Shown here: piece after piece, positions 1 to 64,000 of the stretch
Position numbering within the stretch: the first letter of the stretch is position 1
How the letters are laid out: each line of letters begins with the position of its first letter
Notes under the pieces: model-generated
The model's database searches: none
The model's input: the letters and a program-made list of their open reading frames with translations, nothing else
What the model was told of the DNA's origin: nothing
Position numbers and translations under genes: made by a program
Assembly: GCF_900411375.1 (NCBI RefSeq)
Contig: NZ_LS422980.1
Span: 1-64,000 of the forward strand
Direction of reading: 5' to 3'
DNA: 64,000 bases
Source of the DNA: Lentilactobacillus raoultii
GTDB lineage: Bacteria; Bacillota; Bacilli; Lactobacillales; Lactobacillaceae

Positions 1-38
1 GCATCGGTCAGGGTAATCTGATATTTAATGGGGCGCAT
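1..38 (-). CDS. Partial CDS at left edge, N-terminus only (possible transposase)
   Basis: An ATG at 38 on the minus strand follows an AAAGGA-type ribosome binding site (about 49-54) and reads MRPIKYQITLTDA before leaving the window. Only 12 complete codons are visible, so no domain can be assigned. The opening resembles the starts of some IS630-type transposases; that is an impression, not an identification. If right, a mobile element borders the truncated-looking gene at 135-419. Confidence 0.35.
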   Translation of the reverse strand, partial: MRPIKYQITLTD

Positions 39-134
39 CGATGATCATTCCTTTAACTTTTTCCCCAGCATATCAAGAAACGACGATTATCACAATAATT
101 TAGCTTTTCAAAGATACGTTACACTAGTCATGCA

Positions 135-419
135 ATGAGCTTGTATAATCCAGCCAATCCGTTTTGGAATCATGCTCATTGGGTGACGCTTCAGCAAAAC
201 GTGACCGTAACTAAAATTCGAAACACTGATCCAATGTCAAATCGTTATCGAGTAGCGACGTACTCATTAAAGAAGGGACACCACTTAAAGCTGTTCCACT
301 CAGCGGTCAACGTTTCTTGGGGGTTGGATTCAGGCAAATTCAACACTAACCGCACTTACACTTACGCCGTTAATAAGAACGACAATAGCCACACTTGGTT
401 TAAATTTGGCATTCATTAA
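135..419 (+). CDS. Hypothetical protein, possibly the C-terminal remnant of a secreted protein
   Basis: This 94-residue frame has no clear ribosome binding site before its ATG and no signal peptide. The frame is open only back to about 99. The sequence is rich in aromatic and beta-forming residues (WVTLQQNVTVTKIRN, YSLKKGHHLKLFHSA) and resembles the small C-terminal modules of secreted lactobacillar proteins. Without an export signal it would be non-functional as a surface protein. The simplest reading is a 3' remnant of a longer secreted protein cut by a rearrangement, since a partial minus-strand gene lies at the window edge. A strong terminator follows at 441-474. It could also be a small cytoplasmic protein of unknown role. 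Confidence 0.5.
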   Translation: MSLYNPANPFWNHAHWVTLQQNVTVTKIRNTDPMSNRYRVATYSLKKGHHLKLFHSAVNVSWGLDSGKFNTNRTYTYAVNKNDNSHTWFKFGIH

Positions 420-440
420 CAAATTCTTTAAGAATCTCAC

Positions 441-474
441 AAAGCGATCGGCAATTTTAGCCGATCGCTTTTTT
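441..474 (+). terminator. Rho-independent terminator after the 94-residue gene
   Basis: AAAGCGATCGGC pairs perfectly with GCCGATCGCTTT across a 7-base A/T-rich loop and is followed by a run of T. It ends transcription of the 135-419 gene. Confidence 0.85.
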
Positions 475-581
475 GTCATCATTTTTTCTCGTCAGAACCT
501 ATTTCAGACCACTTACTACCATTTTTCGACCACCTACTTTAAATGGGTTTACGACTCTTAAAAAGTATCGTTTAATTAAGA

Positions 582-728
582 ATGGCACTGTATGAATCAC
601 CATTATTCTTTACTAATTTTATTGCAATCCTGCCAATTGTCGGCGCTATTGTTAAATATGTTGACAAAAGTATAAGAATATCTAATAATGGCGCCAAGAA
701 AGCTGTCATTTCCTCTGAATTGGTGTAA
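582..728 (+). CDS. Possible 48-residue leader ORF ahead of the ABC exporter
   Basis: ATG at 582 opens a 48-codon frame beginning MALYESPLFFTNFIAILPIV and ending with TAA at 726-728, 61 bases before the exporter start. It has a hydrophobic N-terminal half and a basic tail. No convincing ribosome binding site precedes it, and the promoter-like sequence at 661-688 lies inside it, so it may be chance. It is listed because heterodimeric multidrug exporters in Firmicutes (for example bmrCD with its leader bmrB) can be controlled by translation of a short upstream ORF. Confidence 0.22.
   Translation: MALYESPLFFTNFIAILPIVGAIVKYVDKSIRISNNGAKKAVISSELV
661..688 (+). promoter_or_regulatory. Predicted promoter of the ABC exporter operon
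   Basis: A consensus TTGACA (-35) at 661-666 and TAATAA (-10) at 683-688 are separated by 16 bases. They lie about 100 bases upstream of the TTG start at 790. This placement argues against the longer reading frame that would begin at 688. Confidence 0.6.
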
Positions 729-789
729 ACTAACCAGTGTTTGCAATAGATCATTCGAAAAAATTCAAAACTTGAAAGGAGCTTTCACA

Positions 790-2523
790 TTGCTAAAAAT
801 CGCAAGGGGACGCGTTTCCTATCTGGCAGTTCTGGGGGCGGTCTTTTTTATGGCGATTCAAGTTATCGCCAACCTAAACCTTCCCAGCCTTACCTCGGAC
901 ATTGTTAATAACGGGGTTGCTACCGGTAATATCAGCTATATTTGGAAAATCGGTTTTAAAATGGTCGGTTTTTCGCTACTCAGTATTGCGGCGGCCGTCT
1001 GCAACGTGTTCCTAGCTGCAACGACATCGCAAAAGCTCGGTAAAAATTTAAGAAGTGACATTTATCGAAAAGTCATCAATTTTTCAAATGATGAATACGA
1101 TCAAATCGAAACTTCTTCTTTGATCACCCGGACAACTAATGACGTGGTCCAAATCCAAAACGTCGGCATCATTATGTTGCGAATGATGCTGATGGCACCA
1201 ATTATGCTGATCGGGGCCAGCTTTCTGGCCTACAACAAAAACCATCAGCTGACCACCGTGTTCTTAGTTGTCTTACCAATTATGGCCCTCTTCATTGGTT
1301 TTCTGCTTTACTTCGCTGTGCCAATGTTTCGGGCAATGCAGACTAAAACCGATAAAATCAACCGGATTTTTCGAGAGGGACTAACCGGGGTTCGGGTCAT
1401 CCGAGCTTTCAGACAAGATCAGTTTGAACAGGACCGCTTTGAGGATGCCAATAAAGATTACACGCAAAATGCCATCAACGTTAACGTCTTAATGGCCCTG
1501 GCCTTCCCAGTGATGACGATGATTATGAGTGGCACCAACATTGCGATCATTTGGTTTGGTGCTAAGTTGATCGGCACTCAATCCATGCAAGTGGGGAACC
1601 TCATTGCCTTCATGACTTATGCCATGCAGATTCTCATGAGCTTTATGATGATGTCAATGGTCTTTATTTTCATCCCTCGAGCCCAAGCTTCTGCTAAGCG
1701 AATCCAAGAAGTTCTAAATCTCCACTCAACACTCAAACTCAAAAAGAAGCCTGTCAAAATCGATCTTTCAGCACCAACTCACACCTTAAAATTCGACCAT
1801 GTGACTTATCGATACCGGAACGCCGAACTTCCGGCGTTAACTGATATCGATTTTGAAGCCAAGAGTGGTCAAACTGTCGCAATTATTGGTGGAACCGGTT
1901 CTGGAAAAACTTCCCTGATTAATTTAATTCCTCGATTTTACGACGTGGAAGCCGGACAGGTTGAGCTGGATGGTATTAATGTGAATGACATGGCACTTGA
2001 TCAGCTTCACGAAGCCGTTTCATTAGTGCCACAAAAAGCCACCCTCTTTACCGGGAGTCTTCGTGACAATATGAAGTACGGTAAACCTGATGCGACAGAC
2101 GACGAAATCTGGCACGCATTATCCATTGCCCGGGCCAAAGATTTCGTTGCCGACTACCCTGAAGGACTGGATCTTCACGTTGAACAAGGTGGCGGTAACT
2201 TCTCAGGTGGCCAACGCCAACGACTAGCCATTGCCCGAGCCCTGGTTAAGCAATCGGCCGTCTACATTTTTGACGATTCATTTTCAGCACTGGACTTTAA
2301 AACCGACGCCGATTTGCGAGCAGCCTTAAGGCGTGATCCGCATATTCAACAAAGTATCACCGTGATTGTTGCACAACGAATTGCTACGGTTGCCGATGCC
2401 GATTTAATTCTGGTATTGGATAACGGCCGTTTAGTCGGTAAAGGTACCCATGATGAACTTCGAAAAACTAACCGAGTTTATCAAGAAATCATCCATTCAC
2501 AAATTCGAGAGGAGGGCGATTAG
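790..2523 (+). CDS. ABC exporter half-transporter with degenerate ATP site (heterodimeric multidrug type, first subunit)
   Basis: This is a membrane-spanning half (about residues 10-300, six helices) fused to an ABC ATPase. Walker A is GGTGSGKT near residue 366, the signature is SGGQ, and Walker B ends in FDD, so the catalytic glutamate is replaced by aspartate. Together with the intact partner downstream this is the classic asymmetric pair (LmrCD/BmrCD type) that exports drugs or lipids. The start is TTG at 790, eight bases behind GAAAGGAG; an upstream in-frame ATG at 688 would lie within the promoter. The stop codon directly abuts the ATG of the next gene, so the two are translationally coupled. 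Substrate cannot be told from sequence. Confidence 0.9.
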   Translation: MLKIARGRVSYLAVLGAVFFMAIQVIANLNLPSLTSDIVNNGVATGNISYIWKIGFKMVGFSLLSIAAAVCNVFLAATTSQKLGKNLRSDIYRKVINFSNDEYDQIETSSLITRTTNDVVQIQNVGIIMLRMMLMAPIMLIGASFLAYNKNHQLTTVFLVVLPIMALFIGFLLYFAVPMFRAMQTKTDKINRIFREGLTGVRVIRAFRQDQFEQDRFEDANKDYTQNAINVNVLMALAFPVMTMIMSGTNIAIIWFGAKLIGTQSMQVGNLIAFMTYAMQILMSFMMMSMVFIFIPRAQASAKRIQEVLNLHSTLKLKKKPVKIDLSAPTHTLKFDHVTYRYRNAELPALTDIDFEAKSGQTVAIIGGTGSGKTSLINLIPRFYDVEAGQVELDGINVNDMALDQLHEAVSLVPQKATLFTGSLRDNMKYGKPDATDDEIWHALSIARAKDFVADYPEGLDLHVEQGGGNFSGGQRQRLAIARALVKQSAVYIFDDSFSALDFKTDADLRAALRRDPHIQQSITVIVAQRIATVADADLILVLDNGRLVGKGTHDELRKTNRVYQEIIHSQIREEGD

Positions 2524-4416
2524 ATGGCTGAGAAGAATACTTCAAACGATACTCAAGCTCGACCAATGCCTGGTCGGGGCGGCCCTGGTGGCCCTCGCGG
2601 CGTTGTTGAAAAGCCTAAAAACTTTTGGAAAACAACGGCCCGCTTAATGCGTTATATGTCTGACCGGATTATCGGCCTCATTTTGGTGTTGGTCTTCGCA
2701 ATTACCAGTGTCATTTTCCAAATCAGAACGCCAAAGATCTTGGGTCAAGCCACTACCGAAATCTATAAAGGTGTTATGAAAGGCACGGCTGAGCAAAAAG
2801 CCGGCTTCAACATTGGCAACCTGCCGATTAATTTCGATAAAATTGTTCATATTATCATCATTGTCGCCCTCATGTATTTGGCATCAGCGGTCTTCAGTTA
2901 CCTGCAACAGTTCATCATGACACTGATTTCCCAGCGAACCGTTTACCGCCTCCGAAAACAAATGAAGCAGAAGATGCGCCGAGTACCAATTAAATATTAC
3001 GATACCCACAGTAATGGTGATATCATGAGTCGAGCCGTTAACGATATGGATAACATTGCCAGCACCCTCCAGCAAAGTCTCACCCAAGCAGTGACCAGTT
3101 TTGTCACCTTTATTGGAACGTTGTGGATGATGTTTTCAATTAGTTGGAAGTTGACGCTGATTGCTTTTGTAACCATTCCTTTAAGTCTAATCGTGGTTGG
3201 TATTGTCGCACCCAAGTCCCAAAAATACTTTGCGGCTCAACAGAAAAGTCTTGGGTTGCTTAATAACCAAGTCGAAGAAAATTACGCCGGCCAACTGGTT
3301 TTGAAGAGTTTTAACAAAGAAAAAGATACCATTGATAAATTTGAAGAACAAAACGATCAATATTATCAATCAGCTTGGAAAGCCCAGTTTATTTCCGGTA
3401 TCATCATGCCTCTTATGATTTTTATGAATAACATTGGTTATGTATTTGTCGCCATCATTGGTGGCATTCAAGTCGCCAACGGTAGTGTCACACTTGGAAA
3501 TGTCCAGGCCTTTCTTCAATACACCAACCAATTTTCGCAACCCATTTCGCAATTAGCCAACTTGATGAACACTATCCAGTCAACGATTGCTTCAGCCGAG
3601 CGAGTGTTTGATGTGATTGACGAAGAAGAAATGAAGAATACCAATCAAAATCGACCGGTTGAAGCGAACACCGATAATATCGTTTCACTGGAGCATGTTC
3701 AATTTGGTTACGAAAAAGACGAGTTATTGATGACTGATTACAATCTCGAAGTGAAGCCCGGTCAACAAGTCGCCATTGTGGGGCCAACCGGTGCCGGAAA
3801 AACGACCATCATTAACCTTTTGGAACGGTTTTACGATGTCTCTGGTGGTTCGATTCGCCTAAAAGGCGTTGACACCCGTGATATCGATCGTGAAAAACTC
3901 CGCTCACATTTTGCCATGGTGCTTCAAGACACCTGGTTATTTACCGGGACCATTTACGATAACATTAAATACGGTCGCGAAGATGCGACGCATGATGACA
4001 TTATCGAAGCGGCCAAGGCAGCCCATGTCGACGAATTTGTTCGAAAACTACCTGACGGTTATGACACTGTTTTAAACGAGGCGGCTTCCAACATTTCTCA
4101 AGGCCAACGTCAATTATTGACGATTGCCAGAGCCTTTGTAGCGGATCCGGAAATTTTAATTTTAGATGAAGCCACCAGCTCAGTGGATACCCGGACCGAA
4201 GTTCAAATTCAACACGCGATGAACGATTTACTGAAGAATCGAACCAGCTTCGTGGTGGCCCATCGACTTTCCACCATTCAAAACGCTGATAATATCATCG
4301 TGATGAATCATGGTTCGGTTGTCGAAACCGGCACCCACAACGAATTGCTGGCTAAGAACGGATTCTATGCGGATCTGTACAACAGTCAGTTCTCAGACAA
4401 CGTTTCGTTTGATTAA
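2524..4416 (+). CDS. ABC exporter half-transporter with canonical ATP site (second subunit)
   Basis: This 630-residue protein begins with a Gly/Pro/Arg-rich cytoplasmic segment (about residues 1-35), then six membrane helices and an ABC ATPase domain. Walker A is GPTGAGKT near residue 419, Walker B ends LILDEATSS, and the catalytic glutamate is present. The signature motif is SQGQ rather than SGGQ, the usual pairing in heterodimers where one composite ATP site is degenerate. GGAGG lies just before the ATG. It follows the first subunit without a gap and is followed 13 bases later by a lipoprotein gene, so the three form one operon. Expected role: export of hydrophobic compounds across the plasma membrane. 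Confidence 0.9.
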   Translation: MAEKNTSNDTQARPMPGRGGPGGPRGVVEKPKNFWKTTARLMRYMSDRIIGLILVLVFAITSVIFQIRTPKILGQATTEIYKGVMKGTAEQKAGFNIGNLPINFDKIVHIIIIVALMYLASAVFSYLQQFIMTLISQRTVYRLRKQMKQKMRRVPIKYYDTHSNGDIMSRAVNDMDNIASTLQQSLTQAVTSFVTFIGTLWMMFSISWKLTLIAFVTIPLSLIVVGIVAPKSQKYFAAQQKSLGLLNNQVEENYAGQLVLKSFNKEKDTIDKFEEQNDQYYQSAWKAQFISGIIMPLMIFMNNIGYVFVAIIGGIQVANGSVTLGNVQAFLQYTNQFSQPISQLANLMNTIQSTIASAERVFDVIDEEEMKNTNQNRPVEANTDNIVSLEHVQFGYEKDELLMTDYNLEVKPGQQVAIVGPTGAGKTTIINLLERFYDVSGGSIRLKGVDTRDIDREKLRSHFAMVLQDTWLFTGTIYDNIKYGREDATHDDIIEAAKAAHVDEFVRKLPDGYDTVLNEAASNISQGQRQLLTIARAFVADPEILILDEATSSVDTRTEVQIQHAMNDLLKNRTSFVVAHRLSTIQNADNIIVMNHGSVVETGTHNELLAKNGFYADLYNSQFSDNVSFD

Positions 4417-4429
4417 GGAGGCGAGCACA

Positions 4430-5386
4430 TTGAAAAAACGAATTGGCATTGCGATCACTGCTGTCCTTCTCACCCTGGGGCTTGCCGGCTGCGGTCGTCC
4501 AAATTTATCGGTAAATCACCACGATTTAAAGCCTGATGGATTGGGCGCTGTAATTAAGGGCCAGAGCCGTCACCAAGCCATCACTTACCGAGTTGATCAG
4601 GGCCCAAAGCAAACCGAAAAGACCCATAACGGCAGCTTTGCCTTAACCATCCCCGCCAAGGCCACCGACCAAAAGATTACTTTAAGTGCTGGCGGGACAA
4701 CCCAAACCGTTAAACTGGCAAAGGCCAAACCAGTGATTGCCTACACTAACCTGCAAAAGAAATATAATCAAGCGCTCACGGCAACAGCCCTTTCCAAACA
4801 GGATCGCCAAAAAGCCATTACCTTACAGAAGCAAGGAGCTAAACTTAAGCAGCAGCAACAAGCCATCACCAAAACGGTGGCCACTGAAAAGGAAAAATTG
4901 GCAGCCGGCGACACCCGCGCGGCCAGCCAACTAGCTCGTCAAGCAAAAAAGGCAATCGCTTTGAAATCTCAAACAGCCAAGTTTCAGACAACCAGTGCCG
5001 AGGTGACTGCCGCAATGCATCAAGCAAAGCAGCGGGTCAAAAATCAATTATTGCCAACCAAGTCTCGCGATGGCATTCATAATTTGGTTTCAACTAAGGA
5101 CATCAAGATTCGCGTCAACACTGATCGGCAACAAGTGGTTGGTTTAGCGCTGATGGTTCCGGTTAACGCACTGAAAAATAAAACCCAAGCCAAGAAATTT
5201 GCAGTTTCCTTTTCAATTTTGGCCGATAGTGCCGGTGCCAACGCTAAGAAATTGATGAAACAGTTCCAAAAACAAACTAAGTCCAGTAAGACCAGCAAGA
5301 CGACCAATAAAGCCTTACATTCAAATGGGCTTGATTTTCGAATTGGCTATTCAACAACCACATTATATATTTACATCACAAAATAA
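4430..5386 (+). CDS. Predicted lipoprotein with coiled-coil region
   Basis: TTG at 4430, eight bases behind AAGGAGGCGAGCACA, opens a 318-residue protein. It starts with a lysine-rich n-region and a lipobox ending LGLAGC, so it should be lipidated on that cysteine and anchored outside the membrane. A small beta-rich segment (about 25-95) is followed by a long Gln/Lys/Ala-rich helical region (about 105-210, coiled-coil-like) and a C-terminal alpha/beta segment. I do not recognise a named domain. It is the third gene of the ABC exporter operon and could assist the exporter at the cell surface; that is inference from position only. A hairpin terminator follows. Confidence 0.8.
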   Translation: MKKRIGIAITAVLLTLGLAGCGRPNLSVNHHDLKPDGLGAVIKGQSRHQAITYRVDQGPKQTEKTHNGSFALTIPAKATDQKITLSAGGTTQTVKLAKAKPVIAYTNLQKKYNQALTATALSKQDRQKAITLQKQGAKLKQQQQAITKTVATEKEKLAAGDTRAASQLARQAKKAIALKSQTAKFQTTSAEVTAAMHQAKQRVKNQLLPTKSRDGIHNLVSTKDIKIRVNTDRQQVVGLALMVPVNALKNKTQAKKFAVSFSILADSAGANAKKLMKQFQKQTKSSKTSKTTNKALHSNGLDFRIGYSTTTLYIYITK

Positions 5387-5397
5387 ACTCAAGCCAA

Positions 5398-5440
5398 CAA
5401 AAAAGACGACCTCACCTATAAGATGAAATCGTCTTTTTTA
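5398..5440. terminator. Terminator between convergent lipoprotein and apf genes
   Basis: AAAAGACGA pairs with TCGTCTTTT across an A/T-rich loop and is flanked by A and T runs on the two sides. It can act in both directions between the plus-strand operon and the minus-strand apf gene. Confidence 0.7.
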
Positions 5441-5475
5441 ATTAGCGCGAAAGGTCTAATGAGTACTTGTTTCGT

Positions 5476-6159
5476 TTAATACCAACCATTCGCTTGCCAG
5501 AAAGACTTGGCAGCTGACCATGACCCATATCGGCCGGCAACGTACTGGTTGGCCACCTTTTCCTGGTTGGCAGCCGAGTAATCACCATGCAGGTATGAAG
5601 CACTTAATTGATACTTACCAACGTACTGACCATTGCGAGCGGAGTATGAACCGCCTGATTCGTGTGAGGCAATCCAAGCTTTCGCTGAATTACTTGAACC
5701 GGTATTCGTTGTTACTGAACGTTGAGTGGTTGAGCGACCGGTTGTCGACTGACTAGATGTTGTCGGATAGCTTGATTGGCTAGTGGTATTAGCCGCTTGA
5801 TAATTGCTGGTTTGTTTGGCAGTCGAGTTAGTTTGGGCTGACTGTTTATATTGTGGCTGAACATATGACTGTGTTGACGTCGTCTGTTGAGCCGGTTGAG
5901 TCGTCGTAGTCGACGTTGTTGTCTGGCTACCATCGGGAATGTTTAACTGCTGACCAACCGTAATCACACTTGAGCTGCTCAAATTATTTGCTTGATTAAT
6001 GGCATCGACCGAGACATCATATTTTTGTGAAAGTCCCCATACGCTATCGCCGGATTGAACCGTCACAACGGTCGCAGCTGAAGCATACGAAAAACCTGCG
6101 AAGAAAAGACCAACAGCAGCGGCTGAGGTTGCGAGGATCATTGATAATACTTTTTTCAA
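5476..6159 (-). CDS. apf: Aggregation-promoting factor (Apf)-like LysM surface protein
   Basis: The 227-residue precursor has a typical Sec signal peptide (about residues 1-29), one LysM peptidoglycan-binding domain (about 30-75, VQSGDSVWGLSQKYDVS), a long Ser/Thr/Gln-rich linker, and a C-terminal domain containing AWIASHESGGSY and RYGSWSAAKSFWQANGWY. That C-terminus is characteristic of lactobacillar Apf proteins, which are abundant cell-surface proteins linked to aggregation and adhesion; the domain is lysozyme/transglycosylase-like. The glutamate in SHESGG is the likely catalytic position if the domain is active. The ATG follows AGGAG by nine bases. It is monocistronic, with a long upstream region and a terminator after it. 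Confidence 0.88.
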   Translation of the reverse strand: MKKVLSMILATSAAAVGLFFAGFSYASAATVVTVQSGDSVWGLSQKYDVSVDAINQANNLSSSSVITVGQQLNIPDGSQTTTSTTTTQPAQQTTSTQSYVQPQYKQSAQTNSTAKQTSNYQAANTTSQSSYPTTSSQSTTGRSTTQRSVTTNTGSSNSAKAWIASHESGGSYSARNGQYVGKYQLSASYLHGDYSAANQEKVANQYVAGRYGSWSAAKSFWQANGWY

Positions 6160-6487
6160 AATTACACACTCCTATAAATACTTGTGTCTGTGACTGGAAG
6201 TTGCTGACCTCATCGATCAACAATGCTTAGTCTATCGCATCGGTGTAACAGACAAATAACACCAGTATTAAGCTTATCGGCAAGTGTGTAATTCATGTAA
6301 CGGCTTGGTAATTTTTGTTAAACGTTTATTTATCAAAATAACGTCAAACCAGGCATACCCTAACCACTCACACGATTTGGCAATTTGTAATAAGTCGTGG
6401 GGAAAGTCTTGATTTTTGGGAAAATAATCCTCGATCAATCATCAATCAATCTCATTTTTAGGATTTATTTTGGAAATCAAGCCGATA
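6160..6487. other. Upstream region of apf, no gene seen
   Basis: About 330 bases separate apf from the small membrane protein gene. I see no ORF with a ribosome binding site. It should hold the apf promoter and a long 5' leader on the minus strand, and the 3' end of the neighbouring transcript. I could not place a convincing -35/-10 pair. Confidence 0.5.
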
Positions 6488-6679
6488 TTAAATGATTTCG
6501 ACAATCAAAAACGAAATTGCCGCCCAAAATAAGCTGCCAATAAAGTCTTTCAAATAACTCATCCAAAAGAGCTGACCAAATCGCCAAAAATCAACGATTC
6601 CTTTAATCACGCCAATGACAACTAAGATCAACGCAACGATTTCCATATCATTAATCAATTGTGCTAATAGTCTTTTCAT
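6488..6679 (-). CDS. Small membrane protein of unknown function
   Basis: The 63-residue product has two hydrophobic segments (about residues 12-30 and 42-62, ending FLIVEII) around a polar middle. The ATG at 6679 lies seven bases behind AAGGA and begins MKRLLAQLIND; an in-frame TTG five codons upstream has no site of its own. I do not recognise the family. It lies 57 bases downstream of the GNAT gene on the same strand, but a hairpin with a T run sits between them, so it may be read only by read-through or from its own promoter. Confidence 0.6.
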   Translation of the reverse strand: MKRLLAQLINDMEIVALILVVIGVIKGIVDFWRFGQLFWMSYLKDFIGSLFWAAISFLIVEII

Positions 6680-6702
6680 ATGAGTTTCCTTCAAAGGGGT
6701 CT

Positions 6703-6728
6703 AAAAAAGCAGCCCTGTAAGACTGCCT
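6703..6728 (-). terminator. Terminator after the GNAT gene
   Basis: On the minus strand GCAG pairs with CTGC around a 10-base loop and is followed by six T. The stem is short, so termination may be partial. Confidence 0.5.
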
Positions 6729-6736
6729 TATCAAGC

Positions 6737-7291
6737 TTAAGATTCTTTTCGACGAATGCCATAAAACTCTTCAGGATAATAAATTTTGCCGCTTCGTTTA
6801 AACAATCCGCCATCGGTCAACGGTTTAATCAGATTGGCATTAATTGCCACCGGCATGGTTGAAAAAATATTGAAGTTTTCTGCAGCGACGTAGCCTAAAT
6901 CATAGAAGAACTCCGTATTATCAATCGCACTAACTGCCGGATAACCTGCTAACTGAGCCCGATTTTCAAGTTCATAGATCAATGCCTGGCCCACGCCCTG
7001 TTTTCGATATTGCTTGGGTACACTAACTTCCACAATCGACACAATCCGGTGCGTATGGTGCGGCGAACGAATAGTAACCGGAATCATCAGGGCATGACCG
7101 ATCAACTGGTGATCATGGTCTTTAGCCACCACTTCAAACTCAGAATGATAATCATTGTATGTTCGCAACCGGTCGACCATGTCCACCTCGTCGCCATCAG
7201 TATTGGTTTCACCATTTGTATAGCTTTCAGCAATAATGGCTCTGATCTCTGAATATTCGTCTCGCTGGGCAGTTTCAATTGAAAATTTCAC
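6737..7291 (-). CDS. GNAT family N-acetyltransferase
   Basis: A 184-residue GNAT-fold protein. Motif A is visible as VEVSVPKQYRKQGVGQALI (acetyl-CoA pyrophosphate loop, about residues 90-110), followed by the C-terminal FFYDLGYVA strand-turn. It should transfer an acetyl group from acetyl-CoA to an unknown amine and resembles the YhbS-like branch. GTG at 7291 (V-K-F-S-I-E-T) is preferred because GGAGAG lies 8-9 bases upstream; the in-frame GTG five codons earlier has no such site. It is monocistronic or loosely linked to the small membrane protein downstream. Confidence 0.85.
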   Translation of the reverse strand: MKFSIETAQRDEYSEIRAIIAESYTNGETNTDGDEVDMVDRLRTYNDYHSEFEVVAKDHDHQLIGHALMIPVTIRSPHHTHRIVSIVEVSVPKQYRKQGVGQALIYELENRAQLAGYPAVSAIDNTEFFYDLGYVAAENFNIFSTMPVAINANLIKPLTDGGLFKRSGKIYYPEEFYGIRRKES

Positions 7292-7469
7292 GACTAATCT
7301 CTCCACTCTTTTTTCTATACCGTGTCTCCATCAAATTTAGTACTCATCAAATGATTTACATCAAGTCTGGTTGGACCATCAACTTGCCAGATGATCACAC
7401 CTTCTTATACACTTAATATACAGTATAAGGGATAACCACATTAAAAAACAATGAGAAAGTTGGCTAATT

Positions 7470-7859
7470 ATGTCCACAAAAGTAAAATTTGCAATTATCG
7501 CCGTTTTGACCTACATCATTTTTGTCATTGCTGCCATCGGTTTTGGCTTTCTTGATCCTCAAAAGATCGGCATTACTTGGAGTATTTTTTGGTACGTTGC
7601 AGCAGCCCTCATCATCTACTACCTCTGGTTTAAAAACGTTGTCTATCACCGAGTCATGTACTATGCTCGCCAATTAAAGCTCACCAAGGCCGATCTTCAA
7701 AAATTTTTGCCGAATTTAAAAAAGAGCCAAGTCATCCCCGACCCTCAACGAAACAATTATTTTGCACCTATTTTTAATTTTCCCCTGCAGGGATTGGATG
7801 TCCTGGATAAAGCCTTAACTAACGAAGCAAAGCAGCGACACATTCAACCTTTCAAATGA
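7470..7859 (+). CDS. Membrane protein of unknown function
   Basis: The 129-residue protein has two N-terminal membrane helices (about residues 7-29 and 35-53) and a C-terminal basic cytoplasmic part with a proline/asparagine-rich stretch. Only a weak purine-rich site (GAGAAAG) precedes the ATG. The family is unknown to me. It is convergent with the thioredoxin gene, with only 12 bases between the stop codons and no obvious terminator between them. Confidence 0.65.
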   Translation: MSTKVKFAIIAVLTYIIFVIAAIGFGFLDPQKIGITWSIFWYVAAALIIYYLWFKNVVYHRVMYYARQLKLTKADLQKFLPNLKKSQVIPDPQRNNYFAPIFNFPLQGLDVLDKALTNEAKQRHIQPFK

Positions 7860-7871
7860 GCCTTAGTCGAC

Positions 7872-8201
7872 TTAACCCTCTGTTACCTCGGCTAGCTTCT
7901 TATCCAAATAAGCGGCCAACTTTTCCTTTGGATAGATTCCCGACACTTTTTCAGCCGCTCGACCATTCTTAAAAATAACCAAACTGGGAACACTAAGAAC
8001 GTGATACTGTTCCGCAATTTCCTGATTGCCATCCACGTTCATTCGACCGAAATGAATCCGGTCTCCATAAACCTTTTCCAAATCCGCTAAAATTGGTTCC
8101 AAGATCTTACACGGACCACACCATGGTGCCCAAAAATCAACGACGGTCAATTGATGATTTGTTTCAGCTTTAAGATTATCCTTCGTTATCGTGACGCTCA
8201 T
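7872..8201 (-). CDS. trxA: Thioredoxin
   Basis: The 109-residue protein carries the active site WCGPC at residues 27-31 and the conserved cis-proline in VPSLVIFKNG. It is a full-length classical thioredoxin that reduces protein disulfides using electrons from thioredoxin reductase. The start is ATG at 8201, twelve bases behind AAAGGAGG. The frame is open nine codons further upstream, but that extension is the 3' end of the TerC gene. The coding region overlaps the TerC gene by 26 bases, so the two are co-transcribed and probably translationally coupled. It may be a secondary thioredoxin; lactobacilli usually carry more than one. Confidence 0.93.
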   Translation of the reverse strand: MSVTITKDNLKAETNHQLTVVDFWAPWCGPCKILEPILADLEKVYGDRIHFGRMNVDGNQEIAEQYHVLSVPSLVIFKNGRAAEKVSGIYPKEKLAAYLDKKLAEVTEG

Positions 8202-8940
8202 CTGTCTGCTTGCCCTCCTTTCGAACATAGTGAATGATTAACGTAATAATCACAGCCCCCAACACGATTAAGCCAAACAGTGGTGCTGGAACTTCAATAT
8301 CAATCATCGGAATTGATAAGACTAATTTCAAGGCAATAATGTCAATTAAAATGTACGCCATCGGTTGTAGTTCGGGAATCTTTCCCATCAACTTCATAAT
8401 CACTTCAGCGACACCCCGCATTGCCAAGATTCCAATCATCCCACCAATTAAAACAATCACCGGATTCGGTGAAATCGCCAGTGATGCCAGTACCGAGTCA
8501 ATTGAGAAAACCACGTCCATGAATTCGATTTGCATGACCACCGACCAAAATAATGATAGTCGGTGCTTTTTTTGATTGGCTAATTTTTTAGTTCGAACTA
8601 CTCGGGTTTTCCGGAAGAAGGAATAAACCAGATAGAACAGATAACCTGCTCCCAATACTTTAATTTCCCAAAAATGAATCAGGTAAGTACCCAACCCAAT
8701 GATCAGAAATCTGAACAGGTAGGCACCCCACAAGCCATAAAATAGTGATTTCTCACGCTGGATCTTCGTTGGCAACGCCTGAGTCTGCGCGGCTAAAACC
8801 ACCGCGTTATCTACTGAGAGCAAGCACTCAATGGTAACCAGGGATAAAATAATCAACCAGTCGCTGCCACTGGTAATAACCGTACTCCAATTATGTGCAT
8901 CAAAAAACGGGCCGTATAAATTCGAAACCCAATTCAACAA
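8176..8940 (-). CDS. TerC family integral membrane protein
   Basis: The 254-residue protein has about seven membrane helices with the two conserved acidic motifs of the TerC family, SVDNAVVLA near residue 40 and EFMDVVFSIDSV near residue 140. These aspartates line the predicted metal path. Relatives in Bacillus (MeeF, MeeY/YkoY) export manganese to metallate secreted enzymes; a similar metal-efflux role is inferred here. TTG at 8940 lies eight bases behind GAGGAGAGG. It overlaps the downstream thioredoxin gene. The GH73 glucosaminidase and the choloylglycine-hydrolase-like amidase lie upstream on the same strand. Confidence 0.88.
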   Translation of the reverse strand: MLNWVSNLYGPFFDAHNWSTVITSGSDWLIILSLVTIECLLSVDNAVVLAAQTQALPTKIQREKSLFYGLWGAYLFRFLIIGLGTYLIHFWEIKVLGAGYLFYLVYSFFRKTRVVRTKKLANQKKHRLSLFWSVVMQIEFMDVVFSIDSVLASLAISPNPVIVLIGGMIGILAMRGVAEVIMKLMGKIPELQPMAYILIDIIALKLVLSIPMIDIEVPAPLFGLIVLGAVIITLIIHYVRKEGKQTDERHDNEG

Positions 8941-9025
8941 TTTGGCAACCTCTCCTCATCTTAAACTTCCGTTTCATTTGATAGATTATAATATTCTACC
9001 ACAGACGGCAATAGGCAAATCGGAA

Positions 9026-9643
9026 TTAATTTTCGTTGAGCGCTTCCAAATCGTACCGGCTCAATCGATACTTCACAATTAGGTGATTCAGCTTATGCGC
9101 ATAATGCGGGTCGGTTGCATAGCCATTTTCCTGAAGTAACCGGGTCGTGGTTCGATAGCTTAAGAGATTTGACCGCCTGACGAATTTGTCGTGCAACAAG
9201 CGATTGTGGTCCATGATTGCCGATTGATAATTAGGATATTTTCGAAAGGCAGCCATAACTTTCACTGAATGACCGTTCTCAACTTCCCGGGTCTCAAACG
9301 ACATTGATTGTCCGTGATAGCGCCCCTTAACGCCAAAGGGATTTTTAGCTAGTCGATACAGCGCTGATGAGCCAAATTGTGATTCCAAAATTGCCTGGGC
9401 AATGACCACACTGGGAAGTACCCGGCGATTCTGACGAAAATTTTTGACAGCCGGGCCGGAAATTTTCCGGATGAAGGCATCTTTCTGTTTAATGGTCATC
9501 TTTTGCCGATTGGACTTGTCAGCAACCGAAATACGAGGCTGTTGAGTAACGACCTGTCGATGAGTTCGAATCACGACAGCTGCCAAAACAACTCCCGCCA
9601 CTGCAATTAAAAGTGCTAAAATCCACCAAATTCTTTTATGCAA
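9026..9643 (-). CDS. GH73 family glucosaminidase (peptidoglycan hydrolase), membrane anchored
   Basis: The 205-residue protein has one N-terminal membrane helix or uncleaved signal (about residues 5-26), a short linker and a compact GH73 domain (about 50-200). The likely catalytic glutamate lies in AQAILESQFG, followed by NPFGVKGRYHG and the YATDPHYAHKL motif near the end, both typical of the family. It should cleave N-acetylglucosaminyl bonds in the wall. There are no LysM or SH3 repeats, so it is a minimal form. The start is TTG (9643) behind GGGG. It lies 33 bases downstream of the amidase gene, consistent with co-transcription. Confidence 0.88.
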   Translation of the reverse strand: MHKRIWWILALLIAVAGVVLAAVVIRTHRQVVTQQPRISVADKSNRQKMTIKQKDAFIRKISGPAVKNFRQNRRVLPSVVIAQAILESQFGSSALYRLAKNPFGVKGRYHGQSMSFETREVENGHSVKVMAAFRKYPNYQSAIMDHNRLLHDKFVRRSNLLSYRTTTRLLQENGYATDPHYAHKLNHLIVKYRLSRYDLEALNEN

Positions 9644-9676
9644 CTGTGTAACCCCACTTTAATTCAAATTAGCCAA

Positions 9677-10657
9677 CTAATTGATTTCTCTGAAGTCAAC
9701 CCGGTCATTTATCTGAAAAAAGATCGGTTCCGCTTGGCGAATCAACTCATCGGTTAACTGGATTTTAACCACCGACTTGGCATGGTATGGCTGATAATAA
9801 TAATTTCGGCTTTCGCAGCATACCGCTGCCCGGTAAACCGAGTAAGTCGGTTGATGAGCGGCGCTCTTTGGCACGTTGACCGAGTCCAATAAATGCCAGC
9901 AATTGTCAAACGCCTCAATTTCATTTTCAGGTAAATCAATTCGTTCCTTTAGATAAGCCGCCCGAATAAATCGTGAACCGGGTGAATAGGATCCTGGTGG
10001 AATAGCCTTACCGGACACGTTACCGGTTGTTACCCGGGGTGTATTAAGCGGGACCGTTCGATGTTTGAATGCTTCGGTAAAGTTAACGTACTTTTCTAAT
10101 TGGCGAAGTTGGCGCTCGAAATGATTACTGTTTGTCAAAACGCCCAACGGATTTTCAATCACTTCAATTGGATGCGTCACTGGTTCAATCGCTACGATTC
10201 GACCAGTTGGGTCACAGGCCGCAAAATGCAGTTCACTGTGACCGTACTTCAATAGACTATGCTTATCAGCCATCAATTCAATTTCATCAATGTGATCAAT
10301 GATGTCTTGAACCGAACGGTAGTTAGACAACAAATAAAATGACAATTCAAAAGGAGCCAAATGAATCCACCCCGCGGTCGGTTCTTCAACCAGCTGGCTG
10401 CCATTGGTAAAGGTTAACTTTTGAACGGCTAAGCCAAACTCATTGACCCCATCGGAGGTATCGATTCGTCGGCCATGCTGACCACCTGAGCCTACCAGCG
10501 CGTATTTAGTGATGTATTCCCGATCATCAAATACTGAATGCCAGTGGTAGTGTCGTGGACAAAATAGTGGCCGGGCACCTAACTGCGGCCAGTCCATTGT
10601 TCTGGCCAAAACATGGGCATGATCGATCTGGCCAATTTGAAGGATGCTGGTACACAT
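9677..10657 (-). CDS. Choloylglycine hydrolase / penicillin acylase family amidase
   Basis: This 326-residue Ntn hydrolase begins MCTSILQ, giving the catalytic Cys2 after methionine removal. Conserved positions of the family are visible: Arg19 and Asp22 in RTMDW, Asn in VLTNSNHF, and Arg in SPGSRFIRAA. The oxyanion residue that is Asn82 in bile salt hydrolases and Tyr82 in penicillin V acylases appears to be Thr here (KLTF in place of GLNF), so substrate is uncertain: conjugated bile salt, penicillin V or an N-acyl signal are all possible. There is no signal peptide, so it is cytoplasmic as usual. GGAAAGGAGTCG precedes the ATG. Confidence 0.85.
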   Translation of the reverse strand: MCTSILQIGQIDHAHVLARTMDWPQLGARPLFCPRHYHWHSVFDDREYITKYALVGSGGQHGRRIDTSDGVNEFGLAVQKLTFTNGSQLVEEPTAGWIHLAPFELSFYLLSNYRSVQDIIDHIDEIELMADKHSLLKYGHSELHFAACDPTGRIVAIEPVTHPIEVIENPLGVLTNSNHFERQLRQLEKYVNFTEAFKHRTVPLNTPRVTTGNVSGKAIPPGSYSPGSRFIRAAYLKERIDLPENEIEAFDNCWHLLDSVNVPKSAAHQPTYSVYRAAVCCESRNYYYQPYHAKSVVKIQLTDELIRQAEPIFFQINDRVDFREIN

Positions 10658-10813
10658 AAAATCGACTCCTTTCCTTACATTAAACTAAGATTTAATTTAA
10701 ATTGTGCCGGGACAGCGATTTGCTATCGCAACGCGTGTCATAAAATGGTAAAATTTTCTTAACTGGGAAATTTATCTCAGTCACTTTTAGATACATACAG
10801 GGGACAGTTTATC

Positions 10814-13522
10814 ATGCACGCAACAATTTTAAAATTACACAAGAATCGGGTATTCACGCTGTTAGTATGGCTGATAATGATCTTTATTGCAATTATTTCT
10901 GCTCCAAGCGTTACTAATACGCTCCAATCCCATAGTCAACCAACTTTCAGTGCTAAATCACAACCTACTCAAGCCGCCAAGCTTCGCAACCAATGGGGCT
11001 ATCACTTGGCCAACACAACGTCAGTCAACGTCGTCTACGAGAATCCCACCGGCAAGTTGACAACCAACCAACAGAAAAAAATTCAATCCGTCATTAATCG
11101 ATTAAAAAAGCACCGTTCATTTTACAGTATTAGTCGGGTTGTGTCACCTGATACCAACGTTTCCGGTCAGGCACAATTACTTTCAAGGGACGGATCGACT
11201 CAACTGGTTTCACTGGACATTAATGCCAAAAATAATCTGCGAATTTTAACCAATGAATTAAGTGGTCAAGTTAAAGTGCCCGGCTTACGTTCCTACGTTA
11301 CCAGCCCCGAAATTATTCGTGACGTCTCAAATCAAAAAAATGCCCAGATCACTAAAATTATCCTGGTGGCGCTATTTGTTGCTTCGACGTTGATTGTCGG
11401 TCTTTATTTCAGAGCTCCTCTGGCAGCAGCCGTTTCATTTATGAGCCTCTTTGCTGCTTTTGTCACCGCCTATAGTCTTTCACTGAATCTGGCCAAACAT
11501 TTTAACTGGGCGTTTTCACAATACGTTCCCCTTGAGATTGGTCTGGCCACTTTGGTATTAGGCACCATTTGGAATATTTATCTCTACCGTAAATTTAGAA
11601 GTGTCTTGACCGTTCAACAGGAGGCCAGAGCAGCCACTAAACAAACAATTCAAAGTTTACGATTTCCGATTGTGACGGTGGGCGGTTGTTTAACTATCTT
11701 ATTTGCCCTTTGTGGCTTCATTAATTTTAATGAGATCCGTGCACTTTGGACATTGGCGATGACCTACCCGATTCTGATTCTGGCTGTTTTGACCCTCAAT
11801 GCCGTCTTTATGGCTGCATTGGGAGAGAGCCTCTTTTGGCCATCCGGAACCCCACAGGCGACGATGAAGTCCCACTATTGGCGAACAGCTACTGAATTCT
11901 CACTTTGGCAACCAATTGCCGGTTTTTTAGTTGCCCTATACATCACACTGCCCTTTATCTATTTTTATCATAATAGTTTGAGCTTTTCTGCAATGACTAA
12001 CTTAACTGAAACCAGCCAGGCTGTTAAGGGCGCCCGGGTATTGCAAGCTCATTTTGGCGAAGGAAAAGCCACCCCTGTCACGATTTACTTGAAAGCCAAC
12101 CAGCCGCTTAATAACGAGAAAGACCTACAAAGTCTTGATCAATTAACCAGTAAGCTTCAACATACCAAGGGTGTCCAAAATGTCTATTCACTCACCCAGC
12201 CTGGCGGTATGCCAATTGATAAATACTACGTTGCTAATCAACTTGATGCCATTGGCTTAAGCTCAAAGGAAGCCACCGGCCGATTGTCTCAAGCATCTAA
12301 CAGCTTACATTCAAATGCAGCTAAGCTTGATTTAAAGGCCTTAAAACGCCAAGTTAACCAATTATCGACAATGGTCACTAAAAGCAATCAGATTGTTCAA
12401 GACAGTAGTCGTCTAGCCGCTCAAGTCAATCGGACTGCTGCCAATTCAAGCGTCACGGTGCAACAAAACGCGTCAAAACGGGTTCGCCGATACCAACAGC
12501 AAATTAATCAGCTGGCACAATCACTTCAAAGCGTTTCTTCAGGAGTTGGTCAATTAGCAACCGAGGGAAAAGTCATCCAAAGCTATGGTCAAAACAGCTA
12601 TAATAATTTGCAATCCTATAGCCGCCAAATCAACCAAGTAAAACAACAACTGAAGCGGGTCAATCAACAGGTGACGGCCTCAACCTCACAGTTAAACGGG
12701 ATTTACGATTACTTAAATGGGTTACAAAAATCTGGTGGCGCAAGTATTTATTACATTACGAAAGCCCAACTTGCTGACACTGACTTTCAGCAAACACTAT
12801 TGAACTATGCCAGTCAGAACAAGCGGTTGACAACGCTTCAAGTCGTTTTCAAAAATGCCCCGTCAAGCCAAACAACGGTGCATCAAATTAAACGATTACA
12901 GCAACAGATTGACCTTCAGTTAAGAGGAACTTCGCTTTCCCAAGCGACTGTTGCCATCACAGGGGAGCCGGTTGCTCAATCAATTATTCAATCAAAGATG
13001 ACCCACCATTTCACTACCTTAATGGCCATCCTGGTCTTTGGCATCTTGCTAGCTGTCTTCATTCTCAGCCGGGCAATTCTTCAGCCGTTTTATTGGACCG
13101 CTGCGTTTGTCATGTCTGCACTAACTGGTTTTCAGCTAACCTACTTAACCATGCACTTTGTTGCAAGTGTTAAACAATTTGACTGGCAGGTTCCCTTACT
13201 TGCAGCTGTAATCCTGGCCGCATTTGGCGCCTGGCAAATCATCGCACTCGGGCTATCTTACCGATACACGGAATTATCTCTTCTTGATTGGATTTTACCG
13301 ACGATGACCAGTTATGGCCAAATCGTCCGCTATATTTTATTGGTGGTTGTCATTCTGTCCATTGCGTTGACCTTTGGCGCATCCTTAGCCATGATTGAGA
13401 CTGCTTTGATCGTTATTTATACAGCGTTTATTTTCTACTTGGTTCTCCCAATGATCGTTTCATCGTTAGGAAAACTGGCAGTCACATTGCCGGATAAGAA
13501 AAATATTCTCAAAAATAAGTAG
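10814..13522 (+). CDS. MMPL/RND family transporter
   Basis: The 902-residue protein has the RND layout: an N-terminal helix (about 12-33), an extracellular domain, five to six helices (about 180-390), a second large extracellular domain (about 400-735), and a final cluster of helices (about 740-890). The second loop contains a long Gln/Asn/Ser-rich coiled-coil-like stretch (about 490-640). Family members move lipids, siderophores or peptides using the proton gradient; the substrate here is unknown. AGGGGA lies before the ATG. It is monocistronic, divergent from the amidase gene, with a terminator at 13640-13666. Confidence 0.85.
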   Translation: MHATILKLHKNRVFTLLVWLIMIFIAIISAPSVTNTLQSHSQPTFSAKSQPTQAAKLRNQWGYHLANTTSVNVVYENPTGKLTTNQQKKIQSVINRLKKHRSFYSISRVVSPDTNVSGQAQLLSRDGSTQLVSLDINAKNNLRILTNELSGQVKVPGLRSYVTSPEIIRDVSNQKNAQITKIILVALFVASTLIVGLYFRAPLAAAVSFMSLFAAFVTAYSLSLNLAKHFNWAFSQYVPLEIGLATLVLGTIWNIYLYRKFRSVLTVQQEARAATKQTIQSLRFPIVTVGGCLTILFALCGFINFNEIRALWTLAMTYPILILAVLTLNAVFMAALGESLFWPSGTPQATMKSHYWRTATEFSLWQPIAGFLVALYITLPFIYFYHNSLSFSAMTNLTETSQAVKGARVLQAHFGEGKATPVTIYLKANQPLNNEKDLQSLDQLTSKLQHTKGVQNVYSLTQPGGMPIDKYYVANQLDAIGLSSKEATGRLSQASNSLHSNAAKLDLKALKRQVNQLSTMVTKSNQIVQDSSRLAAQVNRTAANSSVTVQQNASKRVRRYQQQINQLAQSLQSVSSGVGQLATEGKVIQSYGQNSYNNLQSYSRQINQVKQQLKRVNQQVTASTSQLNGIYDYLNGLQKSGGASIYYITKAQLADTDFQQTLLNYASQNKRLTTLQVVFKNAPSSQTTVHQIKRLQQQIDLQLRGTSLSQATVAITGEPVAQSIIQSKMTHHFTTLMAILVFGILLAVFILSRAILQPFYWTAAFVMSALTGFQLTYLTMHFVASVKQFDWQVPLLAAVILAAFGAWQIIALGLSYRYTELSLLDWILPTMTSYGQIVRYILLVVVILSIALTFGASLAMIETALIVIYTAFIFYLVLPMIVSSLGKLAVTLPDKKNILKNK

Positions 13523-13843
13523 CCGATCACGGCAATCATCATGAATTTGTTCACAAATTGTAACATTTCTCGTTATTTTAGACTCAAGAACCTGAATTTT
13601 GCTTTAAAATGCTTTATTATTTCACCAATTTAAGCAATCCGTCCGAAATCTTTCGGGCGTTTTTTATTTATCCGGACAATTCATTTCCCGTCATAACAAC
13701 GTTTATCCACCAATAAAACAACCGGTTGCTCAAAATATTTCGTGACGAAATCTTCCTTAACTGCATTGAAAATTGTTTGTCACAGTCCTGCAACAAAGGA
13801 CTGGTAGGATTGTACTTGTAAATTGATAGGGAGTTGTTAAATT
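13523..13843 (+). other. Intergenic region between MMPL and NlpC/P60 genes
   Basis: About 320 bases with no supported gene. It contains the MMPL terminator (13640-13666) and then about 175 A/T-rich bases that must hold the promoter and leader of the NlpC/P60 gene. No clear operator is visible. Confidence 0.5.
13640..13666 (+). terminator. Terminator after the MMPL gene
   Basis: GTCCGAAA pairs with TTTCGGGC (one G-T pair) over a two-base loop, followed by GTTTTTTATTT. Confidence 0.85.
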
Positions 13844-14308
13844 ATGAAAGTACATAGACAAATCGTTTTAGTTCTGGTTGCATTTTTCACATTGTTGACA
13901 GCAGGTTTTACCACTGCACAAGCTGCAAAAACAGATGAACCAACTTATTCATCTATCTACAACGTTGCTAAGCAAAATCTTGGTAAACCATATGTCTGGG
14001 GCGCAACGGGTCCTTCGTCGTTTGATTGTTCCGGCTTTACCAGCTACGTTTACAAAAAGGGTGCTGGTGTCTCACTTCCAAGAACTGCCCAAGCACAATA
14101 CAATGCTGAAAAGAAAGTTTCTTACAGCAATCTCCAAAAAGGCGATTTGGTATTCTTTGGCGGTAGCGCCGTTTCTATTTCACACGTTGGCCTTTATATC
14201 GGTAATGGTAAAATGATTGATGCTCAAAATCGTGGTGTCATTACTGAAAATGTCAAAGCACCTTGGTGGCATTATGTTGGCGGCGTTCACGTCACAGATC
14301 TTGATTAA
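13844..14308 (+). CDS. Secreted NlpC/P60 peptidoglycan endopeptidase
   Basis: The 154-residue precursor has a cleavable signal peptide ending TTAQAA (about residue 28) and a single NlpC/P60 domain. The catalytic Cys lies in FDCSGFTSYVY and the His in SHVGLYIGNG, with the usual YVWGATGPSSFDCSG context. It should hydrolyse gamma-D-Glu-diamino acid or related stem-peptide bonds. It is a minimal form without a wall-binding domain, so either it acts free or other regions of the wall bind it. GGGAG lies ten bases before the ATG. It is monocistronic with its own terminator. Confidence 0.92.
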   Translation: MKVHRQIVLVLVAFFTLLTAGFTTAQAAKTDEPTYSSIYNVAKQNLGKPYVWGATGPSSFDCSGFTSYVYKKGAGVSLPRTAQAQYNAEKKVSYSNLQKGDLVFFGGSAVSISHVGLYIGNGKMIDAQNRGVITENVKAPWWHYVGGVHVTDLD

Positions 14309-14367
14309 TTGATTTAACGAATTTAAGTTTCAACATATTCATGACAACTTAATATCTATTTCAGAAA

Positions 14368-14410
14368 GCGACCGAAGCAAGTAACCTCTTGCCTCGATCG
14401 TTTTTGTTTT
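14368..14410 (+). terminator. Terminator after the NlpC/P60 gene
   Basis: A 13-base stem, CGACCGAAGCAAG with CTTGCCTCGATCG (two mismatches), is followed by TTTTTGTTTTT. Confidence 0.8.
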
Positions 14411-14489
14411 TCCTGGTATCTCAAGATCACCTTGCCACACCTGCCGGCAACGATTAGAATGTAAGTAGTTTTTTGATGGAGATTTTCAA

Positions 14490-15593
14490 ATGGAAAAATT
14501 CAGTCACTCAAGTGATACCGATATTGGCGATTACCTGAAACTCTTTGCCTGCACAGCTGTGATGCTTCAAACAGTTTTAGCCTTTGCATTGAAGCTGACT
14601 GTTTCCGAAACCAGCCAAATCTTTATCGGAATTATTTATAATCTGATCAAATTTACAGCACCGGCGTTTATCTTTGGTATCTTATATACAACCACTCGCA
14701 AAACTATTTTAACCGGTCGCTACCAACCTTATTTAAAACAGCAGTGGCATTCTTTATTTGTTCCAACAATTTGGTGGACCATGATTTACTTACTCATCAC
14801 CCCCGACCTGCAACAGGTTCATCATTATGATGATTTAAAGACTTTTCTGTGGCAGTTTGTTAACGGCAATGCGGCACCCCACCTCTGGTACAATACGATG
14901 ATGCTACAGTTCATTCTTTTAATGCCGTTATTCTGGCTGATTGGCCGTTGGTGTGCCACGAGCACGAAGCGGGGACTTCTGGTTGCTTCGATCACCGCCA
15001 TCGTCTACCTGGCTTGGATTATCTTTTACGATCAAGAAGTATTTCACGGCCCCCAGATGGTCCACTGGTATCTCCTTGATCGCTTCTTTTTGAGCTTTTT
15101 GGCTTATGGAATTTTTGGAACGCTGGCCTGGCAGTATCGCCAAGCCGTCAACCGCTTCTTTCGGACTTGGTGGCCAATCGGTTGTTTGATCTTTCTTGGC
15201 AGTTTCTACTGGATTAACAACGAACTTTTTCAGTTTGGCTTCCCAATTATGCTTACAAACGCGCCCTACTACAAGCCCACCATGGTACTTTATGATCTGA
15301 CTGTTATCAGCCTGATCGCCGCACTGGCAATTACTCAACTCGATCATCGAAGTCCTGTTAATCGAGTAGTCCATCTTTTAGCCGTTTTTGCTTATAAGGC
15401 TTTTCTATCAAACGCTTTTTGGACAGAGCTGCTTTGGCTGGCGGGTGGCAAACAACTGGTATTGCATCATCTCTGGCTTGGAATTGCCACTCTCTACCTG
15501 GGAACGTGGCTATTGTCATTTGCCTCAGCTTTTGCAATTCACTTTGTATGGCAGAAATTATCGGTTACCATCCCCAATTTCGCTGGAAATTAA
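14490..15593 (+). CDS. Membrane acyltransferase (acyltransferase 3 family)
   Basis: The 367-residue protein has about ten membrane helices in the acyltransferase-3 arrangement and no extracellular SGNH domain. It begins with a short polar segment followed by DYLKLFACTAVMLQ, the usual first helix. A conserved His lies in APHLWYNTMMLQF, typical of the family. Members O-acylate peptidoglycan, teichoic acids or exopolysaccharide from the cytoplasmic side; no neighbour reveals the acceptor. GGAGA lies seven bases before the ATG. The gene ends within a perfect 12-base inverted repeat that also serves the convergent GNAT gene. Confidence 0.8.
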   Translation: MEKFSHSSDTDIGDYLKLFACTAVMLQTVLAFALKLTVSETSQIFIGIIYNLIKFTAPAFIFGILYTTTRKTILTGRYQPYLKQQWHSLFVPTIWWTMIYLLITPDLQQVHHYDDLKTFLWQFVNGNAAPHLWYNTMMLQFILLMPLFWLIGRWCATSTKRGLLVASITAIVYLAWIIFYDQEVFHGPQMVHWYLLDRFFLSFLAYGIFGTLAWQYRQAVNRFFRTWWPIGCLIFLGSFYWINNELFQFGFPIMLTNAPYYKPTMVLYDLTVISLIAALAITQLDHRSPVNRVVHLLAVFAYKAFLSNAFWTELLWLAGGKQLVLHHLWLGIATLYLGTWLLSFASAFAIHFVWQKLSVTIPNFAGN

Positions 15594-15634
15594 AAACTGT
15601 GACTCACGAGGTTATCTCGAGCCACAGTTTTTAA
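15590..15634. terminator. Bidirectional terminator
   Basis: TTAAAAACTGTG and CACAGTTTTTAA form a perfect 12-base stem. A and T runs on either side allow termination of both the acyltransferase gene and the minus-strand GNAT gene. It overlaps the acyltransferase stop codon. Confidence 0.85.
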
Positions 15635-15645
15635 TTTTATTTTTA

Positions 15646-16071
15646 TTATCGAGGACGAGCCATGTTAATATGTTGGATGCCAACTTCTTGAAACGGTTGG
15701 CCAAATTGTTTAAATCCAAGTGTCTCATAAAATCCTTTGGCACTTTCCTGAGCACCAAGGTAAAATCGTGAAAATGCGGCGTACTGGGGTGCTGCTAAAA
15801 TTGTTTCCAACAAACACTTAGCGTAGCCACGATGCCGAAAGTTTTTTAGCGTCGCAACCCGTTGAATGTGAACGCCCGCTTCTGTTAAAGTGACCCTGGC
15901 TGTTGCGACAGGCCGGTGATTCCCGTAGGCTACATAGTGAGTTGCCTGGGCATCCGTTCCGTCAAATTCAAGTGCTTCGTCAATTCCCTGTTCATTGACA
16001 AAAACGGCCTTCCGAATCGAACGGGCATCCTGATAAATTTGGTCCAGTTTTGAAGTTTGTTTAATTTCCAC
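15646..16071 (-). CDS. GNAT family N-acetyltransferase, ElaA/YjcF-like
   Basis: The protein has about 141 residues. IRKAVFVNEQGIDEALEFDG at the N-terminus and a GFYETLGFKQFGQPFQEVGI-type end are typical of the ElaA/YjcF branch. The acetyl-CoA loop is RVATLKNFRHRGYAKCLLE. The substrate is unknown. I chose GTG at 16071 (V-E-I-K-Q), eight bases behind AAGGTGG; an in-frame GTG at 16083 almost touches the stop of the upstream phosphatase gene and has no separate site. The spacing of about 13 bases from the phosphatase gene implies co-transcription. Confidence 0.85.
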   Translation of the reverse strand: MEIKQTSKLDQIYQDARSIRKAVFVNEQGIDEALEFDGTDAQATHYVAYGNHRPVATARVTLTEAGVHIQRVATLKNFRHRGYAKCLLETILAAPQYAAFSRFYLGAQESAKGFYETLGFKQFGQPFQEVGIQHINMARPR

Positions 16072-16084
16072 TAACCCAGCCACC

Positions 16085-16747
16085 TTATGATTGGACGTTA
16101 TAGGCGGTGACGGTCACCTCATCACCATCAAATTGTAACTTGGTTAAGCTGCCATTGGCCGGGCGCGTTGTGACATCAAATTGACCATTACCAAAGCGTT
16201 CAACCAAACTCAGTAGTGTGTTACCGTGACTAATTAGTAACACGTTGTCGCCATCCTTAATCTGAGGATTATTTTTAATTAGTGCCAAACCCTGATCCAA
16301 GCGTTTCCAATACTCTTCGTTGTTTTCAGCTTGATGAAACGGATCAGCTTCTTTTAAATAGTCCTTAGCCTTGCCAATTGAATACTTTTCAACAATCGAC
16401 TTAAATGTCGGCAATCCGTGCGGAGCTCCCGCCAAATACCAAGCCTGATCCATATCGTTACCCTCAAAATAGCCATAGAACTCTTCCCGGAAAAATGGTG
16501 ATGTAATTGGCGCTTTAACGTCGGAAGCAACGTTATGTTTTAACACTTCCTTGGCAGTTTCTTCAGCTCGAGTGGTGTCACTGCAATAAGCTGCAACAAA
16601 CTTAACATTTTTTAATTTTTCCCCAGTATCCACCGCGTTCTGACGTCCTTTTTCAGTCAGAGGTGAATTACTCCATCCCTGAAGCTTGTTATAGATGTTA
16701 AAATACGTTTGACCGTGACGAACCATATACAAAGTAAATTTAGTCAT
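16085..16747 (-). CDS. Histidine phosphatase family protein (phosphoglycerate mutase-like)
   Basis: The 220-residue protein has the phosphoacceptor motif MVRHGQTYFN at residues 8-17, the paired arginine in SDTTRAEETA, and the second catalytic His in LLISHGNTLL. These match the branch-1 histidine phosphatase fold. With no RxxxN/PGM hallmark beyond that, it could be a broad phosphatase (PhoE/GpmB type) rather than a glycolytic mutase. AAAGGATG lies seven bases before the ATG. It is followed by the GNAT gene in the same transcript. Confidence 0.88.
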   Translation of the reverse strand: MTKFTLYMVRHGQTYFNIYNKLQGWSNSPLTEKGRQNAVDTGEKLKNVKFVAAYCSDTTRAEETAKEVLKHNVASDVKAPITSPFFREEFYGYFEGNDMDQAWYLAGAPHGLPTFKSIVEKYSIGKAKDYLKEADPFHQAENNEEYWKRLDQGLALIKNNPQIKDGDNVLLISHGNTLLSLVERFGNGQFDVTTRPANGSLTKLQFDGDEVTVTAYNVQS

Positions 16748-16833
16748 GTCTTCACATCCTTTGCCTTTGATACCTTAAGTATACCAACTTATACCGGGAA
16801 TGCGGACAAAAACTTGTTGGTTAATTGGTGCCA

Positions 16834-17107
16834 AACCGCTTGGATCCGCTCACTTATTTTAGGACAGCTTCTCCAAGCAACATCGCTCCGTATAAGGGAT
16901 TGATTCAAAAAATCCAAGCCCATGATTTTCCGAATCAACGCCTTATCCTCCGGGTGTTAACCGCTTGGATCCACTCACTACTCTTAGGACAGCTTCTCCA
17001 AGCAATTTACTGCGTCTAAGGGATTCATTGGCAAAAAGCCAAGTGCGGGCTTTTCACCAATGAACGCCTTAGTCTCCGTAAATTAACCGCTTGGATTCGC
17101 TCACTTA
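16834..17107 (+). repeat. Intergenic hairpin repeat, locus 1 (two tandem units)
   Basis: Two units are bordered by CCGCTTGGATCCGCTCACT-like boxes and TAGGACAGCTTCTCCAAGCA. Unit a pairs 16891-16906 with 16932-16946 (stem core TGATTC/GAATCA). Unit b pairs 17016-17031 with 17057-17072 (TTCATTGG/CCAATGAA). The stem sequences differ between the units but each pair is complementary. It lies between the phosphatase and LtaS genes, which diverge. Confidence 0.88.
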
Positions 17108-17208
17108 TTTTTTTAACTTTCCCCCAAGTTCTTTGCTTGGCACTTTTTTCTTTTCACTTATCTGCTATCATAAATGAAGTACGTATTTTCATTTAAGGAG
17201 TCGGCATC

Positions 17209-19347
17209 TTGAAATATGTTAATTCAATCCTTGCAAAATGCAGTACCCGTAAAGGATTTCTTTTATTATTAATCATTTGCTTCTGGGTAAAAACCATGTT
17301 TGCCTACTTTGTTGATTTCCGATTAGGCATTACAAATCCGTTTCAATTCCTAATCGTATTAATCAATCCATTGGCAACAACCGTCTTACTACTAAGCATC
17401 CCACTTTACTTTAAGAAAAGTCGGATCTTTTATCCACTCGCTATTATCATCTCAATTTTAAATACAGTTCTCCTATACTTAAACGTGATCTATTTTCGCG
17501 AATTCACCGATTTTATGACGGTCAGTACGATGACCGGTTATTCTAAAGTAAACCAGGGCTTAAGCGGCAGTTCCCTGGCATTAACCAATGTCCACGATGT
17601 GATCTACTGGTTGGATTTAATTGTGATTGTCATTTTAATGGTGACTAGAAAAATCAAAATCGATCACCGCCCACTTAATCGTCGAATCGGTTTGGCGGTC
17701 ACTTCGCTTTCCGTCCTATTTTTTGCGATTAATTTATCGCTTGGAGAAATGGATCGGCCTCAATTGTTAAGCCGGACGTTTGATCGAACTTACATTGTCA
17801 AATATCTTGGACTGGATGCCTTTACCGTTTATGACGGCATTAAGTCCCAGCACACTAACGATTTGCGGGCAACTGCAACCAAATCCGAGTTGGGAGATGT
17901 TTTAAAATTCACTCATCGGCATTATGCTAAACCCAACAAAAAGTATTATGGCATTGCCAAAGGAAAAAATGTCATTATCCTTCATCTTGAAAGTTTCCAA
18001 CAATTTTTAATTGGCAAAAAGATTAATGGACAAGAAGTCACCCCATTTCTTAACAAACTTTACCGAAGCCATTCATCGTATTCCTTTAAAAACTTTTTCC
18101 ATCAGGTTGGCCAAGGAAAAACTTCAGACGCTGAAAACATGCTTGAAACCAGTACCTATGGCCTTCCTCAAGGCTCGCTGTTTGCACAACTTGGCAGTGA
18201 CAATACGTTCCAAGCCGCACCGGCCATTTTGAAGCAACGCCGCAACTATACCAGTGCGGTTTTTCACGGTAACGTTGCCAGTTTCTGGAACCGAAATAAC
18301 GTTTATAAAGAAATGGGCTATCAATACTTCTTTGATGCCAGTTACTACGATACTTCCGGCGACCGATCCATGGGCTATGGCTTAAAGGACAAACTGCTAT
18401 TTAGGGATTCTATCAAATATCTGCAGAATCTTCAGCAACCATTTTATGCAAAATACATTACCGTCACGAACCACTTCCCGTATGATCTGGATAAGGAAGA
18501 TACCAACTTCAAGACAACCAATACGGGAGATGACGTCGTCGACAACTATTTTGTTACAGCCCACTACCTGGATCAATCCATTCGTGAATTCTACCGGTAC
18601 CTGAAGAAGTCCGGTCTTTTAAAACATTCGCTGATCCTACTTTATGGTGATCATTACGGGATCTCCAACTCCGAAAATAAAAACCTGGCAAAGGCCCTTG
18701 GCAAGAATCCGGACGACTGGACAGATTATGATAATGCCCAACTTCAACGGGTACCGTTAATTATCAACATTCCTGGTATGAAGCACGGCTATATTTCCAA
18801 AAAGTATGCCGGTGAAATCGACGTTTTACCTACCTTGATGCATTTATTAGGCATCAGTACCAAACGTTACGTTCAATTTGGCACCGACATTTTCTCAAAG
18901 CAACATGATCAGGTTGTTGCCTTCCGAAATCAGGATTGGGTTAGCCCCGCATTCACTTCTATCAGCGGTGATATTTACTCAAATAAAACCGGCCAACTGC
19001 TTAAACTAACCAAGCGTCAGCAAAAACAAGTTGATAAGGATAAATCCCGAGTGGACAAAGAACTAGCCTTATCTGATTCGCTAAACGAAAAGAATTTGCT
19101 GCGCTTCTATCATCCGAAAGGCTTCGAAACGGTTGATCCCCGTAAGTACAACTACGCTAACTTATACCAAAAAGAACTTAAAATTAATAAAGAGCGTGGT
19201 AAAAAGTCGACCAGTCTTTATTCGAAGCATGGCAATACGATTAAGGATTACGTCACTGATGCGCCGGAAATTCATCACAAGTCAACAGATTCCAACCGAA
19301 TCAAGATTACCAACCCGGATGCAAGCAATAATGATAGCAGCAGGTAA
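17209..19347 (+). CDS. ltaS: LTA synthase family sulfatase (lipoteichoic acid synthase-like)
   Basis: The 712-residue protein has five N-terminal membrane helices (about residues 15-185) and an extracellular sulfatase-fold domain (about 240-590). Metal and catalytic residues of the family are visible: Glu in LHLESFQ, the nucleophilic Thr in GQGKTSDAENMLETS near residue 304, and Asp-His in LYGDHYGIS. It should polymerise glycerol phosphate from phosphatidylglycerol onto a lipid anchor. The C-terminal ~110 residues are a polar, lysine-rich tail. TTG at 17209 lies eight bases behind AAGGAG; an extended -10 (TGCTATCAT at 17163-17171) may be its promoter. Lactobacilli often have more than one paralogue, so it may be a primase-like member. 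Confidence 0.88.
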   Translation: MKYVNSILAKCSTRKGFLLLLIICFWVKTMFAYFVDFRLGITNPFQFLIVLINPLATTVLLLSIPLYFKKSRIFYPLAIIISILNTVLLYLNVIYFREFTDFMTVSTMTGYSKVNQGLSGSSLALTNVHDVIYWLDLIVIVILMVTRKIKIDHRPLNRRIGLAVTSLSVLFFAINLSLGEMDRPQLLSRTFDRTYIVKYLGLDAFTVYDGIKSQHTNDLRATATKSELGDVLKFTHRHYAKPNKKYYGIAKGKNVIILHLESFQQFLIGKKINGQEVTPFLNKLYRSHSSYSFKNFFHQVGQGKTSDAENMLETSTYGLPQGSLFAQLGSDNTFQAAPAILKQRRNYTSAVFHGNVASFWNRNNVYKEMGYQYFFDASYYDTSGDRSMGYGLKDKLLFRDSIKYLQNLQQPFYAKYITVTNHFPYDLDKEDTNFKTTNTGDDVVDNYFVTAHYLDQSIREFYRYLKKSGLLKHSLILLYGDHYGISNSENKNLAKALGKNPDDWTDYDNAQLQRVPLIINIPGMKHGYISKKYAGEIDVLPTLMHLLGISTKRYVQFGTDIFSKQHDQVVAFRNQDWVSPAFTSISGDIYSNKTGQLLKLTKRQQKQVDKDKSRVDKELALSDSLNEKNLLRFYHPKGFETVDPRKYNYANLYQKELKINKERGKKSTSLYSKHGNTIKDYVTDAPEIHHKSTDSNRIKITNPDASNNDSSR

Positions 19348-19448
19348 TGCGTAAATAAAACGATTAATGATCGAATTGTAACTCGTTCAACCATACTCTT
19401 AGTTGCCAGGTAAAAATCAACCAATCATCTTAATGGGAAGATGGTATC

Positions 19449-20237
19449 GTGAAAAAACAGGTTCAAAACAAACATTGGGTTAATTTGCTAATCTATAATC
19501 TTTTAGTCAGTCTACTGGCAGTGGCATCATTTGCTATGGTTATTTTGGCAATTATTAACGTCATCACTTTGAAGCGCGGGCCTTACCGCCTGATTTTCTT
19601 CCTGATTTGGGGCTTCTTTCTAATCGATTATTTAATCCGGTTGAAATTAGCGCCTTCCAAAAAGGATTTTCTGATTTCAAACTTGTTTGATTTGATCGCA
19701 CTAATCCCATCACACCCGATTTTTGCACTTTTCCGAATTGCCCGGATCATCACAATTATTCGGGATTATAATCTTTTATGGAAACTGGGTTGGACTGGTA
19801 AATTCACCAACGAAATTCATCGGTTCTTGTACGATACCGGCTTTATTTACCTATTTTCAATTAGTCTGGTAATCTTGATTGGCAGTTCACTGGTCTTTGC
19901 TTCATTTGAACACGTTTCACTTCAAGAAGCACTCTGGTGGGCCATCACAACCGCCACAACTGTCGGCTACGGTGATGAAACGCCTCATACAGCCGGTGGC
20001 AAGATTGTCGCTTCGCTACTAATGCTTGGTGGGATTGGTTTTCTAGGTTTACTGACCTCTACAATTACCGGCTTTTTTACAAAACAAGATGTTGAAGAAG
20101 ATCGGGATCGAGCTTTAAAACACTTAACCAAACAAGTGGATCATCTATCAAAGCAAGTTTCCCAGTTACAAAAGACTATTCAAACGCCGCAAGAACGAAA
20201 GCCCAAACCGGCTCCTAAAAAGAAACACCATCAATAG
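19449..20237 (+). CDS. Potassium channel family protein (voltage-gated type fold)
   Basis: The 262-residue protein has about six membrane helices and the potassium selectivity filter TTVGYGDETP near residues 169-178, followed by the pore-lining helix and a cytoplasmic C-terminal coiled coil (about 215-262, with heptads such as LTKQVDHLSKQVSQLQKTI). A moderately basic fourth helix (RIARIITIIRDYN) is reminiscent of a reduced voltage sensor. It should conduct K+ as a tetramer. GTG at 19449 is used; the preceding ATG at 19441 meets a stop after three codons. It stands about 100 bases after ltaS on the same strand. Confidence 0.9.
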   Translation: MKKQVQNKHWVNLLIYNLLVSLLAVASFAMVILAIINVITLKRGPYRLIFFLIWGFFLIDYLIRLKLAPSKKDFLISNLFDLIALIPSHPIFALFRIARIITIIRDYNLLWKLGWTGKFTNEIHRFLYDTGFIYLFSISLVILIGSSLVFASFEHVSLQEALWWAITTATTVGYGDETPHTAGGKIVASLLMLGGIGFLGLLTSTITGFFTKQDVEEDRDRALKHLTKQVDHLSKQVSQLQKTIQTPQERKPKPAPKKKHHQ

Positions 20238-20294
20238 AAAAATGACCAATATAATTTTGACAAAGTCTGCCGAATTGTATTGAGTCTTTTAATT

Positions 20295-20642
20295 TTACAT
20301 ATAAATGATTGATAAAAATATCGCAAGGAAAATTACTGTTGAGAAAATAGTAACAATTGTAATAACCATTAATCCTTTTTTATTGTAAGGGTTGATTCGC
20401 TTACCGCTCGGCCCTGCCAACCAAAACTTGTCAGATTGTTTGAGAGAGCTGCCATATTTGTGAAGATTATAAATCATCAGCCCATATAAATACCAAAATA
20501 AAATTGTAAAAGACAGAAGTTGCAAGCCAACGCCGATGGTTAGCGAAATTATGCCAGTCTGCATTAAGATAATCGTTGCAAAGAAGAGCCCAATCACTAA
20601 AATAATCGCGATTATCAATCCTAAGTTACTTCTTTTGGGCAT
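20295..20642 (-). CDS. Membrane protein of unknown function
   Basis: The 115-residue protein has about three membrane helices (about residues 8-28, 33-57 and 90-112) with a polar loop DKFWLAGPSGKRINPYNKKG between the second and third. The family is not recognised. Base composition is more A/T-rich than most neighbours. The ATG at 20642 has no close ribosome binding site; AAGGAAGG lies 23 bases upstream and would fit an in-frame ATT codon at 20657 (eight-base spacing). The true start may therefore be ATT, adding five residues. Confidence 0.6.
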   Translation of the reverse strand: MPKRSNLGLIIAIILVIGLFFATIILMQTGIISLTIGVGLQLLSFTILFWYLYGLMIYNLHKYGSSLKQSDKFWLAGPSGKRINPYNKKGLMVITIVTIFSTVIFLAIFLSIIYM

Positions 20643-20910
20643 ACTTGGCTTTGTAATACTGGTTACCTTCCTTTCAAAACTACGAGGTTATTTTCTATTA
20701 TCTAAAACCGTCTTAGCTTGTCAAGTTTAATTTTACCTTTGTACTTAATTGCTTAACAAATACTCACTTATTCGAAAGTTCAAAAGCCTTTACTTTTAAT
20801 TGTTATGTGGTAGCATTCGATTAACATTTAACCATATTTATCGAAGGTAACATTTTTGCTTATTCTACGTTTAGAAAAAACAGTAGTAATAATTTAGTGA
20901 GGTGAGATTT

Positions 20911-21576
20911 ATGAAAAGCCAAGGTCAAAAAGCTTCAACCGCAAACTATTGGTGGGCGATCGTTTCATACATTATGATTTCTCTTCCCGCAATGTTTTTT
21001 GAAAAAGTCAGCAATGTTACTAAATCTAGTCTCTTTCCCTATATTGTTACAATTCTAGAAATTGTCATGTTGTTAATAGTTGGTCGGTTACTAATTGGTG
21101 AAATGAAAAGTGAATTGAAGCTTTTTTCTAAAAAGATCCCCGTATATTCCTTATATATCCTTTTGGGTATCGTCAGCATTATCGCTTGGAACATTATCTG
21201 CAACATTGTCTACTATCATCCAAACGTAAATGCGAGGAAATTCACCACTACCGCAAATTCAGCGCCGCTAATTATGTTTATTTTTGGTGCAATCCTGGCA
21301 CCATTTCTAGAGGAATTGGTATTCAGAAAGGCTTTAATTGCCGCTTTTAAATCAGTTTTCAACTCAACTATCCTGTCCATTCTGCTTTCGAGCCTGCTGT
21401 TTGGTTTAGCTCATTGGGATTGGGCCGAAACGGCGCTGACTTCCAAAGCTGAACTAATGGGTCTCTTATTACGATTTGGAATGGGTGTAATTTTATCAAT
21501 CTTATATTTAAAGGCCAAAAACATTTTTGTCCCAATTGGCATCCATATGGCAATTAATCTGATTGCAGGCGTTTAG
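20911..21576 (+). CDS. CPBP family intramembrane metalloprotease
   Basis: The 221-residue membrane protein has the three CPBP motifs: EELVFRKAL (EExxxR), LLFGLAHWD (FxxxH) and PIGIHMAIN (HxxxN), placing the zinc-type active site in the C-terminal half. In lactic acid bacteria such proteins serve in bacteriocin immunity or unknown roles; no bacteriocin gene is visible here. ATG at 20911 lies six bases behind GAGGTG; the frame is open three codons upstream through a GTG that is part of that site. It is A/T-rich like the neighbouring 115-residue gene, which diverges from it. Confidence 0.88.
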   Translation: MKSQGQKASTANYWWAIVSYIMISLPAMFFEKVSNVTKSSLFPYIVTILEIVMLLIVGRLLIGEMKSELKLFSKKIPVYSLYILLGIVSIIAWNIICNIVYYHPNVNARKFTTTANSAPLIMFIFGAILAPFLEELVFRKALIAAFKSVFNSTILSILLSSLLFGLAHWDWAETALTSKAELMGLLLRFGMGVILSILYLKAKNIFVPIGIHMAINLIAGV

Positions 21577-21666
21577 TAAACCTGTCACAGCAACCCTTTT
21601 GAAAATTAACTCACCTTTAATTATTCGGATATTTATACCCATCATGCGAATAGTTATGTAATTAGA

Positions 21667-21690
21667 CTAACCGAAATGGCTAGCCTTTTT
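21667..21690 (+). terminator. Possible terminator after the CPBP gene
   Basis: CTAACC pairs with GGCTAG (one mismatch) over GAAAT and is followed by CCTTTTTATTTT. The stem is weak. Confidence 0.4.
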
Positions 21691-21728
21691 ATTTTCCATT
21701 TGATAACAATTTGAACAAAAAAATCATT

Positions 21729-22724
21729 TCATCGATGCATCGACGTGCTGTGCAGTGGTCCCCGTCTATCCGGGTAAAGTGACTGCATCATAGTGTTAAC
21801 TGCAACCGGTGCTTCGCCAAAGGCTGTGGCGATTAGTGGCTCCTTCCCCGGATATTCGGAAACATCCCCAATTGCCAATACATTTGCCAACTCGGTTTTT
21901 CCAGCTGACTTAACCGAGATTTTACCGCGGTTAACTGCCGGATGCGCTTCCCAAGCATTTAAAGCCTCGTCTTGGGCAATAAAACCGTAATTAACAACAA
22001 TTTTATCGACCGTTAAAGTTTTTGTTTCATCTGATTTCATTTTTTTAGCTGTGATCATGACCTGATCATCACCAGTTGCTTGCAGCTGCTTAATCAAATA
22101 CGGTGTCACCGGTTCAATTGAGGACGCTTGTAGCCGATCGACACTATGCTCCATTGCCCTGAACTTGTCACGCCGATGAAGCAGATAGACCTTTTTGGCA
22201 ACTGATTCCAACAATAGTGCTTCATCGATGGCTGAGTCACCACCACCAGCTACCAGGACCGTCTGATCTTTAAATTGAGCTAAATTCTTAACGCTATAAA
22301 ATAGTTGACGACCTTCAAACTCATCACTATTGTCAACTGCCAACTTGCGCGGATTAAAGGCACCGACTCCTGTGGCAATAATGACACCCTTGGTGAGCGT
22401 CGTTTCCTGATTTGTCGTAATTTGATAGCCACCATCGACCTTTTGGACATTCTTCACCGTTTGATTCAGTTTGACGGCTGTTTCAACCGTCTTAAGTTGA
22501 CTTTCGAGCTGTTCAACCAGATCTCTGGCTTTAATTTTTGGATAGCCGGCCACATCTAAAATAATTTTTTCCGGATATAGTGCACTTACCTGGCCACCTA
22601 GTTCGCTTAAGCTCTCAATGATCTGGGCTTTGGCATTTCGAAGTCCCGCATAAAAGCCGGCAAACATCCCTGCCGGCCCACCACCAATAATGGTTATATC
22701 ATACATTGTTTCACTCGAAGTCAT
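21729..22724 (-). CDS. Ferredoxin/flavodoxin-NADP reductase, thioredoxin reductase-like type
   Basis: The 331-residue flavoprotein has an N-terminal FAD motif IIGGGPAGMFAG, an NADPH motif VLVAGGGDSAIDE near residue 160, and the ATG...GD...EYPGKE FAD-closing motif near 285. There is no CxxC, so it is not a thioredoxin reductase. The C-terminal GPLHSTSMHR tail matches the YumC-type FNR family. It should pass electrons between NADPH and ferredoxin or flavodoxin. ATG at 22724 lies ten bases behind AAGGAGG. A GGTGA/TCACC hairpin lies in the 65 bases between it and the PrsW gene upstream. Confidence 0.9.
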   Translation of the reverse strand: MTSSETMYDITIIGGGPAGMFAGFYAGLRNAKAQIIESLSELGGQVSALYPEKIILDVAGYPKIKARDLVEQLESQLKTVETAVKLNQTVKNVQKVDGGYQITTNQETTLTKGVIIATGVGAFNPRKLAVDNSDEFEGRQLFYSVKNLAQFKDQTVLVAGGGDSAIDEALLLESVAKKVYLLHRRDKFRAMEHSVDRLQASSIEPVTPYLIKQLQATGDDQVMITAKKMKSDETKTLTVDKIVVNYGFIAQDEALNAWEAHPAVNRGKISVKSAGKTELANVLAIGDVSEYPGKEPLIATAFGEAPVAVNTMMQSLYPDRRGPLHSTSMHR

Positions 22725-22789
22725 TTTTGAGATTCCTCCTTAGATTCATAAAGGGTGACTGTCATCACCAATTTGAGTTTCTGTTTAGT

Positions 22790-23902
22790 TTAACGCTTTT
22801 TTGAACGATTCTTTTCCGATCTGCCTTTTTTGAGCCGGTGCTTTTTCGGAATGATAATTCGCTGGCCTTGAAGTGTTTTGACTTCCCTTAAGCCGGCATC
22901 AATCATAATGTAAATTAAAAACCAGCCGATAATAATATCAAGAACTTCCTGCATAATGGAAACATTTAAACCGGTATTCGGAATGTCCCAATCCCAAAAT
23001 GTGTGTAAAGCGACCGCAATCAAAAAGAAAATATAAAATTTAGGTTTAGTAAAGAAATCGCGCATTGTAAACGGCTTTTTACGAGCTTTTCCCAGAATAA
23101 TGGCGCCGCCCATAATGGCTGCCCAAATAGTGTGGGTTCCAATTGCCTGAAAGCTACGGGTAAAAATAGTCATTAAGCCATATTGACTAATATAACCGGA
23201 ACTTTCAAAGACTGAGAAGCCGGCCCCAACTGCAGCCCCGATCAAGACACCGTTAAATATGTAGTTAAGTCGATACGAATTAATAAACAGAATCACGACC
23301 ACACATTTGGCAAGTTCTTCTACAAAGCCGACAACCAGTGCCGATTCAATACTCACATCCGTTCGAATTGGCAGCATTAAATAAAATGTCATGGTCACAA
23401 GCAATGATAAGATCCCGCCGACTAAAAAAGTCGTTAGGACCTGCAGAACCGAAATATTTTGATAAACATTAATTTCGAAAAACATCATCATCAACGAAAA
23501 CGGCACGGCCAGTGACCCAATAAAAATCAGCCCGGGAATTGCTTTATTGCTTTTAAAAAGAAATAGTAACAGCATCAGCATCGCAAAACTCACAGCCAAC
23601 ACAAAAAAGATTCTGGAAAAAAACCACGGTTTAACCGGGCGACTCGACACCTTTCTCAAACTAGGGGTTGTGCTCCTGGTTCCCACAATAAAGAGTCGAT
23701 CTGCTTCATCTTTAGTATGCCGCTGAAAAACTTCAGAAAACATCCTCGATAGATGAATTTCAACCGGATTGTCCTGGGATTCGTCACTCAACCGCTTGGC
23801 AATGTGGTCATCCAAGTTATCCAGATTATCATAATTTCGTCGAACGCCCGTCCAAATCAGCGAGAAAAAATTGCGCCCGATTTTTTTATTTTCGAGTTTC
23901 AT
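22790..23902 (-). CDS. PrsW family intramembrane metalloprotease
   Basis: The 370-residue protein begins with a cytoplasmic region of about 95 residues, then eight or more membrane helices and a basic C-terminal tail. PrsW hallmarks are visible: GFVEELAKC (EExxK), GAGFSVFESSGY, HTIWAAIMGG and ALHTFWDWD, carrying the putative metal ligands. In Bacillus PrsW cleaves an anti-sigma factor, but no sigma/anti-sigma pair is adjacent here, and the long N-terminal cytoplasmic segment is unusual. The ribosome binding site is weak (AAATGGGA). It is upstream of the FNR-like gene on the same strand. Confidence 0.85.
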   Translation of the reverse strand: MKLENKKIGRNFFSLIWTGVRRNYDNLDNLDDHIAKRLSDESQDNPVEIHLSRMFSEVFQRHTKDEADRLFIVGTRSTTPSLRKVSSRPVKPWFFSRIFFVLAVSFAMLMLLLFLFKSNKAIPGLIFIGSLAVPFSLMMMFFEINVYQNISVLQVLTTFLVGGILSLLVTMTFYLMLPIRTDVSIESALVVGFVEELAKCVVVILFINSYRLNYIFNGVLIGAAVGAGFSVFESSGYISQYGLMTIFTRSFQAIGTHTIWAAIMGGAIILGKARKKPFTMRDFFTKPKFYIFFLIAVALHTFWDWDIPNTGLNVSIMQEVLDIIIGWFLIYIMIDAGLREVKTLQGQRIIIPKKHRLKKGRSEKNRSKKR

Positions 23903-23962
23903 TTAAAAAATCCCATTTCTTAATAGTATTACTATTTAGCGTACCTTACCCAGCAAACAGAT

Positions 23963-24230
23963 TCAAGTCGGTGTCGCTCACTCTTTTAGGACAGCTACAC
24001 CAAGGAGATTCCTACATGTAAGGGATCAGGTGGAAAAATTCAAAAACAGAATTTCCTCACGTGACGCCTTACGCTCCGGAATCTAACCGCTTGGCTCCAC
24101 TCACTTTTCCTAGGACAGCTCCTCCAAGCAGACCCCTGCATGTAAGGGATTAGATTGAAAAATCCAGGCCCGTAATTTTCCCATCTAACGCCTTACATTC
24201 CGGAGTCTAACCGCTTGGTTCCGCTCACTT
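23963..24230 (+). repeat. Intergenic hairpin repeat, locus 2 (two tandem units)
   Basis: Two units are bordered by CTCACT...TAGGACAGCTNCNCCAAG boxes. Unit c pairs 24018-24032 with 24058-24072; unit d pairs 24140-24155 with 24183-24198 (ATGTAAGG/CCTTACAT plus TAGAT/ATCTA). The outer boxes CCAAGC and GCTTGG are complementary too. The right border lies seven bases upstream of the -35 box of the nucleoside hydrolase gene. Confidence 0.88.
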
Positions 24231-24236
24231 CAAATT

Positions 24237-24265
24237 TTGAATTATCCGTCATTTTCGGTTATGAT
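24237..24265 (+). promoter_or_regulatory. Predicted promoter of the nucleoside hydrolase gene
   Basis: TTGAAT at 24237-24242 and TATGAT at 24260-24265 are spaced by 17 bases, directly after repeat locus 2. Confidence 0.7.
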
Positions 24266-24316
24266 TAGGTAAAGGGTTTTCATCCTTGATATTACAACAT
24301 TATGGAGGTAGCTTTA

Positions 24317-25273
24317 ATGGCCCAGAAAAAAATGATTCTCGATCTTGATACCGGTATTGATGACGCAATGGCAATCGCATATGCCGTTGCTGATCCGGAC
24401 GTTGATTTAATTGGTATTATCGGCTCATATGGTAATGTTTACGTCGAAGATGGCGTTATTAATTCACTTAAAATTCTCGAACTGTTGGGTGCAACCGATG
24501 TCCCAGTTTACCAAGGCCTGTCGCACTCGTCTGAAAGTGACCACTTTGATCGCATGCCGGTTAGCGCTCAGATCCATGGCGAAAACGGGATTGGTGAAGT
24601 GGATCTTCCTGCCCCTAAGCGTCAGCCGGAAACTGGTGATGCGATTGATTTCTTTATCGATGCTGTTAAAAAATATGGCAAAGACCTAATCTTGGTTCCA
24701 ACCGGCCCATTAACTAATCTGGATGCCGCAATTAAAAAAGCACCTGAAATTACCAACGAAATCGGTAATATCACAATCATGGGTGGCGCTGTAACCGTTC
24801 CAGGAAACGTGACCAACGTCGCCGAGGCTAATATCCAACAAGATGCCACAGCCGCCGACCATGTCTTTCGAAAAGCCCCATTGACCCAAGTTGGTCTTGA
24901 TGTGACCTTACGCACACTGTTAACGAAAAAAGAAACCCAGCAGTGGCGTAACCTAGGGACTAAATCTGGTCGCGCTTTCGCTGATATCGTTGATTACTAT
25001 ATCAAAGCTTATGAGGTAACCAGTCCCGACCTTCATGGGTGTGCCCTCCATGATCCGTTCGCGGTTGGGGTGGCGATTAACCCTAACTTTGTTCAAACTA
25101 TCAGTTTAAACATGTATGTGACAACCGATGAAAAATACTACGGCCGAACGACGGGAGATCCGGCACGACTTTCAGATCCTAATCCAAATGTCAAAGTTGC
25201 CGTTAATGCCGATGTTGACGCCTACTTAGACGCCTTCATGACCCACTTAACCGGCCTCTTTAAACAACATTAA
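24317..25273 (+). CDS. Nucleoside hydrolase (IUNH family)
   Basis: The 318-residue protein carries the family signature DLDTGIDDAMA near the N-terminus (calcium-binding aspartates) and the GPLTNLDAAI and HDPFAVGVAINP motifs further on. It hydrolyses ribonucleosides to free base and ribose in salvage. ATG at 24317 lies eight bases behind GGAGG; the in-frame ATG at 24302 includes that site and is rejected. It is monocistronic, with a promoter at 24237 and terminator at 25286-25328. Whether it prefers purines or pyrimidines cannot be told from sequence. Confidence 0.93.
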   Translation: MAQKKMILDLDTGIDDAMAIAYAVADPDVDLIGIIGSYGNVYVEDGVINSLKILELLGATDVPVYQGLSHSSESDHFDRMPVSAQIHGENGIGEVDLPAPKRQPETGDAIDFFIDAVKKYGKDLILVPTGPLTNLDAAIKKAPEITNEIGNITIMGGAVTVPGNVTNVAEANIQQDATAADHVFRKAPLTQVGLDVTLRTLLTKKETQQWRNLGTKSGRAFADIVDYYIKAYEVTSPDLHGCALHDPFAVGVAINPNFVQTISLNMYVTTDEKYYGRTTGDPARLSDPNPNVKVAVNADVDAYLDAFMTHLTGLFKQH

Positions 25274-25285
25274 TCACAGATCCAT

Positions 25286-25328
25286 AAAAACGACCGTCTT
25301 CGTATTTAACGAACTGACAGTCGTTTTT
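25286..25328 (+). terminator. Terminator after the nucleoside hydrolase gene
   Basis: AAAAACGAC pairs with GTCGTTTTT, with secondary pairing (GTC...GAC) inside the loop and T residues after it. Confidence 0.75.
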
Positions 25329-25374
25329 CATTTGAGTTAAAAGTCTACTGGGGATTGGTCAACTTCTGTTAAAG

Positions 25375-26184
25375 TTAGCGTACCGAAAAAAAGCTCTTGA
25401 GATAACTGCCAACACCGTCATTATCATTATTGCTGGTAATGACGCTGCTAATGGCCCGAATTTCATCCGTACCATTCTCCATTGCGACCCCAATTCGAGC
25501 GTGTGAGATCATGCCAAGATCATTTTGCGAATCGCCAAACGCCATCAAATTTGAAAAGTTCCAGCCAAAATGGTTTAAAAGGGCTTTTAAGCCAACCGTT
25601 TTATCCATTTTTGGCGCCAAAAACTCTAAGATTTGTGGTTGTGACCGGACAACATGGTAACGCCGACTGATTCTAGCAGGCATCGCTTTAACAAAATCAT
25701 CCAGAAGTGCCGGTTCCTCACACACAACTGCTTTGGCATATGACTCAGTTTCCGCCAATTCAGCATAGCTTTGTGAAGCAAACTCGATATTGCCTTTAAA
25801 TTGTTGTTCATACATGGAAGGCTTTAAGTCCGAGATCGCATAGACTCGTTCAAAATTCAAAATGTCCAATGGGGCACTGAATTCTTCTGCAAGTTTATGT
25901 AAGGGCTCAAAATCTACTTTTGCCATGCCACTCTTAAATAAAGGCGTCTTATCGTTGTTGTGAACAACCAATGCGCCATTAAAGGTAATGGTGTAATCAT
26001 CCTCACCTGTTAAACCCAATTGTTCAAGGTATGGCCAGATTGCATTAATCGGTCGGCCTGTGCAAAGGACGACTTTAATGCCCTCATCATGAATCTGTTT
26101 CAAAATAGTTTCATTAATTTTGGAAATTGTTTTATCACTTGTCAGCAAGGTGCCGTCCAAGTCCAAAGCTACCATTTTAATCAC
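25375..26184 (-). CDS. Cof-type HAD-IIB family hydrolase (sugar phosphatase-like)
   Basis: The 269-residue protein starts VALDLDGTLLTSDKTIS (motif I, nucleophile Asp), has a C2 cap, motif III lysine near KMDKTVGLKALL, and motif IV MAFGDSQNDLGMI. These define a Cof-type HAD phosphatase; substrates are usually sugar phosphates or flavin/PLP precursors. GTG at 26184 is used, eight bases behind GAGGGGGA. The last residues FFSVR are not part of the family core. It is monocistronic. Confidence 0.9.
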   Translation of the reverse strand: MIKMVALDLDGTLLTSDKTISKINETILKQIHDEGIKVVLCTGRPINAIWPYLEQLGLTGEDDYTITFNGALVVHNNDKTPLFKSGMAKVDFEPLHKLAEEFSAPLDILNFERVYAISDLKPSMYEQQFKGNIEFASQSYAELAETESYAKAVVCEEPALLDDFVKAMPARISRRYHVVRSQPQILEFLAPKMDKTVGLKALLNHFGWNFSNLMAFGDSQNDLGMISHARIGVAMENGTDEIRAISSVITSNNDNDGVGSYLKSFFSVR

Positions 26185-26517
26185 TGAGAATATCCCCCTC
26201 TTTTAGTATAACGAGGTTAATTTTAATGAAAATTGAGTAAAAAAACAATCCTTTTAGGAAGATCTTACAAATAACTTCTTAATTTTGAAGAAACCGACAT
26301 TGACTGTTCATGGCTAATTTGACATTTAACTAAGTGCTTAAATCATTTGAGATCGATAATTATTCCGGACAAATTAAAAAGCATAACAATTTATTGATTA
26401 AGTCAATGCCCTAATCAGCAATATCCAGTCATTATTTCACAAGCAAAAAAGAAGCCAAGGCCTTTAATAACCTTGACTTCTAAATTCATCCGTATAACTC
26501 AACCGTTATTTTCTAAC
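26185..26517. other. A/T-rich intergenic region upstream of the HAD gene
   Basis: About 330 bases with no supported ORF. It holds the HAD promoter region (not resolved) and, at 26445-26481, the terminator of the Spx-like gene. Confidence 0.5.
26445..26481 (-). terminator. Terminator after the Spx-like gene
   Basis: On the minus strand AGAAGTCAAGG pairs with CCTTGGCTTCT (one bulge/mismatch) and is followed by TTTTTTGC. Confidence 0.8.
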
Positions 26518-26913
26518 TTAACTTATCTGTGATTCAAGTTCACGAAGTTCTGCCTCACGTACACTGCGAGGTAAAAATCTTCTAATTTCTTCTTCGTTAA
26601 AACCAACCTCTAGTCGATGGTCGTCAAAAATGATTGGTCGTTTAATCAAATCCGGGTACTTAACCAATAAATCAATTAATTGAGATACCGAAAGATTGTC
26701 AATATCCAAGTTTAATTTCTTGTAAATATTGGATCTTGTAGAAATGATGTCTTCACTACCATTTTCAGTCAAGCGTAAAATCTGCTTAACCTCATCGGCA
26801 TTAAGAGGATTGGAATTGATGTTTCGCTCTTTAAAGGCAATGTTGTGACGCTTTAACCAAGCGCGTGCCTTTCGACTTGACGCACTACTTTGTGCAACGT
26901 AAAGATTTAACAT
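26518..26913 (-). CDS. Spx/ArsC-family regulator lacking the CxxC redox switch
   Basis: The 131-residue protein aligns along its length with Spx: SRKARAWLKRHNI, then LTENGSEDIISTRSNIYKK (the RNA polymerase alpha-contact region around Gly52) and RPIIFDDHRLEVGFNEEEIR. Spx normally has CxxC at residues 10-13, the disulfide switch that senses oxidants; here the same positions read S-A-S-S and the whole protein has no cysteine. It may therefore bind RNA polymerase without redox control, or compete with a true Spx. ATG at 26913 follows TTAGGGGGGATTGTA; longer frames lack a site. A single gene with its own terminator. Confidence 0.88.
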   Translation of the reverse strand: MLNLYVAQSSASSRKARAWLKRHNIAFKERNINSNPLNADEVKQILRLTENGSEDIISTRSNIYKKLNLDIDNLSVSQLIDLLVKYPDLIKRPIIFDDHRLEVGFNEEEIRRFLPRSVREAELRELESQIS

Positions 26914-27054
26914 TACAATCCCCCCTAATTTGTAACAAAAATGAAACTGAAATACATCTTTCACGTAACATATTAACACAGTGACACCTTTTGTCAATAC
27001 CATTACTTACTTTTTGTAAATGAATTTGTGAATTTTTCTCTCCCCATCCACTTT

Positions 27055-27339
27055 TTAATTATGAGTCATTAGAAACAAAGCAATACAAATTACTAGGATC
27101 AATACTGACACCATGTATCCAAGAAAAAGTTTTGCTGAAAAATTAACTTCTTTTTCTCCTCTAACAGCAAGCGCCATGCCGTAAATAAAAATAGAAAAGA
27201 ACGAATAGATCCCTAAGGAAATGATGCTGTACGCAATCATGCTTCCCTGAGCCTCTTTCTTTAATCCTGGCAAAAACATCCCAAACGCCACACCGATAAG
27301 TAACAAGATAGTTGGCGTTACTGCTACTATTTTTTTCAT
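27055..27339 (-). CDS. Small membrane protein of unknown function
   Basis: The 94-residue protein has three predicted membrane helices (about residues 5-24, 34-56 and 69-91). No family is recognised. AAAGGA lies seven bases before the ATG. It is 140 bases upstream of the Spx-like gene on the same strand, so co-transcription is possible but unproven. Confidence 0.6.
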   Translation of the reverse strand: MKKIVAVTPTILLLIGVAFGMFLPGLKKEAQGSMIAYSIISLGIYSFFSIFIYGMALAVRGEKEVNFSAKLFLGYMVSVLILVICIALFLMTHN

Positions 27340-27715
27340 GTCTTTTTCCTTTCTGCGCTATCATTATGATTTATTTTGAGCCATTTCTTGGCTTGAGCTT
27401 CTTCAAAGTAAACATAACGGGCTACACATTAATGATTTGAATTGAAATATGATAAGTGATGATAATGACATTTGCCCATTATCACTTCTGCATCAGATAC
27501 TATAATCATCTGACCGGTTCAATCATAAGCTTTATTAGTGTTGGGTAATAAACACTCACAAAATTTTCGATCGTCTATCGCCTACCAATTCCTGTACCTA
27601 AATGATGGAAGTATAACTTAAAAAGAAATCAATTTCAACTTATCATAAAATTATTAGCCCCTTCGATCAATTAAACCAAAGCATCCCGACCAACCAAATG
27701 GTTTATATGGAACAG
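27340..27715. other. Intergenic region without recognised features
   Basis: About 375 A/T-rich bases before repeat locus 3. A short hairpin (GATAATG/CATTATC near 27462-27484) is visible but lacks a T run. I see no ORF with a ribosome binding site. Confidence 0.5.
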
Positions 27716-27988
27716 GTCTAACCGCTTGGCTCCGCTCACTGCTAGGACAGCTTCTCCAAACAGCACCATTCCATATAAGGGATCGAGTAGAAAAATCTAA
27801 AAACAGGATTTCCCTACTCGACGCCTTATATTCCAGGTGCTAACCGTTTGGCTCCGCTCACTACTATTAGGACAGCTTCTCCAAGCAACACCACTCCTGA
27901 TAAGAGATCAATCTGAAAAATCCAAAGTCGGGATTTCTCAGATTGATCTCTTATCATCCGGGTGCTAACCGCTTGGCTCCGCTCACTG
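27716..27988 (+). repeat. Intergenic hairpin repeat, locus 3 (two tandem units)
   Basis: Unit e pairs 27773-27790 with 27814-27831 (ATATAAGG...TCGAGTAG with CTACTCGA...CCTTATAT). Unit f pairs 27898-27916 with 27938-27956, a perfect 19-base stem built on TGATAAGAGATCAATCTGA. Borders are CCGCTTGGCTCCGCTCACT and TAGGACAGCTTCTCCAA(A/G)CA. The right border lies four bases before the -35 box at 27992. Confidence 0.9.
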
Positions 27989-27991
27989 ACG

Positions 27992-28020
27992 TTTACAAAG
28001 TGTTCTTAATTGATTATACT
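27992..28020 (+). promoter_or_regulatory. Predicted promoter of the 5'-nucleotidase-like gene
   Basis: TTTACA at 27992-27997 and TATACT at 28015-28020 are spaced by 17 bases, right after repeat locus 3. Confidence 0.7.
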
Positions 28021-28053
28021 TGACGGTATACATTGTGTTTGCAGGTGAAAAAA

Positions 28054-29610
28054 ATGAAAATTACCCTCTTAGCGACCAGTGATACACATGGCTTTATCGA
28101 ACCAACCAACTACGTTGATTCGAACTCAGATAAGCCTTTTGGTCTAGAAAAAGTAAGCTCGACAATTAAACGATATATCCGCCAACATCCAGATGAAAAG
28201 GTCATTTTGATTGATAATGGGGATTTTCTTCAAGGGTCACCAATGGCTGATTACGTCGCCAAGCGCGCCGATACAACCGACCGGGCGGCCTTTATTAACG
28301 CTTATAACCAAGTTGGTTATCGAATCGGCAGCATTGGCAATCATGAATTTGATTACGGGCTGGATTATCTAAATTTTGTTATTAATCATTCAACTCGGCA
28401 ATTTGTGTGTGCCAACATTGTCGATCGCGATAACGAGCCCTTGCTGACGAATCCTTATACGATTATGACCGTTGCCGGGGTTAAAATTGGCTTCCTGGGA
28501 TTAACCACCACCAGTACTAAGAAATGGAAAAACGTGAACGATTTAAATGACTTCAATCTGATTTCCGAACTAACCGCGTGCAAACGCTATTTACCAGGAT
28601 TAAGAGATAAAGTTGACATTGTCGTCATCGTTTATCACGGTGGGTTTGAGCGGGATCGAACCGGTACCTGGAATGACATTAATCCGGGTGAAAATCGTGG
28701 CTACGATATTTTAAAAAATATCAAGGGAATTGATGGCTTTATTTCCGGTCACCAACATCGCAAAATCGCCAGCGAGCTATTTAAGGTGCCAATTATCCAA
28801 CCCGGATCCCGGGGTGAATACATTGGCAAAATCACTTTTGACATTTCACCCGAAGACAAGCGAATCACCCATCGTAACGCTGAATTATTAAGTGTTGCTG
28901 ATAGCGACCCTGATCAAAAAATCGCCAAGGAAATTGCCTCCCTTTCCGATCATCTGCAGCATTGGCTTGATAAACCACTTTCTCGAATCGATGGGGATCT
29001 AACCTTTAGTGATCCTTTTCATGCTCGAATTAAGGAATCTGCCTTTATTGAATTTATTCAAAAAATTCAAATGGCCAAAATGGGCACCGATATTTCTGCC
29101 ACCGCGTTATATAATAACGAAGCCCACGGGTTTGAAAGTCCCATTACGATGCGTAATATTATCACCAACTACGTTTATCCAAATACACTAGTAAAATCCA
29201 GAATTACCGGTGCTGATCTGCGAGCCGCTTTAGAAGTTACCGCTAAATACTTTGATGTTAAACATGGCGAAGTGGTCGTTAACGAACGCTTCATGTTTCC
29301 TAAAGAGCGCTTTTATAATTACGATATGTACGAGGGAATTGAATACACACTTAATATTGCTAGGCCAGTTGGTCATCGGGTTACTAAATTAAAATATCAT
29401 GGTCAAGATGTTACTGACGATCAAATTCTATTTGTGACTTTAAACCGCTATCGAGCAAGCGGTGGCGGTCACTATCCCATGTATACGAAAGACAAAATTG
29501 TTGCTTCTTGTGATATGACCATTAGTCAAATTATTTTAGAGTACTTACAAAAACATCCCATCATCAAGGCAACTAATAATCATAATTTCAAAATTGAAGC
29601 TAAAGATTAA
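28054..29610 (+). CDS. 5'-nucleotidase / UDP-sugar hydrolase family metallophosphoesterase
   Basis: The 518-residue protein starts with the metallophosphatase domain: TSDTHGFIEP, IDNGDFLQGSPM, IGNHEFDYG, VVIVYHGGFERD and ISGHQHRK are the five metal-ligand motifs (about residues 1-260). The C-terminal 5'-nucleotidase substrate domain follows (about 300-500, RYRASGGGHYPM). There is no signal peptide, so it is cytoplasmic, like Bacillus YunD. It should dephosphorylate nucleotides or cyclic nucleotides. ATG at 28054 is preferred, behind AGGTGA; the in-frame GTG at 28033 would lie close to the promoter. It is monocistronic. Confidence 0.9.
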   Translation: MKITLLATSDTHGFIEPTNYVDSNSDKPFGLEKVSSTIKRYIRQHPDEKVILIDNGDFLQGSPMADYVAKRADTTDRAAFINAYNQVGYRIGSIGNHEFDYGLDYLNFVINHSTRQFVCANIVDRDNEPLLTNPYTIMTVAGVKIGFLGLTTTSTKKWKNVNDLNDFNLISELTACKRYLPGLRDKVDIVVIVYHGGFERDRTGTWNDINPGENRGYDILKNIKGIDGFISGHQHRKIASELFKVPIIQPGSRGEYIGKITFDISPEDKRITHRNAELLSVADSDPDQKIAKEIASLSDHLQHWLDKPLSRIDGDLTFSDPFHARIKESAFIEFIQKIQMAKMGTDISATALYNNEAHGFESPITMRNIITNYVYPNTLVKSRITGADLRAALEVTAKYFDVKHGEVVVNERFMFPKERFYNYDMYEGIEYTLNIARPVGHRVTKLKYHGQDVTDDQILFVTLNRYRASGGGHYPMYTKDKIVASCDMTISQIILEYLQKHPIIKATNNHNFKIEAKD

Positions 29611-29727
29611 CTACTTAATTGTCCACAATTTAATAGGCCCTTTTTCATGCGCTAATCACGTGTTTAAGTTATTATAAACTGTGTTAAATTCAAATCACGA
29701 TTAACTCATGAGGGGAGAGACAAATCC

Positions 29728-30492
29728 ATGCATCGAACAACTCGTCAAAATTTCTGGTTGGCAATTTTTTTAGAAGTTCTTGTTTTAGCACTATTATTTT
29801 ATGTGATACCACCAGTTGAGAACCTAATTACCCGTAACGATACAGGTCAATTCTTTGTTCAGGACCTAACCTTATTAATTATTTTTGTGGCGATCAATCT
29901 CATTTGGATTAAACAGCCAATTCATTTCTCATTGCACACCTCAATTGGCTCAGCCTTATTACTAGCTTGGCCGATGTATCTTATCCTATTGTCGGCTGTG
30001 ATTCAATTGGCAAACGGCCGCGCTAATAATTTGATTAAAGCAAGTGTCGTCGGAATTAGTGCCGGTGTTTTTGAAGAATATCTATTTCGAGGACTGATCT
30101 TAGGCATTTCTTTATATGTCTTTACCAAATACAAGACGCACAGCCAAATTTGGTCAGCCGTTATTCTTTCAAGTATTTTATTCGGAATCACTCACGGCAT
30201 TAACGCCTTTTCACAGCCTTGGGATCAAACTGCATTGCAAATTATTTCAACCGCCTGCTTCGGGATCTTCTTAGCAGCTTTATACTTAAGATCCGGCAGC
30301 TTGATCTTGCCAATGTTAACCCATGGATTATGGGATTTCAACAGTACTTTAGCCAGCACCAGTGTCTTCAAAGAAAGTGCCGTAACAGGTCAGGAAATTT
30401 TAATTCAAGGTATTTTGGGGCTATTCTTCATTTTGTTGGCAATCTTTTACCTAAGAAAAAAACGAACTGACTCTTTGAAAATTAACTTTTAA
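29728..30492 (+). CDS. CPBP family intramembrane metalloprotease
   Basis: The 254-residue protein has seven to eight membrane helices and the motifs EEYLFRGLI (EExxxR), ILFGITHGIN (FxxxH) and MLTHGLWDFN (HxxxD/N). This is the second CPBP protein in the window and is not close in sequence to the one at 20911. Its role is unknown; some family members process prenylated proteins or give bacteriocin self-immunity. GAGGGGAGAG precedes the ATG. It is monocistronic with a strong terminator. Confidence 0.88.
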   Translation: MHRTTRQNFWLAIFLEVLVLALLFYVIPPVENLITRNDTGQFFVQDLTLLIIFVAINLIWIKQPIHFSLHTSIGSALLLAWPMYLILLSAVIQLANGRANNLIKASVVGISAGVFEEYLFRGLILGISLYVFTKYKTHSQIWSAVILSSILFGITHGINAFSQPWDQTALQIISTACFGIFLAALYLRSGSLILPMLTHGLWDFNSTLASTSVFKESAVTGQEILIQGILGLFFILLAIFYLRKKRTDSLKINF

Positions 30493-30495
30493 ACC

Positions 30496-30540
30496 GAAAA
30501 AAGCATCCCGTCAATTTTTATTTGACAAGGATGCTTTTTC
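30496..30540. terminator. Bidirectional terminator between CPBP and rny
   Basis: GAAAAAAGCATCC pairs with GGATGCTTTTTC around a loop that contains its own short GTCAA/TTGAC helix. A and T runs allow use from both sides. Confidence 0.85.
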
Positions 30541-30568
30541 ATTTATCAGCTTAACTCAATTCGACTAT

Positions 30569-32212
30569 TTAACGTACTCGGCTCTTGGCATGATTTGGCC
30601 GATGTTTTGATTGCCTTCGCCTAGCCGGTTCGTGCTGTTGTGATGATTTTTTGTTTTGACCAATGTAGGCGACCGCTTTAAAATCACGGATGGCGGTGAC
30701 CTTTATCTTACCAGGATAAGCCAATTCAGCTTCGATTTGTTTTTTAACTTGATCAGCCAGTTCCGCATTCTGTTGATCGTTAATTTTTCTAGGATCAACC
30801 ATGATTCGAATCTCTCGACCAGCCTGAATGGCGTAACTTTCCTTTACACCACGCTTACTGCTGGCAATTCGTTCAAGACTCTTCAACCGGTTAACGTACT
30901 CTTCAACTGATTCACTTCGGGCACCAGGTCGGCCACCGGAAATGGTGTCACCAGCCGCCACCAGATAGGAAATCGGTGTTGTGACTTCAACATCCCCGTG
31001 GTGAGACGCAATGGAATTAATGACCCTTGAGTCCTCATCAAACGTTTCGGCAATTTTCACACCCAATTCAACGTGCGTTCCATCAACTTCGCGATCGATT
31101 GCTTTGCCAATATCATGCAGCAAGCCGGCTCGTTTAGCAACCTTAACATTCAAACCTAGTTCAGCTGCCATTAAACCGGCAATCTCAGCTACTTCAATCG
31201 AATGATTTAACACATTCTGACCATAACTGGTCCGATACTTTAGCCGACCAACAATTTTAATCAAGTCTGGATGCATCCAACCAATGTGTAATGAACTAAC
31301 CGCTCGTTCACCGGTTTTCCGAATATCATTCATCACATCAGTCTGTGCAATCGTTACTTGCCGCTCAATTGATTGTGCATTAATCTGCTTTGAAACGGTC
31401 AAATTGGTTAGTGCCAATTTCGCAATTTCCCGTCTAATCGGATCAGCCGTTACAATATGCAATACTGAGCGGTCATCTGGATCAAAAACCAAATCAACGC
31501 CGGCCAGAGTCTCAATATAACGTAAATTCTGACTGTCACGCCCGGTTAATTTTTGCCTGGTACTATTATCGTAAATTTGAACCAGATGTTCCGTGTGTTC
31601 TCTAGGCATATCAACCGGGCCGCGTTGAATAGCATCCACCGCCATAATTTTAGCGATTTTAGGGGCATTAACAGCCGCTTCATCCTGTTGATATCGTAAT
31701 TCAATTTCTTTTTCACGTGCCAACGAGTCTTTTAGCTGATCGAGAATTTCAACTTTAGCTTGCCCAATCGATAGTTGGCCACGTTCTTCAAGCGTTGTCA
31801 CCCGTTTGCTTGATAAGGCTTCTGCCCGTTTTCTCAGGTCAACAATCGACTGTTTCAAGTGTGATAAGTCATTAGCCCGTTTTGTCATTTCTTCGTGTAG
31901 TTGATCAAGTCTGGCAGCGGTTTGGGTCAAGCCGGTCTCCCGTTGTTTAATTCGAACTTCCCGAGTTGCATTATCAGCTTGATAACTGTCGAGTTCTTCC
32001 TCAATGGATTCCTTATAATCAGAAACACGTTGATCAGCCGTCTCATTAATCTTTTCAACGGCCTCCTGGGCTTTCACTTTGGCATGTGCCAGCACTTTAT
32101 CTGCCTCTCTGTGGGCACCTTGAATTTCAGCTGCGTACCGACGCTTTTGAAGCGAGACGCCGCTAAATGCCCCGATCACGCAGGCCAGAAACCCTAAAAC
32201 AATATAAATCAA
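30569..32212 (-). CDS. rny: Ribonuclease Y (RNase Y), divergent KH domain
   Basis: The 547-residue protein has an N-terminal membrane helix (about 3-20), a long charged coiled coil (about 30-190), a KH-type region (about 205-275), and an HD domain with HSIEVAEIAGL and GLLHDIGKAIDREVDGTHVE (metal ligands present). RNase Y starts mRNA decay at the membrane. The normal KH loop GREGRN is GRDSQN here, the N-terminal part of the KH domain is altered, and a basic tail of about 25 residues (rich in Arg, Lys, His, Gln) follows the HD region. It may be a second, specialised RNase Y. TTG at 32212 lies behind GGGAGGG. The alpha/beta hydrolase gene is just upstream on the same strand. Confidence 0.85.
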   Translation of the reverse strand: MIYIVLGFLACVIGAFSGVSLQKRRYAAEIQGAHREADKVLAHAKVKAQEAVEKINETADQRVSDYKESIEEELDSYQADNATREVRIKQRETGLTQTAARLDQLHEEMTKRANDLSHLKQSIVDLRKRAEALSSKRVTTLEERGQLSIGQAKVEILDQLKDSLAREKEIELRYQQDEAAVNAPKIAKIMAVDAIQRGPVDMPREHTEHLVQIYDNSTRQKLTGRDSQNLRYIETLAGVDLVFDPDDRSVLHIVTADPIRREIAKLALTNLTVSKQINAQSIERQVTIAQTDVMNDIRKTGERAVSSLHIGWMHPDLIKIVGRLKYRTSYGQNVLNHSIEVAEIAGLMAAELGLNVKVAKRAGLLHDIGKAIDREVDGTHVELGVKIAETFDEDSRVINSIASHHGDVEVTTPISYLVAAGDTISGGRPGARSESVEEYVNRLKSLERIASSKRGVKESYAIQAGREIRIMVDPRKINDQQNAELADQVKKQIEAELAYPGKIKVTAIRDFKAVAYIGQNKKSSQQHEPARRRQSKHRPNHAKSRVR

Positions 32213-32271
32213 GGAATTTGCCCTCCCTTCCTTCTGGACTCTTCCATTATTAGTCTAACATATTCCACTGA

Positions 32272-33216
32272 CTAATCGAGATAACGGTTCAAAAACTTCT
32301 TCACCGTTTCCGTATATAGTTTGGGATGATTTTGATATGATCTGGCATGGCCTCTTCCTGGAACAATTAAAAGCTGCTTGGGACCTTTATCGGCCTTATA
32401 AAGCGGATAAACCATCTTGGTCGGTACAAAGTGATCGTGCGCGCCATGGATAAATAGCATTGGCCGCCGATTCTTTTTAACCTGATTTAACGCACTGGCC
32501 TCCTTAAACGTATACCCGTTTTTAACCCAATTAATTGCGCTAACAATGCCAACCAATGGAAATCTCGGCAAATGATATAGCTGTTTTGCCTGGTAGGCAA
32601 TTTCATCAGAAACATTCGTGTAGCCACAATCCTCAATGTAGGCTTTGACTTGCTTGGGAACATTTTTAACACCGCTAACCATCATCGTCGTCGCGCCGCC
32701 CATACTGGTTCCGAAGACCACAATCTTGGAATCAGGGCCCTTTCTGGCAATCACCTTTTTGATCCATTTAACGTAATCCAGTCGATCCGGCCAGCCATAA
32801 CCAATGTAATTCCCTTGGCTGTCACCATGGCCCCGAGCATCGGGTAACAACACATTATAACCTAGCTGATGGAAAAGATAAGCATATTGAAACATTTTAT
32901 CCTTATTTCCCATAAAGCCGTGTGCAACAACAGCTGTCTTGTTCGTTGGCTGATCAGCCGAAATATAGTTGGCATCCAACTTTAGATGACCAGTTGCCGA
33001 TAATTCATGCCAGCGTTGTTTATGAACCCCTTGATACCATCGATGGGCTGGGTACAACGGGCTACTTGGCTTAATTCTTTGCGGCTTACTCAAAAATGAT
33101 TTAGGTGCCGGAACAACGGCCACCTTGTAAAAATAAAGACCCGCTCCAAATAATCCTGCGGCGACCACCGTTACCAGCGACGCACAGGCAATTAATAGTT
33201 TTGTTCGCTTTTTCAT
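32272..33216 (-). CDS. Membrane-anchored or secreted alpha/beta hydrolase
   Basis: The 314-residue protein begins with a signal or anchor helix (about residues 6-30) and has an alpha/beta-hydrolase domain: AVVAHGFMGNKDKM (oxyanion), PDARGHGDSQG, the nucleophile elbow VVFGTSMGGATT, the acid in FIHGAHDHFVP and the His in VPGRGHARSY. The catalytic triad is complete. It resembles the YqkD/BAAT-type esterases. Substrate is unknown. It precedes rny by about 60 bases on the same strand and probably shares its transcript. Confidence 0.88.
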   Translation of the reverse strand: MKKRTKLLIACASLVTVVAAGLFGAGLYFYKVAVVPAPKSFLSKPQRIKPSSPLYPAHRWYQGVHKQRWHELSATGHLKLDANYISADQPTNKTAVVAHGFMGNKDKMFQYAYLFHQLGYNVLLPDARGHGDSQGNYIGYGWPDRLDYVKWIKKVIARKGPDSKIVVFGTSMGGATTMMVSGVKNVPKQVKAYIEDCGYTNVSDEIAYQAKQLYHLPRFPLVGIVSAINWVKNGYTFKEASALNQVKKNRRPMLFIHGAHDHFVPTKMVYPLYKADKGPKQLLIVPGRGHARSYQNHPKLYTETVKKFLNRYLD

Positions 33217-33249
33217 TTACTATTCACCATTATATTTTTTAATTAACTA

Positions 33250-33422
33250 CTCAATTGACGCCTTATCTTCCGGAGGTTAACCGCTTTTGTCCACTCACTT
33301 TCTTAGGACTGTTCCGCCAAGCTGATTCCTGCATGTAAGGGATTCGGCTCAAAAATCCAAACCCGGGATTTCCAAGCCAAACGCCTTACATTTCGGAATC
33401 AAACCGCTTGGCTCCACACACT
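33250..33422 (+). repeat. Intergenic hairpin repeat, locus 4 (one full unit plus a partial)
   Basis: The full unit pairs 33333-33349 with 33374-33391 (ATGTAAGG with CCTTACAT, then TTCGGCT with AGCCAAA). A truncated right half (CAATTGACGCCTTAT...) precedes it at 33252-33290. Borders are of the same family. It lies just upstream of the XRE gene; the likely -10 box of that gene (TATAAT, 33435-33440) follows 12 bases after the border. Confidence 0.85.
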
Positions 33423-33469
33423 ATCAATTTGCAGTATAATTAGTACTAACGAATAGGACGGTGATCATA

Positions 33470-33901
33470 ATGTTTCCAGAACGATTAAGAGCTTTGCGTC
33501 GGGGAAAACACCTGACACTTTCCCAATTAGCTCAATTACTTAATACGCAATTTCCAACCGATAAAGAACATCGCAATACGCCCCAACAAATTGGTAACTG
33601 GGAGCGCGGTGTTCGCACCCCTTCATACGTTGAAGTTCAAAAACTAGCTTCCTTTTTCAACGTTACCATGGACTACTTAACCGGCCTGACAGAAAATACA
33701 ACCTATGATTTGGCTCGGTTGTTTATTTCAGATAAATCTCTCCAATTTAATGGTCAAACTCTAGATTCTTCCGATCGCTATGAAATCTACCAGTTGATTT
33801 CCGGTTATATCCATGGCAAGACAGGTCGGCCACAACCACCTACCCCAACCATGAAGCAAGAAGAGCTGGACTTGGGGATGGATAAAAACAACCATCACTA
33901 A
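33470..33901 (+). CDS. XRE family transcriptional regulator
   Basis: The 143-residue protein has an N-terminal helix-turn-helix of Cro/C1 type (about residues 1-72: LTLSQLAQLLN, QQIGNWERGVRTPSYVEVQKLA, FNVTMDYLTGLT) and a C-terminal region of unknown function ending in a polar tail. Its targets are unknown; no prophage or toxin-antitoxin genes are adjacent. ATG at 33470 follows AGGACGG by about ten bases. The stop codon lies two bases from the stop of the convergent 54-residue gene. Confidence 0.85.
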   Translation: MFPERLRALRRGKHLTLSQLAQLLNTQFPTDKEHRNTPQQIGNWERGVRTPSYVEVQKLASFFNVTMDYLTGLTENTTYDLARLFISDKSLQFNGQTLDSSDRYEIYQLISGYIHGKTGRPQPPTPTMKQEELDLGMDKNNHH

Positions 33902-33903
33902 TC

Positions 33904-34068
33904 TCATTTAATCATTAAATAGACGCTGACGAAAGTTGAAATTGTGAAGCCAACCCATGCAATCGCACAAAAAGCGATATGGGCTCTGTTTTTTTGAATA
34001 ATTGCAAAAATTAACCCGACTAACAAAATAACCCAAATGGCAGCTATTTTCTGAGCAAATGTCATCAT
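33904..34068 (-). CDS. Small membrane protein, 54 residues
   Basis: Two adjacent ATG codons (34068 and 34065) follow GAGGGTTGATTGA on the minus strand and open a 54-codon frame. It reads MMTFAQKIAAIWVILL and contains two membrane helices (about residues 8-24 and 31-51) with a short basic loop QKNRAH between them. Composition and a good ribosome binding site support a real gene. Its family is unknown. It ends two bases from the stop of the XRE gene. Confidence 0.6.
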   Translation of the reverse strand: MMTFAQKIAAIWVILLVGLIFAIIQKNRAHIAFCAIAWVGFTISTFVSVYLMIK

Positions 34069-34115
34069 TCAATCAACCCTCGAATCTTAATTAAATTCAT
34101 TTAGTAGGAGTCACT

Positions 34116-34964
34116 ATGCTAACTAACAAACAAAAAAAGAAACTCTTAAAACGTCATCATCAAAAAGCAACCACCAATAATGATTACATCAATCAAATGA
34201 AGCGCTATCGGGAGCTGTTTTCGGACTTCCCTGACATTAAGTTTTTAATTAATAATGTACTCGAAAGCGACCATCTAATCAAGTCTAAATTACTTCCCCA
34301 GGATCTGCCGGTTTTACTATTGCCTGATAATGTCCAGGATCAGCTCTATCAAGTCATTAATCAAAAGTTTGATAAGAACGATCCTAAGGGCGATCAACTT
34401 TGGGATCAATTATCCGATGCCCTCCCAAAGTTGGATAAAGCCCTTCGCTCTTACCGCGACTACCTTGAAGAAACGTATGGCATGTGGGCTTATATTTCCG
34501 CGCCATTTGTAAAAGATCTGGCAGACTACATTGGTAACCACAGTGTTCTGGAGGTCATGGCCGGCAACGGATACATCTCAAAAGGCCTCGCTGACCTTGG
34601 ATTAACCGTTTATCCGACTGACAGCCTCGATTGGGTTGCCGAGAATCAAACGGGTCAACACCAAGTCACAAAAATCGAAAAACTGGATGCCGTTTCTGCC
34701 ATTCACAAATATCAAGGCCACGTTGACGACGTGATCATGAGTTGGGCGCCGGATAAAGGGACCGTTGATTTGGATGTCCTAAATGCAATACGAAAAGCCG
34801 ACCACGATCTCAAACTGATCGTCATCGGCGAGAAAAACGGTGCCACGAATTCAAAAGCTTTCTGGCAAGCGGCCCATATGATTGAGCCGAAAGCCACTGA
34901 AAAATTAAACCGTCACCATCAACCATTTGATTTGATTAAAGATCAGGTTTACCTAATTGACTAA
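34116..34964 (+). CDS. SAM-dependent methyltransferase-like protein
   Basis: The 282-residue protein has an Asp/Leu-rich helical N-terminal half and a Rossmann-like C-terminal half. Motif I of a SAM-binding fold is visible as VLEVMAGNGYISKGLADLG near residue 147, and TVYPTDSLDW follows as the acidic loop. No catalytic signature identifies the substrate. AGGAG lies five bases before the ATG. The gene overlaps the 3' end of the convergent alkyltransferase gene by 29 bases. Confidence 0.7.
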   Translation: MLTNKQKKKLLKRHHQKATTNNDYINQMKRYRELFSDFPDIKFLINNVLESDHLIKSKLLPQDLPVLLLPDNVQDQLYQVINQKFDKNDPKGDQLWDQLSDALPKLDKALRSYRDYLEETYGMWAYISAPFVKDLADYIGNHSVLEVMAGNGYISKGLADLGLTVYPTDSLDWVAENQTGQHQVTKIEKLDAVSAIHKYQGHVDDVIMSWAPDKGTVDLDVLNAIRKADHDLKLIVIGEKNGATNSKAFWQAAHMIEPKATEKLNRHHQPFDLIKDQVYLID

Positions 34965-35514
34965 GCCGTGGTAACGGTAATTTTTTAATCAAGGGTTCCT
35001 TTTCAGGCGGCTCTTTCTCAAATTTAAGAAGGGCCACTTTTGTATCGGCACCACCTCGATAATCACCGCTTTCACCATTTGACCGAACCACTCGATGACA
35101 AGGCACGACAATTAAAAAGGGATTCTTAGCAACGGCACTGGCCACCGCTCGAATTGCTTTTGGCTGGCCAATTATTTCGGCCAATTGTTTATAAGTAATG
35201 GTTTGCCCATAGGGAATCTGTTGCAGAGCTTTCAGAACCCGGCGCTCCAATTCATTATGAATCTCACTAAAGTCAAGTGGCACATCAAATTTCTCACGCT
35301 TTTTATCAAAATATTCTTTAAATTCATCAAGATAAGCCCCAGTAATATCGTCATCATACATGAACTGATACTGATATCGATTTTGAGGATAAAAGTCAAA
35401 AATTTCAGAAATGTGTCGATGGGGACTTGAAACAAAGTTTAGCCCCTTATCGGTCACTGTAAAATAAAACACTTGATGATTGATTTCAACGCTTTCCCAA
35501 TAAATTTTTTTCAT
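34936..35514 (-). CDS. Methylated-DNA-[protein]-cysteine S-methyltransferase
   Basis: The 192-residue protein carries the invariant active site PCHRV near residue 138, the YKQLAEIIG helix and the RAVASAVAKNP arginine-finger region of O6-alkylguanine-DNA alkyltransferases (Ogt type). It repairs alkylated guanine in a single-turnover reaction by transferring the alkyl group to the cysteine. ATG at 35514 lies nine bases behind TTGGAG; an in-frame TTG five codons earlier lacks its own site. A basic C-terminal tail of about 20 residues follows the core domain. Its 3' end overlaps the convergent methyltransferase-like gene by 29 bases. Confidence 0.92.
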   Translation of the reverse strand: MKKIYWESVEINHQVFYFTVTDKGLNFVSSPHRHISEIFDFYPQNRYQYQFMYDDDITGAYLDEFKEYFDKKREKFDVPLDFSEIHNELERRVLKALQQIPYGQTITYKQLAEIIGQPKAIRAVASAVAKNPFLIVVPCHRVVRSNGESGDYRGGADTKVALLKFEKEPPEKEPLIKKLPLPRLSQLGKPDL

Positions 35515-35689
35515 AAATAAAATCTCCAAAATAACTCGTTACAGGTATTGTACCACAGCAGATGCACCGGCAAAGATTTGACGCAAATCAAGTGTGACTC
35601 ATCGCTTTACTTGACTGTCAATAAACCGTCAACCACAATAAGTTTAGTGATCACAATTTTTGTCGAATACTTGAAAGGAAAGATCTTCG

Positions 35690-37129
35690 ATGCAAAATAG
35701 CCAAAGCCTGACAGCCGCCAAACAAAGGTCGGGTTTACAATACGATTTAAGTCAAATTCAGATTAATAAAACCATCAGTGAGCTGATCCAAATGGGTCAC
35801 GCCGAACGAGATAAAGTGCCTTTTGACCAATTGGCCCATTTTCAGCCCGTAAATCGAAATGTGGTTTCCGGAATTGAACACGTGGAAAGCAAATTAATTT
35901 CAGAACTGTTACCCCTCCGTCATAAACGATTGGCCGCCTCCCCCTTCTCCTTTTTCAGAGGGACCGACGAATTAATGGCTTATGATTTAGCCAACCAAGT
36001 CTCGACTAACATTCCGGTAGTAATTTCCGGCGATGCTCATATCGGCAATTTTGGATTTTACGCTTCACCGGAACGAAAATTACTTTTTGACCTCAATGAT
36101 TTTGACGAATCCACCATCGGTTCCTGGGACTGGGATATTCGTCGACTTTTGGTCAGCGTCGTGCTGGTTGGGCAACAACTTGGTCTATCTCAAAATAAAC
36201 TTTCAGCCATCGAGAAGGGCGCCGTAGAAACCTATCAGGAAATCTTAAGTAAGTGTTTCGATAATCATAGTGCTTTGGAACGTTATTACTTTTCAACGGA
36301 GGTCGAAAGTTTTTTGAAATCAGAAGCTTCCGATCATTCTGCTTCAAGCCTGTGGGAAAAGATTAAGTGCAGTGCAGTTTCTCGAAATTCCGAAAAAGTG
36401 GTTAAAAAATTCACCACCCTCGACTCAAAGGGCCACTTGGTCTTTCGGGAAAACCCACCGAAAACCGTCCACGTTTCAAAAAAACGGATGGCTCAAATAA
36501 CCAACCACCTGGAAAAATACCTTCAAACAGTTGGTCCAGACGTTGCTGTTCTACTCTCACAGTTTCACATCAGTGATATTGTTCGCCATAGTGTCGGTGT
36601 TGGCAGTTTTGGCACCCGATGCTTTCTAGTCCTTTTAACAGCAATTGACGGCAGCCACCTGGTCCTCCAAATTAAAGAGGCTTTACAGACCCGGCGCTTT
36701 CAAGGATTCGACGTAACAACCCAATACAGTCAAAACGGGCTGGATAATGGTGAGCGAATCGTGACTTGCCAGCAGGTCTTACAGCGGGCATCCGATCCCT
36801 TTCTTGGTTTTTATCATAACGATGAGATCGATCGTAGTTTTTATGTTCGTCAGTTCTGGGACATGAAGGAATCGGTCAACCTAGAAAAAATGAGTGAAAC
36901 CGACTTTGCCGACTACGCCAGGGTCTGTGCGTTGTTACTGGCACGGGGCCACGCCCAAAGCCCTACTGCCGGCATTGTCCATGGCTACGTTGGCAAAAAG
37001 AAAAAGTTAGTCAAAAGTTTGGTTAATTGGGCCAATGATTACGCAAAACAGGTTCATGTCGATTATCAATTATTTAAAGAAGCTTATGATACCGGCCAAT
37101 TGGCAAAGGAGGAACAAATTAATGCATAA
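35690..37129 (+). CDS. DUF2252 family protein
   Basis: The 479-residue protein has the DUF2252 motifs: FSFFRGTDELM, ISGDAHIGNFGFY, LLFDLNDFDES and SWDWDIRRLLVS, then KEALQTRRFQGFDV and LARGHAQSPT further on. The pattern of conserved Asp and His residues suggests a protein-kinase-like fold with ATP-binding character; the substrate is not known. AAAGGAAAG precedes the ATG. The last eight bases overlap the start of the DsrE gene, so the two are translationally coupled. Confidence 0.88.
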   Translation: MQNSQSLTAAKQRSGLQYDLSQIQINKTISELIQMGHAERDKVPFDQLAHFQPVNRNVVSGIEHVESKLISELLPLRHKRLAASPFSFFRGTDELMAYDLANQVSTNIPVVISGDAHIGNFGFYASPERKLLFDLNDFDESTIGSWDWDIRRLLVSVVLVGQQLGLSQNKLSAIEKGAVETYQEILSKCFDNHSALERYYFSTEVESFLKSEASDHSASSLWEKIKCSAVSRNSEKVVKKFTTLDSKGHLVFRENPPKTVHVSKKRMAQITNHLEKYLQTVGPDVAVLLSQFHISDIVRHSVGVGSFGTRCFLVLLTAIDGSHLVLQIKEALQTRRFQGFDVTTQYSQNGLDNGERIVTCQQVLQRASDPFLGFYHNDEIDRSFYVRQFWDMKESVNLEKMSETDFADYARVCALLLARGHAQSPTAGIVHGYVGKKKKLVKSLVNWANDYAKQVHVDYQLFKEAYDTGQLAKEEQINA

Positions 37130-37460
37130 AGTGGTTTTTCACGTTGATGAAGTTGAAAAGTGGGCCCATACCATGGGAAACATTCAAAACCTACTTGATT
37201 ATGCTCAAACACAGCATGACCAATATCAAATTGTCGTACTCGTTAACGGCGATGGCATTATGAGCTATTTAATGTCCACCGCCAAGCAGGCTGTTAAAAA
37301 ACTAGGTGATCAAGCTGTGCGGTTTCATGCTTGTCAAAACGCCATGCGCAGCCACGGTGTTCAGGCCAAGGACTTACCGGACAATGTCGAAATTGTTCCA
37401 GCTGGGGTTGCCGATTTAATTACATTGCAAGAACAGGGATATGCTTACATCAAACCATGA
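37122..37460 (+). CDS. DsrE family protein
   Basis: The 112-residue protein has the DsrE/DsrF-like fold features (VVFHVDEVEKW start, QIVVLVNGDGIMSYLM strand-helix, HACQNAMRSHGV with a cysteine, and PAGVADLITLQEQGYAYIKP end). Family members handle sulfur transfer or act as small-molecule sensors. ATG at 37122 lies nine bases behind AAAGGAGG, inside the last codons of the DUF2252 gene. A strong terminator follows. Confidence 0.85.
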   Translation: MHKVVFHVDEVEKWAHTMGNIQNLLDYAQTQHDQYQIVVLVNGDGIMSYLMSTAKQAVKKLGDQAVRFHACQNAMRSHGVQAKDLPDNVEIVPAGVADLITLQEQGYAYIKP

Positions 37461-37509
37461 AAAACGTGGTGGATTGCGACTTAACTGCCGTTGCCACCAC
37501 GTTTTTTAT
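37459..37509. terminator. Terminator after the DsrE gene
   Basis: AAAACGTGGTGG pairs perfectly with CCACCACGTTTT around a 24-base loop and is followed by TTTTATGG. A runs on the other side would let it serve the minus-strand HAD gene too. Confidence 0.85.
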
Positions 37510-37525
37510 GGTTTAAATTTCAAGA

Positions 37526-38182
37526 TTATCCAACCAATCGCTCAACACCTTGATGAATTTCTGTGGGATGATCAATAATTGCGCTCGCATGGGCAGCCGA
37601 TAATTCTGGCACATCCCCGAACCCATAAGTGACGCCCAATGTTTTCACGTGGTTCTCGTAACCACCAAGCATGTCCGTATTGCGATCCCCGATCATGACA
37701 CTCTCAGCTTCATCGGCACCCGACTGCGTTAAAGCGTACTTCAAAATGGCCGATTTGGTAATGCGGGTTTTCTCGTCACTGGTTGCGCCGTACTCACTTT
37801 CAAAATAACGGCCAAGTTGAAAATGATCATTGATCCGTTTAATCATCACTTCAGGCTTGGCAGAAGCAATGTGTAACTGATAGCCGGCTGCCTTTAGCGC
37901 TTCAAGCTCCGTCAAAATGCCAGGATAGATTTTCAGCTGGAAGATGCCCTCTTTTTGATAAAATTCCTGATAGTAACTCAACGCATTAAACACGTCATCA
38001 TCGGAGAGATCCGGGTAAAACTGGCGAATTGACGTAATCAATGCCGGTCCGATAAACTTCCGATACTGGGTGGCCGTTAAAGTCGGTAAGTGCATTTTTT
38101 CAATAAAGTATTTCAGAGATTGCACAATCCCCTGTTCCGAATCAGCAATGGTACCATCAAAATCGAAGAATAGATGCTTCAT
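37526..38182 (-). CDS. HAD family hydrolase (phosphoglycolate phosphatase/PpaX-like)
   Basis: The 218-residue protein begins HLFFDFDGTIADSEQG (motif I), with a helical C1 cap, motif II SAKPEV, motif III lysine near DEKTRITKS and motif IV MIGDRNTDMLGG. This is the Gph/PpaX-like branch that dephosphorylates small phosphate esters. No neighbour points to a substrate. It is monocistronic, convergent with the DUF2252/DsrE operon. Confidence 0.88.
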   Translation of the reverse strand: MKHLFFDFDGTIADSEQGIVQSLKYFIEKMHLPTLTATQYRKFIGPALITSIRQFYPDLSDDDVFNALSYYQEFYQKEGIFQLKIYPGILTELEALKAAGYQLHIASAKPEVMIKRINDHFQLGRYFESEYGATSDEKTRITKSAILKYALTQSGADEAESVMIGDRNTDMLGGYENHVKTLGVTYGFGDVPELSAAHASAIIDHPTEIHQGVERLVG

Positions 38183-38343
38183 CTTTAACTCTCGCTTTCG
38201 TCTAAATCTATATATGTCACCATCTTACCGGTTAAGGGGAAAATTGCAAGTCGATTAATTAAAAAAGCTGACCTATAAAACATTAAGAATAAGTGATAAT
38301 ATAAGACTGTTATCAGCTTAATTGCTTACAGGAGGGGTTCATT

Positions 38344-39486
38344 TTGAAAATTAATCGTCATCTTCAAAGAGTCGGCTGGCTGTTGCTGCTTTCCGGACTG
38401 GTCATCGGCGGCTTATTCTGGCATCATTCAAACGTTGAGGCCGGCACAAAACCGGCAAAGCTCAGTCCATCAGCGAAGATCAAAGCCCGGGTCGCAAAAA
38501 TGTCAACCAACGAAAAAATCGGTCAGTTATTTGTCACCGGTGTTTCCAATAACAGTGCCGCTGTTCGCCATGATATCAAAGAATACCACTTGGGCGGCAT
38601 TATTTTAATGGGTAATAATTTTGTTGGCTCGCGTAAACAGTTTAAACACCGGCTTAGCAATTATCAACGCAGCGCGAAAATTCCGCTCACCATTTCAACA
38701 GATCAGGAAGGCGGTACTGTTTCCCGCCTGAGCAGCAATCCACGCATTTCAGGCCATCGTTACTACTTTTCACCACAACAGGCTGACAAGAAAGGCGGCA
38801 TGAAGGAAGTCAAAAAGATTTATCGGTTAGAAGCTAAAACACTTAGGTCACTTGGCATTAATTGGGATTTTGCGCCGGTTGCCGACGTCTCAAAAAATCA
38901 CCACAGCTTTATTTACAACCGAACATTTAAGCCCAGTTACCAAAAAACTGCTTCTTACATTCGCCAAGTGGTTCCAGTCATTCAACACCAGCACGTTGCG
39001 GCCACGTTAAAGCACTTCCCCGGTTATGGTTCGGCTGCTGATACCCATACCGGCTCAGCCACCGTTAACCGTTCCCTAAGTTCATTTGAAAAACGGGATT
39101 TTGTTCCCTTCAAAGCTGGCATTAATAGTGGCGTGGATGCCGTGATGGTCACCCATATCATTCTAAGAAAAATTGATCCAAAAAAGCCCGCTTCTCTTTC
39201 CTATAAGGATATTAGTCTCTTGAGAAAGCAACTAGATTTTAAAGGCGTGATTGTTTCGGATAGTTTGCAAATGCAAGCGGTGGGTAATTACGCCACTCGT
39301 CACCACGTTCAACGCGATGTGGCCGCCTTTAAAGCGGGAAATGACGTCATCCTATCCAGTGATTATAAGAAGGGCATCCGCCATCTTCGCTACGCCATTG
39401 CTCATAAACACCTCTCCCAAAAGCGGTTAAATCAATCCGTTGAAAGAATTCTGACTCTAAAGCAAAAACTCGGCCTAAAGATTTAG
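38344..39486 (+). CDS. GH3 beta-N-acetylglucosaminidase (NagZ-like), membrane anchored
   Basis: The 380-residue protein has an N-terminal membrane anchor (about residues 10-30) and a GH3 domain. KHFPGYGSAADTHTG near residue 225 is the His-dependent acid/base loop typical of NagZ, and SDSLQMQAV carries the nucleophile aspartate. TDQEGGTVSRL is the substrate-binding glutamate loop. It should release N-acetylglucosamine from wall fragments outside the membrane, like Bacillus NagZ (YbbD), but lacks the C-terminal domain of longer forms. TTG at 38344 follows AGGAGGGG. It is monocistronic. Confidence 0.9.
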   Translation: MKINRHLQRVGWLLLLSGLVIGGLFWHHSNVEAGTKPAKLSPSAKIKARVAKMSTNEKIGQLFVTGVSNNSAAVRHDIKEYHLGGIILMGNNFVGSRKQFKHRLSNYQRSAKIPLTISTDQEGGTVSRLSSNPRISGHRYYFSPQQADKKGGMKEVKKIYRLEAKTLRSLGINWDFAPVADVSKNHHSFIYNRTFKPSYQKTASYIRQVVPVIQHQHVAATLKHFPGYGSAADTHTGSATVNRSLSSFEKRDFVPFKAGINSGVDAVMVTHIILRKIDPKKPASLSYKDISLLRKQLDFKGVIVSDSLQMQAVGNYATRHHVQRDVAAFKAGNDVILSSDYKKGIRHLRYAIAHKHLSQKRLNQSVERILTLKQKLGLKI

Positions 39487-39517
39487 TTATTCCTTACCAT
39501 GTCGATTAGTCGAATCA

Positions 39518-39557
39518 AAAAAATCACCCCTGCTCGTTTGAGTAAGGGTGATTTTTT
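39518..39557. terminator. Bidirectional terminator between GH3 gene and giant surface protein gene
   Basis: AAAAAATCACCC and GGGTGATTTTTT form a perfect 12-base stem. It serves the plus-strand GH3 gene and the minus-strand surface protein gene. Confidence 0.88.
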
Positions 39558-39581
39558 AATTTGTGCTTGAGTCAGTCACGA

Positions 39582-42500
39582 TTAATCCGTTTTGACAACC
39601 AGCTTTTTATTAGCTGTGATAAAACTACCATCTTCAAGTTGGAAACGGGTCGTTAAGCCACTTTTGACAAGTTGCGTCACCTTTAACACTCGACCCTTCG
39701 AATAGTGACTCACTCGTTTAGCTTTAGTGAATGTTTTTTTCGAATAACTGTTAATTCCCTTCTGATTTATGACTTTAATGGTCTTAACCGGCTTCGTGTA
39801 ATACCGCTGGATCAGCTGAACCGCCGATTTGCGTGCTGTGACATATTGACCATTGGTTAATTCAAAACGCGTGGTTTTGCCTTGGCGAACAATTCGACGA
39901 ACCTTCAGAACTGTTCCCTTCTTCAGTCGTTTCACCTGATTGTCGCGAGTAAAGCGTGGACTACTGTGCGTATAGACGCCCTTTTTGGCCGTTACTCGAA
40001 TGACTGCTGTTGCATCAACGTGGTAATGACGAGCAATTGAGCGGAACTGGTTAAAGGATTTCAAACCGGTAATATACGTGCCGTCTGATAATTGTAATCT
40101 TGTAATGCCGTCTGGTCGAATGATCACTTTAATCACGTGAAGTACGCTTCCCGGACGAACATATCCAACCCGATAACGCTTGTTAAAGGTTGATCGACTA
40201 TAGCGATACAGTCCTTTAACCGTGACCACTGTTTTAGTCACCAGCTTCTGGTAATAGCGATTTTGAGTTTGACCCACACTATCTGGTTGCTCGATTGTTG
40301 TCGCCGGCGTGGTAATTGTCGTCGCCGTTGACTGGCCGGTTTCAGTAACGATTGATCCTGCTGAATTGACATCATTTGGGTTGATGACCGGACCCGTTGT
40401 GGCGGCTCCACTGCCAACCGTTGAGGCCGGTTTGTTCACCGTCACTGTGCCGTCAGCCTTAACGATCATCTCGGCAATGACATGACCAGCTGCATCCCGG
40501 TTAGTGACGATCGTCTTCCCAGTTGTTGGTTCTGTCACCGTTGTTGTGGTCCCTGTGGTTTTACCAGTGTTGTCAAAATGAGTTACCACAACTTGACCAT
40601 CAACAACCTTTACTTCCTGGTTCTCAGAACCTTTTTCTGATTGAGTGACAATCTGGCCCGTTTGATCTCGGGTTGCCGTTTTGGTCTCAGTCCCATCCGG
40701 TGTCGTCACCGTCACCGTGCCGTCTGGATTTGTCACCACACTGGACGTTGTTTCGCCAACGTTCCCCAGGTTTTCAACTGTCACTGTGCCATCTTTACCT
40801 ACCGTCGTCACTTGGGTAATTTGACCACTAGCATTGATAGTCGTGGCATTGCCGTCAGCATCCCTGATGATCACATTGCCTTTACCATCCGTGACTGCCA
40901 TCTTACCAGTTGATTGCTGACTCTGGTCTTTAATCGGAGTAGCCGTTGAACCCGTAATTGGGGTTACTTGGCCATCCGGCGTTGTCATCGTCACCGTTGT
41001 GTGGCCATCTTTATCGGCCTGGATTGTTACCAGATTGCCATCCGGCAGCTGGCGAGTGGTTGTCGTGGCTGCTTCGGTTTGTTGATGAGTGCCAATTACG
41101 GTTCCTTCCTCATTCGTCGTTACCGACTGACCATTTTCATCAGTAATCGTGACATTACCATCCCGATCAAGCAAGGCCGTTTCACCTGTCGGCAGCGTCT
41201 CAACTTTGTTAGGTGTTAACACTTGAGTCATTGGATTACCCTGCGAGTCTTTCGTATTAACGATGACCGTGACTGGTTGTTCCGTTGCCCCAGTGTCTCT
41301 AATGACCGTTGTGCCGGCATTGGTTGGCTTGGTCGTCACTTTGGTTTCAGTTACTTGATCTTTACCATCCTTCGTTGTCACCGTGATAACACCCGTTTGT
41401 GGATTTATCTCAGTTGTCACAACTTTGACGATCTCATTTTGAGCATTCACGATTGTCGTGGTTCCCTGACCATCGTTAACCGTTACGTCGCCATTACGAT
41501 CCTTGATGGCCACGCCCTGATCACCGATCTTCATTGATTGGCCATCAGCCGGAATCGAGGTTGGTTGACCATTTGAAACGGTCATTTCCGTTTTACCATC
41601 TGGTCCAGTCGTCATCGTCGCATGGCCATCACCGAATTTAACGGTAGTCTGTTTGGCAACTTCTTGATAGCCTTGTCGATAACTGTCTTCAAAGGCCTTT
41701 TGTGCATCGGCATCGTGACTAAACTTCGTCTTACCAGTTGCTAAATCTTCACCCTTTCGACCAGCTTCACGCCCTGTACTTTCAGCCAATTTACGCGCAT
41801 TGTCCTTTAATTCTTGATATTTGTCATCATATGATTGTTGAACGTCAGGATGCTTGAAATCAGTTTTGTGTTGGCCAGCCATGTAATCAGCCTCAACCTG
41901 ATCTTTGGCTTGATCCTTAGCGGTGTTCAAGTCTCGATCGTAAGTCGCTTTGTATCTATTCTGAGCTTCCGGATCACGACTGTACTGTTCAGCACCAGTT
42001 TGACGATCAACGCCATTGGTAACGTCAATACCCGCTTGGCGTTCAGCTTCTTTGGCAAACGTTTCCTTGGCCTGTTGATAAGCTTGCTCATAATCAGCTT
42101 GGATTTCAGAATTCTTTGAATGGGTTGGATTCATCGGAAGATTATTATTATAGTCATTTTTACCCTTATCTGCAGCTTCTTTCTTCTTAGTGTCAAGTGC
42201 TTGCTTGTAAGACTCCAGGTACTTGTCCTTAGCATCCAAATCGTTTGCATACGCTTCGGCACCGGCACTGGCTGATATTCCTTGATCTACATCCGTGCCT
42301 GCCTGTAATTCAGCTTCCGTAATCCGGCCTTCTTTAGCCTGTTTATAGGTCTCATCATAAGCCTTCTGAACTTCCGTATTCTGCGAATAATTCTTTTGAC
42401 TGGTTCGCCCTGCTTGGTAATCATCTTTGGCCTGCTGTTCGGCCTGGGCCTTCTTTTCCTTAACGGCATCGTTATACGCCTGATTATAGGCTTGACGAAC

Positions 42501-45500
42501 GGCCTCATCGTTATTAAAGCTTTGATGATTATCCGGCTTTCTGGAACTGGTATCGGCATCCCGCTTTCCATCTAAAGCAGCTTGTGCAATTGCCGTGTTT
42601 CTAGCAGTTTCATACGACTGCTCATAGGCTTTCTGAATCGTCTGGTTTGGACTATAGTGAGCATTCTTTGGTTGCTGATTCTTGTAATCAGCATCCGCCT
42701 GCGCTTCAGCGATTTTGGTACCAGTCTCAACGGCTGTTTGGTAAGCTTGATCATAATTTGCTTTGGCATCCACATCCATTTCAAATGCTTTTGCGCTAGT
42801 TGTTTGATCAACACCAGCCTTGGCATCCTTCTCCCCCTGTTGCGTTGCCTTGATGAGGTTAGCTGATTTAGCTTCCTGATACTCTTTCTGATAAGCGGCC
42901 TTAACGCCTGCGTTCACATTGTCGTAGTCTGCCAATGATTTACCGGCTTGATAATCAGCTTTGGCCTGATCGGTTGCCTTTTGTTCCGCATCTGCCTGTT
43001 TTTGATCATATGCCTCTTGGTAGGCTTTTTGTGCATCAGCATCATGTTTGAACGCATCCGCATTTTTTGGCCGTCCCTGAGCAACGTCTTCAGCTGCGGT
43101 TGTGATCGCTTGATCGTGGCCAGCTGCTTTTTGGTCCTTAAAGGCCGTTTCATAAGCTTGATTAATGGCCGAATTACGACTGTAAGGTGTTTTCTTTTGA
43201 CCTGTTTGATAGTCAGTGACCGCATCTTTACCAGCCTTCTCCTGACCAGCTTTAACGGTCGCTGCATACTGGTCTTCGTAAACTCGTTGTGCATCCGGAT
43301 CATTGGCAAACGCCTTGATTCCTTCAGTCACGTCAACTCCTTGATCAACGTCTGTAACTGCCGTCTGCTCAGCTTTAACTGCGCCCTTAGCTTTAGCATC
43401 CTGATAAGCTTGATCGTAAGCCTTTTGAAGCGCTTCTTGTTTGGCAAATTGTTGATTCTGTCCCTTACCCGCAGCGTAGTCAGCCTCAGCGGTTGCCGTG
43501 GCTTCGACTTTTCTTTTGGCGAGGGCTTCATCATAAGCCTGATCATATTTAGCCGTTGCCTGTTGATCATTGCCGAAAGCTTGGCGGCCGGTTTCCTTGG
43601 TAATGCCAGCCTCAATATCCGTAACAGCTTGGGCATCGGTTCGATTCAGAGCTGCCTGTTTAGCTTGCTCAAAGGCCGTTTCATAAGCTTTTTGAACAGC
43701 TGGATGTTGACTATAATCTGGATTAGCCGTTTGAGTTTTGTCATAGTCGGCTTTTCCGGTGGTTGTTGCCGTTACTTGAGCGGCTTCAAGGGCCTGATCG
43801 TAGGCTTTTTCATACGCCTCCCTAGTGGTTTTATCCGCAATTTTTCCAGCTTCAACGGTCTTATCCATTCCGCCTTCAACGTCCTTGACAGCTTTTTCAG
43901 TTGACTGCTTGATACCAATCGCCTGTTGATTGTTAAAAGCAGTTTCGTAAGCCTTTTGGACCTCTTTATTTTGGCTAAATTGGCTCTGTGGCTCACGGCC
44001 AGCCTGGTAATCGTTCTTGGCAGTTTCAGTTGCCTGGTCTTTAGCAGCTGTTAAAGCAGCTTCGTAATCTTGACGATATTTCTCGGCAGCATCGGTATCA
44101 TGTTGATACTGATCATCACCGGCTTCCATCGCAATTCCGGCGGCAACATCAGCTGCAGCTTGCGCCTGAGTGGTTGCCAACGTTTTCTGCTTAGCTTCTT
44201 CGTATGCCGTTTGATAAGCTTGATTAATTGCGTCGTTTTGACTGTAGGTTACCTGTTTAGGGTGACCGGCATCATAATCCGCCTGGCCGGTTTGAGAAGC
44301 CTGATCTTTACCCGCTTGAAGTGCTTCGTCATATTTCTTCTCATAAGCCGCTTTGGCATCGGCGTCATTGGCAAACTTGGCAGCTCCTTCAGCTTTACTA
44401 ATGCCTTGATCAACATCCCCAGAAGCTGTGGTAACGGCTGTTTGCCGACCGGTCTGCTGATTCTGTTGATAAGCAGCCTCATAAGCTTCATTAATTGCCT
44501 GCTGACGACTGTATGGTGATTGTTTTTGCCCATTTCGGTAATCATTGTTAGCATCGGCTGCAGCTGCCTGCTTGCCCGCTTCAACTGCTTGGTGATAAGC
44601 ATCCAGATATTGTTGTTGAGCAATTGGATCATGTCGATAGCGATCGGCGCCGGCCGTCTCTGTTGTCCCGGCTTTAATATCTTCTGCAATCACTTCCGGC
44701 AAATGCGTAACGGTTGCTTGATGCATCTTTTCAAATTCCTGATCATACGCTGCTTGAATTTCAGTATTTTGACTATAAGCATTATTTTTAGCAACCTGTT
44801 TTTGATAATCCTCAACGGCTTGCTGACGAGCAGCTGTTTGCGCTTTCGTCAACGTTTGCTGATACGTTTGCGCATAAGCATCTTTGGCTGCCTGATCATG
44901 ATTGAATTTAGCAGCACCCTCAGCCTGGCTGGCGCCGGCTTCAACGTCTTTGCCAGCCTGCTCAATTGCCTGGGTGCGACCAGCACTTCGTTGTTCAGCC
45001 ATGACCATTTCATATACCTGTTGAATGGCCGCATTTTGACTATAGGTCGTTTGAGGTTGACCACTTTGATAATCAGTCACCGCTTGTTTTTCGGCGGCTG
45101 CTTTTCCTTTATCAACGGTTTCATTATAAGCATTAGCATAAATCTGTTGGACATCCAGATCATTGGCAAATGCTTGTTGGCCATCCGTCAATGTCACACC
45201 AGTTTCAACGTCTTGAGGCGCCTGCTTTTTGGCTTGTTCACCCGCAGTTGCTTTTGCCTGGTCAAATGCCTGATCATAGGCCTTGACAATTGCCGCATGC
45301 TTGGCGTCATTTTTCTTTTGGCCTGTCAATCGGTAATCTTCCTTGGCAGCGGCCTCGGCAGCCGTCACTGCTTTGTTAAGTGTCTCAAGATAATCTTGTC
45401 GGTACTTATCAACAGCTTGTTGATCGTTTTGGTACTTGGCAGCTCCTTGTTCGACCGTTATTCCGGCTGCAATATCACCGGCTGCTTGAGCGAATGTTCC

Positions 45501-48500
45501 AGCTAAAGCAGTTTGTTTTTGCCGATCATACTCAGCTTGGTAAGCCGCGTTAATTGACTTATTAGGGCTATACGTTTCCTTCTTGGGCTGTCCCTGTCGA
45601 TAATCATCAGCAGCCGTTTCCGCGGCAGCTGCCAGCCCATCTTTTAGTGTCTGCTCATAAAGCGTATCGTAATGCTTTTGAGCATCTGGATCATTGGTGA
45701 ATTTTGCCCGGCCGCTTTGCCGATCAACGTTATTCAGCACATCGGCAGCTGCAGATTGAGTGGCAGCTGCGAGTCCTTCAGCTTTATTTTGAGCATAAGC
45801 GCGGTCATAAGCGTCCTGAACTGCTTGGTTTTTACTGTAGTTACTACGTTTTTCTTTGCCGGATTGGTAATCACTGTCGGCATCACCAATGGCTTTGCTA
45901 ACTGCCTGTTTTTCAGCTGTTTCATAAGCTTTTTCATACGCCGTAAGAACTTTTGGATCCTGGGTGTCAATGACTTTCGGTCGGCCATTTCGAGCATCCT
46001 GTTCAGCAGTCTGCTGTGCCTTATCAACGGCTGTTGCCTGAGCTTCTGTAAATGCTTGATCGTAAGTCGCTTGAATTTCCTGGTTGGCGCTGTAATTATC
46101 ACGATGGGTTTGACAATTTTGATAATCAGCAATTCCAACCCTCTTAGCTTGATCAATAGCCGTCGCCTTAGCCGTTTCATATGCTTGATTATAGGCTGCA
46201 GCAGCATCCACATCGTTAGCATAAGTCTGAACACCGACTGCCTTGGCAATCCCCTTGGCAACATCTTCGCCAGCCTGCGTTTTGGCTGCCACAACTGCCT
46301 GATCTTTTAAGGCTTGATAAGCTTTGTCATACGCTCTTTGAACTTCTGAATTCTGACTAACGGTCGTTGCTTTTTGACCATTGCGATAATCATCTGCTGC
46401 CTGCTTACCGGCTGCTTTAACTGCATCCACTACCGCAGTTTGATAAGCCGTGGTGTAGGCCGAGACAACTTTTGGATCTTTATTTAATGACTTAATCCCG
46501 TTTTCTTTGGAAACACCACTTTTCACATCATTAGCTGCCTGAGCGACAGCTGCTTTCATTGCCGCTTCCTGCTGTTGCTTAAAGCTTTGATAATAAGCAT
46601 TTTGAACCGCCGTATTCGGACTAATTGATTTAGGCGTCGCTGTAGTTTGATAATCCGTTTCTGCTGCTTTTTCAGCTGCTCGTTTAGCATCCGTCAACGC
46701 GTTCTCATAAGCTTGATCATAAGCACTGATAACTGCTTGATCCACATAGCCTTTCAACCCGTTAGGCTTAGTAACGCCCTTGGCCATATCAGTCGCTGCT
46801 TTGGCGACCGCTGTTTTAATGGCTGCTTTTTGAGCATTTTCATACGCGGTTTTATAAGCACTTTGAATTTCAACATTTGCATGATAGTTGTTTCGAAGTT
46901 GTTGATGATTATTATAATCGGTTGTACCATCTTCAGTTGCCTTGGTTTTACCAGCAGCCAAAGCTTTATCATAAGTTTTCTCATACAGGGCCTTGGCTTC
47001 AGCATCATTTTCAAAAGCCTTACCACCGATCTCTTTAGCGACGTTAGCAGCCAGATCAGTCCCGGCCTGCGCAACAGCCGCTTCGGCAGTGGCTTTTTTG
47101 TTCTGGTTAAAGGTACTATCGTAAGCCGCTTGCACTATCCTATTTAGGCTATAAGTTTTCTGACGCTGGTTTGCTTTGTAGTCGCGGTCAGCATCCAATT
47201 TTGCTTGGGCAACTGCCTGATCTTGAGCAGCCGCATATGCTTTTCGATAGCTTTCGATAACTACCGGATCACGATACTGTGTCACAACTGCATTAGCCAT
47301 ATCACTAGGGGCTTTATCAACAGCTGATTTTATAGCGGCGGCTTGAGCACTCAGGTAAGCTTCCTCAAAAGCCTTTTGGACATCCACGTTTTGACTATAA
47401 TGTGGATCCAGTTTGTTACCCGATTCGTAGTTCTTTTGGCCAAGGGTTTTAGCAAACGCCAATTCATTAGTCTTAGCTGTTTCATAAGCTTGCTGATAAG
47501 CGTTCACCGCATCAGCATCAAATTGATACTTGGAAGCCCCCTGCTGTACGTCGATGTTATTTGTCATATCTTGACTGGCTTGTTTTTTAGCTTCGGTAAG
47601 TGTTTCCTTCTTAGTATCGTTAAAGGCCTGACGATAAACTTCCTGAATTTCCACATTGACACTGTATTGGTCGCGAAGTGATTGACCGGCCAAGTAATCT
47701 TTTTTAGCATCAACTCTGGCGGTTTTAAAAGCATCGCCTCGAGCATCTTGATAAACTTGATTGTACGCTGTCACTGCATCCTTGTCATAACTGTATTTAA
47801 GCACACCGGTAGCCCGGGGAACATTGGCATTTAAATCTTTGACAGCCTGAATTTTAGCTTCTTCAATGGTTTGAGTCTGAATTGCCTTATAAGCTTGAAG
47901 ATAAGCGTCTTCTACTTGCTGATTTCTACTAAAATATTGTCGTGTGCCCGCGCGATAATCAGTTTCAGCAGTTTTCTTAGCGGACTCAATTGCCTTGTCA
48001 AGAGCTGTTTGATAAGCTTGACGATACGCTGTGGCTGCGTCAGGGCCTTTTTCGAAAGCTTTAACCCCTTCAACCATTGTCTTACCGGCAGTCATATCAA
48101 TTGCAGCTTGGTCAGTTGCTTGTTTGAGAAAGCCGTTTTTATCATCGTTATAAGCTTTTTCATAAGCCGCTTTGACATCCGAATTTTGGCTATAATCCGA
48201 CTGCAATGCTTTTCCTGCCTGATAATCGTTTTTACCGGCCACCGTTGCTGCAGAAAGTGCCGCTGCCTTAGCTTCTTCATAGGCTGTCCGATAAGCATCA
48301 GTCACTGCTGTTACGGTATAGTTTTTAATTCCGGCTTCCAGTGACACATTTTGATTCATATCTTTGCCGGCCTGTTCCTTAGCACTGGCAATCGCTGCTT
48401 TTTGAGTTGACTCAAAAGCTTCGTTATAAGCCGAAACCGCCTTGGCATTTTGATAGGCACTAGCGTCCGCTTTTCGATTCGCATTGAAATCATCAGCCGC

Positions 48501-51500
48501 TTGCTGTTTGGCTGCTACTACCAACTTAGCTTCGGTTTGTTCATAGGCTTTTTGGTATGGAACTGAATACGATTCATCATAGCCAAGGGTCATAGCTTTA
48601 CCAGCCGTCGCATCTAGAGTTCCCTGCTGCGTACCGAATTCCAAGTTATAGGCTCTGGCAGCATCGTTGTAATAAGTTGTCACGACATCTTCTACAATTT
48701 TATCCAACTCGCTCTTAACTGCTGAACTGGTTAAAGTTGGTGACGTAATCTTCGAAATATCTGCATTAATCTGCATATCTTCAAAGAACCGCTTACTATC
48801 TTTGGCAATGCCGGCCTCATGTTTACTATTCCGGTAAATGTCCATCAACTCTTTGGTCTTCGCAACTAAATTTTCCTTCACATCTGATGAAGCCAAATAA
48901 TCATAAATTTGGTTATAATCTTTGTTGCTGACGGTATTGGTTGACTTATCATGATTACCTTCGTTCACAAATTGATAATCGGTTGCCGGTTGACCGTCAA
49001 GAAAATCTTTAATGGCCTTATCAACGGCACCTGCTTCATTTTCATAAAGAGAGTAAATGAATTTAAGTGCACCTTCATTTGAAGGTTGATAATTTTCATA
49101 AACCCCACTTCGTTGATGGCCCTGTAAATTGTTCAAATCTTCCAAAGTAATTGCTCTGGCAACATAAAGTGCCTCGGCGATTGTCTTGCCATCCTGTTTT
49201 AATGGGTCACCAGTTAATTTATCTCTGGCTGCCATTTGCATAACCGGTACAATCACCTTTTTTGCCCATGCATAAGCCTCAGCCGAAACAAATTCTGTTA
49301 CAGCAACTTTTTGATCGGAATTGGCCGCTTTGACGGGATCATTAACTTGATAATTATTAAGGCCTAAACCAGTGTATCTGATACCAGTGGCCCCAGTTGA
49401 TGGATCCATCACTTCGTTTAAAGCAGTTTGAACCCCCACGTTGGCATGCCGCAAAATTGCATTCTTAATTCCGTTTGCCAGTGCAAGATAAAGACTGTTA
49501 GCAGTTGAGGAATTGGCCGCTTTTCTAAGGCCAACAATATCTGCAATCGTTTTCAAAGTGCCGTTCAATGCCAAAGCACCATCATCGCCACCAAGTGTTG
49601 CCGGAATCGAGACGGATTGGTTACCATTGCTATCAACGTATTCCATCCCAATTGATCGAATATCTGTCAACGCCTGTTTGATAATGCCGTTTTGAATAAA
49701 TGGCAAGACGATATTCACAAATTTTTGCAGACTTTCAACCGTCTTTCTAGTTTGTGAACTGACATCTCGATTAAGCCCACTGGTTTCCTGGTAAGCAAAG
49801 ACTTCTGGATTATCCTTAACAGTTGTATTAAGAATTAACGTCCCAAGCAAGTTTACAATTCCGGTCACACTAACATTGGATTCCAAATCCTTACTTCGAT
49901 AAGCATTACTGTTTACCAGCTTATCACCAAAACGCGGATCCATTGCGTTAGCTTTCACTTTATTGATATACTGTTGCACCTCAGTTGCATACGTGGATAA
50001 ATAATCAGCATATCCCAGTTTAAAATTGTCGTTTTTATCATTGGCGGAAACTTCCTTGGCACCAATTCCAAGTACGCCGCCTTCTTTCCAAGTCCCCGAC
50101 CAGATCAATTGACCACTATTGTCCATCATTGTATGGGAGGTTGTCACCTGCTTAGGATCAATGATACCGTTTTCATCTTCAGCATGACTCGCAACATAAG
50201 CATCCAAGACATGACCAATTTTCCCGAGATCGCCAACTTGTAATACAAGCGCTCCGGCACTACTAATCGGTTTATTAATTTCGTCAATACTCTTTTGGGC
50301 CTGTTGCCAACCAGATCGATAATCAGGATTGTTAATATCCGTTGTCGATGCCAGCTTAGTAGTCGACGTATACTGAATTGTCGGTTTTTTCCCGGTAATT
50401 TTAAAAATTTCTGCAGCCTGCTTTAACGCAGCCGTTTGGTCGGCTTTGGTTGCGTTAGTTAGTTTGATGACATTAGTCGTTTCATCATAATTCTGCCGGA
50501 GCCCTTCAAGGGGATCCGTGGCTTGATCTTTTTGAGCCTTTTGAGCCGCCGCTGACTTTGAATCGGCATCAGCCTGTTCATCGGCTAATTGAAGTGATCG
50601 TTTTACTCGAGTAGTTGGCGCTGCTTTTTCTGCAGAACTTTCTTCTTGATGATGCTTCTCAGCTACTTTTGGCTGAGACTGATCTTGGTTGACCGAAGTC
50701 GCTTCAGGTTGACCACTTGTCGATTGATTAGTCGAAGCAGCTGATGAGTTCTTGGCCGGCGCTGCTGAATTAGTCGTTGCTGAAGAAGCAGCCGCAGTTG
50801 ACCTTTGTGACTGTTGAGGCGTCGTACCAGCTGAAGAAGCAGTCTGTGCTTGAGCAGCTGCCGGTTGTCCAGCAGTCGACTGCGTAGCTTGTCCCTGACC
50901 AGCCTGTTGACCAGTTGAAGCTGATTGCTGATTGTTCGTTGAATTACCTGTTGCCTGACCCGCCGAGGCTTGAGGAGTTGTTTGTTGATGACTTGCCTGA
51001 GTAGCTGCAGCTTGATTAGTCCCTGCCGACGACTGAGTTGGTTGTGATGCCTGAGTCGCCTGACTGGTTTTTGCTGGCTGTGATACTTGCGATGTTCTGG
51101 CTGCCTGTGACGTTTGTGATGCTTGTGACGCCTGGGCAGTTGACGTTGGTTGTGACGCTTGCGACGTTGGCTGAGTAGCCGACGAAGCCGCTGTAGCAGC
51201 ACCAGTTGAGCTGGTTTGGCTTTGAGTGTCCGCACCTTGAGCTTGCTGTTGTGTTCCCGTCTCTTTTTGGTAAGCTCCCGCCGGCTTTGCAGGAACCGTT
51301 TGGCTACTACTTTGTTTGCCAGGTGATGCCGCCGTTTCCTCAATCGGCGTTGTATCAGGTGAGGCCGTGCTGCTATCAGCTGCCGCCCGATCATTGCTTC
51401 CACCAAATAAAATCACGGTTCCAACACCAAGCGTATATAGACTGGTCGTTAACCAATGTTTTTTGTGCTTTCGTAATCTATAATGCAGATTTTGTTTTTC

Positions 51501-51548
51501 TGCTCGTCCAATTCGATTGTTTCTTGAAATGTTCTTTCGGCCTCTCAT
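39582..51548 (-). CDS. Giant repeat-rich cell-surface protein (putative adhesin)
   Basis: One open frame of 3988 residues. The order is: a KxYKxGKxW-like signal (RLRKHKKHWLTTSLYTLGVG, residues about 24-57), a Ser/Thr/Gln/Ala-rich stretch (58-310), a globular part (340-985), about 26 copies of an ~89-residue alpha-helical repeat (990-3290; half-units read like DYQAGR...YSQN..VQ.AY..AY and GA..YANDxxA..AY..AY), a block of beta-rich VTVTTxDGx segments (3300-3760), and three ~72-residue C-terminal modules of DUF5776 type (YYTKPVKTIKVINQKGINSY). There is no LPxTG motif, so wall attachment is probably through the C-terminal modules. It is likely exported and forms a long rod. GAAAGGGTG lies eight bases before the ATG. 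Confidence 0.9.
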   Translation of the reverse strand: MRGRKNISRNNRIGRAEKQNLHYRLRKHKKHWLTTSLYTLGVGTVILFGGSNDRAAADSSTASPDTTPIEETAASPGKQSSSQTVPAKPAGAYQKETGTQQQAQGADTQSQTSSTGAATAASSATQPTSQASQPTSTAQASQASQTSQAARTSQVSQPAKTSQATQASQPTQSSAGTNQAAATQASHQQTTPQASAGQATGNSTNNQQSASTGQQAGQGQATQSTAGQPAAAQAQTASSAGTTPQQSQRSTAAASSATTNSAAPAKNSSAASTNQSTSGQPEATSVNQDQSQPKVAEKHHQEESSAEKAAPTTRVKRSLQLADEQADADSKSAAAQKAQKDQATDPLEGLRQNYDETTNVIKLTNATKADQTAALKQAAEIFKITGKKPTIQYTSTTKLASTTDINNPDYRSGWQQAQKSIDEINKPISSAGALVLQVGDLGKIGHVLDAYVASHAEDENGIIDPKQVTTSHTMMDNSGQLIWSGTWKEGGVLGIGAKEVSANDKNDNFKLGYADYLSTYATEVQQYINKVKANAMDPRFGDKLVNSNAYRSKDLESNVSVTGIVNLLGTLILNTTVKDNPEVFAYQETSGLNRDVSSQTRKTVESLQKFVNIVLPFIQNGIIKQALTDIRSIGMEYVDSNGNQSVSIPATLGGDDGALALNGTLKTIADIVGLRKAANSSTANSLYLALANGIKNAILRHANVGVQTALNEVMDPSTGATGIRYTGLGLNNYQVNDPVKAANSDQKVAVTEFVSAEAYAWAKKVIVPVMQMAARDKLTGDPLKQDGKTIAEALYVARAITLEDLNNLQGHQRSGVYENYQPSNEGALKFIYSLYENEAGAVDKAIKDFLDGQPATDYQFVNEGNHDKSTNTVSNKDYNQIYDYLASSDVKENLVAKTKELMDIYRNSKHEAGIAKDSKRFFEDMQINADISKITSPTLTSSAVKSELDKIVEDVVTTYYNDAARAYNLEFGTQQGTLDATAGKAMTLGYDESYSVPYQKAYEQTEAKLVVAAKQQAADDFNANRKADASAYQNAKAVSAYNEAFESTQKAAIASAKEQAGKDMNQNVSLEAGIKNYTVTAVTDAYRTAYEEAKAAALSAATVAGKNDYQAGKALQSDYSQNSDVKAAYEKAYNDDKNGFLKQATDQAAIDMTAGKTMVEGVKAFEKGPDAATAYRQAYQTALDKAIESAKKTAETDYRAGTRQYFSRNQQVEDAYLQAYKAIQTQTIEEAKIQAVKDLNANVPRATGVLKYSYDKDAVTAYNQVYQDARGDAFKTARVDAKKDYLAGQSLRDQYSVNVEIQEVYRQAFNDTKKETLTEAKKQASQDMTNNIDVQQGASKYQFDADAVNAYQQAYETAKTNELAFAKTLGQKNYESGNKLDPHYSQNVDVQKAFEEAYLSAQAAAIKSAVDKAPSDMANAVVTQYRDPVVIESYRKAYAAAQDQAVAQAKLDADRDYKANQRQKTYSLNRIVQAAYDSTFNQNKKATAEAAVAQAGTDLAANVAKEIGGKAFENDAEAKALYEKTYDKALAAGKTKATEDGTTDYNNHQQLRNNYHANVEIQSAYKTAYENAQKAAIKTAVAKAATDMAKGVTKPNGLKGYVDQAVISAYDQAYENALTDAKRAAEKAAETDYQTTATPKSISPNTAVQNAYYQSFKQQQEAAMKAAVAQAANDVKSGVSKENGIKSLNKDPKVVSAYTTAYQTAVVDAVKAAGKQAADDYRNGQKATTVSQNSEVQRAYDKAYQALKDQAVVAAKTQAGEDVAKGIAKAVGVQTYANDVDAAAAYNQAYETAKATAIDQAKRVGIADYQNCQTHRDNYSANQEIQATYDQAFTEAQATAVDKAQQTAEQDARNGRPKVIDTQDPKVLTAYEKAYETAEKQAVSKAIGDADSDYQSGKEKRSNYSKNQAVQDAYDRAYAQNKAEGLAAATQSAAADVLNNVDRQSGRAKFTNDPDAQKHYDTLYEQTLKDGLAAAAETAADDYRQGQPKKETYSPNKSINAAYQAEYDRQKQTALAGTFAQAAGDIAAGITVEQGAAKYQNDQQAVDKYRQDYLETLNKAVTAAEAAAKEDYRLTGQKKNDAKHAAIVKAYDQAFDQAKATAGEQAKKQAPQDVETGVTLTDGQQAFANDLDVQQIYANAYNETVDKGKAAAEKQAVTDYQSGQPQTTYSQNAAIQQVYEMVMAEQRSAGRTQAIEQAGKDVEAGASQAEGAAKFNHDQAAKDAYAQTYQQTLTKAQTAARQQAVEDYQKQVAKNNAYSQNTEIQAAYDQEFEKMHQATVTHLPEVIAEDIKAGTTETAGADRYRHDPIAQQQYLDAYHQAVEAGKQAAAADANNDYRNGQKQSPYSRQQAINEAYEAAYQQNQQTGRQTAVTTASGDVDQGISKAEGAAKFANDADAKAAYEKKYDEALQAGKDQASQTGQADYDAGHPKQVTYSQNDAINQAYQTAYEEAKQKTLATTQAQAAADVAAGIAMEAGDDQYQHDTDAAEKYRQDYEAALTAAKDQATETAKNDYQAGREPQSQFSQNKEVQKAYETAFNNQQAIGIKQSTEKAVKDVEGGMDKTVEAGKIADKTTREAYEKAYDQALEAAQVTATTTGKADYDKTQTANPDYSQHPAVQKAYETAFEQAKQAALNRTDAQAVTDIEAGITKETGRQAFGNDQQATAKYDQAYDEALAKRKVEATATAEADYAAGKGQNQQFAKQEALQKAYDQAYQDAKAKGAVKAEQTAVTDVDQGVDVTEGIKAFANDPDAQRVYEDQYAATVKAGQEKAGKDAVTDYQTGQKKTPYSRNSAINQAYETAFKDQKAAGHDQAITTAAEDVAQGRPKNADAFKHDADAQKAYQEAYDQKQADAEQKATDQAKADYQAGKSLADYDNVNAGVKAAYQKEYQEAKSANLIKATQQGEKDAKAGVDQTTSAKAFEMDVDAKANYDQAYQTAVETGTKIAEAQADADYKNQQPKNAHYSPNQTIQKAYEQSYETARNTAIAQAALDGKRDADTSSRKPDNHQSFNNDEAVRQAYNQAYNDAVKEKKAQAEQQAKDDYQAGRTSQKNYSQNTEVQKAYDETYKQAKEGRITEAELQAGTDVDQGISASAGAEAYANDLDAKDKYLESYKQALDTKKKEAADKGKNDYNNNLPMNPTHSKNSEIQADYEQAYQQAKETFAKEAERQAGIDVTNGVDRQTGAEQYSRDPEAQNRYKATYDRDLNTAKDQAKDQVEADYMAGQHKTDFKHPDVQQSYDDKYQELKDNARKLAESTGREAGRKGEDLATGKTKFSHDADAQKAFEDSYRQGYQEVAKQTTVKFGDGHATMTTGPDGKTEMTVSNGQPTSIPADGQSMKIGDQGVAIKDRNGDVTVNDGQGTTTIVNAQNEIVKVVTTEINPQTGVITVTTKDGKDQVTETKVTTKPTNAGTTVIRDTGATEQPVTVIVNTKDSQGNPMTQVLTPNKVETLPTGETALLDRDGNVTITDENGQSVTTNEEGTVIGTHQQTEAATTTTRQLPDGNLVTIQADKDGHTTVTMTTPDGQVTPITGSTATPIKDQSQQSTGKMAVTDGKGNVIIRDADGNATTINASGQITQVTTVGKDGTVTVENLGNVGETTSSVVTNPDGTVTVTTPDGTETKTATRDQTGQIVTQSEKGSENQEVKVVDGQVVVTHFDNTGKTTGTTTTVTEPTTGKTIVTNRDAAGHVIAEMIVKADGTVTVNKPASTVGSGAATTGPVINPNDVNSAGSIVTETGQSTATTITTPATTIEQPDSVGQTQNRYYQKLVTKTVVTVKGLYRYSRSTFNKRYRVGYVRPGSVLHVIKVIIRPDGITRLQLSDGTYITGLKSFNQFRSIARHYHVDATAVIRVTAKKGVYTHSSPRFTRDNQVKRLKKGTVLKVRRIVRQGKTTRFELTNGQYVTARKSAVQLIQRYYTKPVKTIKVINQKGINSYSKKTFTKAKRVSHYSKGRVLKVTQLVKSGLTTRFQLEDGSFITANKKLVVKTD
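41640..48580 (-). repeat. Coding tandem repeats of the giant surface protein (~26 units of ~267 bp)
   Basis: Each unit has two half-repeats of roughly 40-47 residues. The A half carries DY..G...(Y/F)S.N..(V/I)Q.AY..(A/S)Y and the B half D(V/M)..G....G...(Y/F).(N/H)D..A..AY..AY followed by an Ala/Lys/Glu-rich helix. Units are diverged from one another (few identical runs), so this is an old array that is not prone to slippage. The alternation continues without frameshift for about 2300 residues. Confidence 0.85.
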
Positions 51549-51964
51549 GACTAAAACACCCTTTCATCGTCATTCTGCGGTTTACTTGCAGCATTCAAGA
51601 GCAATATGGTGATGATTCTTGGATTTACTCCCCCAGATCAGTGCCAAATTACCCATTCCGATTTGTTAACACTGACACAACTTTAAAGTCTCATTCAATT
51701 TCTTACCTCACTAGAAATCCGTCAATTCTTCTTTTATCACAGGTATCATATCATTAATTTGGAATGTTTACCACTATTATGATTATTAAATTATTATTTA
51801 TATCATCACAAGATAATCCAATTTTCTGAGTACCTTACTCATCATATTGGCGATTACTTATTGTAAAATCAGTATTTTAAAATAAGTAAAAAGACATTAG
51901 ATACACTGCCACAGCAGCATTTCTAATGCCTTTAGTCCATTCATTCATTAAAATTCAGTCTATT
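51549..51964. other. Intergenic region between the giant surface protein gene and arcD
   Basis: About 415 A/T-rich bases. It contains the arc-cluster terminator (51887-51930) and then the promoter and leader of the surface protein gene on the minus strand, which I could not resolve with confidence. No further gene seen. Confidence 0.5.
51887..51930 (-). terminator. Terminator after arcD
   Basis: On the minus strand CATTAGA pairs with TCTAATG across a 20-base loop that has its own GCTGC/GCAG pairing, and TCTTTTTACTT follows. Confidence 0.7.
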
Positions 51965-53392
51965 TTAAAAAGTAATTTTTCCAACGGCCAGCCCATAAAT
52001 GGTGTAAACTGCCGCAATCACAATCAGGACAGCAATGGCCATTTCAATTGGCCCAAACACCTTATCAGCTTTGTTATCGCGTTTTTGTAAAATCCAATAT
52101 ACTGGAATGCCGGCTGCAAATAGCAACGACATCAGAAGCAGGAAGTTTGCCCCAGCCGCAAATAGTAACCAGCAGGCATAGATGCTTGAGATAATCCCGA
52201 TCGTAATATTTCTTCCCCGACCACTACTATGATCATCGTTTACAGAATACTTCAGTTGGTAGAAAGCTGAGAAAGCATATGGAATCAAAATTGCCGCACT
52301 GGCGATTGAATAGAAGAAGTTATATGCGGATGCCGTAATTAAATAGCTAAACATAAACAACTCAACACAAACGTTGGTAACCGTCAAAGAAGTAATCGGT
52401 GCGCCATTTTTATTTTCTTTAGCAAACAATTTCGGGAAAGTGCCTTCTTTGGCAGCTTCATATGGCAACTGGCCGGCAAACATCGTCCAAGACAGCCAGG
52501 CCCCAACTACTGAGATGATCAGGCCAAGGTTGACGACCATCGATCCCCATTTACCAACCAAACTTTCAAGCAAATTGGCCATTGCCGGCTGTGTTAGATG
52601 AGCCAAACCTGAGCGGCTCATAACACCAAAAGATAGTAACGTGACCAACATATAAATTAAAATAACTGTGATAATTCCTAAAACGGTTGCTTTACCGACA
52701 TCGGAACGCTTACGAGCCCGGCCTGAGAAGACGACCGCTCCTTCAATTCCAATGAAGACCCAAACCGTTACCAGCATCGTACTCTTAGCTTGTTTCATCA
52801 CATCGGCAAATTGAAAATTGCCACTTGGTGTAAACCAAAAATCACTGGTAAACATGTTCATTTTAAAGGCGAACAATACAATAATCAGGAATAGGAAAAT
52901 CGGAATCAATTTGGCAATCGTAATAATCGTATTAACAAACGATGCCGATTCAATACCTCTTAAAATCATAAAATGGCAAGCCCACAATATCACGGATGCG
53001 GCAAGAATTGACCAAATATTTTGACCATCCCCAAAAATTGGCAGAAAGTAGGCCACCGCACTCATTAATAATGTTGCGTACCCAACGTTTCCCAGCCATG
53101 CGGATAACCAGTAACCCCAGGCTGAATTGAAGCCCATATATTTGCCGAAACCGGCTTCAGCATAGCTGTAAACACCAGCATCCAAATCTGGTCGTTTCAT
53201 TGTCAGGTTTTGAAATGTCAACGCGAGCATTACCATTCCAATTGCGGTAATTACCCAGCCGATGATAATCGCACCGGCACCAGCACCGGCAGCCATATCA
53301 TGCATTAAATTAAAGACACCGCCACCAATAATCGATCCAACAACCAAACCGATCAACTCAAGCAGGCCTAATTTACCATCATGTTTTTCCAT
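51965..53392 (-). CDS. arcD: Arginine-ornithine antiporter (APC family)
   Basis: The 475-residue protein has about 12-13 membrane helices and the basic amino-acid antiporter signature near the N-terminus (LGLLELIGLVVGSIIGGGVF). It belongs to the APA/ArcD-type antiporters that exchange arginine for ornithine, supplying the deiminase pathway without net energy cost. ATG at 53392 (MEKHDGKLG) lies behind AAGGGAG; the 27 in-frame codons upstream look non-coding and run into repeat locus 5. It is the last gene of the cluster, with a terminator after it. Ornithine or other basic amino acids could be co-substrates. Confidence 0.9.
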   Translation of the reverse strand: MEKHDGKLGLLELIGLVVGSIIGGGVFNLMHDMAAGAGAGAIIIGWVITAIGMVMLALTFQNLTMKRPDLDAGVYSYAEAGFGKYMGFNSAWGYWLSAWLGNVGYATLLMSAVAYFLPIFGDGQNIWSILAASVILWACHFMILRGIESASFVNTIITIAKLIPIFLFLIIVLFAFKMNMFTSDFWFTPSGNFQFADVMKQAKSTMLVTVWVFIGIEGAVVFSGRARKRSDVGKATVLGIITVILIYMLVTLLSFGVMSRSGLAHLTQPAMANLLESLVGKWGSMVVNLGLIISVVGAWLSWTMFAGQLPYEAAKEGTFPKLFAKENKNGAPITSLTVTNVCVELFMFSYLITASAYNFFYSIASAAILIPYAFSAFYQLKYSVNDDHSSGRGRNITIGIISSIYACWLLFAAGANFLLLMSLLFAAGIPVYWILQKRDNKADKVFGPIEMAIAVLIVIAAVYTIYGLAVGKITF

Positions 53393-53508
53393 TGCATTCA
53401 CTCCCTTACAAAATTTTCCCCTGGTATCAAAAGATAATTGCAAAACCGGTGCAGATTTCAAACAATGTGTCATTACTCACAAGCTTGCTTACACTTCGGC
53501 TTATCCCG

Positions 53509-53590
53509 AGTTAGCTACGCACACTGATTTAGGACTGCTTCGCTAAGCAACACCACTCCTGATAAGGGTTACCGATTAGCTGCGCACACT
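53509..53590 (-). repeat. Intergenic hairpin repeat, locus 5 (collapsed unit)
   Basis: Boxes TTAGCTACGCACACTGATTT and AGGACTGCTTCGCTAAGCA are present, but the stem region is reduced to CTCCTGATAAGGGTTACCGATTAGCTGCG. The hairpin has been lost, leaving only the borders. The second border forms the last codons of arcR. Arc-cluster copies use TTAGC/GCTAA where other loci use TTGGC/GCCAA. Confidence 0.75.
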
Positions 53591-54268
53591 CAAAATTTTA
53601 AAATACTTCCGGTTATACTGAATCTTGCCTTCCGCTACCAGCTGCTGCACCATCAGACTGGTTGTTTCCCTCGTTGTGCCACTGACCTTTGACAGTTCGA
53701 TCAACGTCATTGGGTACGGAATCACGATAGTATCGTCATCTTGCTTATCACCAATTTGTTGGCCAAGAAACCAAATGGCATTCCAAACCCGACATTTGGC
53801 ACTGGTTGTCACCATTCGCTGAAGTTGCATTTCGGTTGTATTGATAATCGAACTCATTTCACGAATTGCATTGATCATCATCTCCGGATTTTCCCGCAAC
53901 AATTCCTCATATAACTTCATCGGCATGACCGCGATTTTGACTTCCGTCATCGTTTCAATACTATAAGCATAATTTTCGTCTTCAAAGAGCCCAATATATG
54001 GAAACGCTTTATTTTGACGAATATAAAGATAAAGCTGCTCATCCCCGTCTTCATCCAAATGAAACGATTTCACGACGCCACTAATCAGAAAATAATAGTT
54101 GCTTCTCGGATCTCCCTGATCGAAGAGAACCTGCCCCCTATGAAAAGACTTAATCGTCATGGATGAAATAATGCGATCCAAATCCTGATCACTTAATGGG
54201 CTAAATTCTGGATGACTTCGAATTTTTTCTCGATACGATTGGTAATCACTTTTATTGTTCAATATCAT
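53576..54268 (-). CDS. arcR: Crp/Fnr family regulator of the arginine deiminase cluster (ArcR)
   Basis: The 230-residue protein has a cyclic-nucleotide-binding-like domain (about residues 20-140, GQVLFDQGDPRSNYYFLISG) and a C-terminal winged helix (about 165-225, LIELSKVSGTTRETTSLMVQ). There is no Cys cluster, so it does not look like an oxygen-sensing FNR. Similar genes sit in lactobacillar and enterococcal arc operons and activate them. GGAGTGG lies before the ATG. Its last codons, S-V-R-S and stop, are read from the edge of repeat locus 5, so the original C-terminus has been changed. Confidence 0.85.
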   Translation of the reverse strand: MILNNKSDYQSYREKIRSHPEFSPLSDQDLDRIISSMTIKSFHRGQVLFDQGDPRSNYYFLISGVVKSFHLDEDGDEQLYLYIRQNKAFPYIGLFEDENYAYSIETMTEVKIAVMPMKLYEELLRENPEMMINAIREMSSIINTTEMQLQRMVTTSAKCRVWNAIWFLGQQIGDKQDDDTIVIPYPMTLIELSKVSGTTRETTSLMVQQLVAEGKIQYNRKYFKILSVRS

Positions 54269-54362
54269 TATATGTCCACTCCAAAAATGGTTAGATAATT
54301 AACTTGTCAATAAAAGTGTACCGCAATTAATGGTTTTGTACATCAAACAGTTTCAGGTGCGC

Positions 54363-54493
54363 CGAGCTAGCTATGCACACTAATTTAGGACTGCTTCGCC
54401 AGCTCACAAGGGTTCAATTTGCAAAAGCCAAACCCCGGCTTTCCCAAATCGACGCCTTATCCTCCGGGTGTTAACCGCTTAGCTACGCACACT
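54363..54493 (-). repeat. Intergenic hairpin repeat, locus 6 (one unit)
   Basis: A unit with the arc-type boxes (TAGCTATGCACACTAATTTAGGACTGCTTCGCCAGC) and the stem AAGG...ATTTG with CAAAT...CCTT, plus the apical AAAGCC/GGCTTT. The second border overlaps the end of arcC and gives S-V-R-S and stop. Confidence 0.82.
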
Positions 54494-55435
54494 AACTTTT
54501 TTACTAATCACCGTTCCCGAACCGTTTTTAACAAACCCTTCAATATTATCAAGCGCTGTTACCACCGCCTGGTTTCCGGTTGCCTTCACGAAATCAATCG
54601 CTGCCTGCACCTTTGGTAACATACTTCCCGGAGCAAATTGGTTTTCTTCAATATAAGTTTCCAATTCAGCTACCGAAACCCGCTCTAATTTCTTCTGATT
54701 TGGTTGGTTAAAGTTAACATAAATGTTTGGCACCGCCGTTAAAATAATTAATGCATCGGCATCCACTAATTCAGCCAATTTTTCACTGGCAAAATCTTTA
54801 TCGATCACCGCTTCTCGGCCAATTAACTGGTCCCCATTTGTGACTACCGGAATGCCGCCACCACCAACTGAAATTGGAATAATTCCAGCATCAACCAACG
54901 TTTTAACTGCTTGGGTTTCAACAACCCCCGTCGGTTTAGGTGATGGTACAACCCGGCGATAGCCACGACCCGAATCTTCAATAAACGTAAAGTCAGGATT
55001 TTCTTTTTTAGCTAAATCAGCTTCGCCTTTGGACATAAATGGGCCAATTGGTTTAGTGGGGTTTTTAAATGCCGGATCATCCGCACTAACCTCAACTTGA
55101 GTAACCACCGTCGCAACCGTTTGCTTCAATCCCTTTTCCTTTAAAACCTGATTCATGGCATTTTGCATCCAGTAACCAATGCTTCCCTGAGTCATCGCAA
55201 CGGCTGTGTCCAATGGCATTGCCGGGTTTTCCTCAGTGCTGCCGGCTGCCTGCTGCAACAATAAGTTACCAACTTGTGGGCCGTTACCGTGCGAAATAAT
55301 CAATTGATCTCCGTTTTCAACAAATTTCACCAGTTGTTTAGCTGTTGCCAACAGTGCTTGCTGTTGTGCAGCTGCCGATGCGTCTTTTGAAAGAATTGCA
55401 TTGCCGCCAAGTGCGACTACTATTTTTCGTCCCAT
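54479..55435 (-). CDS. arcC: Carbamate kinase
   Basis: The 318-residue protein has the carbamate kinase signatures: VALGGNAIL at the N-terminus, [36 protein letters not shown] and [14 protein letters not shown]. It transfers phosphate from carbamoyl phosphate to ADP, the ATP-yielding step of the deiminase pathway. AGGAGGGATT precedes the ATG. The protein normally ends near GTVIS; the final residues KKVSVRS come from repeat locus 6. It lies between arcB and arcR in one transcript direction. Confidence 0.95.
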
Positions 55436-55482
55436 TGTGAATCCCTCCTGTTTATGAGATAACCGTTATTTTAAATACGAAA

Positions 55483-55517
55483 GGCCGGGGACAGACTAAT
55501 AATGTTTGTCGCCGACC
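55483..55517 (-). other. Hairpin between arcB and arcC
   Basis: GGCCGGGGACA pairs with TGTCGCCGACC (9 of 11 pairs). It lacks a good T run, so it may be a partial terminator or an mRNA processing or stability element that tunes arcC relative to arcB. Confidence 0.35.
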
Positions 55518-55561
55518 CTCACTTTCTTGGTTGATTAATCTGTTTAATTTTGTTTCAGTGC

Positions 55562-56593
55562 CTAAACTTTTGGAATGAACAAATTACCCAAAGTTGCCGC
55601 CATCATTGCTTTAATTGAATGCATTCTGTTTTCTGCTTCTTCAAATTGACGAGCGTACTTGCTGTTAAAGACTTCGTCGGTAACTTCCATTTCTTTAATC
55701 CCGTACTTTTCTTCAACTTCTTTACCATAAGTTGTGTCAGTATTATGGAAGGCTGGCAGGCAGTGCATGAAGATTAGCTGATCATCCGGCGTGCCCGTCT
55801 TTTTCATTGCTTCCATGTTAACTTGGTATGGGGTTAATTCCTTAACCCGTTCTTCCCAATTGCTTTCGCCCATGGAAACCCAAACGTCAGTATAAACAAC
55901 GTTGGAGCCTTTCAGGCCTTCATCAAGTTCATCGGTAATAACCAACTTGGCACCTGATTTTTCAGCAAATCCTTTAGCAATACTTTGAGTCTCATCAGTT
56001 GGGAACAAAGCTTTAGGGGCCACAATGTGCACATTTACACCCAGAATTGCGCCAGTTACCAGCAACGAGTTGGCAACGTTGTTCCGGCCATCACCCATGA
56101 AAGTCAATGTTAACCCTTGGAGTTTACCGAAGTTTTCTTTAACCGTCATAAAGTCAGCCAGCATTTGAGTTGGGTGCCATTCATCCGTTAATCCGTTCCA
56201 TACCGGTACCCCACTGTCACGTGCCAGGATCTCGGCATCACTTTGTTTAAACCCACGAAACTCAATGCCGTCAAACATGCTGCCAAGAACCTTCGCCGTA
56301 TCCGACGTCGTTTCCTTTTTACCCAACTGAATGTCGTTTTGGCCAAGGTACTCAGGATGAGCGCCGAGGTCAATTGCGGCAGTCGTAAAGGCTGAACGAG
56401 TTCGTGTCGAAGATTTTTCAAACAACAGGGCAATGTTTTTGCCTTCCAAGTAATGGTGAGGAATACCAGCTTTCTTTAAAGCTTTTAAATGTAAGCCAAA
56501 ATCAATTAAATATTCCAACTCAGCAGCCGAAAAATCTTTTTCAGCCAGCACACTGCGACCTTGAAATACGTTTTGTCTAAAATCTTTTGTCAT
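55562..56593 (-). CDS. arcB: Ornithine carbamoyltransferase (catabolic)
   Basis: The 343-residue protein carries the carbamoyl phosphate site [12 protein letters not shown] near residue 60 and the ornithine-binding HCLPAFH near residue 277, with the DVWVSMGE motif between them. It runs here in the catabolic direction, making carbamoyl phosphate and ornithine from citrulline. AAGGAG lies nine bases before the ATG. It follows arcA and precedes arcC. Confidence 0.95.
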
Positions 56594-56647
56594 ATTCGAA
56601 TTCTCCTTGATGTGAAGTTTGGGGTACTAAATTTTGTCGTCAATCTA

Positions 56648-56706
56648 CCGGGTGTTAACCGCGACGCCTTATTCTCCGGGTGTTAACCGCTTAGCTGCGC
56701 ACACTA
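56648..56706 (-). repeat. Intergenic hairpin repeat, locus 7 (two partial right halves)
   Basis: The sequence ACCGGGTGTTAACCGC is followed by GACGCCTTATTCTCCGGGTG, TTAACCGCTTAGC and TGCGCACACT. These are two right-hand ends without the stem arms. The outer edge forms the last base of the arcA stop codon. Confidence 0.75.
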
Positions 56707-57945
56707 TCTTTTTAGATCCTCCCGGACGATTGGGCAGCTCATGCAACGTGGACCCCCACGGCCTCTTGACAATTCACTTGAGATAACCTCAAGTACCTTT
56801 AAGCCGTGTTTTCTAAGCAGTTCATTGGAAACATAGTTCCGATTGTACGTAACAACAACGCCTGGCGCAATCGCTAACGTATTGGAACCATCATTCCACT
56901 GCTCACGACCAGCAATAATCGGATCACCGTTACCGGTTGGAATTAAATCAAGATCATCCAAATGAAGCGCTGTTTTAAGAACTTTCTTCAAATCAGTATC
57001 GTGTTGAAGATTTAACTCACCTTCATTTTTTCCAGGAGTAATGGTCCAAGTATCGATTTGACCACCTTTACCAAGAATTCCCGGGTGAACTGTAAACTGA
57101 TCGTAGTTGATCATTGTAAAGACCGTATCCAAATGCATCATTGCGTGGTTATGCGGAATCTTAATGGCAATGACCGTGTCATATTGGCCATGTTTGAAGA
57201 GGTTTTTAGCAATATCCTGAATGGCATCCGCCGAAGTTCGTTGAGAAACCCCAATGGCCATCACATGATCATTCAATACCAGTTCATCGCCACCTTCAAT
57301 TCGGGTTTCGTGGTTTCGATCACGCCATACGTGAACTCCCTGGTTAGCAAATCGTGGATGATATTTAGTGATTGTTTCATTAAATAGTGATTCACGTTGC
57401 CTTGCCGGATACGTCATATGGTTAATGCTCAAGCCATCACCAATACATGCCGAAGGGTCACGCGTAAAGTACAGGTTTGGCATCGGATCCATGTAAAATT
57501 CGTAGTCTTCGTTTTCAGCACTACTTACAAGGTCCTTTGGCACGAAGTCAAGTTCGTTCTTACGAACACCTTCCATGATCTTAACAACCATGTCTTGATT
57601 ATTCATGCTGCCAAGATATTCCTTCAACGCATCGTGAATGGTGCCGGAAGCATATCCTGATTCAGTTAACATCTGCTCTAAGAAATGGTCTCTGACTTCT
57701 TCGCCACCGGCATCCAGTGCTTCAGCAGACAGTTTTTCCAAATATAGAACTTCAACACCGTTATCTCGCAGTGTGTCAGCGAAATAATCATGTTCTTTTT
57801 GAGCAATCGGTAAATATGGAATGTCATCGAATAATAATCGTGGCATCATTTCAGGGGTAAAGTTTTCAATTTCCCTGCCAGGTCGTTTCAACAATACCGT
57901 TTTTAGCTTACCGATTTCTGAGTAGTTATGAATTGGACTTGTCAT
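56704..57945 (-). CDS. arcA: Arginine deiminase
   Basis: The 413-residue protein has the active-site motifs of arginine deiminase: [34 protein letters not shown] and, near the end, [11 protein letters not shown] with the nucleophilic Cys near residue 401. It converts arginine to citrulline and ammonia and opens the pathway that raises pH and makes ATP. ATG at 57945 lies eight bases behind GGAGG; the frame is open five codons further upstream through that site. It is the first gene of the cluster, behind a long regulated leader. Confidence 0.96.
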
Positions 57946-58190
57946 TTGTGTAACCTCCATTCTTCCCTTGAGTACATGTCTAATGATAGATCATTTTAAA
58001 AAAGCCATCGTCTGTTTTTATGCATTGAAAATGTCGTTTTTTTAGCAGAATTAGCATGCCACAATTAAAGATTGAATAAATCTAATTTTTTCTTTGATTA
58101 ATTGCTTCACAAATTGATTTTAACGGATTTTTATACAACCAAAAATGTTTAAATTAAAAAATAAATTTTTGATTAAATTTTATAATCCTT

Positions 58191-58199
58191 ATTATATCA
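58191..58199 (-). promoter_or_regulatory. Predicted extended -10 box of the arc promoter
   Basis: TGATATAAT on the minus strand matches the TGnTATAAT extended -10 form. A weak -35 (TGAATT) lies 17 bases upstream. The arcA start is about 245 bases downstream. Confidence 0.5.
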
Positions 58200-58333
58200 C
58201 ACTTTTTTCACAAAATTCATATTTTCTCCTAATTTAAAACCGAATAAATATTTTTGATGGTTCATAAAATATTCATTTTTTCTTCAAAGAAAATACACTT
58301 TTTCATAATGGGTCACAAGCAAATTGCCCCGAA

Positions 58334-58349
58334 ATGAAAGCGTTTACCG
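58334..58349. promoter_or_regulatory. cre-like operator (CcpA site)
   Basis: ATGAAAGCGTTTACCG fits the catabolite-responsive consensus WTGNAARCGNWWWCAW at 14 of 16 positions (the last two differ). Its place upstream of the arc promoter fits catabolite repression of arginine use. Confidence 0.5.
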
Positions 58350-58401
58350 AGGCTTTTGCGCCTAAGTGATATTGGATTTCCATGCAATTTCACCCCTCTT
58401 G

Positions 58402-58445
58402 GTCTAAAAGAAAACAGAGAGAAAGCAATTAATTTCCCTCTGTTG
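58402..58445 (-). terminator. Terminator after argR
   Basis: On the minus strand ACAGAGGGAAA pairs with TTTCTCTCTGT (one mismatch) and is followed by TTTTCTTTT. It separates argR from the arc transcript. Confidence 0.75.
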
Positions 58446-58457
58446 ACCGCCAACCTT

Positions 58458-58937
58458 TCAATTCACTGTCGTAATGAGTAGATCCGGATTAGCATGTTTT
58501 AAAAATAAGTCTTTGATGTTTTTGGCTGATTTAACTGATGGGCAAAACGTCACAATTGTGTCATAGCCAGCCAGGGTCCCGGCAACGTCTTCCAAATGCA
58601 AATCATCGATGACTGCCGCTAGTGGGTTTGCATAACTGGGTTGTGTATGGATCACGTCAACAAACTCAATTTGGCGAACTTCCGTCACGGTTCCATTGAT
58701 CATGCGATACATTCGCTCCAGTTCGTTTTGATTGCCCGACTTAAAAATCATGTAGCGGGACTTTCCAGAACTGTCAGGCTGCTTAACAATCTGCATTTCA
58801 CGAATATCGCGGGATAGTGTTGCCTGAGTGACGTTAATCCCGGATAGCTTCAACTTTTCCATGAGTTCTTCTTGGGTGGTAATCGTATACTGATTGATAA
58901 TTTGTTCAATTTTAGTTTGCCGCACATCTTTTTTCAT
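58458..58937 (-). CDS. argR: Arginine repressor ArgR
   Basis: The 159-residue protein has an N-terminal winged helix-turn-helix (about residues 1-70, NVTQATLSRDIREM) and a C-terminal oligomerisation domain. The arginine-contact motif is normally GTIAGDDT; here it reads GTLAGYDT, so the first of the two Asp is Tyr. Some lactic acid bacteria carry two ArgR paralogues that cooperate and only one binds arginine, which would fit. GGAAGG precedes the ATG. It lies directly upstream of the arc genes with its own terminator and is probably a regulator of them. Confidence 0.9.
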   Translation of the reverse strand: MKKDVRQTKIEQIINQYTITTQEELMEKLKLSGINVTQATLSRDIREMQIVKQPDSSGKSRYMIFKSGNQNELERMYRMINGTVTEVRQIEFVDVIHTQPSYANPLAAVIDDLHLEDVAGTLAGYDTIVTFCPSVKSAKNIKDLFLKHANPDLLITTVN

Positions 58938-59031
58938 GATCTTTTTACCTTCCTACCTATCGAAAAATAAGCTGCTTAAATATCCGCGAACTTTCAAGTT
59001 AATTGTATAACTATATCATAACAAATCATAA

Positions 59032-59270
59032 TCTAAAGTGTGCGAATTCAAGCGGTTAATTTACGAAGGCTAAGGCGGCTAATTGTGAAAAGCCCGAACT
59101 TGGCTTTTGGCAATTAGATCCCTTAGACGCAGTAAATTGCTTGAAGGAGCAGTTCTAAAGTGTGCGAATTCAAGCGGTTAATTTGCGAAGGCTAAGGCGG
59201 CTAATCGTGAAAAGCTCGGGCTTGGCTTTTTGCGATTAGATCCCTTATCCAGAGTAAGCCTTTAGCAGTC
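59032..59270 (-). repeat. Intergenic hairpin repeat, locus 8 (two tandem units, minus orientation)
   Basis: Two units of about 121 bases in direct repeat (59032-59152 and 59154-59270) run in the opposite orientation to loci 1-7. The first pairs 59070-59085 with 59111-59126 (CTAAGG...CTAATTG with CAATTAG...CCTTAG). The second pairs 59192-59207 with 59233-59247 (CTAATCG with CGATTAG). The apical AAAGCC/GGCTTT is present in both. It lies between argR and the GH65 gene. Confidence 0.88.
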
Positions 59271-59278
59271 ACTCATCC

Positions 59279-61591
59279 TCAATAAGTGCAAATTTCTTGT
59301 GGATGCTGCGTGGTCACGTGAACCTTTTGATTATAAATGAACACTTCACATTCCTTACCACTGGTCAATTCAACCTTGACTTCGTTTTGATAAATCGTAA
59401 ACAGACACTCATTATGATGAAGCCGCAGCTTGAATCGAATTGAATTCCAGGCAGCCGGTAGCTTGGGTTCCAAACTAAAATGCTCTGCGTTATTAACCAC
59501 GCCGGCAAAACCATAGACAACTCCCTGCCAAGCGGCACCCAAACTGCCCGCATGAATCCCATTTTGGGTGTTATGATGCAAATCCAGCAAATCCGTTTTA
59601 ACGGCCTGTGAGAAAAAGTCATAGGATTGCTTCTTCTTACCGGCTCTCGACGCTGCAATCGCATACATCGCCTTAGAGAGGCTTGAATCATGCGTGGTAA
59701 TCGGTTCATAAAAATCATAGTCCGCTTCAAGCTGTTCTCGAGTATTGCCCTTTGGAAACAGAATGTCAGCCATAATAGTATCGGCTTGCTTATTCACTTG
59801 GTAACGATAGAGCATTAACGGGTGGAAATGAAGTAATAATGGAAATAGACTCTGGTCAATTTGATCCAAATGCATTTTGGGCAATTGTTCAAAGCCCTGA
59901 AATTGCAGCTTAACCTTCTTTTGCTTATCGTAAGGCAAGTACATCAAATCAGCTGCTTCCTGCATGGCATCGATTTCTTCTTCAGAGATATTTAGCTTGC
60001 TGGTAATTGAGGTATTTTTGAATTTTTTAGCATATTTAATTGCCAGCCTCAAATTAAATTGGGCCATGACATTTGTATAATAATTGTTATCCACCAACGC
60101 ACTGTATTCGTCCGGACCGGTTACCTTATTAATCACAAAGCGCCGTTTGCCGTCCATTTCGGTAAAATTACCGTATTGCATCCAAAAGCGGGCCGTTTCC
60201 AAAATAATTTCAAAGCCATAATCCTTGAGAAACTCATCATCACCCGTAATGGTGTAGTACTGTTCAATGGCAAAAGCAATATCGGCATTAATATGAAACT
60301 GGGCCATCCCGGCCAGCCAGTACGAACTGGCTTCATAGCCGTTGATGGTTCGCCAAGCATACATGGCGCCCTTTGACAAGCCAAATTCACTCGCCTGTTG
60401 TTGCGCAATCTCCAACGTATGGTATCGATACATCAGCAGTTTCTTTGCCAACTTGGGTTGAGTATACGAAAAGAAAGCCAGCATAAACATTTCCGTATCC
60501 CAAAAGAAATGACCTCCATAGCCATTGCCGGTTAATCCCTTGGCGGGAATACTGGTGTAGCCATCCCGACCCGCCGACTGATTTAATTCAAACAGATTAA
60601 ATCTCAAACACAATTGAATTTGGGGGTCACCATCAATCTTAACGTCACTGTGGAGCCAAAAGGTTTGCCAAACTTGAGCTGATGCCATTAATTCCGATTG
60701 AAAAGAGGTATCACGAATATGATTGTCCAACGCTGCCAGGTATTGATCCGCATAAACCCTGGCGTTTACCAATGGATGAATGTCGCCGATCGCAAATAGA
60801 AACTCAAAGTTTTTCTGACTTCCTTTCTTAGCGTGATAGCGACTTCGATAGCCATAGTGATGCTCATCATCCCTAAAATACTCAATCTTTGGATCCGGCG
60901 CCAAATTTTCCTGCGCCTGAAAGGTCAAGAGCAACCCCTGTTGGCTGCGAAAAGTCGTAATGAGATAGCTGGGTTGGCCATTGTCGGGAATAAAATCCAG
61001 TTGCATTTCGCCGACACTTTGATTAACCCGAACATCGCGGTTCTGACGATGAGTCGCCTGATTAACATAATTATGGAGCTTAATCACTTCAACCTCTTCA
61101 TCAAAATTGGTAGGAATAATGGAATATCGAATTCCATATACGTTTAATTTACTCAAACTGGCAAAACTTTCCAACACCAAATTAAAATTTCGATTTTCCG
61201 GTGTTGTCACGGAAAACATTTCATGGAGCAGTCCTGTCTGCATATCGAGGTTTTTATCAATTGTTTCAACCTCAAAATGATCAACAGCGGAATCTTCATT
61301 GGCAACTTTAATCCGAATGTATCGCGGATCAAGTAGTCGATTAATCACCTGATCGCTTTCCGGATAGCCAGTGTATTTTTCACCATACATCACTTCGTTA
61401 TAGTCGAAGAAGCCATTGACAAATAGCCCAGGCGACCCAATGTAATCTAAATTATTTCCCTGCAACGGGTTTGAATCGCGAACCCCAAAGTGACCATTGC
61501 CAACATTATAAATGGTTTCCAAAAACATCGGATCCTTACTTCGCAAGTTTTGCAAATGAATTTGAAATTCCGGTGATTGTTCAATCCTCAT
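59279..61591 (-). CDS. Glycoside hydrolase family 65 disaccharide phosphorylase
   Basis: The 770-residue protein has the GH65 layout: an N-terminal beta-sandwich (about 1-260), a helical linker and an (alpha/alpha)6 barrel, and a small C-terminal sheet domain. The catalytic Glu lies in VTGPDEYSALVDN near residue 493, with GHFFWDTEMF and NGIHAGSLGAAWQGVVYGF as substrate motifs. It should cleave an alpha-linked glucose disaccharide (maltose, kojibiose, nigerose or trehalose) with phosphate. I could not see which. ATG at 61591 lies ten bases behind AAAGGA; seven upstream codons are excluded. No beta-phosphoglucomutase or sugar transporter lies next to it. Confidence 0.9.
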   Translation of the reverse strand: MRIEQSPEFQIHLQNLRSKDPMFLETIYNVGNGHFGVRDSNPLQGNNLDYIGSPGLFVNGFFDYNEVMYGEKYTGYPESDQVINRLLDPRYIRIKVANEDSAVDHFEVETIDKNLDMQTGLLHEMFSVTTPENRNFNLVLESFASLSKLNVYGIRYSIIPTNFDEEVEVIKLHNYVNQATHRQNRDVRVNQSVGEMQLDFIPDNGQPSYLITTFRSQQGLLLTFQAQENLAPDPKIEYFRDDEHHYGYRSRYHAKKGSQKNFEFLFAIGDIHPLVNARVYADQYLAALDNHIRDTSFQSELMASAQVWQTFWLHSDVKIDGDPQIQLCLRFNLFELNQSAGRDGYTSIPAKGLTGNGYGGHFFWDTEMFMLAFFSYTQPKLAKKLLMYRYHTLEIAQQQASEFGLSKGAMYAWRTINGYEASSYWLAGMAQFHINADIAFAIEQYYTITGDDEFLKDYGFEIILETARFWMQYGNFTEMDGKRRFVINKVTGPDEYSALVDNNYYTNVMAQFNLRLAIKYAKKFKNTSITSKLNISEEEIDAMQEAADLMYLPYDKQKKVKLQFQGFEQLPKMHLDQIDQSLFPLLLHFHPLMLYRYQVNKQADTIMADILFPKGNTREQLEADYDFYEPITTHDSSLSKAMYAIAASRAGKKKQSYDFFSQAVKTDLLDLHHNTQNGIHAGSLGAAWQGVVYGFAGVVNNAEHFSLEPKLPAAWNSIRFKLRLHHNECLFTIYQNEVKVELTSGKECEVFIYNQKVHVTTQHPQEICTY

Positions 61592-61922
61592 AAGCAACTG
61601 TTCCTTTCGCATCGTAATTGACTCAATTTTACCATTTTACACAAAGTTTTCACTTTTTGTTACCAAAAAATTCACATTTTTATGTTAGTACGGTATAGTA
61701 ATCGTTTTAAGATATTAAATTTCAGTAAATCTACATAAACGGTTGCCATTATGACTTTACTAGTCTATTACAAGTTGGTATACTTTTTATTGACTTTCCA
61801 CTATGTTTTAATAAGTTGATAAGTCATTATGCATGCATCTGTCTTCTGAATGGCATATAATCAATATGTAACTAAAGGCTGGTAAAGTATAAAAGATGAA
61901 AGGTCCCTAAAGGAGAAAAATT
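61592..61922. other. Divergent regulatory region between GH65 and LysR genes
   Basis: About 330 A/T-rich bases between two genes that face away from each other. It holds the promoter at 61756-61784 (toward the LysR gene) and a possible -10 TAAAAT for the GH65 gene near 61635. The LysR protein probably binds here. No gene seen. Confidence 0.55.
61756..61784 (+). promoter_or_regulatory. Predicted promoter of the LysR-type regulator gene
   Basis: TTTACT at 61756-61761 and TATACT at 61779-61784 are spaced by 17 bases. The leader would be about 135 bases. Confidence 0.45.
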
Positions 61923-62855
61923 ATGAATAGTAAATTACTTTCGTTTCTTGAAGAAATTAAGGCTCAAGGCAACATGTCAAAGGCAGCTCAAGCATTGTTT
62001 GTCACCCAACCATATATTAGTCGGGTTATCAAAAATGCCGAGGTTAACTTTGGCGTTAGATTAATTGACCGATCATCTCATCCGATTCAATTAACCTATG
62101 CAGGTGAAAAGTTATTATCCTATCTTCAAGAGGAAAACCGGCTTCGTGCCAACTTGGACAGAGAAATGACGCACCTCTCCGAGTTTAAATACGGTCATCT
62201 GACCATTGCGTCAAACGATGTGTTATCAAATGATATCTACGAACCCATTTTGATTCGGTTCTCACATAAATACCCGAAGATTCACGCGCAAGTCATTCGA
62301 ATGAATAGTCGGGACGCGGAAAAGCGCCTGTTATCCGGGTCACTGGATTTCTTTGTGGGTCAACCACTATCAAATCCAAAGGTTGAATATCAACCAGTTG
62401 CTAAAATCCCGTTAGTCTTCATTATTCCGTCATCTTCATCCCTGTTCCAAGCTGGCAAATATAAAGTCGACTACAAGAGTCTGGACTTCAGTAAATTGTC
62501 AGGCGAGCCGTTCATCGGCATTCCACAGCAGGATTTCTACCAACGTGCTGTTAACAACTACCTTAGTGATTTAGGCATTTCCCCAGAATACAGTTTGGAA
62601 GTTCCGGACATTCACTTGGCTGCCAACCTGGCAATTAATGCGCTGGGCGTTACTGTGGCACCAGATGTCTTTGTTTCAGATCAATTCATCAGCGATGATA
62701 AAAAGAAGAATTTAAACATCGTTCAAATTCCTTCTGATGCGTTGACGGCTGACTTCGGCATTACCTATATGAAGACTAAGCAGACTTCAGAGCCAATCAA
62801 TGATTTACTGGAGATTATTTCAAAGGTGGTTGAACAATACGCGCCAAGTTGGTAA
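61923..62855 (+). CDS. LysR family transcriptional regulator
   Basis: The 310-residue protein has an N-terminal helix-turn-helix (about 1-60, NMSKAAQALFVTQPYISRVIKN) and a LysR substrate-binding domain (about 88-300, HLTIASNDVLSN and LDFFVGQPLS). Being divergent from the GH65 gene, it may regulate it, which would be a sugar-responsive role; the effector is unknown. AAAGGAG lies before the ATG. A terminator follows. Confidence 0.9.
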   Translation: MNSKLLSFLEEIKAQGNMSKAAQALFVTQPYISRVIKNAEVNFGVRLIDRSSHPIQLTYAGEKLLSYLQEENRLRANLDREMTHLSEFKYGHLTIASNDVLSNDIYEPILIRFSHKYPKIHAQVIRMNSRDAEKRLLSGSLDFFVGQPLSNPKVEYQPVAKIPLVFIIPSSSSLFQAGKYKVDYKSLDFSKLSGEPFIGIPQQDFYQRAVNNYLSDLGISPEYSLEVPDIHLAANLAINALGVTVAPDVFVSDQFISDDKKKNLNIVQIPSDALTADFGITYMKTKQTSEPINDLLEIISKVVEQYAPSW

Positions 62856-62881
62856 TCGATAAAAATTCAATTTTTTCACTT

Positions 62882-62924
62882 AGAACCACACTTTGCAGTC
62901 AAGCATTGTAGTGGTTCTTTTTTG
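62882..62924 (+). terminator. Terminator after the LysR gene
   Basis: AGAACCAC pairs perfectly with GTGGTTCT around a 21-base loop, with T runs after it (TTTTTTGATTTT). Confidence 0.85.
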
Positions 62925-63301
62925 ATTTTAAATTCAGCTAATCAGTTAACCCCCGTGATCGAATGTGGTAATCATTCATTATCTAATTTTCAAGTTTGAT
63001 AACAATTGTTACAATTTTCGTCACACAAAATTCACATTTATGTAATCCAATTGACACGTTTACACATTCAGAGTACCCTAACAATGATCGGAAAGGAAGT
63101 GATCCTCAACTCGCACCATGGGGAAGGGTTAATTAAATCATGATTGTCAATTGACCCAATCGTTAAAATTCCCGGAGACTTGTTCGATACATAGCGTGCA
63201 ATTCACTGAAGGAATTAACACAATATTCTAACAGGGGCACATGTTGCTTAATCAGGGGTGATTAAGTATGGGGAGATTTTTTCAGGAAGGGTATGAGTTA
63301 A
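62925..63301 (+). promoter_or_regulatory. Promoter and long leader of the S53 protease gene
   Basis: A consensus TTGACA (63051-63056) with TACCCT (63074-63079) at 17 bases suggests a promoter. A 12-base palindrome TAACAATTGTTA (63000-63011) about 40 bases upstream may be an operator. The leader is about 220 bases. No convincing leader peptide; the frames found have no proper ribosome binding site. Confidence 0.5.
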
Positions 63302-64000
63302 TTGAAGAAACGAAAATTATGGACAACGGGCATTACCAGTCTGGCTGTTTTGTTAATGCTGACGCCAACTGCTTCCGCTGCTTCAAAAAAGAAGCATGCT
63401 GGTAAAACCACGTACAGTATTAGTAAGATCTTAAAAGCGCTAATGGCCAAGCAGAAGATGTCACCCAATAAACGAGTTCAACTGGATGTTTTCCTAAAGC
63501 CGCAGAATCAAGATCAGTTAACCAATGAAATTTATAACGTCAATACACCCGGTAAAACCGGCTTTAAACAATTTTACACGCCGGCTAAATTTCGAGCTAA
63601 ATTTGGCCAACCGGCAAAGGTCACCGGTCAATACCAACCGTACTTTAAAAAGTACCATTTAAAGAGTCACGTTTTTAGCAATGGTCTGATCATCAAGGTT
63701 TCCGGAACGGCTAAGAACGTTAATAAAGCTTTTTCAACCAACCTTGAAACCGCTAAGTATCACAATAATCCGGTTCAGTTTTCAAGTAAAAAGCCAAAGA
63801 TGCCAGTGGAACTGGCTGATCACGTTCTAACTATTCTGGGAATTACCAGTTTTAACAATCAAGCAAGCGGCCTAGCTAAAAAGGGTCACAAAACTCAGGG
63901 ACCAGAAAAGAAATATTCACCAAGTAAGTTCACTAATCGATATAATCTCAAGTCCTTGTACGATAAAGGTTATCAAGGCCAAGGACAGACCGTTGGGATT
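63302..64000 (+). CDS. Secreted S53 family (kumamolisin-type) serine protease, N-terminal part only
   Basis: The gene starts with TTG at 63302, about ten bases behind GGAAGGG, and runs off the window after 233 codons. A signal peptide (LKKRKLWTTGITSLAVLLML then TPTASAA, cleavage about residue 27) is followed by a pro-domain (about residues 45-180, for example VTGQYQPYFKKYHLKSHVFS, which matches pro-kumamolisin activation domains). The catalytic domain begins at about 210 (YNLKSLYDKGYQGQGQTVGI), so the Ser-Glu-Asp active site lies beyond the edge. These enzymes are usually acid-active and mature by cutting off the pro-domain. Confidence 0.85.
   Translation, partial: MKKRKLWTTGITSLAVLLMLTPTASAASKKKHAGKTTYSISKILKALMAKQKMSPNKRVQLDVFLKPQNQDQLTNEIYNVNTPGKTGFKQFYTPAKFRAKFGQPAKVTGQYQPYFKKYHLKSHVFSNGLIIKVSGTAKNVNKAFSTNLETAKYHNNPVQFSSKKPKMPVELADHVLTILGITSFNNQASGLAKKGHKTQGPEKKYSPSKFTNRYNLKSLYDKGYQGQGQTVGI

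Follow-up and report, generated by a model that had tools for sequence, protein, structure and literature searches.

Dispersed hairpin repeats in Lentilactobacillus raoultii and related lactobacilli: covarying arms and evidence for one folded strand

Integron attC sites fold on one strand only, and their structure is kept while the sequence varies. ERIC (or IRU) elements are about 127 bp long and insert with a TA duplication, and the BOX, RUP and SPRITE repeats of Streptococcus pneumoniae are similar in size to the lactobacillus units described below. The REP, BIME and REPIN elements of gammaproteobacteria are presented in the relevant part of PMC3116915 as high-copy intergenic hairpins that occur in clusters and carry compensatory changes, and a section of PMC12306157 places part of the REP elements close behind stop codons. 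The account in PMC3049150 that we draw on describes BOX, RUP and SPRITE as strongly folding, modular and presumably non-autonomous mobile repeats of a low-GC Gram-positive host, reports that SPRITE is enriched near the 3' ends of convergent genes and states that the effect of ERIC on transcripts depends on orientation.

We analyzed a window of 64,000 nucleotides (contig NZ_LS422980.1) of Lentilactobacillus raoultii, in which an initial annotation had described intergenic hairpins whose arms change together. The units resemble REP, BIME and REPIN elements, as far as these are characterized in the sources above, in copy number, intergenic position, compensatory changes, clustering and proximity to stop codons. 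Each unit, however, is one long hairpin of 120 nt and not a short REP doublet or two inverted short REPs, and unlike REP it often ends exactly at or inside the stop codon. The host phylum differs from that of REPIN/RAYT, and no match to a Y1 (RAYT-type) transposase was found in the genome. The likeness to BOX, RUP and SPRITE lies in the low-GC Gram-positive host, the strong fold, the modular build, the presumed non-autonomous mobility and the size, whereas the enrichment of SPRITE near the 3' ends of convergent genes sets it apart, and stop-exact placement and a strand test are not described for BOX in that part of PMC3049150; this comparison, like the likeness to ERIC in intergenic position and length, is one of description and not of sequence, and ERIC is enterobacterial. 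A fold on one strand with varying sequence is shared with attC sites, whereas the present units are separated by short spacers only, without gene cassettes.

We consider these repeats to be probably small non-autonomous mobile hairpin elements of the REP, ERIC and BOX kind, about 120 nt long, whose fold is selected on one strand and which enter at the ends of genes. Most likely, one DNA strand, or RNA made from it, has to fold, so that its two halves change together.

Inventory and spread of the units

The covariance model located 10 full-length units of about 120 bp at six places in the window (Table 1). The ten hairpins of the initial annotation were thus recovered, two of them in damaged form (those starting at 54386 and 59159). 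The borders said to be shared by the loci are real and far above chance: with up to three mismatches, the 3' border matched 14 times (0.02 expected) and the 5' border 7 times (0.00 expected). The model matched on the + side of the reported strand except at 59037-59157 and 59159-59273 (-); the strands in Table 1 are those of the folded, RNA-sense strand, the complement of the reported one.

Table 1. Units, fragments and relics in the window (strand, RNA-sense)
Feature	Position	Strand	Evidence
Border fragment at an array end, from the RNA-sense 5' part of a further unit	16834..16854	-	sequence
Complete hairpin unit	16860..16979	-	covariance model, 114.3 bits; folds
Complete hairpin unit, 5-nt spacer from unit 16860..16979	16985..17105	-	132.2 bits
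Complete hairpin unit, middle stem imperfect (by eye)	23987..24105	-	116.9 bits
Complete hairpin unit	24111..24229	-	118.8 bits
Border fragment, 26 nt	27715..27740	-	sequence
Complete hairpin unit	27743..27862	-	123 bits
Complete hairpin unit	27868..27987	-	115.3 bits
Border fragment, 48 nt	33252..33299	-	survey of border fragments at array ends
Complete hairpin unit	33304..33422	-	126.9 bits
Partial unit	53530..53590	-	31 bits
Hairpin unit with deletion, 108 nt	54386..54493	-	70.8 bits
Relic of unit ends	56648..56705	-	sequence, by eye
Complete hairpin unit, opposite orientation	59037..59157	+	118.5 bits
Degraded hairpin unit	59159..59273	+	67.4 bits

The whole genome holds 101 units. When relatives were searched with the covariance model, as had been proposed, the family was found in 90 of 201 Lactobacillaceae genomes and 22 of 40 genera. 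Units stand head to tail in arrays of a single orientation, with spacers mostly of 4-5 nt. There are many unit types, in which nearly every helix differs while the fold stays the same; they form modular subfamilies whose inner modules move as blocks. Near-identical copies lie in separate arrays on separate contigs, and 22 of the 26 closest unit pairs (up to six differences) are in different arrays. Sites filled in one species and empty in another were seen, and what occupies a shared site is not the same unit in each species. At the site of unit 27743..27862, for example, other units are present in L. hilgardii, L. farraginis, L. kisonensis and L. dabitei, and L. parafarraginis has none; no unit was found in L. 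hilgardii and L. farraginis at the site of unit 23987..24105.

Rfam 15 gave no match at gathering score in the window. In a further region (L124:8300-12200) the sole match above the cut-off was a TPP riboswitch beside an array. Below the cut-off, microRNA-type and sRNA hairpins matched the units. No name for the repeat was found among the titles listed in searches of open-access literature, and a family this widespread in bacteria of food and fermentation has apparently not been named.

Covariation and the folded strand

Each unit is a single long hairpin with unlike ends; the arms beside the ends pair (AGC/GCT and CCAAGC/GCTTGG) and the outermost bases are unpaired. The covarying helices held genome-wide. 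Among the 101 units, 94.2% of cells were standard pairs, compared with 74.5% after shuffling and at most 43.4% with slid partners, and 34 of 39 pairs had changes on both sides; these are simple counts in an alignment (A2) fitted to the covariance model. In an unfitted MAFFT alignment of 47 units, likewise, 19 of 27 predicted pairs had kept double changes. The middle stems quoted in the initial annotation were correct, while the statement that this stem is always complementary went too far, since it is imperfect by eye in units 23987 and 54386.

The two strands of the hairpin do not tolerate wobble pairs equally. On the reported strand, A·C exceeded G·T mismatches by 129:34, 150:37 and 169:39 in three species sets, in fitted alignments whose structure was drawn on the reported strand and which were therefore biased against the complement. 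A hand count in the unfitted MAFFT alignment gave 25 vs 7. Pair positions with more A·C than G·T outnumbered the reverse by 20:6, 20:6 and 29:4. Because A·C on the reported strand is G·U wobble on the complement, the complement is the folded strand. Its minimum free energy was the better one in 101/101, 86/86 and 87/97 units of the three sets and in 45/48 units of other genera, where the G·U count of 164:4 is no independent test as the model (R2) was built on that strand. The A·C excess is not explained by mutation, since unpaired sites have no excess of G>A: C>T and G>A changes in unpaired columns were 47/1310 and 3/404 in the L. raoultii genome and 73/1293 and 18/346 in L. hilgardii and L. 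farraginis, the third set having no usable G column. The asymmetry was present in each of the four gene contexts (ratios 2.6 to 6.0), which fits selection that takes place prior to insertion, and dependence of the wobble bias on context was not significant (p=0.12).

Comparison of the sequences thus indicates that a single strand is under structural constraint. The selection on structure suggested earlier is supported, but for the complement of the strand reported. The reported strand does have the GA/CG mismatch between two helices (98/101 units carry GG and 91/101 AC at this site), while on the complement it is a C·C mismatch beside a G·U pair; in unit 27868..27987 it is paired on the reported strand as well. 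Covariation and tolerance of wobble on one strand, the evolutionary criterion for a structured RNA, are both seen in this family. The strand-specific wobble test offers a way to distinguish, from sequence alone, a folded RNA or single strand from a plain DNA palindrome, and also to tell which strand of a repeated palindrome matters.

This asymmetry bears on two other explanations. The units might be plain DNA MITEs of some transposase, in which covariation merely goes back to a small number of founder palindromes, without a structural reason. Dispersed copies, arrays, spacers common within arrays and modular subfamilies would fit such elements, but descent from such founders should leave A·C and G·T mismatches in equal numbers, against the approximately four-fold strand bias in three species sets, and the covariation continues across species; we regard this origin as unlikely. 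It was also proposed that arm-to-arm copying, by template switching in a DNA hairpin, alters both arms at once. In its favor, double changes occur often, and few G·U intermediates are seen on the reported strand, although their scarcity is explained by this being the wrong strand. At 5-8 differences there were 24 double and 80 single changes, a ratio that we counted also against the mobile-hairpin reading. However, the 14 closest unit pairs (1-4 differences) had 19 single-side changes and one double change, a strand-symmetric process again predicts equal A·C and G·T, and the block-wise movement of inner modules does not fit. The proposal is not supported and is very improbable.

Placement at stop codons

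Of 109 genes that face the RNA-sense 5' end, 78 have their stop codon between -4 and +8 nt from it (17.5 expected), compared with 3 of 81 at the opposite end. The first AG of the unit often completes a TAG stop; this T|AG arrangement was present in 28 of the 78 distinct C-termini. A homologue of equal protein length but without a unit was found in all eight testable T|AG cases and in 22 of 26 testable cases overall. In other genera, 21 of 39 arrays lay in the same stop range (13 of them at d=-1). Several cases are within the window. A Crp-like gene (53576-54268, -) extends into the partial unit 53530..53590 and stops inside it, and a gene of the amino-acid-kinase family (54479-55435, -), probably a carbamate kinase, has its stop inside the RNA-sense 5' end of unit 54386..54493. 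The arginine deiminase gene (56704-57960, -) ends in a TAG stop that is completed by the first AG of the relic at 56648..56705; by eye this relic consists of 3' ends, and the window search listed no covariance-model match at 56648-56706 up to E=1. In the arginine deiminase cluster, three genes are followed by units or relics. By eye, the border fragment 27715..27740 is the source of the TAA stop of the gene remnant on its left.

It is possible that the hairpin is instead a host-selected 3'-UTR RNA element, comparable to E. coli REP hairpins near stop codons, which is kept because it acts behind the stop on termination, ribosome stalling or mRNA decay and whose copies were spread by recombination and transfer, not by mobility of their own. 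The exact and polar stop placement, the units and relics in the arginine deiminase cluster and the units at one site in several species agree with this, as does the ribosome stalling described for E. coli REPs that lie no more than 15 nt from a stop codon (PMC12306157, in its passage citing Liang 2015). In the L. raoultii genome, however, the gene next to the RNA-sense 5' end is directed toward the array in 27 cases and away in 34 of 61, and the asymmetry is still present; the unit at a given site differs between species, and many genes have empty homologues. In two other sets, which were chosen because they hold units, genes pointed toward and away in ratios of 34:9 and 49:26. From these orientations, host function in 3' UTRs could explain part of the pattern, but as a general explanation it is rather doubtful. 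Multiplication of intrinsic transcription terminators is the least credible alternative. A run of five T followed within 12 nt in 13 of 101 units on the reported strand, but in none of 101 on the RNA-sense strand, and at 31 of 60 arrays it is the start of a gene, not its end, that lies on the exact-end side.

Returning to mobile hairpins, an element that enters at a stop codon or immediately after it would be tolerated because it supplies its own stop, and a unit in sense downstream of a gene would form a strong 3'-UTR hairpin. Tentatively, the element may even home to such sites, with folded RNA or single-stranded DNA inserting at the first base of the stop codon and bringing its own in-frame TAG. 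If so, the host protein would be untouched, and such sites would be a safe harbor that explains the persistence of about 100 copies per genome across a bacterial family. Homing of this kind would require insertion machinery able to recognize where a reading frame ends, perhaps via the mRNA or the terminating ribosome. Stop-codon placement yields a clear prediction for the entry of such hairpins into genomes and for their effect on the genes whose ends they form.

Mobility, arrays and partner enzymes

We infer mobility from the sequences; movement itself was not observed. The mobilizing machinery would recognize a folded single strand, either RNA or DNA. Active lineages would keep the fold as their sequence drifts, by single and later compensating changes, and inner modules would be exchanged between units by recombination. 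Spacers within arrays agree beyond chance (2.42 vs 1.53 of 4 positions), but agreement between left spacer and right flank is slight (1.78 vs 1.41); support for a target duplication is thus weak, which we count against the mobile-hairpin reading.

None of 20 window proteins scanned was a transposase, in agreement with the initial annotation. The search for a mobilizing enzyme covered the Y1 transposase family only (PF01797) and gave no partner, with no matches in the L. raoultii genome and four other unit-rich genomes. Six of 23 genomes matched: five of the ten in the genus with at least 39 units, none of the eleven with fewer and one of another genus, units being counted up to 60 per genome. 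A Y1 transposase as necessary partner was rejected because it is absent from the L. raoultii genome. The search for ends shared with an autonomous transposon listed, in the genome, a single 5' border standing alone (C19:110811), which by eye is part of a degraded unit, and at least several lone 3' borders.

In 44 of 60 arrays one end carries a border fragment, a feature that the mobile-hairpin reading does not explain. An over-run or rolling-circle origin, in which the fragment copies the last unit, was rejected: among 23 multi-unit arrays with a fragment, the best match was the last unit in 8, another unit in 13 and a tie in 2. By eye, model scores had no trend along arrays that would indicate an age gradient. 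In one near-complete genome, a hand count gave 16 + and 4 - in the first half and 15 + and 19 - in the second, a weak replication-strand bias that assumes the origin at the contig start.

Plasmid records contained one weak match, in Secundilactobacillus paracollinoides, and a second query of them gave no match. Units that are nearly identical in seven genomes of Lactobacillaceae and in one from a different family suggested an autonomous carrier, which was rejected as these units sit in a shared copper-resistance operon, between a repressor gene and a P-type ATPase gene (names assigned by eye from the translation).

Units in the genome and in related bacteria

The covariance model found ten full-length units of about 120 bp at six places in the window, together with one partial copy; one relic was recognized by eye. 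The initial annotation had placed ten complete hairpins at eight loci. The number holds for full-length units, but they occupy six sites, and the partial copy and the relic make up the remainder. The conserved borders it described were confirmed, with 14 and 7 matches in the window (at most 3 mismatches) against 0.02 and 0.00 expected. In the 3.07 Mb genome of L. raoultii (29 contigs), 101 units were counted at E<=1e-13 in the stretches around 111 retained matches. Within an array, the units lie head to tail in a single orientation, with spacers of mostly 4-5 nt. One end of 44 of the 60 L. raoultii arrays carries a border fragment of 12-73 nt, which contains the 5' part of a further unit in RNA sense (the complement of the strand first reported). 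Lone 5' ends without a full unit were also seen (Table). Draft assemblies may undercount the units, because runs of N begin within arrays in L. hilgardii.

Table. Coordinates of features
Feature	Record	Position	Remark
Relic	window	56648	by eye
Arginine deiminase stop	window	56704	TAG-completed type
Arginine deiminase cluster	window	51965-57960	unit or relic behind deiminase, kinase and Crp-like gene, in sense orientation
ORF, 3988 aa	window	39582-51548 (-)	
Lone RNA-sense 5' end	L. raoultii, contig C5	437773	end of truncated unit
Lone RNA-sense 5' end	L. raoultii, contig C5	748673	
Lone RNA-sense 5' end	L. raoultii, contig C1	102016	
Lone RNA-sense 5' end	L. raoultii, contig C9	93786	
Lone RNA-sense 5' end	L. 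raoultii, contig C12	16901	
Lone RNA-sense 5' end	L. raoultii, contig C19	33240	
N run, starting inside an array	L. hilgardii, locus L128	~14480-14850	at places seen
N run, starting inside an array	L. hilgardii, locus L234	from ~3785	at places seen
TPP riboswitch	locus L124	12022-12129	~45 nt off an array's end
Unit in copper operon	locus L300	938-1056 of reverse complement	likewise in L262, L294, L298, L299, L301, L302, L304

The search of related genomes suggested in the initial annotation detected units, with a first model (R1), in 22 of all 60 relatives; within the genus, 19 of 24 genomes had them. A second, RNA-sense model (R2), for which up to 18 matches per genome were scored, matched 90 of 201 Lactobacillaceae genomes in 22 of 40 genera at E<=1e-4; some of those with one or two matches may hold only a transferred copper operon. 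A unit was present again in all 40 loci taken from ten other genera (22 genomes), and the end motifs and fold agreed where read by eye. In an order-level sample of 118 genomes, 12 matched, 10 of them outside Lactobacillaceae; most of these 10, with scores of 33-52 bits, may be hairpins that arose by chance. One genome outside the family has 16 matches, of up to 64.5 bits and some with array-like spacing, and one carries the copper operon. A near-identical unit lies within this copper-resistance operon, whose repressor and P-type ATPase genes were identified by eye in the translation. The operon is 93-99% identical across eight genomes, seven from several genera of Lactobacillaceae and one from another family.

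Covariation and the strand that folds

The covarying stems of the initial annotation were borne out. RNAalifold on a MAFFT alignment of 47 units predicted 27 pairs, and at 19 of these both sides had changed with pairing preserved. In model-fitted alignments, which are biased towards structure and whose shuffles ignore relatedness, 94.2% of cells were paired among the 101 L. raoultii units (74.5% shuffled, at most 43.4% with partners slid 1-3 columns), and the covariation score was 0.516 (0.162 shuffled, at most 0.091 slid); for 62 RNA-sense units from several species it was 0.681 (0.206 and at most 0.158).

If a palindrome acted only as DNA, G·T and A·C mismatches would be expected equally often, since each turns into the other on the opposite strand. 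On the reported strand, A·C to G·T was 25:7 in the unfitted MAFFT alignment, counted by hand. It was 129:34 in L. raoultii, 150:37 in L. hilgardii and L. farraginis (nearby species, with an ornithine carbamoyltransferase 97% identical to that of L. raoultii) and 169:39 in other species; for these counts the structure was taken from the reported strand, a choice that disfavours the observed bias. In unpaired columns, C>T and G>A changes were 47/1310 and 3/404 in the first set and 73/1293 and 18/346 in the second; these two sets form the control, the third having no usable G column. Because unpaired columns have no G>A excess, a G>A mutation bias does not account for the A·C excess. The complement gave the better fold for 101/101, 86/86 and 87/97 units in the three sets (one and two rows removed from the last two for length or N). 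Of 101 units, 91 have A·C at column pair 54-96 of the reported strand, 75 at 64-86 and 61 at 65-85; these read U·G on the complement, where the internal loops of the reported strand close. The conserved GA/CG mismatch initially described is present on the reported strand but corresponds to a C·C beside a G·U on the complement. Because of the A·C excess, the better folds and the closing loops, we regard the complement as the strand that folds and call it RNA-sense; it could, by sequence, act as RNA or single-stranded DNA alike. Selection on structure, as first proposed, is supported, but for the complement rather than the reported strand.

Among the most similar units (14 pairs, 1-4 differences) there are 19 single-side changes and one double change, which argues against the arm-to-arm copying offered initially as an alternative. 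Pairs with 5-8 differences (36 in all) had 80 single changes and 24 double ones; double changes outnumber single ones only from 13 differences upward. Single changes followed by compensation, together with an exchange of inner modules between units, fit these data better than simultaneous copying between arms.

Placement at gene ends

Gene contexts were assigned with a simple longest-ORF rule. The 60 L. raoultii arrays comprise 20 and 18 in the two co-directional contexts, 11 divergent and 11 convergent. Across the three species sets, in which loci beyond L. raoultii were chosen because they bear units, the gene facing the RNA-sense 5' end has its stop between -4 and +8 nt from that end at 78 of 109 arrays, against 17.5 expected if placement were uniform in free intergenic space. 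At the other end the figure is 3 of 81, lowered by the unsubtracted border fragment there. Among 78 distinct gene ends near a unit, 28 stops lie at -1, where the unit's first two bases, AG, complete a TAG; TGA at -4 and stops at 0 account for 8 each. A unit-free homologue, called by motif so that some may be decayed units, was at hand for 26 of the 78, and at least one had equal protein length in 22 of these. This was so in all 8 of the gene ends at -1 for which such a homologue was at hand (three being one orthologous gene); agreement was found for only one of nine empty homologues at L134:15144 and one of six at L235:512. In one clear example, L. farraginis reads TAG-TGTGCG where L. hilgardii has TAA at the same codon. 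Further clear examples of a unit at the stop are the ornithine carbamoyltransferase and arginine deiminase genes of genome G010 (locus L198). Of the 39 arrays from other genera that had a usable gene, 21 fall into this same interval, including 13 at -1 (10 TAG, 3 TAA); five of the 39 are copies of one transferred operon. The junctions of the arginine deiminase cluster carry different units, or none, in other species.

The A·C to G·T bias was seen in all four gene contexts (2.6 to 6.0), and therefore is not confined to units in transcribed 3' regions. We consider the family most likely to be a mobile hairpin under selection for folding of one strand. The main rival explanation is an element kept by the host in 3' untranslated regions, and both explanations can be true, of different copies.

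Identity and dispersal

In its features, the unit corresponds to the small interspersed hairpin repeats, a class that includes REP/REPIN, ERIC and BOX. Published work reports that REPINs show compensatory changes and form hairpins in single-stranded DNA or mRNA (PMC3116915), that REPs at most 15 nt from a stop codon stall ribosomes (PMC12306157, citing Liang 2015), and that BOX elements are folded, probably parasitic repeats (PMC3049150). Judged by two tested features, the present family is no REPIN. It has no Rfam entry, and none of the open-access titles listed names it; on these grounds we consider it unnamed.

Y1 transposase (PF01797), the sole enzyme family searched, gave no match in L. 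raoultii or in four further Lentilactobacillus genomes rich in units; hence it is not required in cis. Matches occurred in 5 of 10 genus genomes with at least 39 units (G004, G010, G015, G016 and G019, those of G010 being short fragments at contig starts) versus 0 of 11 with fewer, a one-sided chance of 252/20349 or ~0.012 (by hand, uncorrected for kinship and genome size). Given this difference, a Y1-type partner may belong to the family's past.

The site upstream of a 5'-nucleotidase gene has units, varying in sequence and number, in L. raoultii, L. hilgardii, L. farraginis, L. dabitei and L. kisonensis, a remnant (by eye) in L. rapi and none in L. parafarraginis. Neither L. hilgardii nor L. 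farraginis has an array corresponding to the one at 23987 in the window. Of the 26 unit pairs with six or fewer differences, 22 are split between separate arrays, many of them on separate contigs. Spacers within an array agree at 2.42 of 4 positions versus 1.53 shuffled, and agreement between spacer and outer flank is weaker (1.78 versus 1.41 shuffled).
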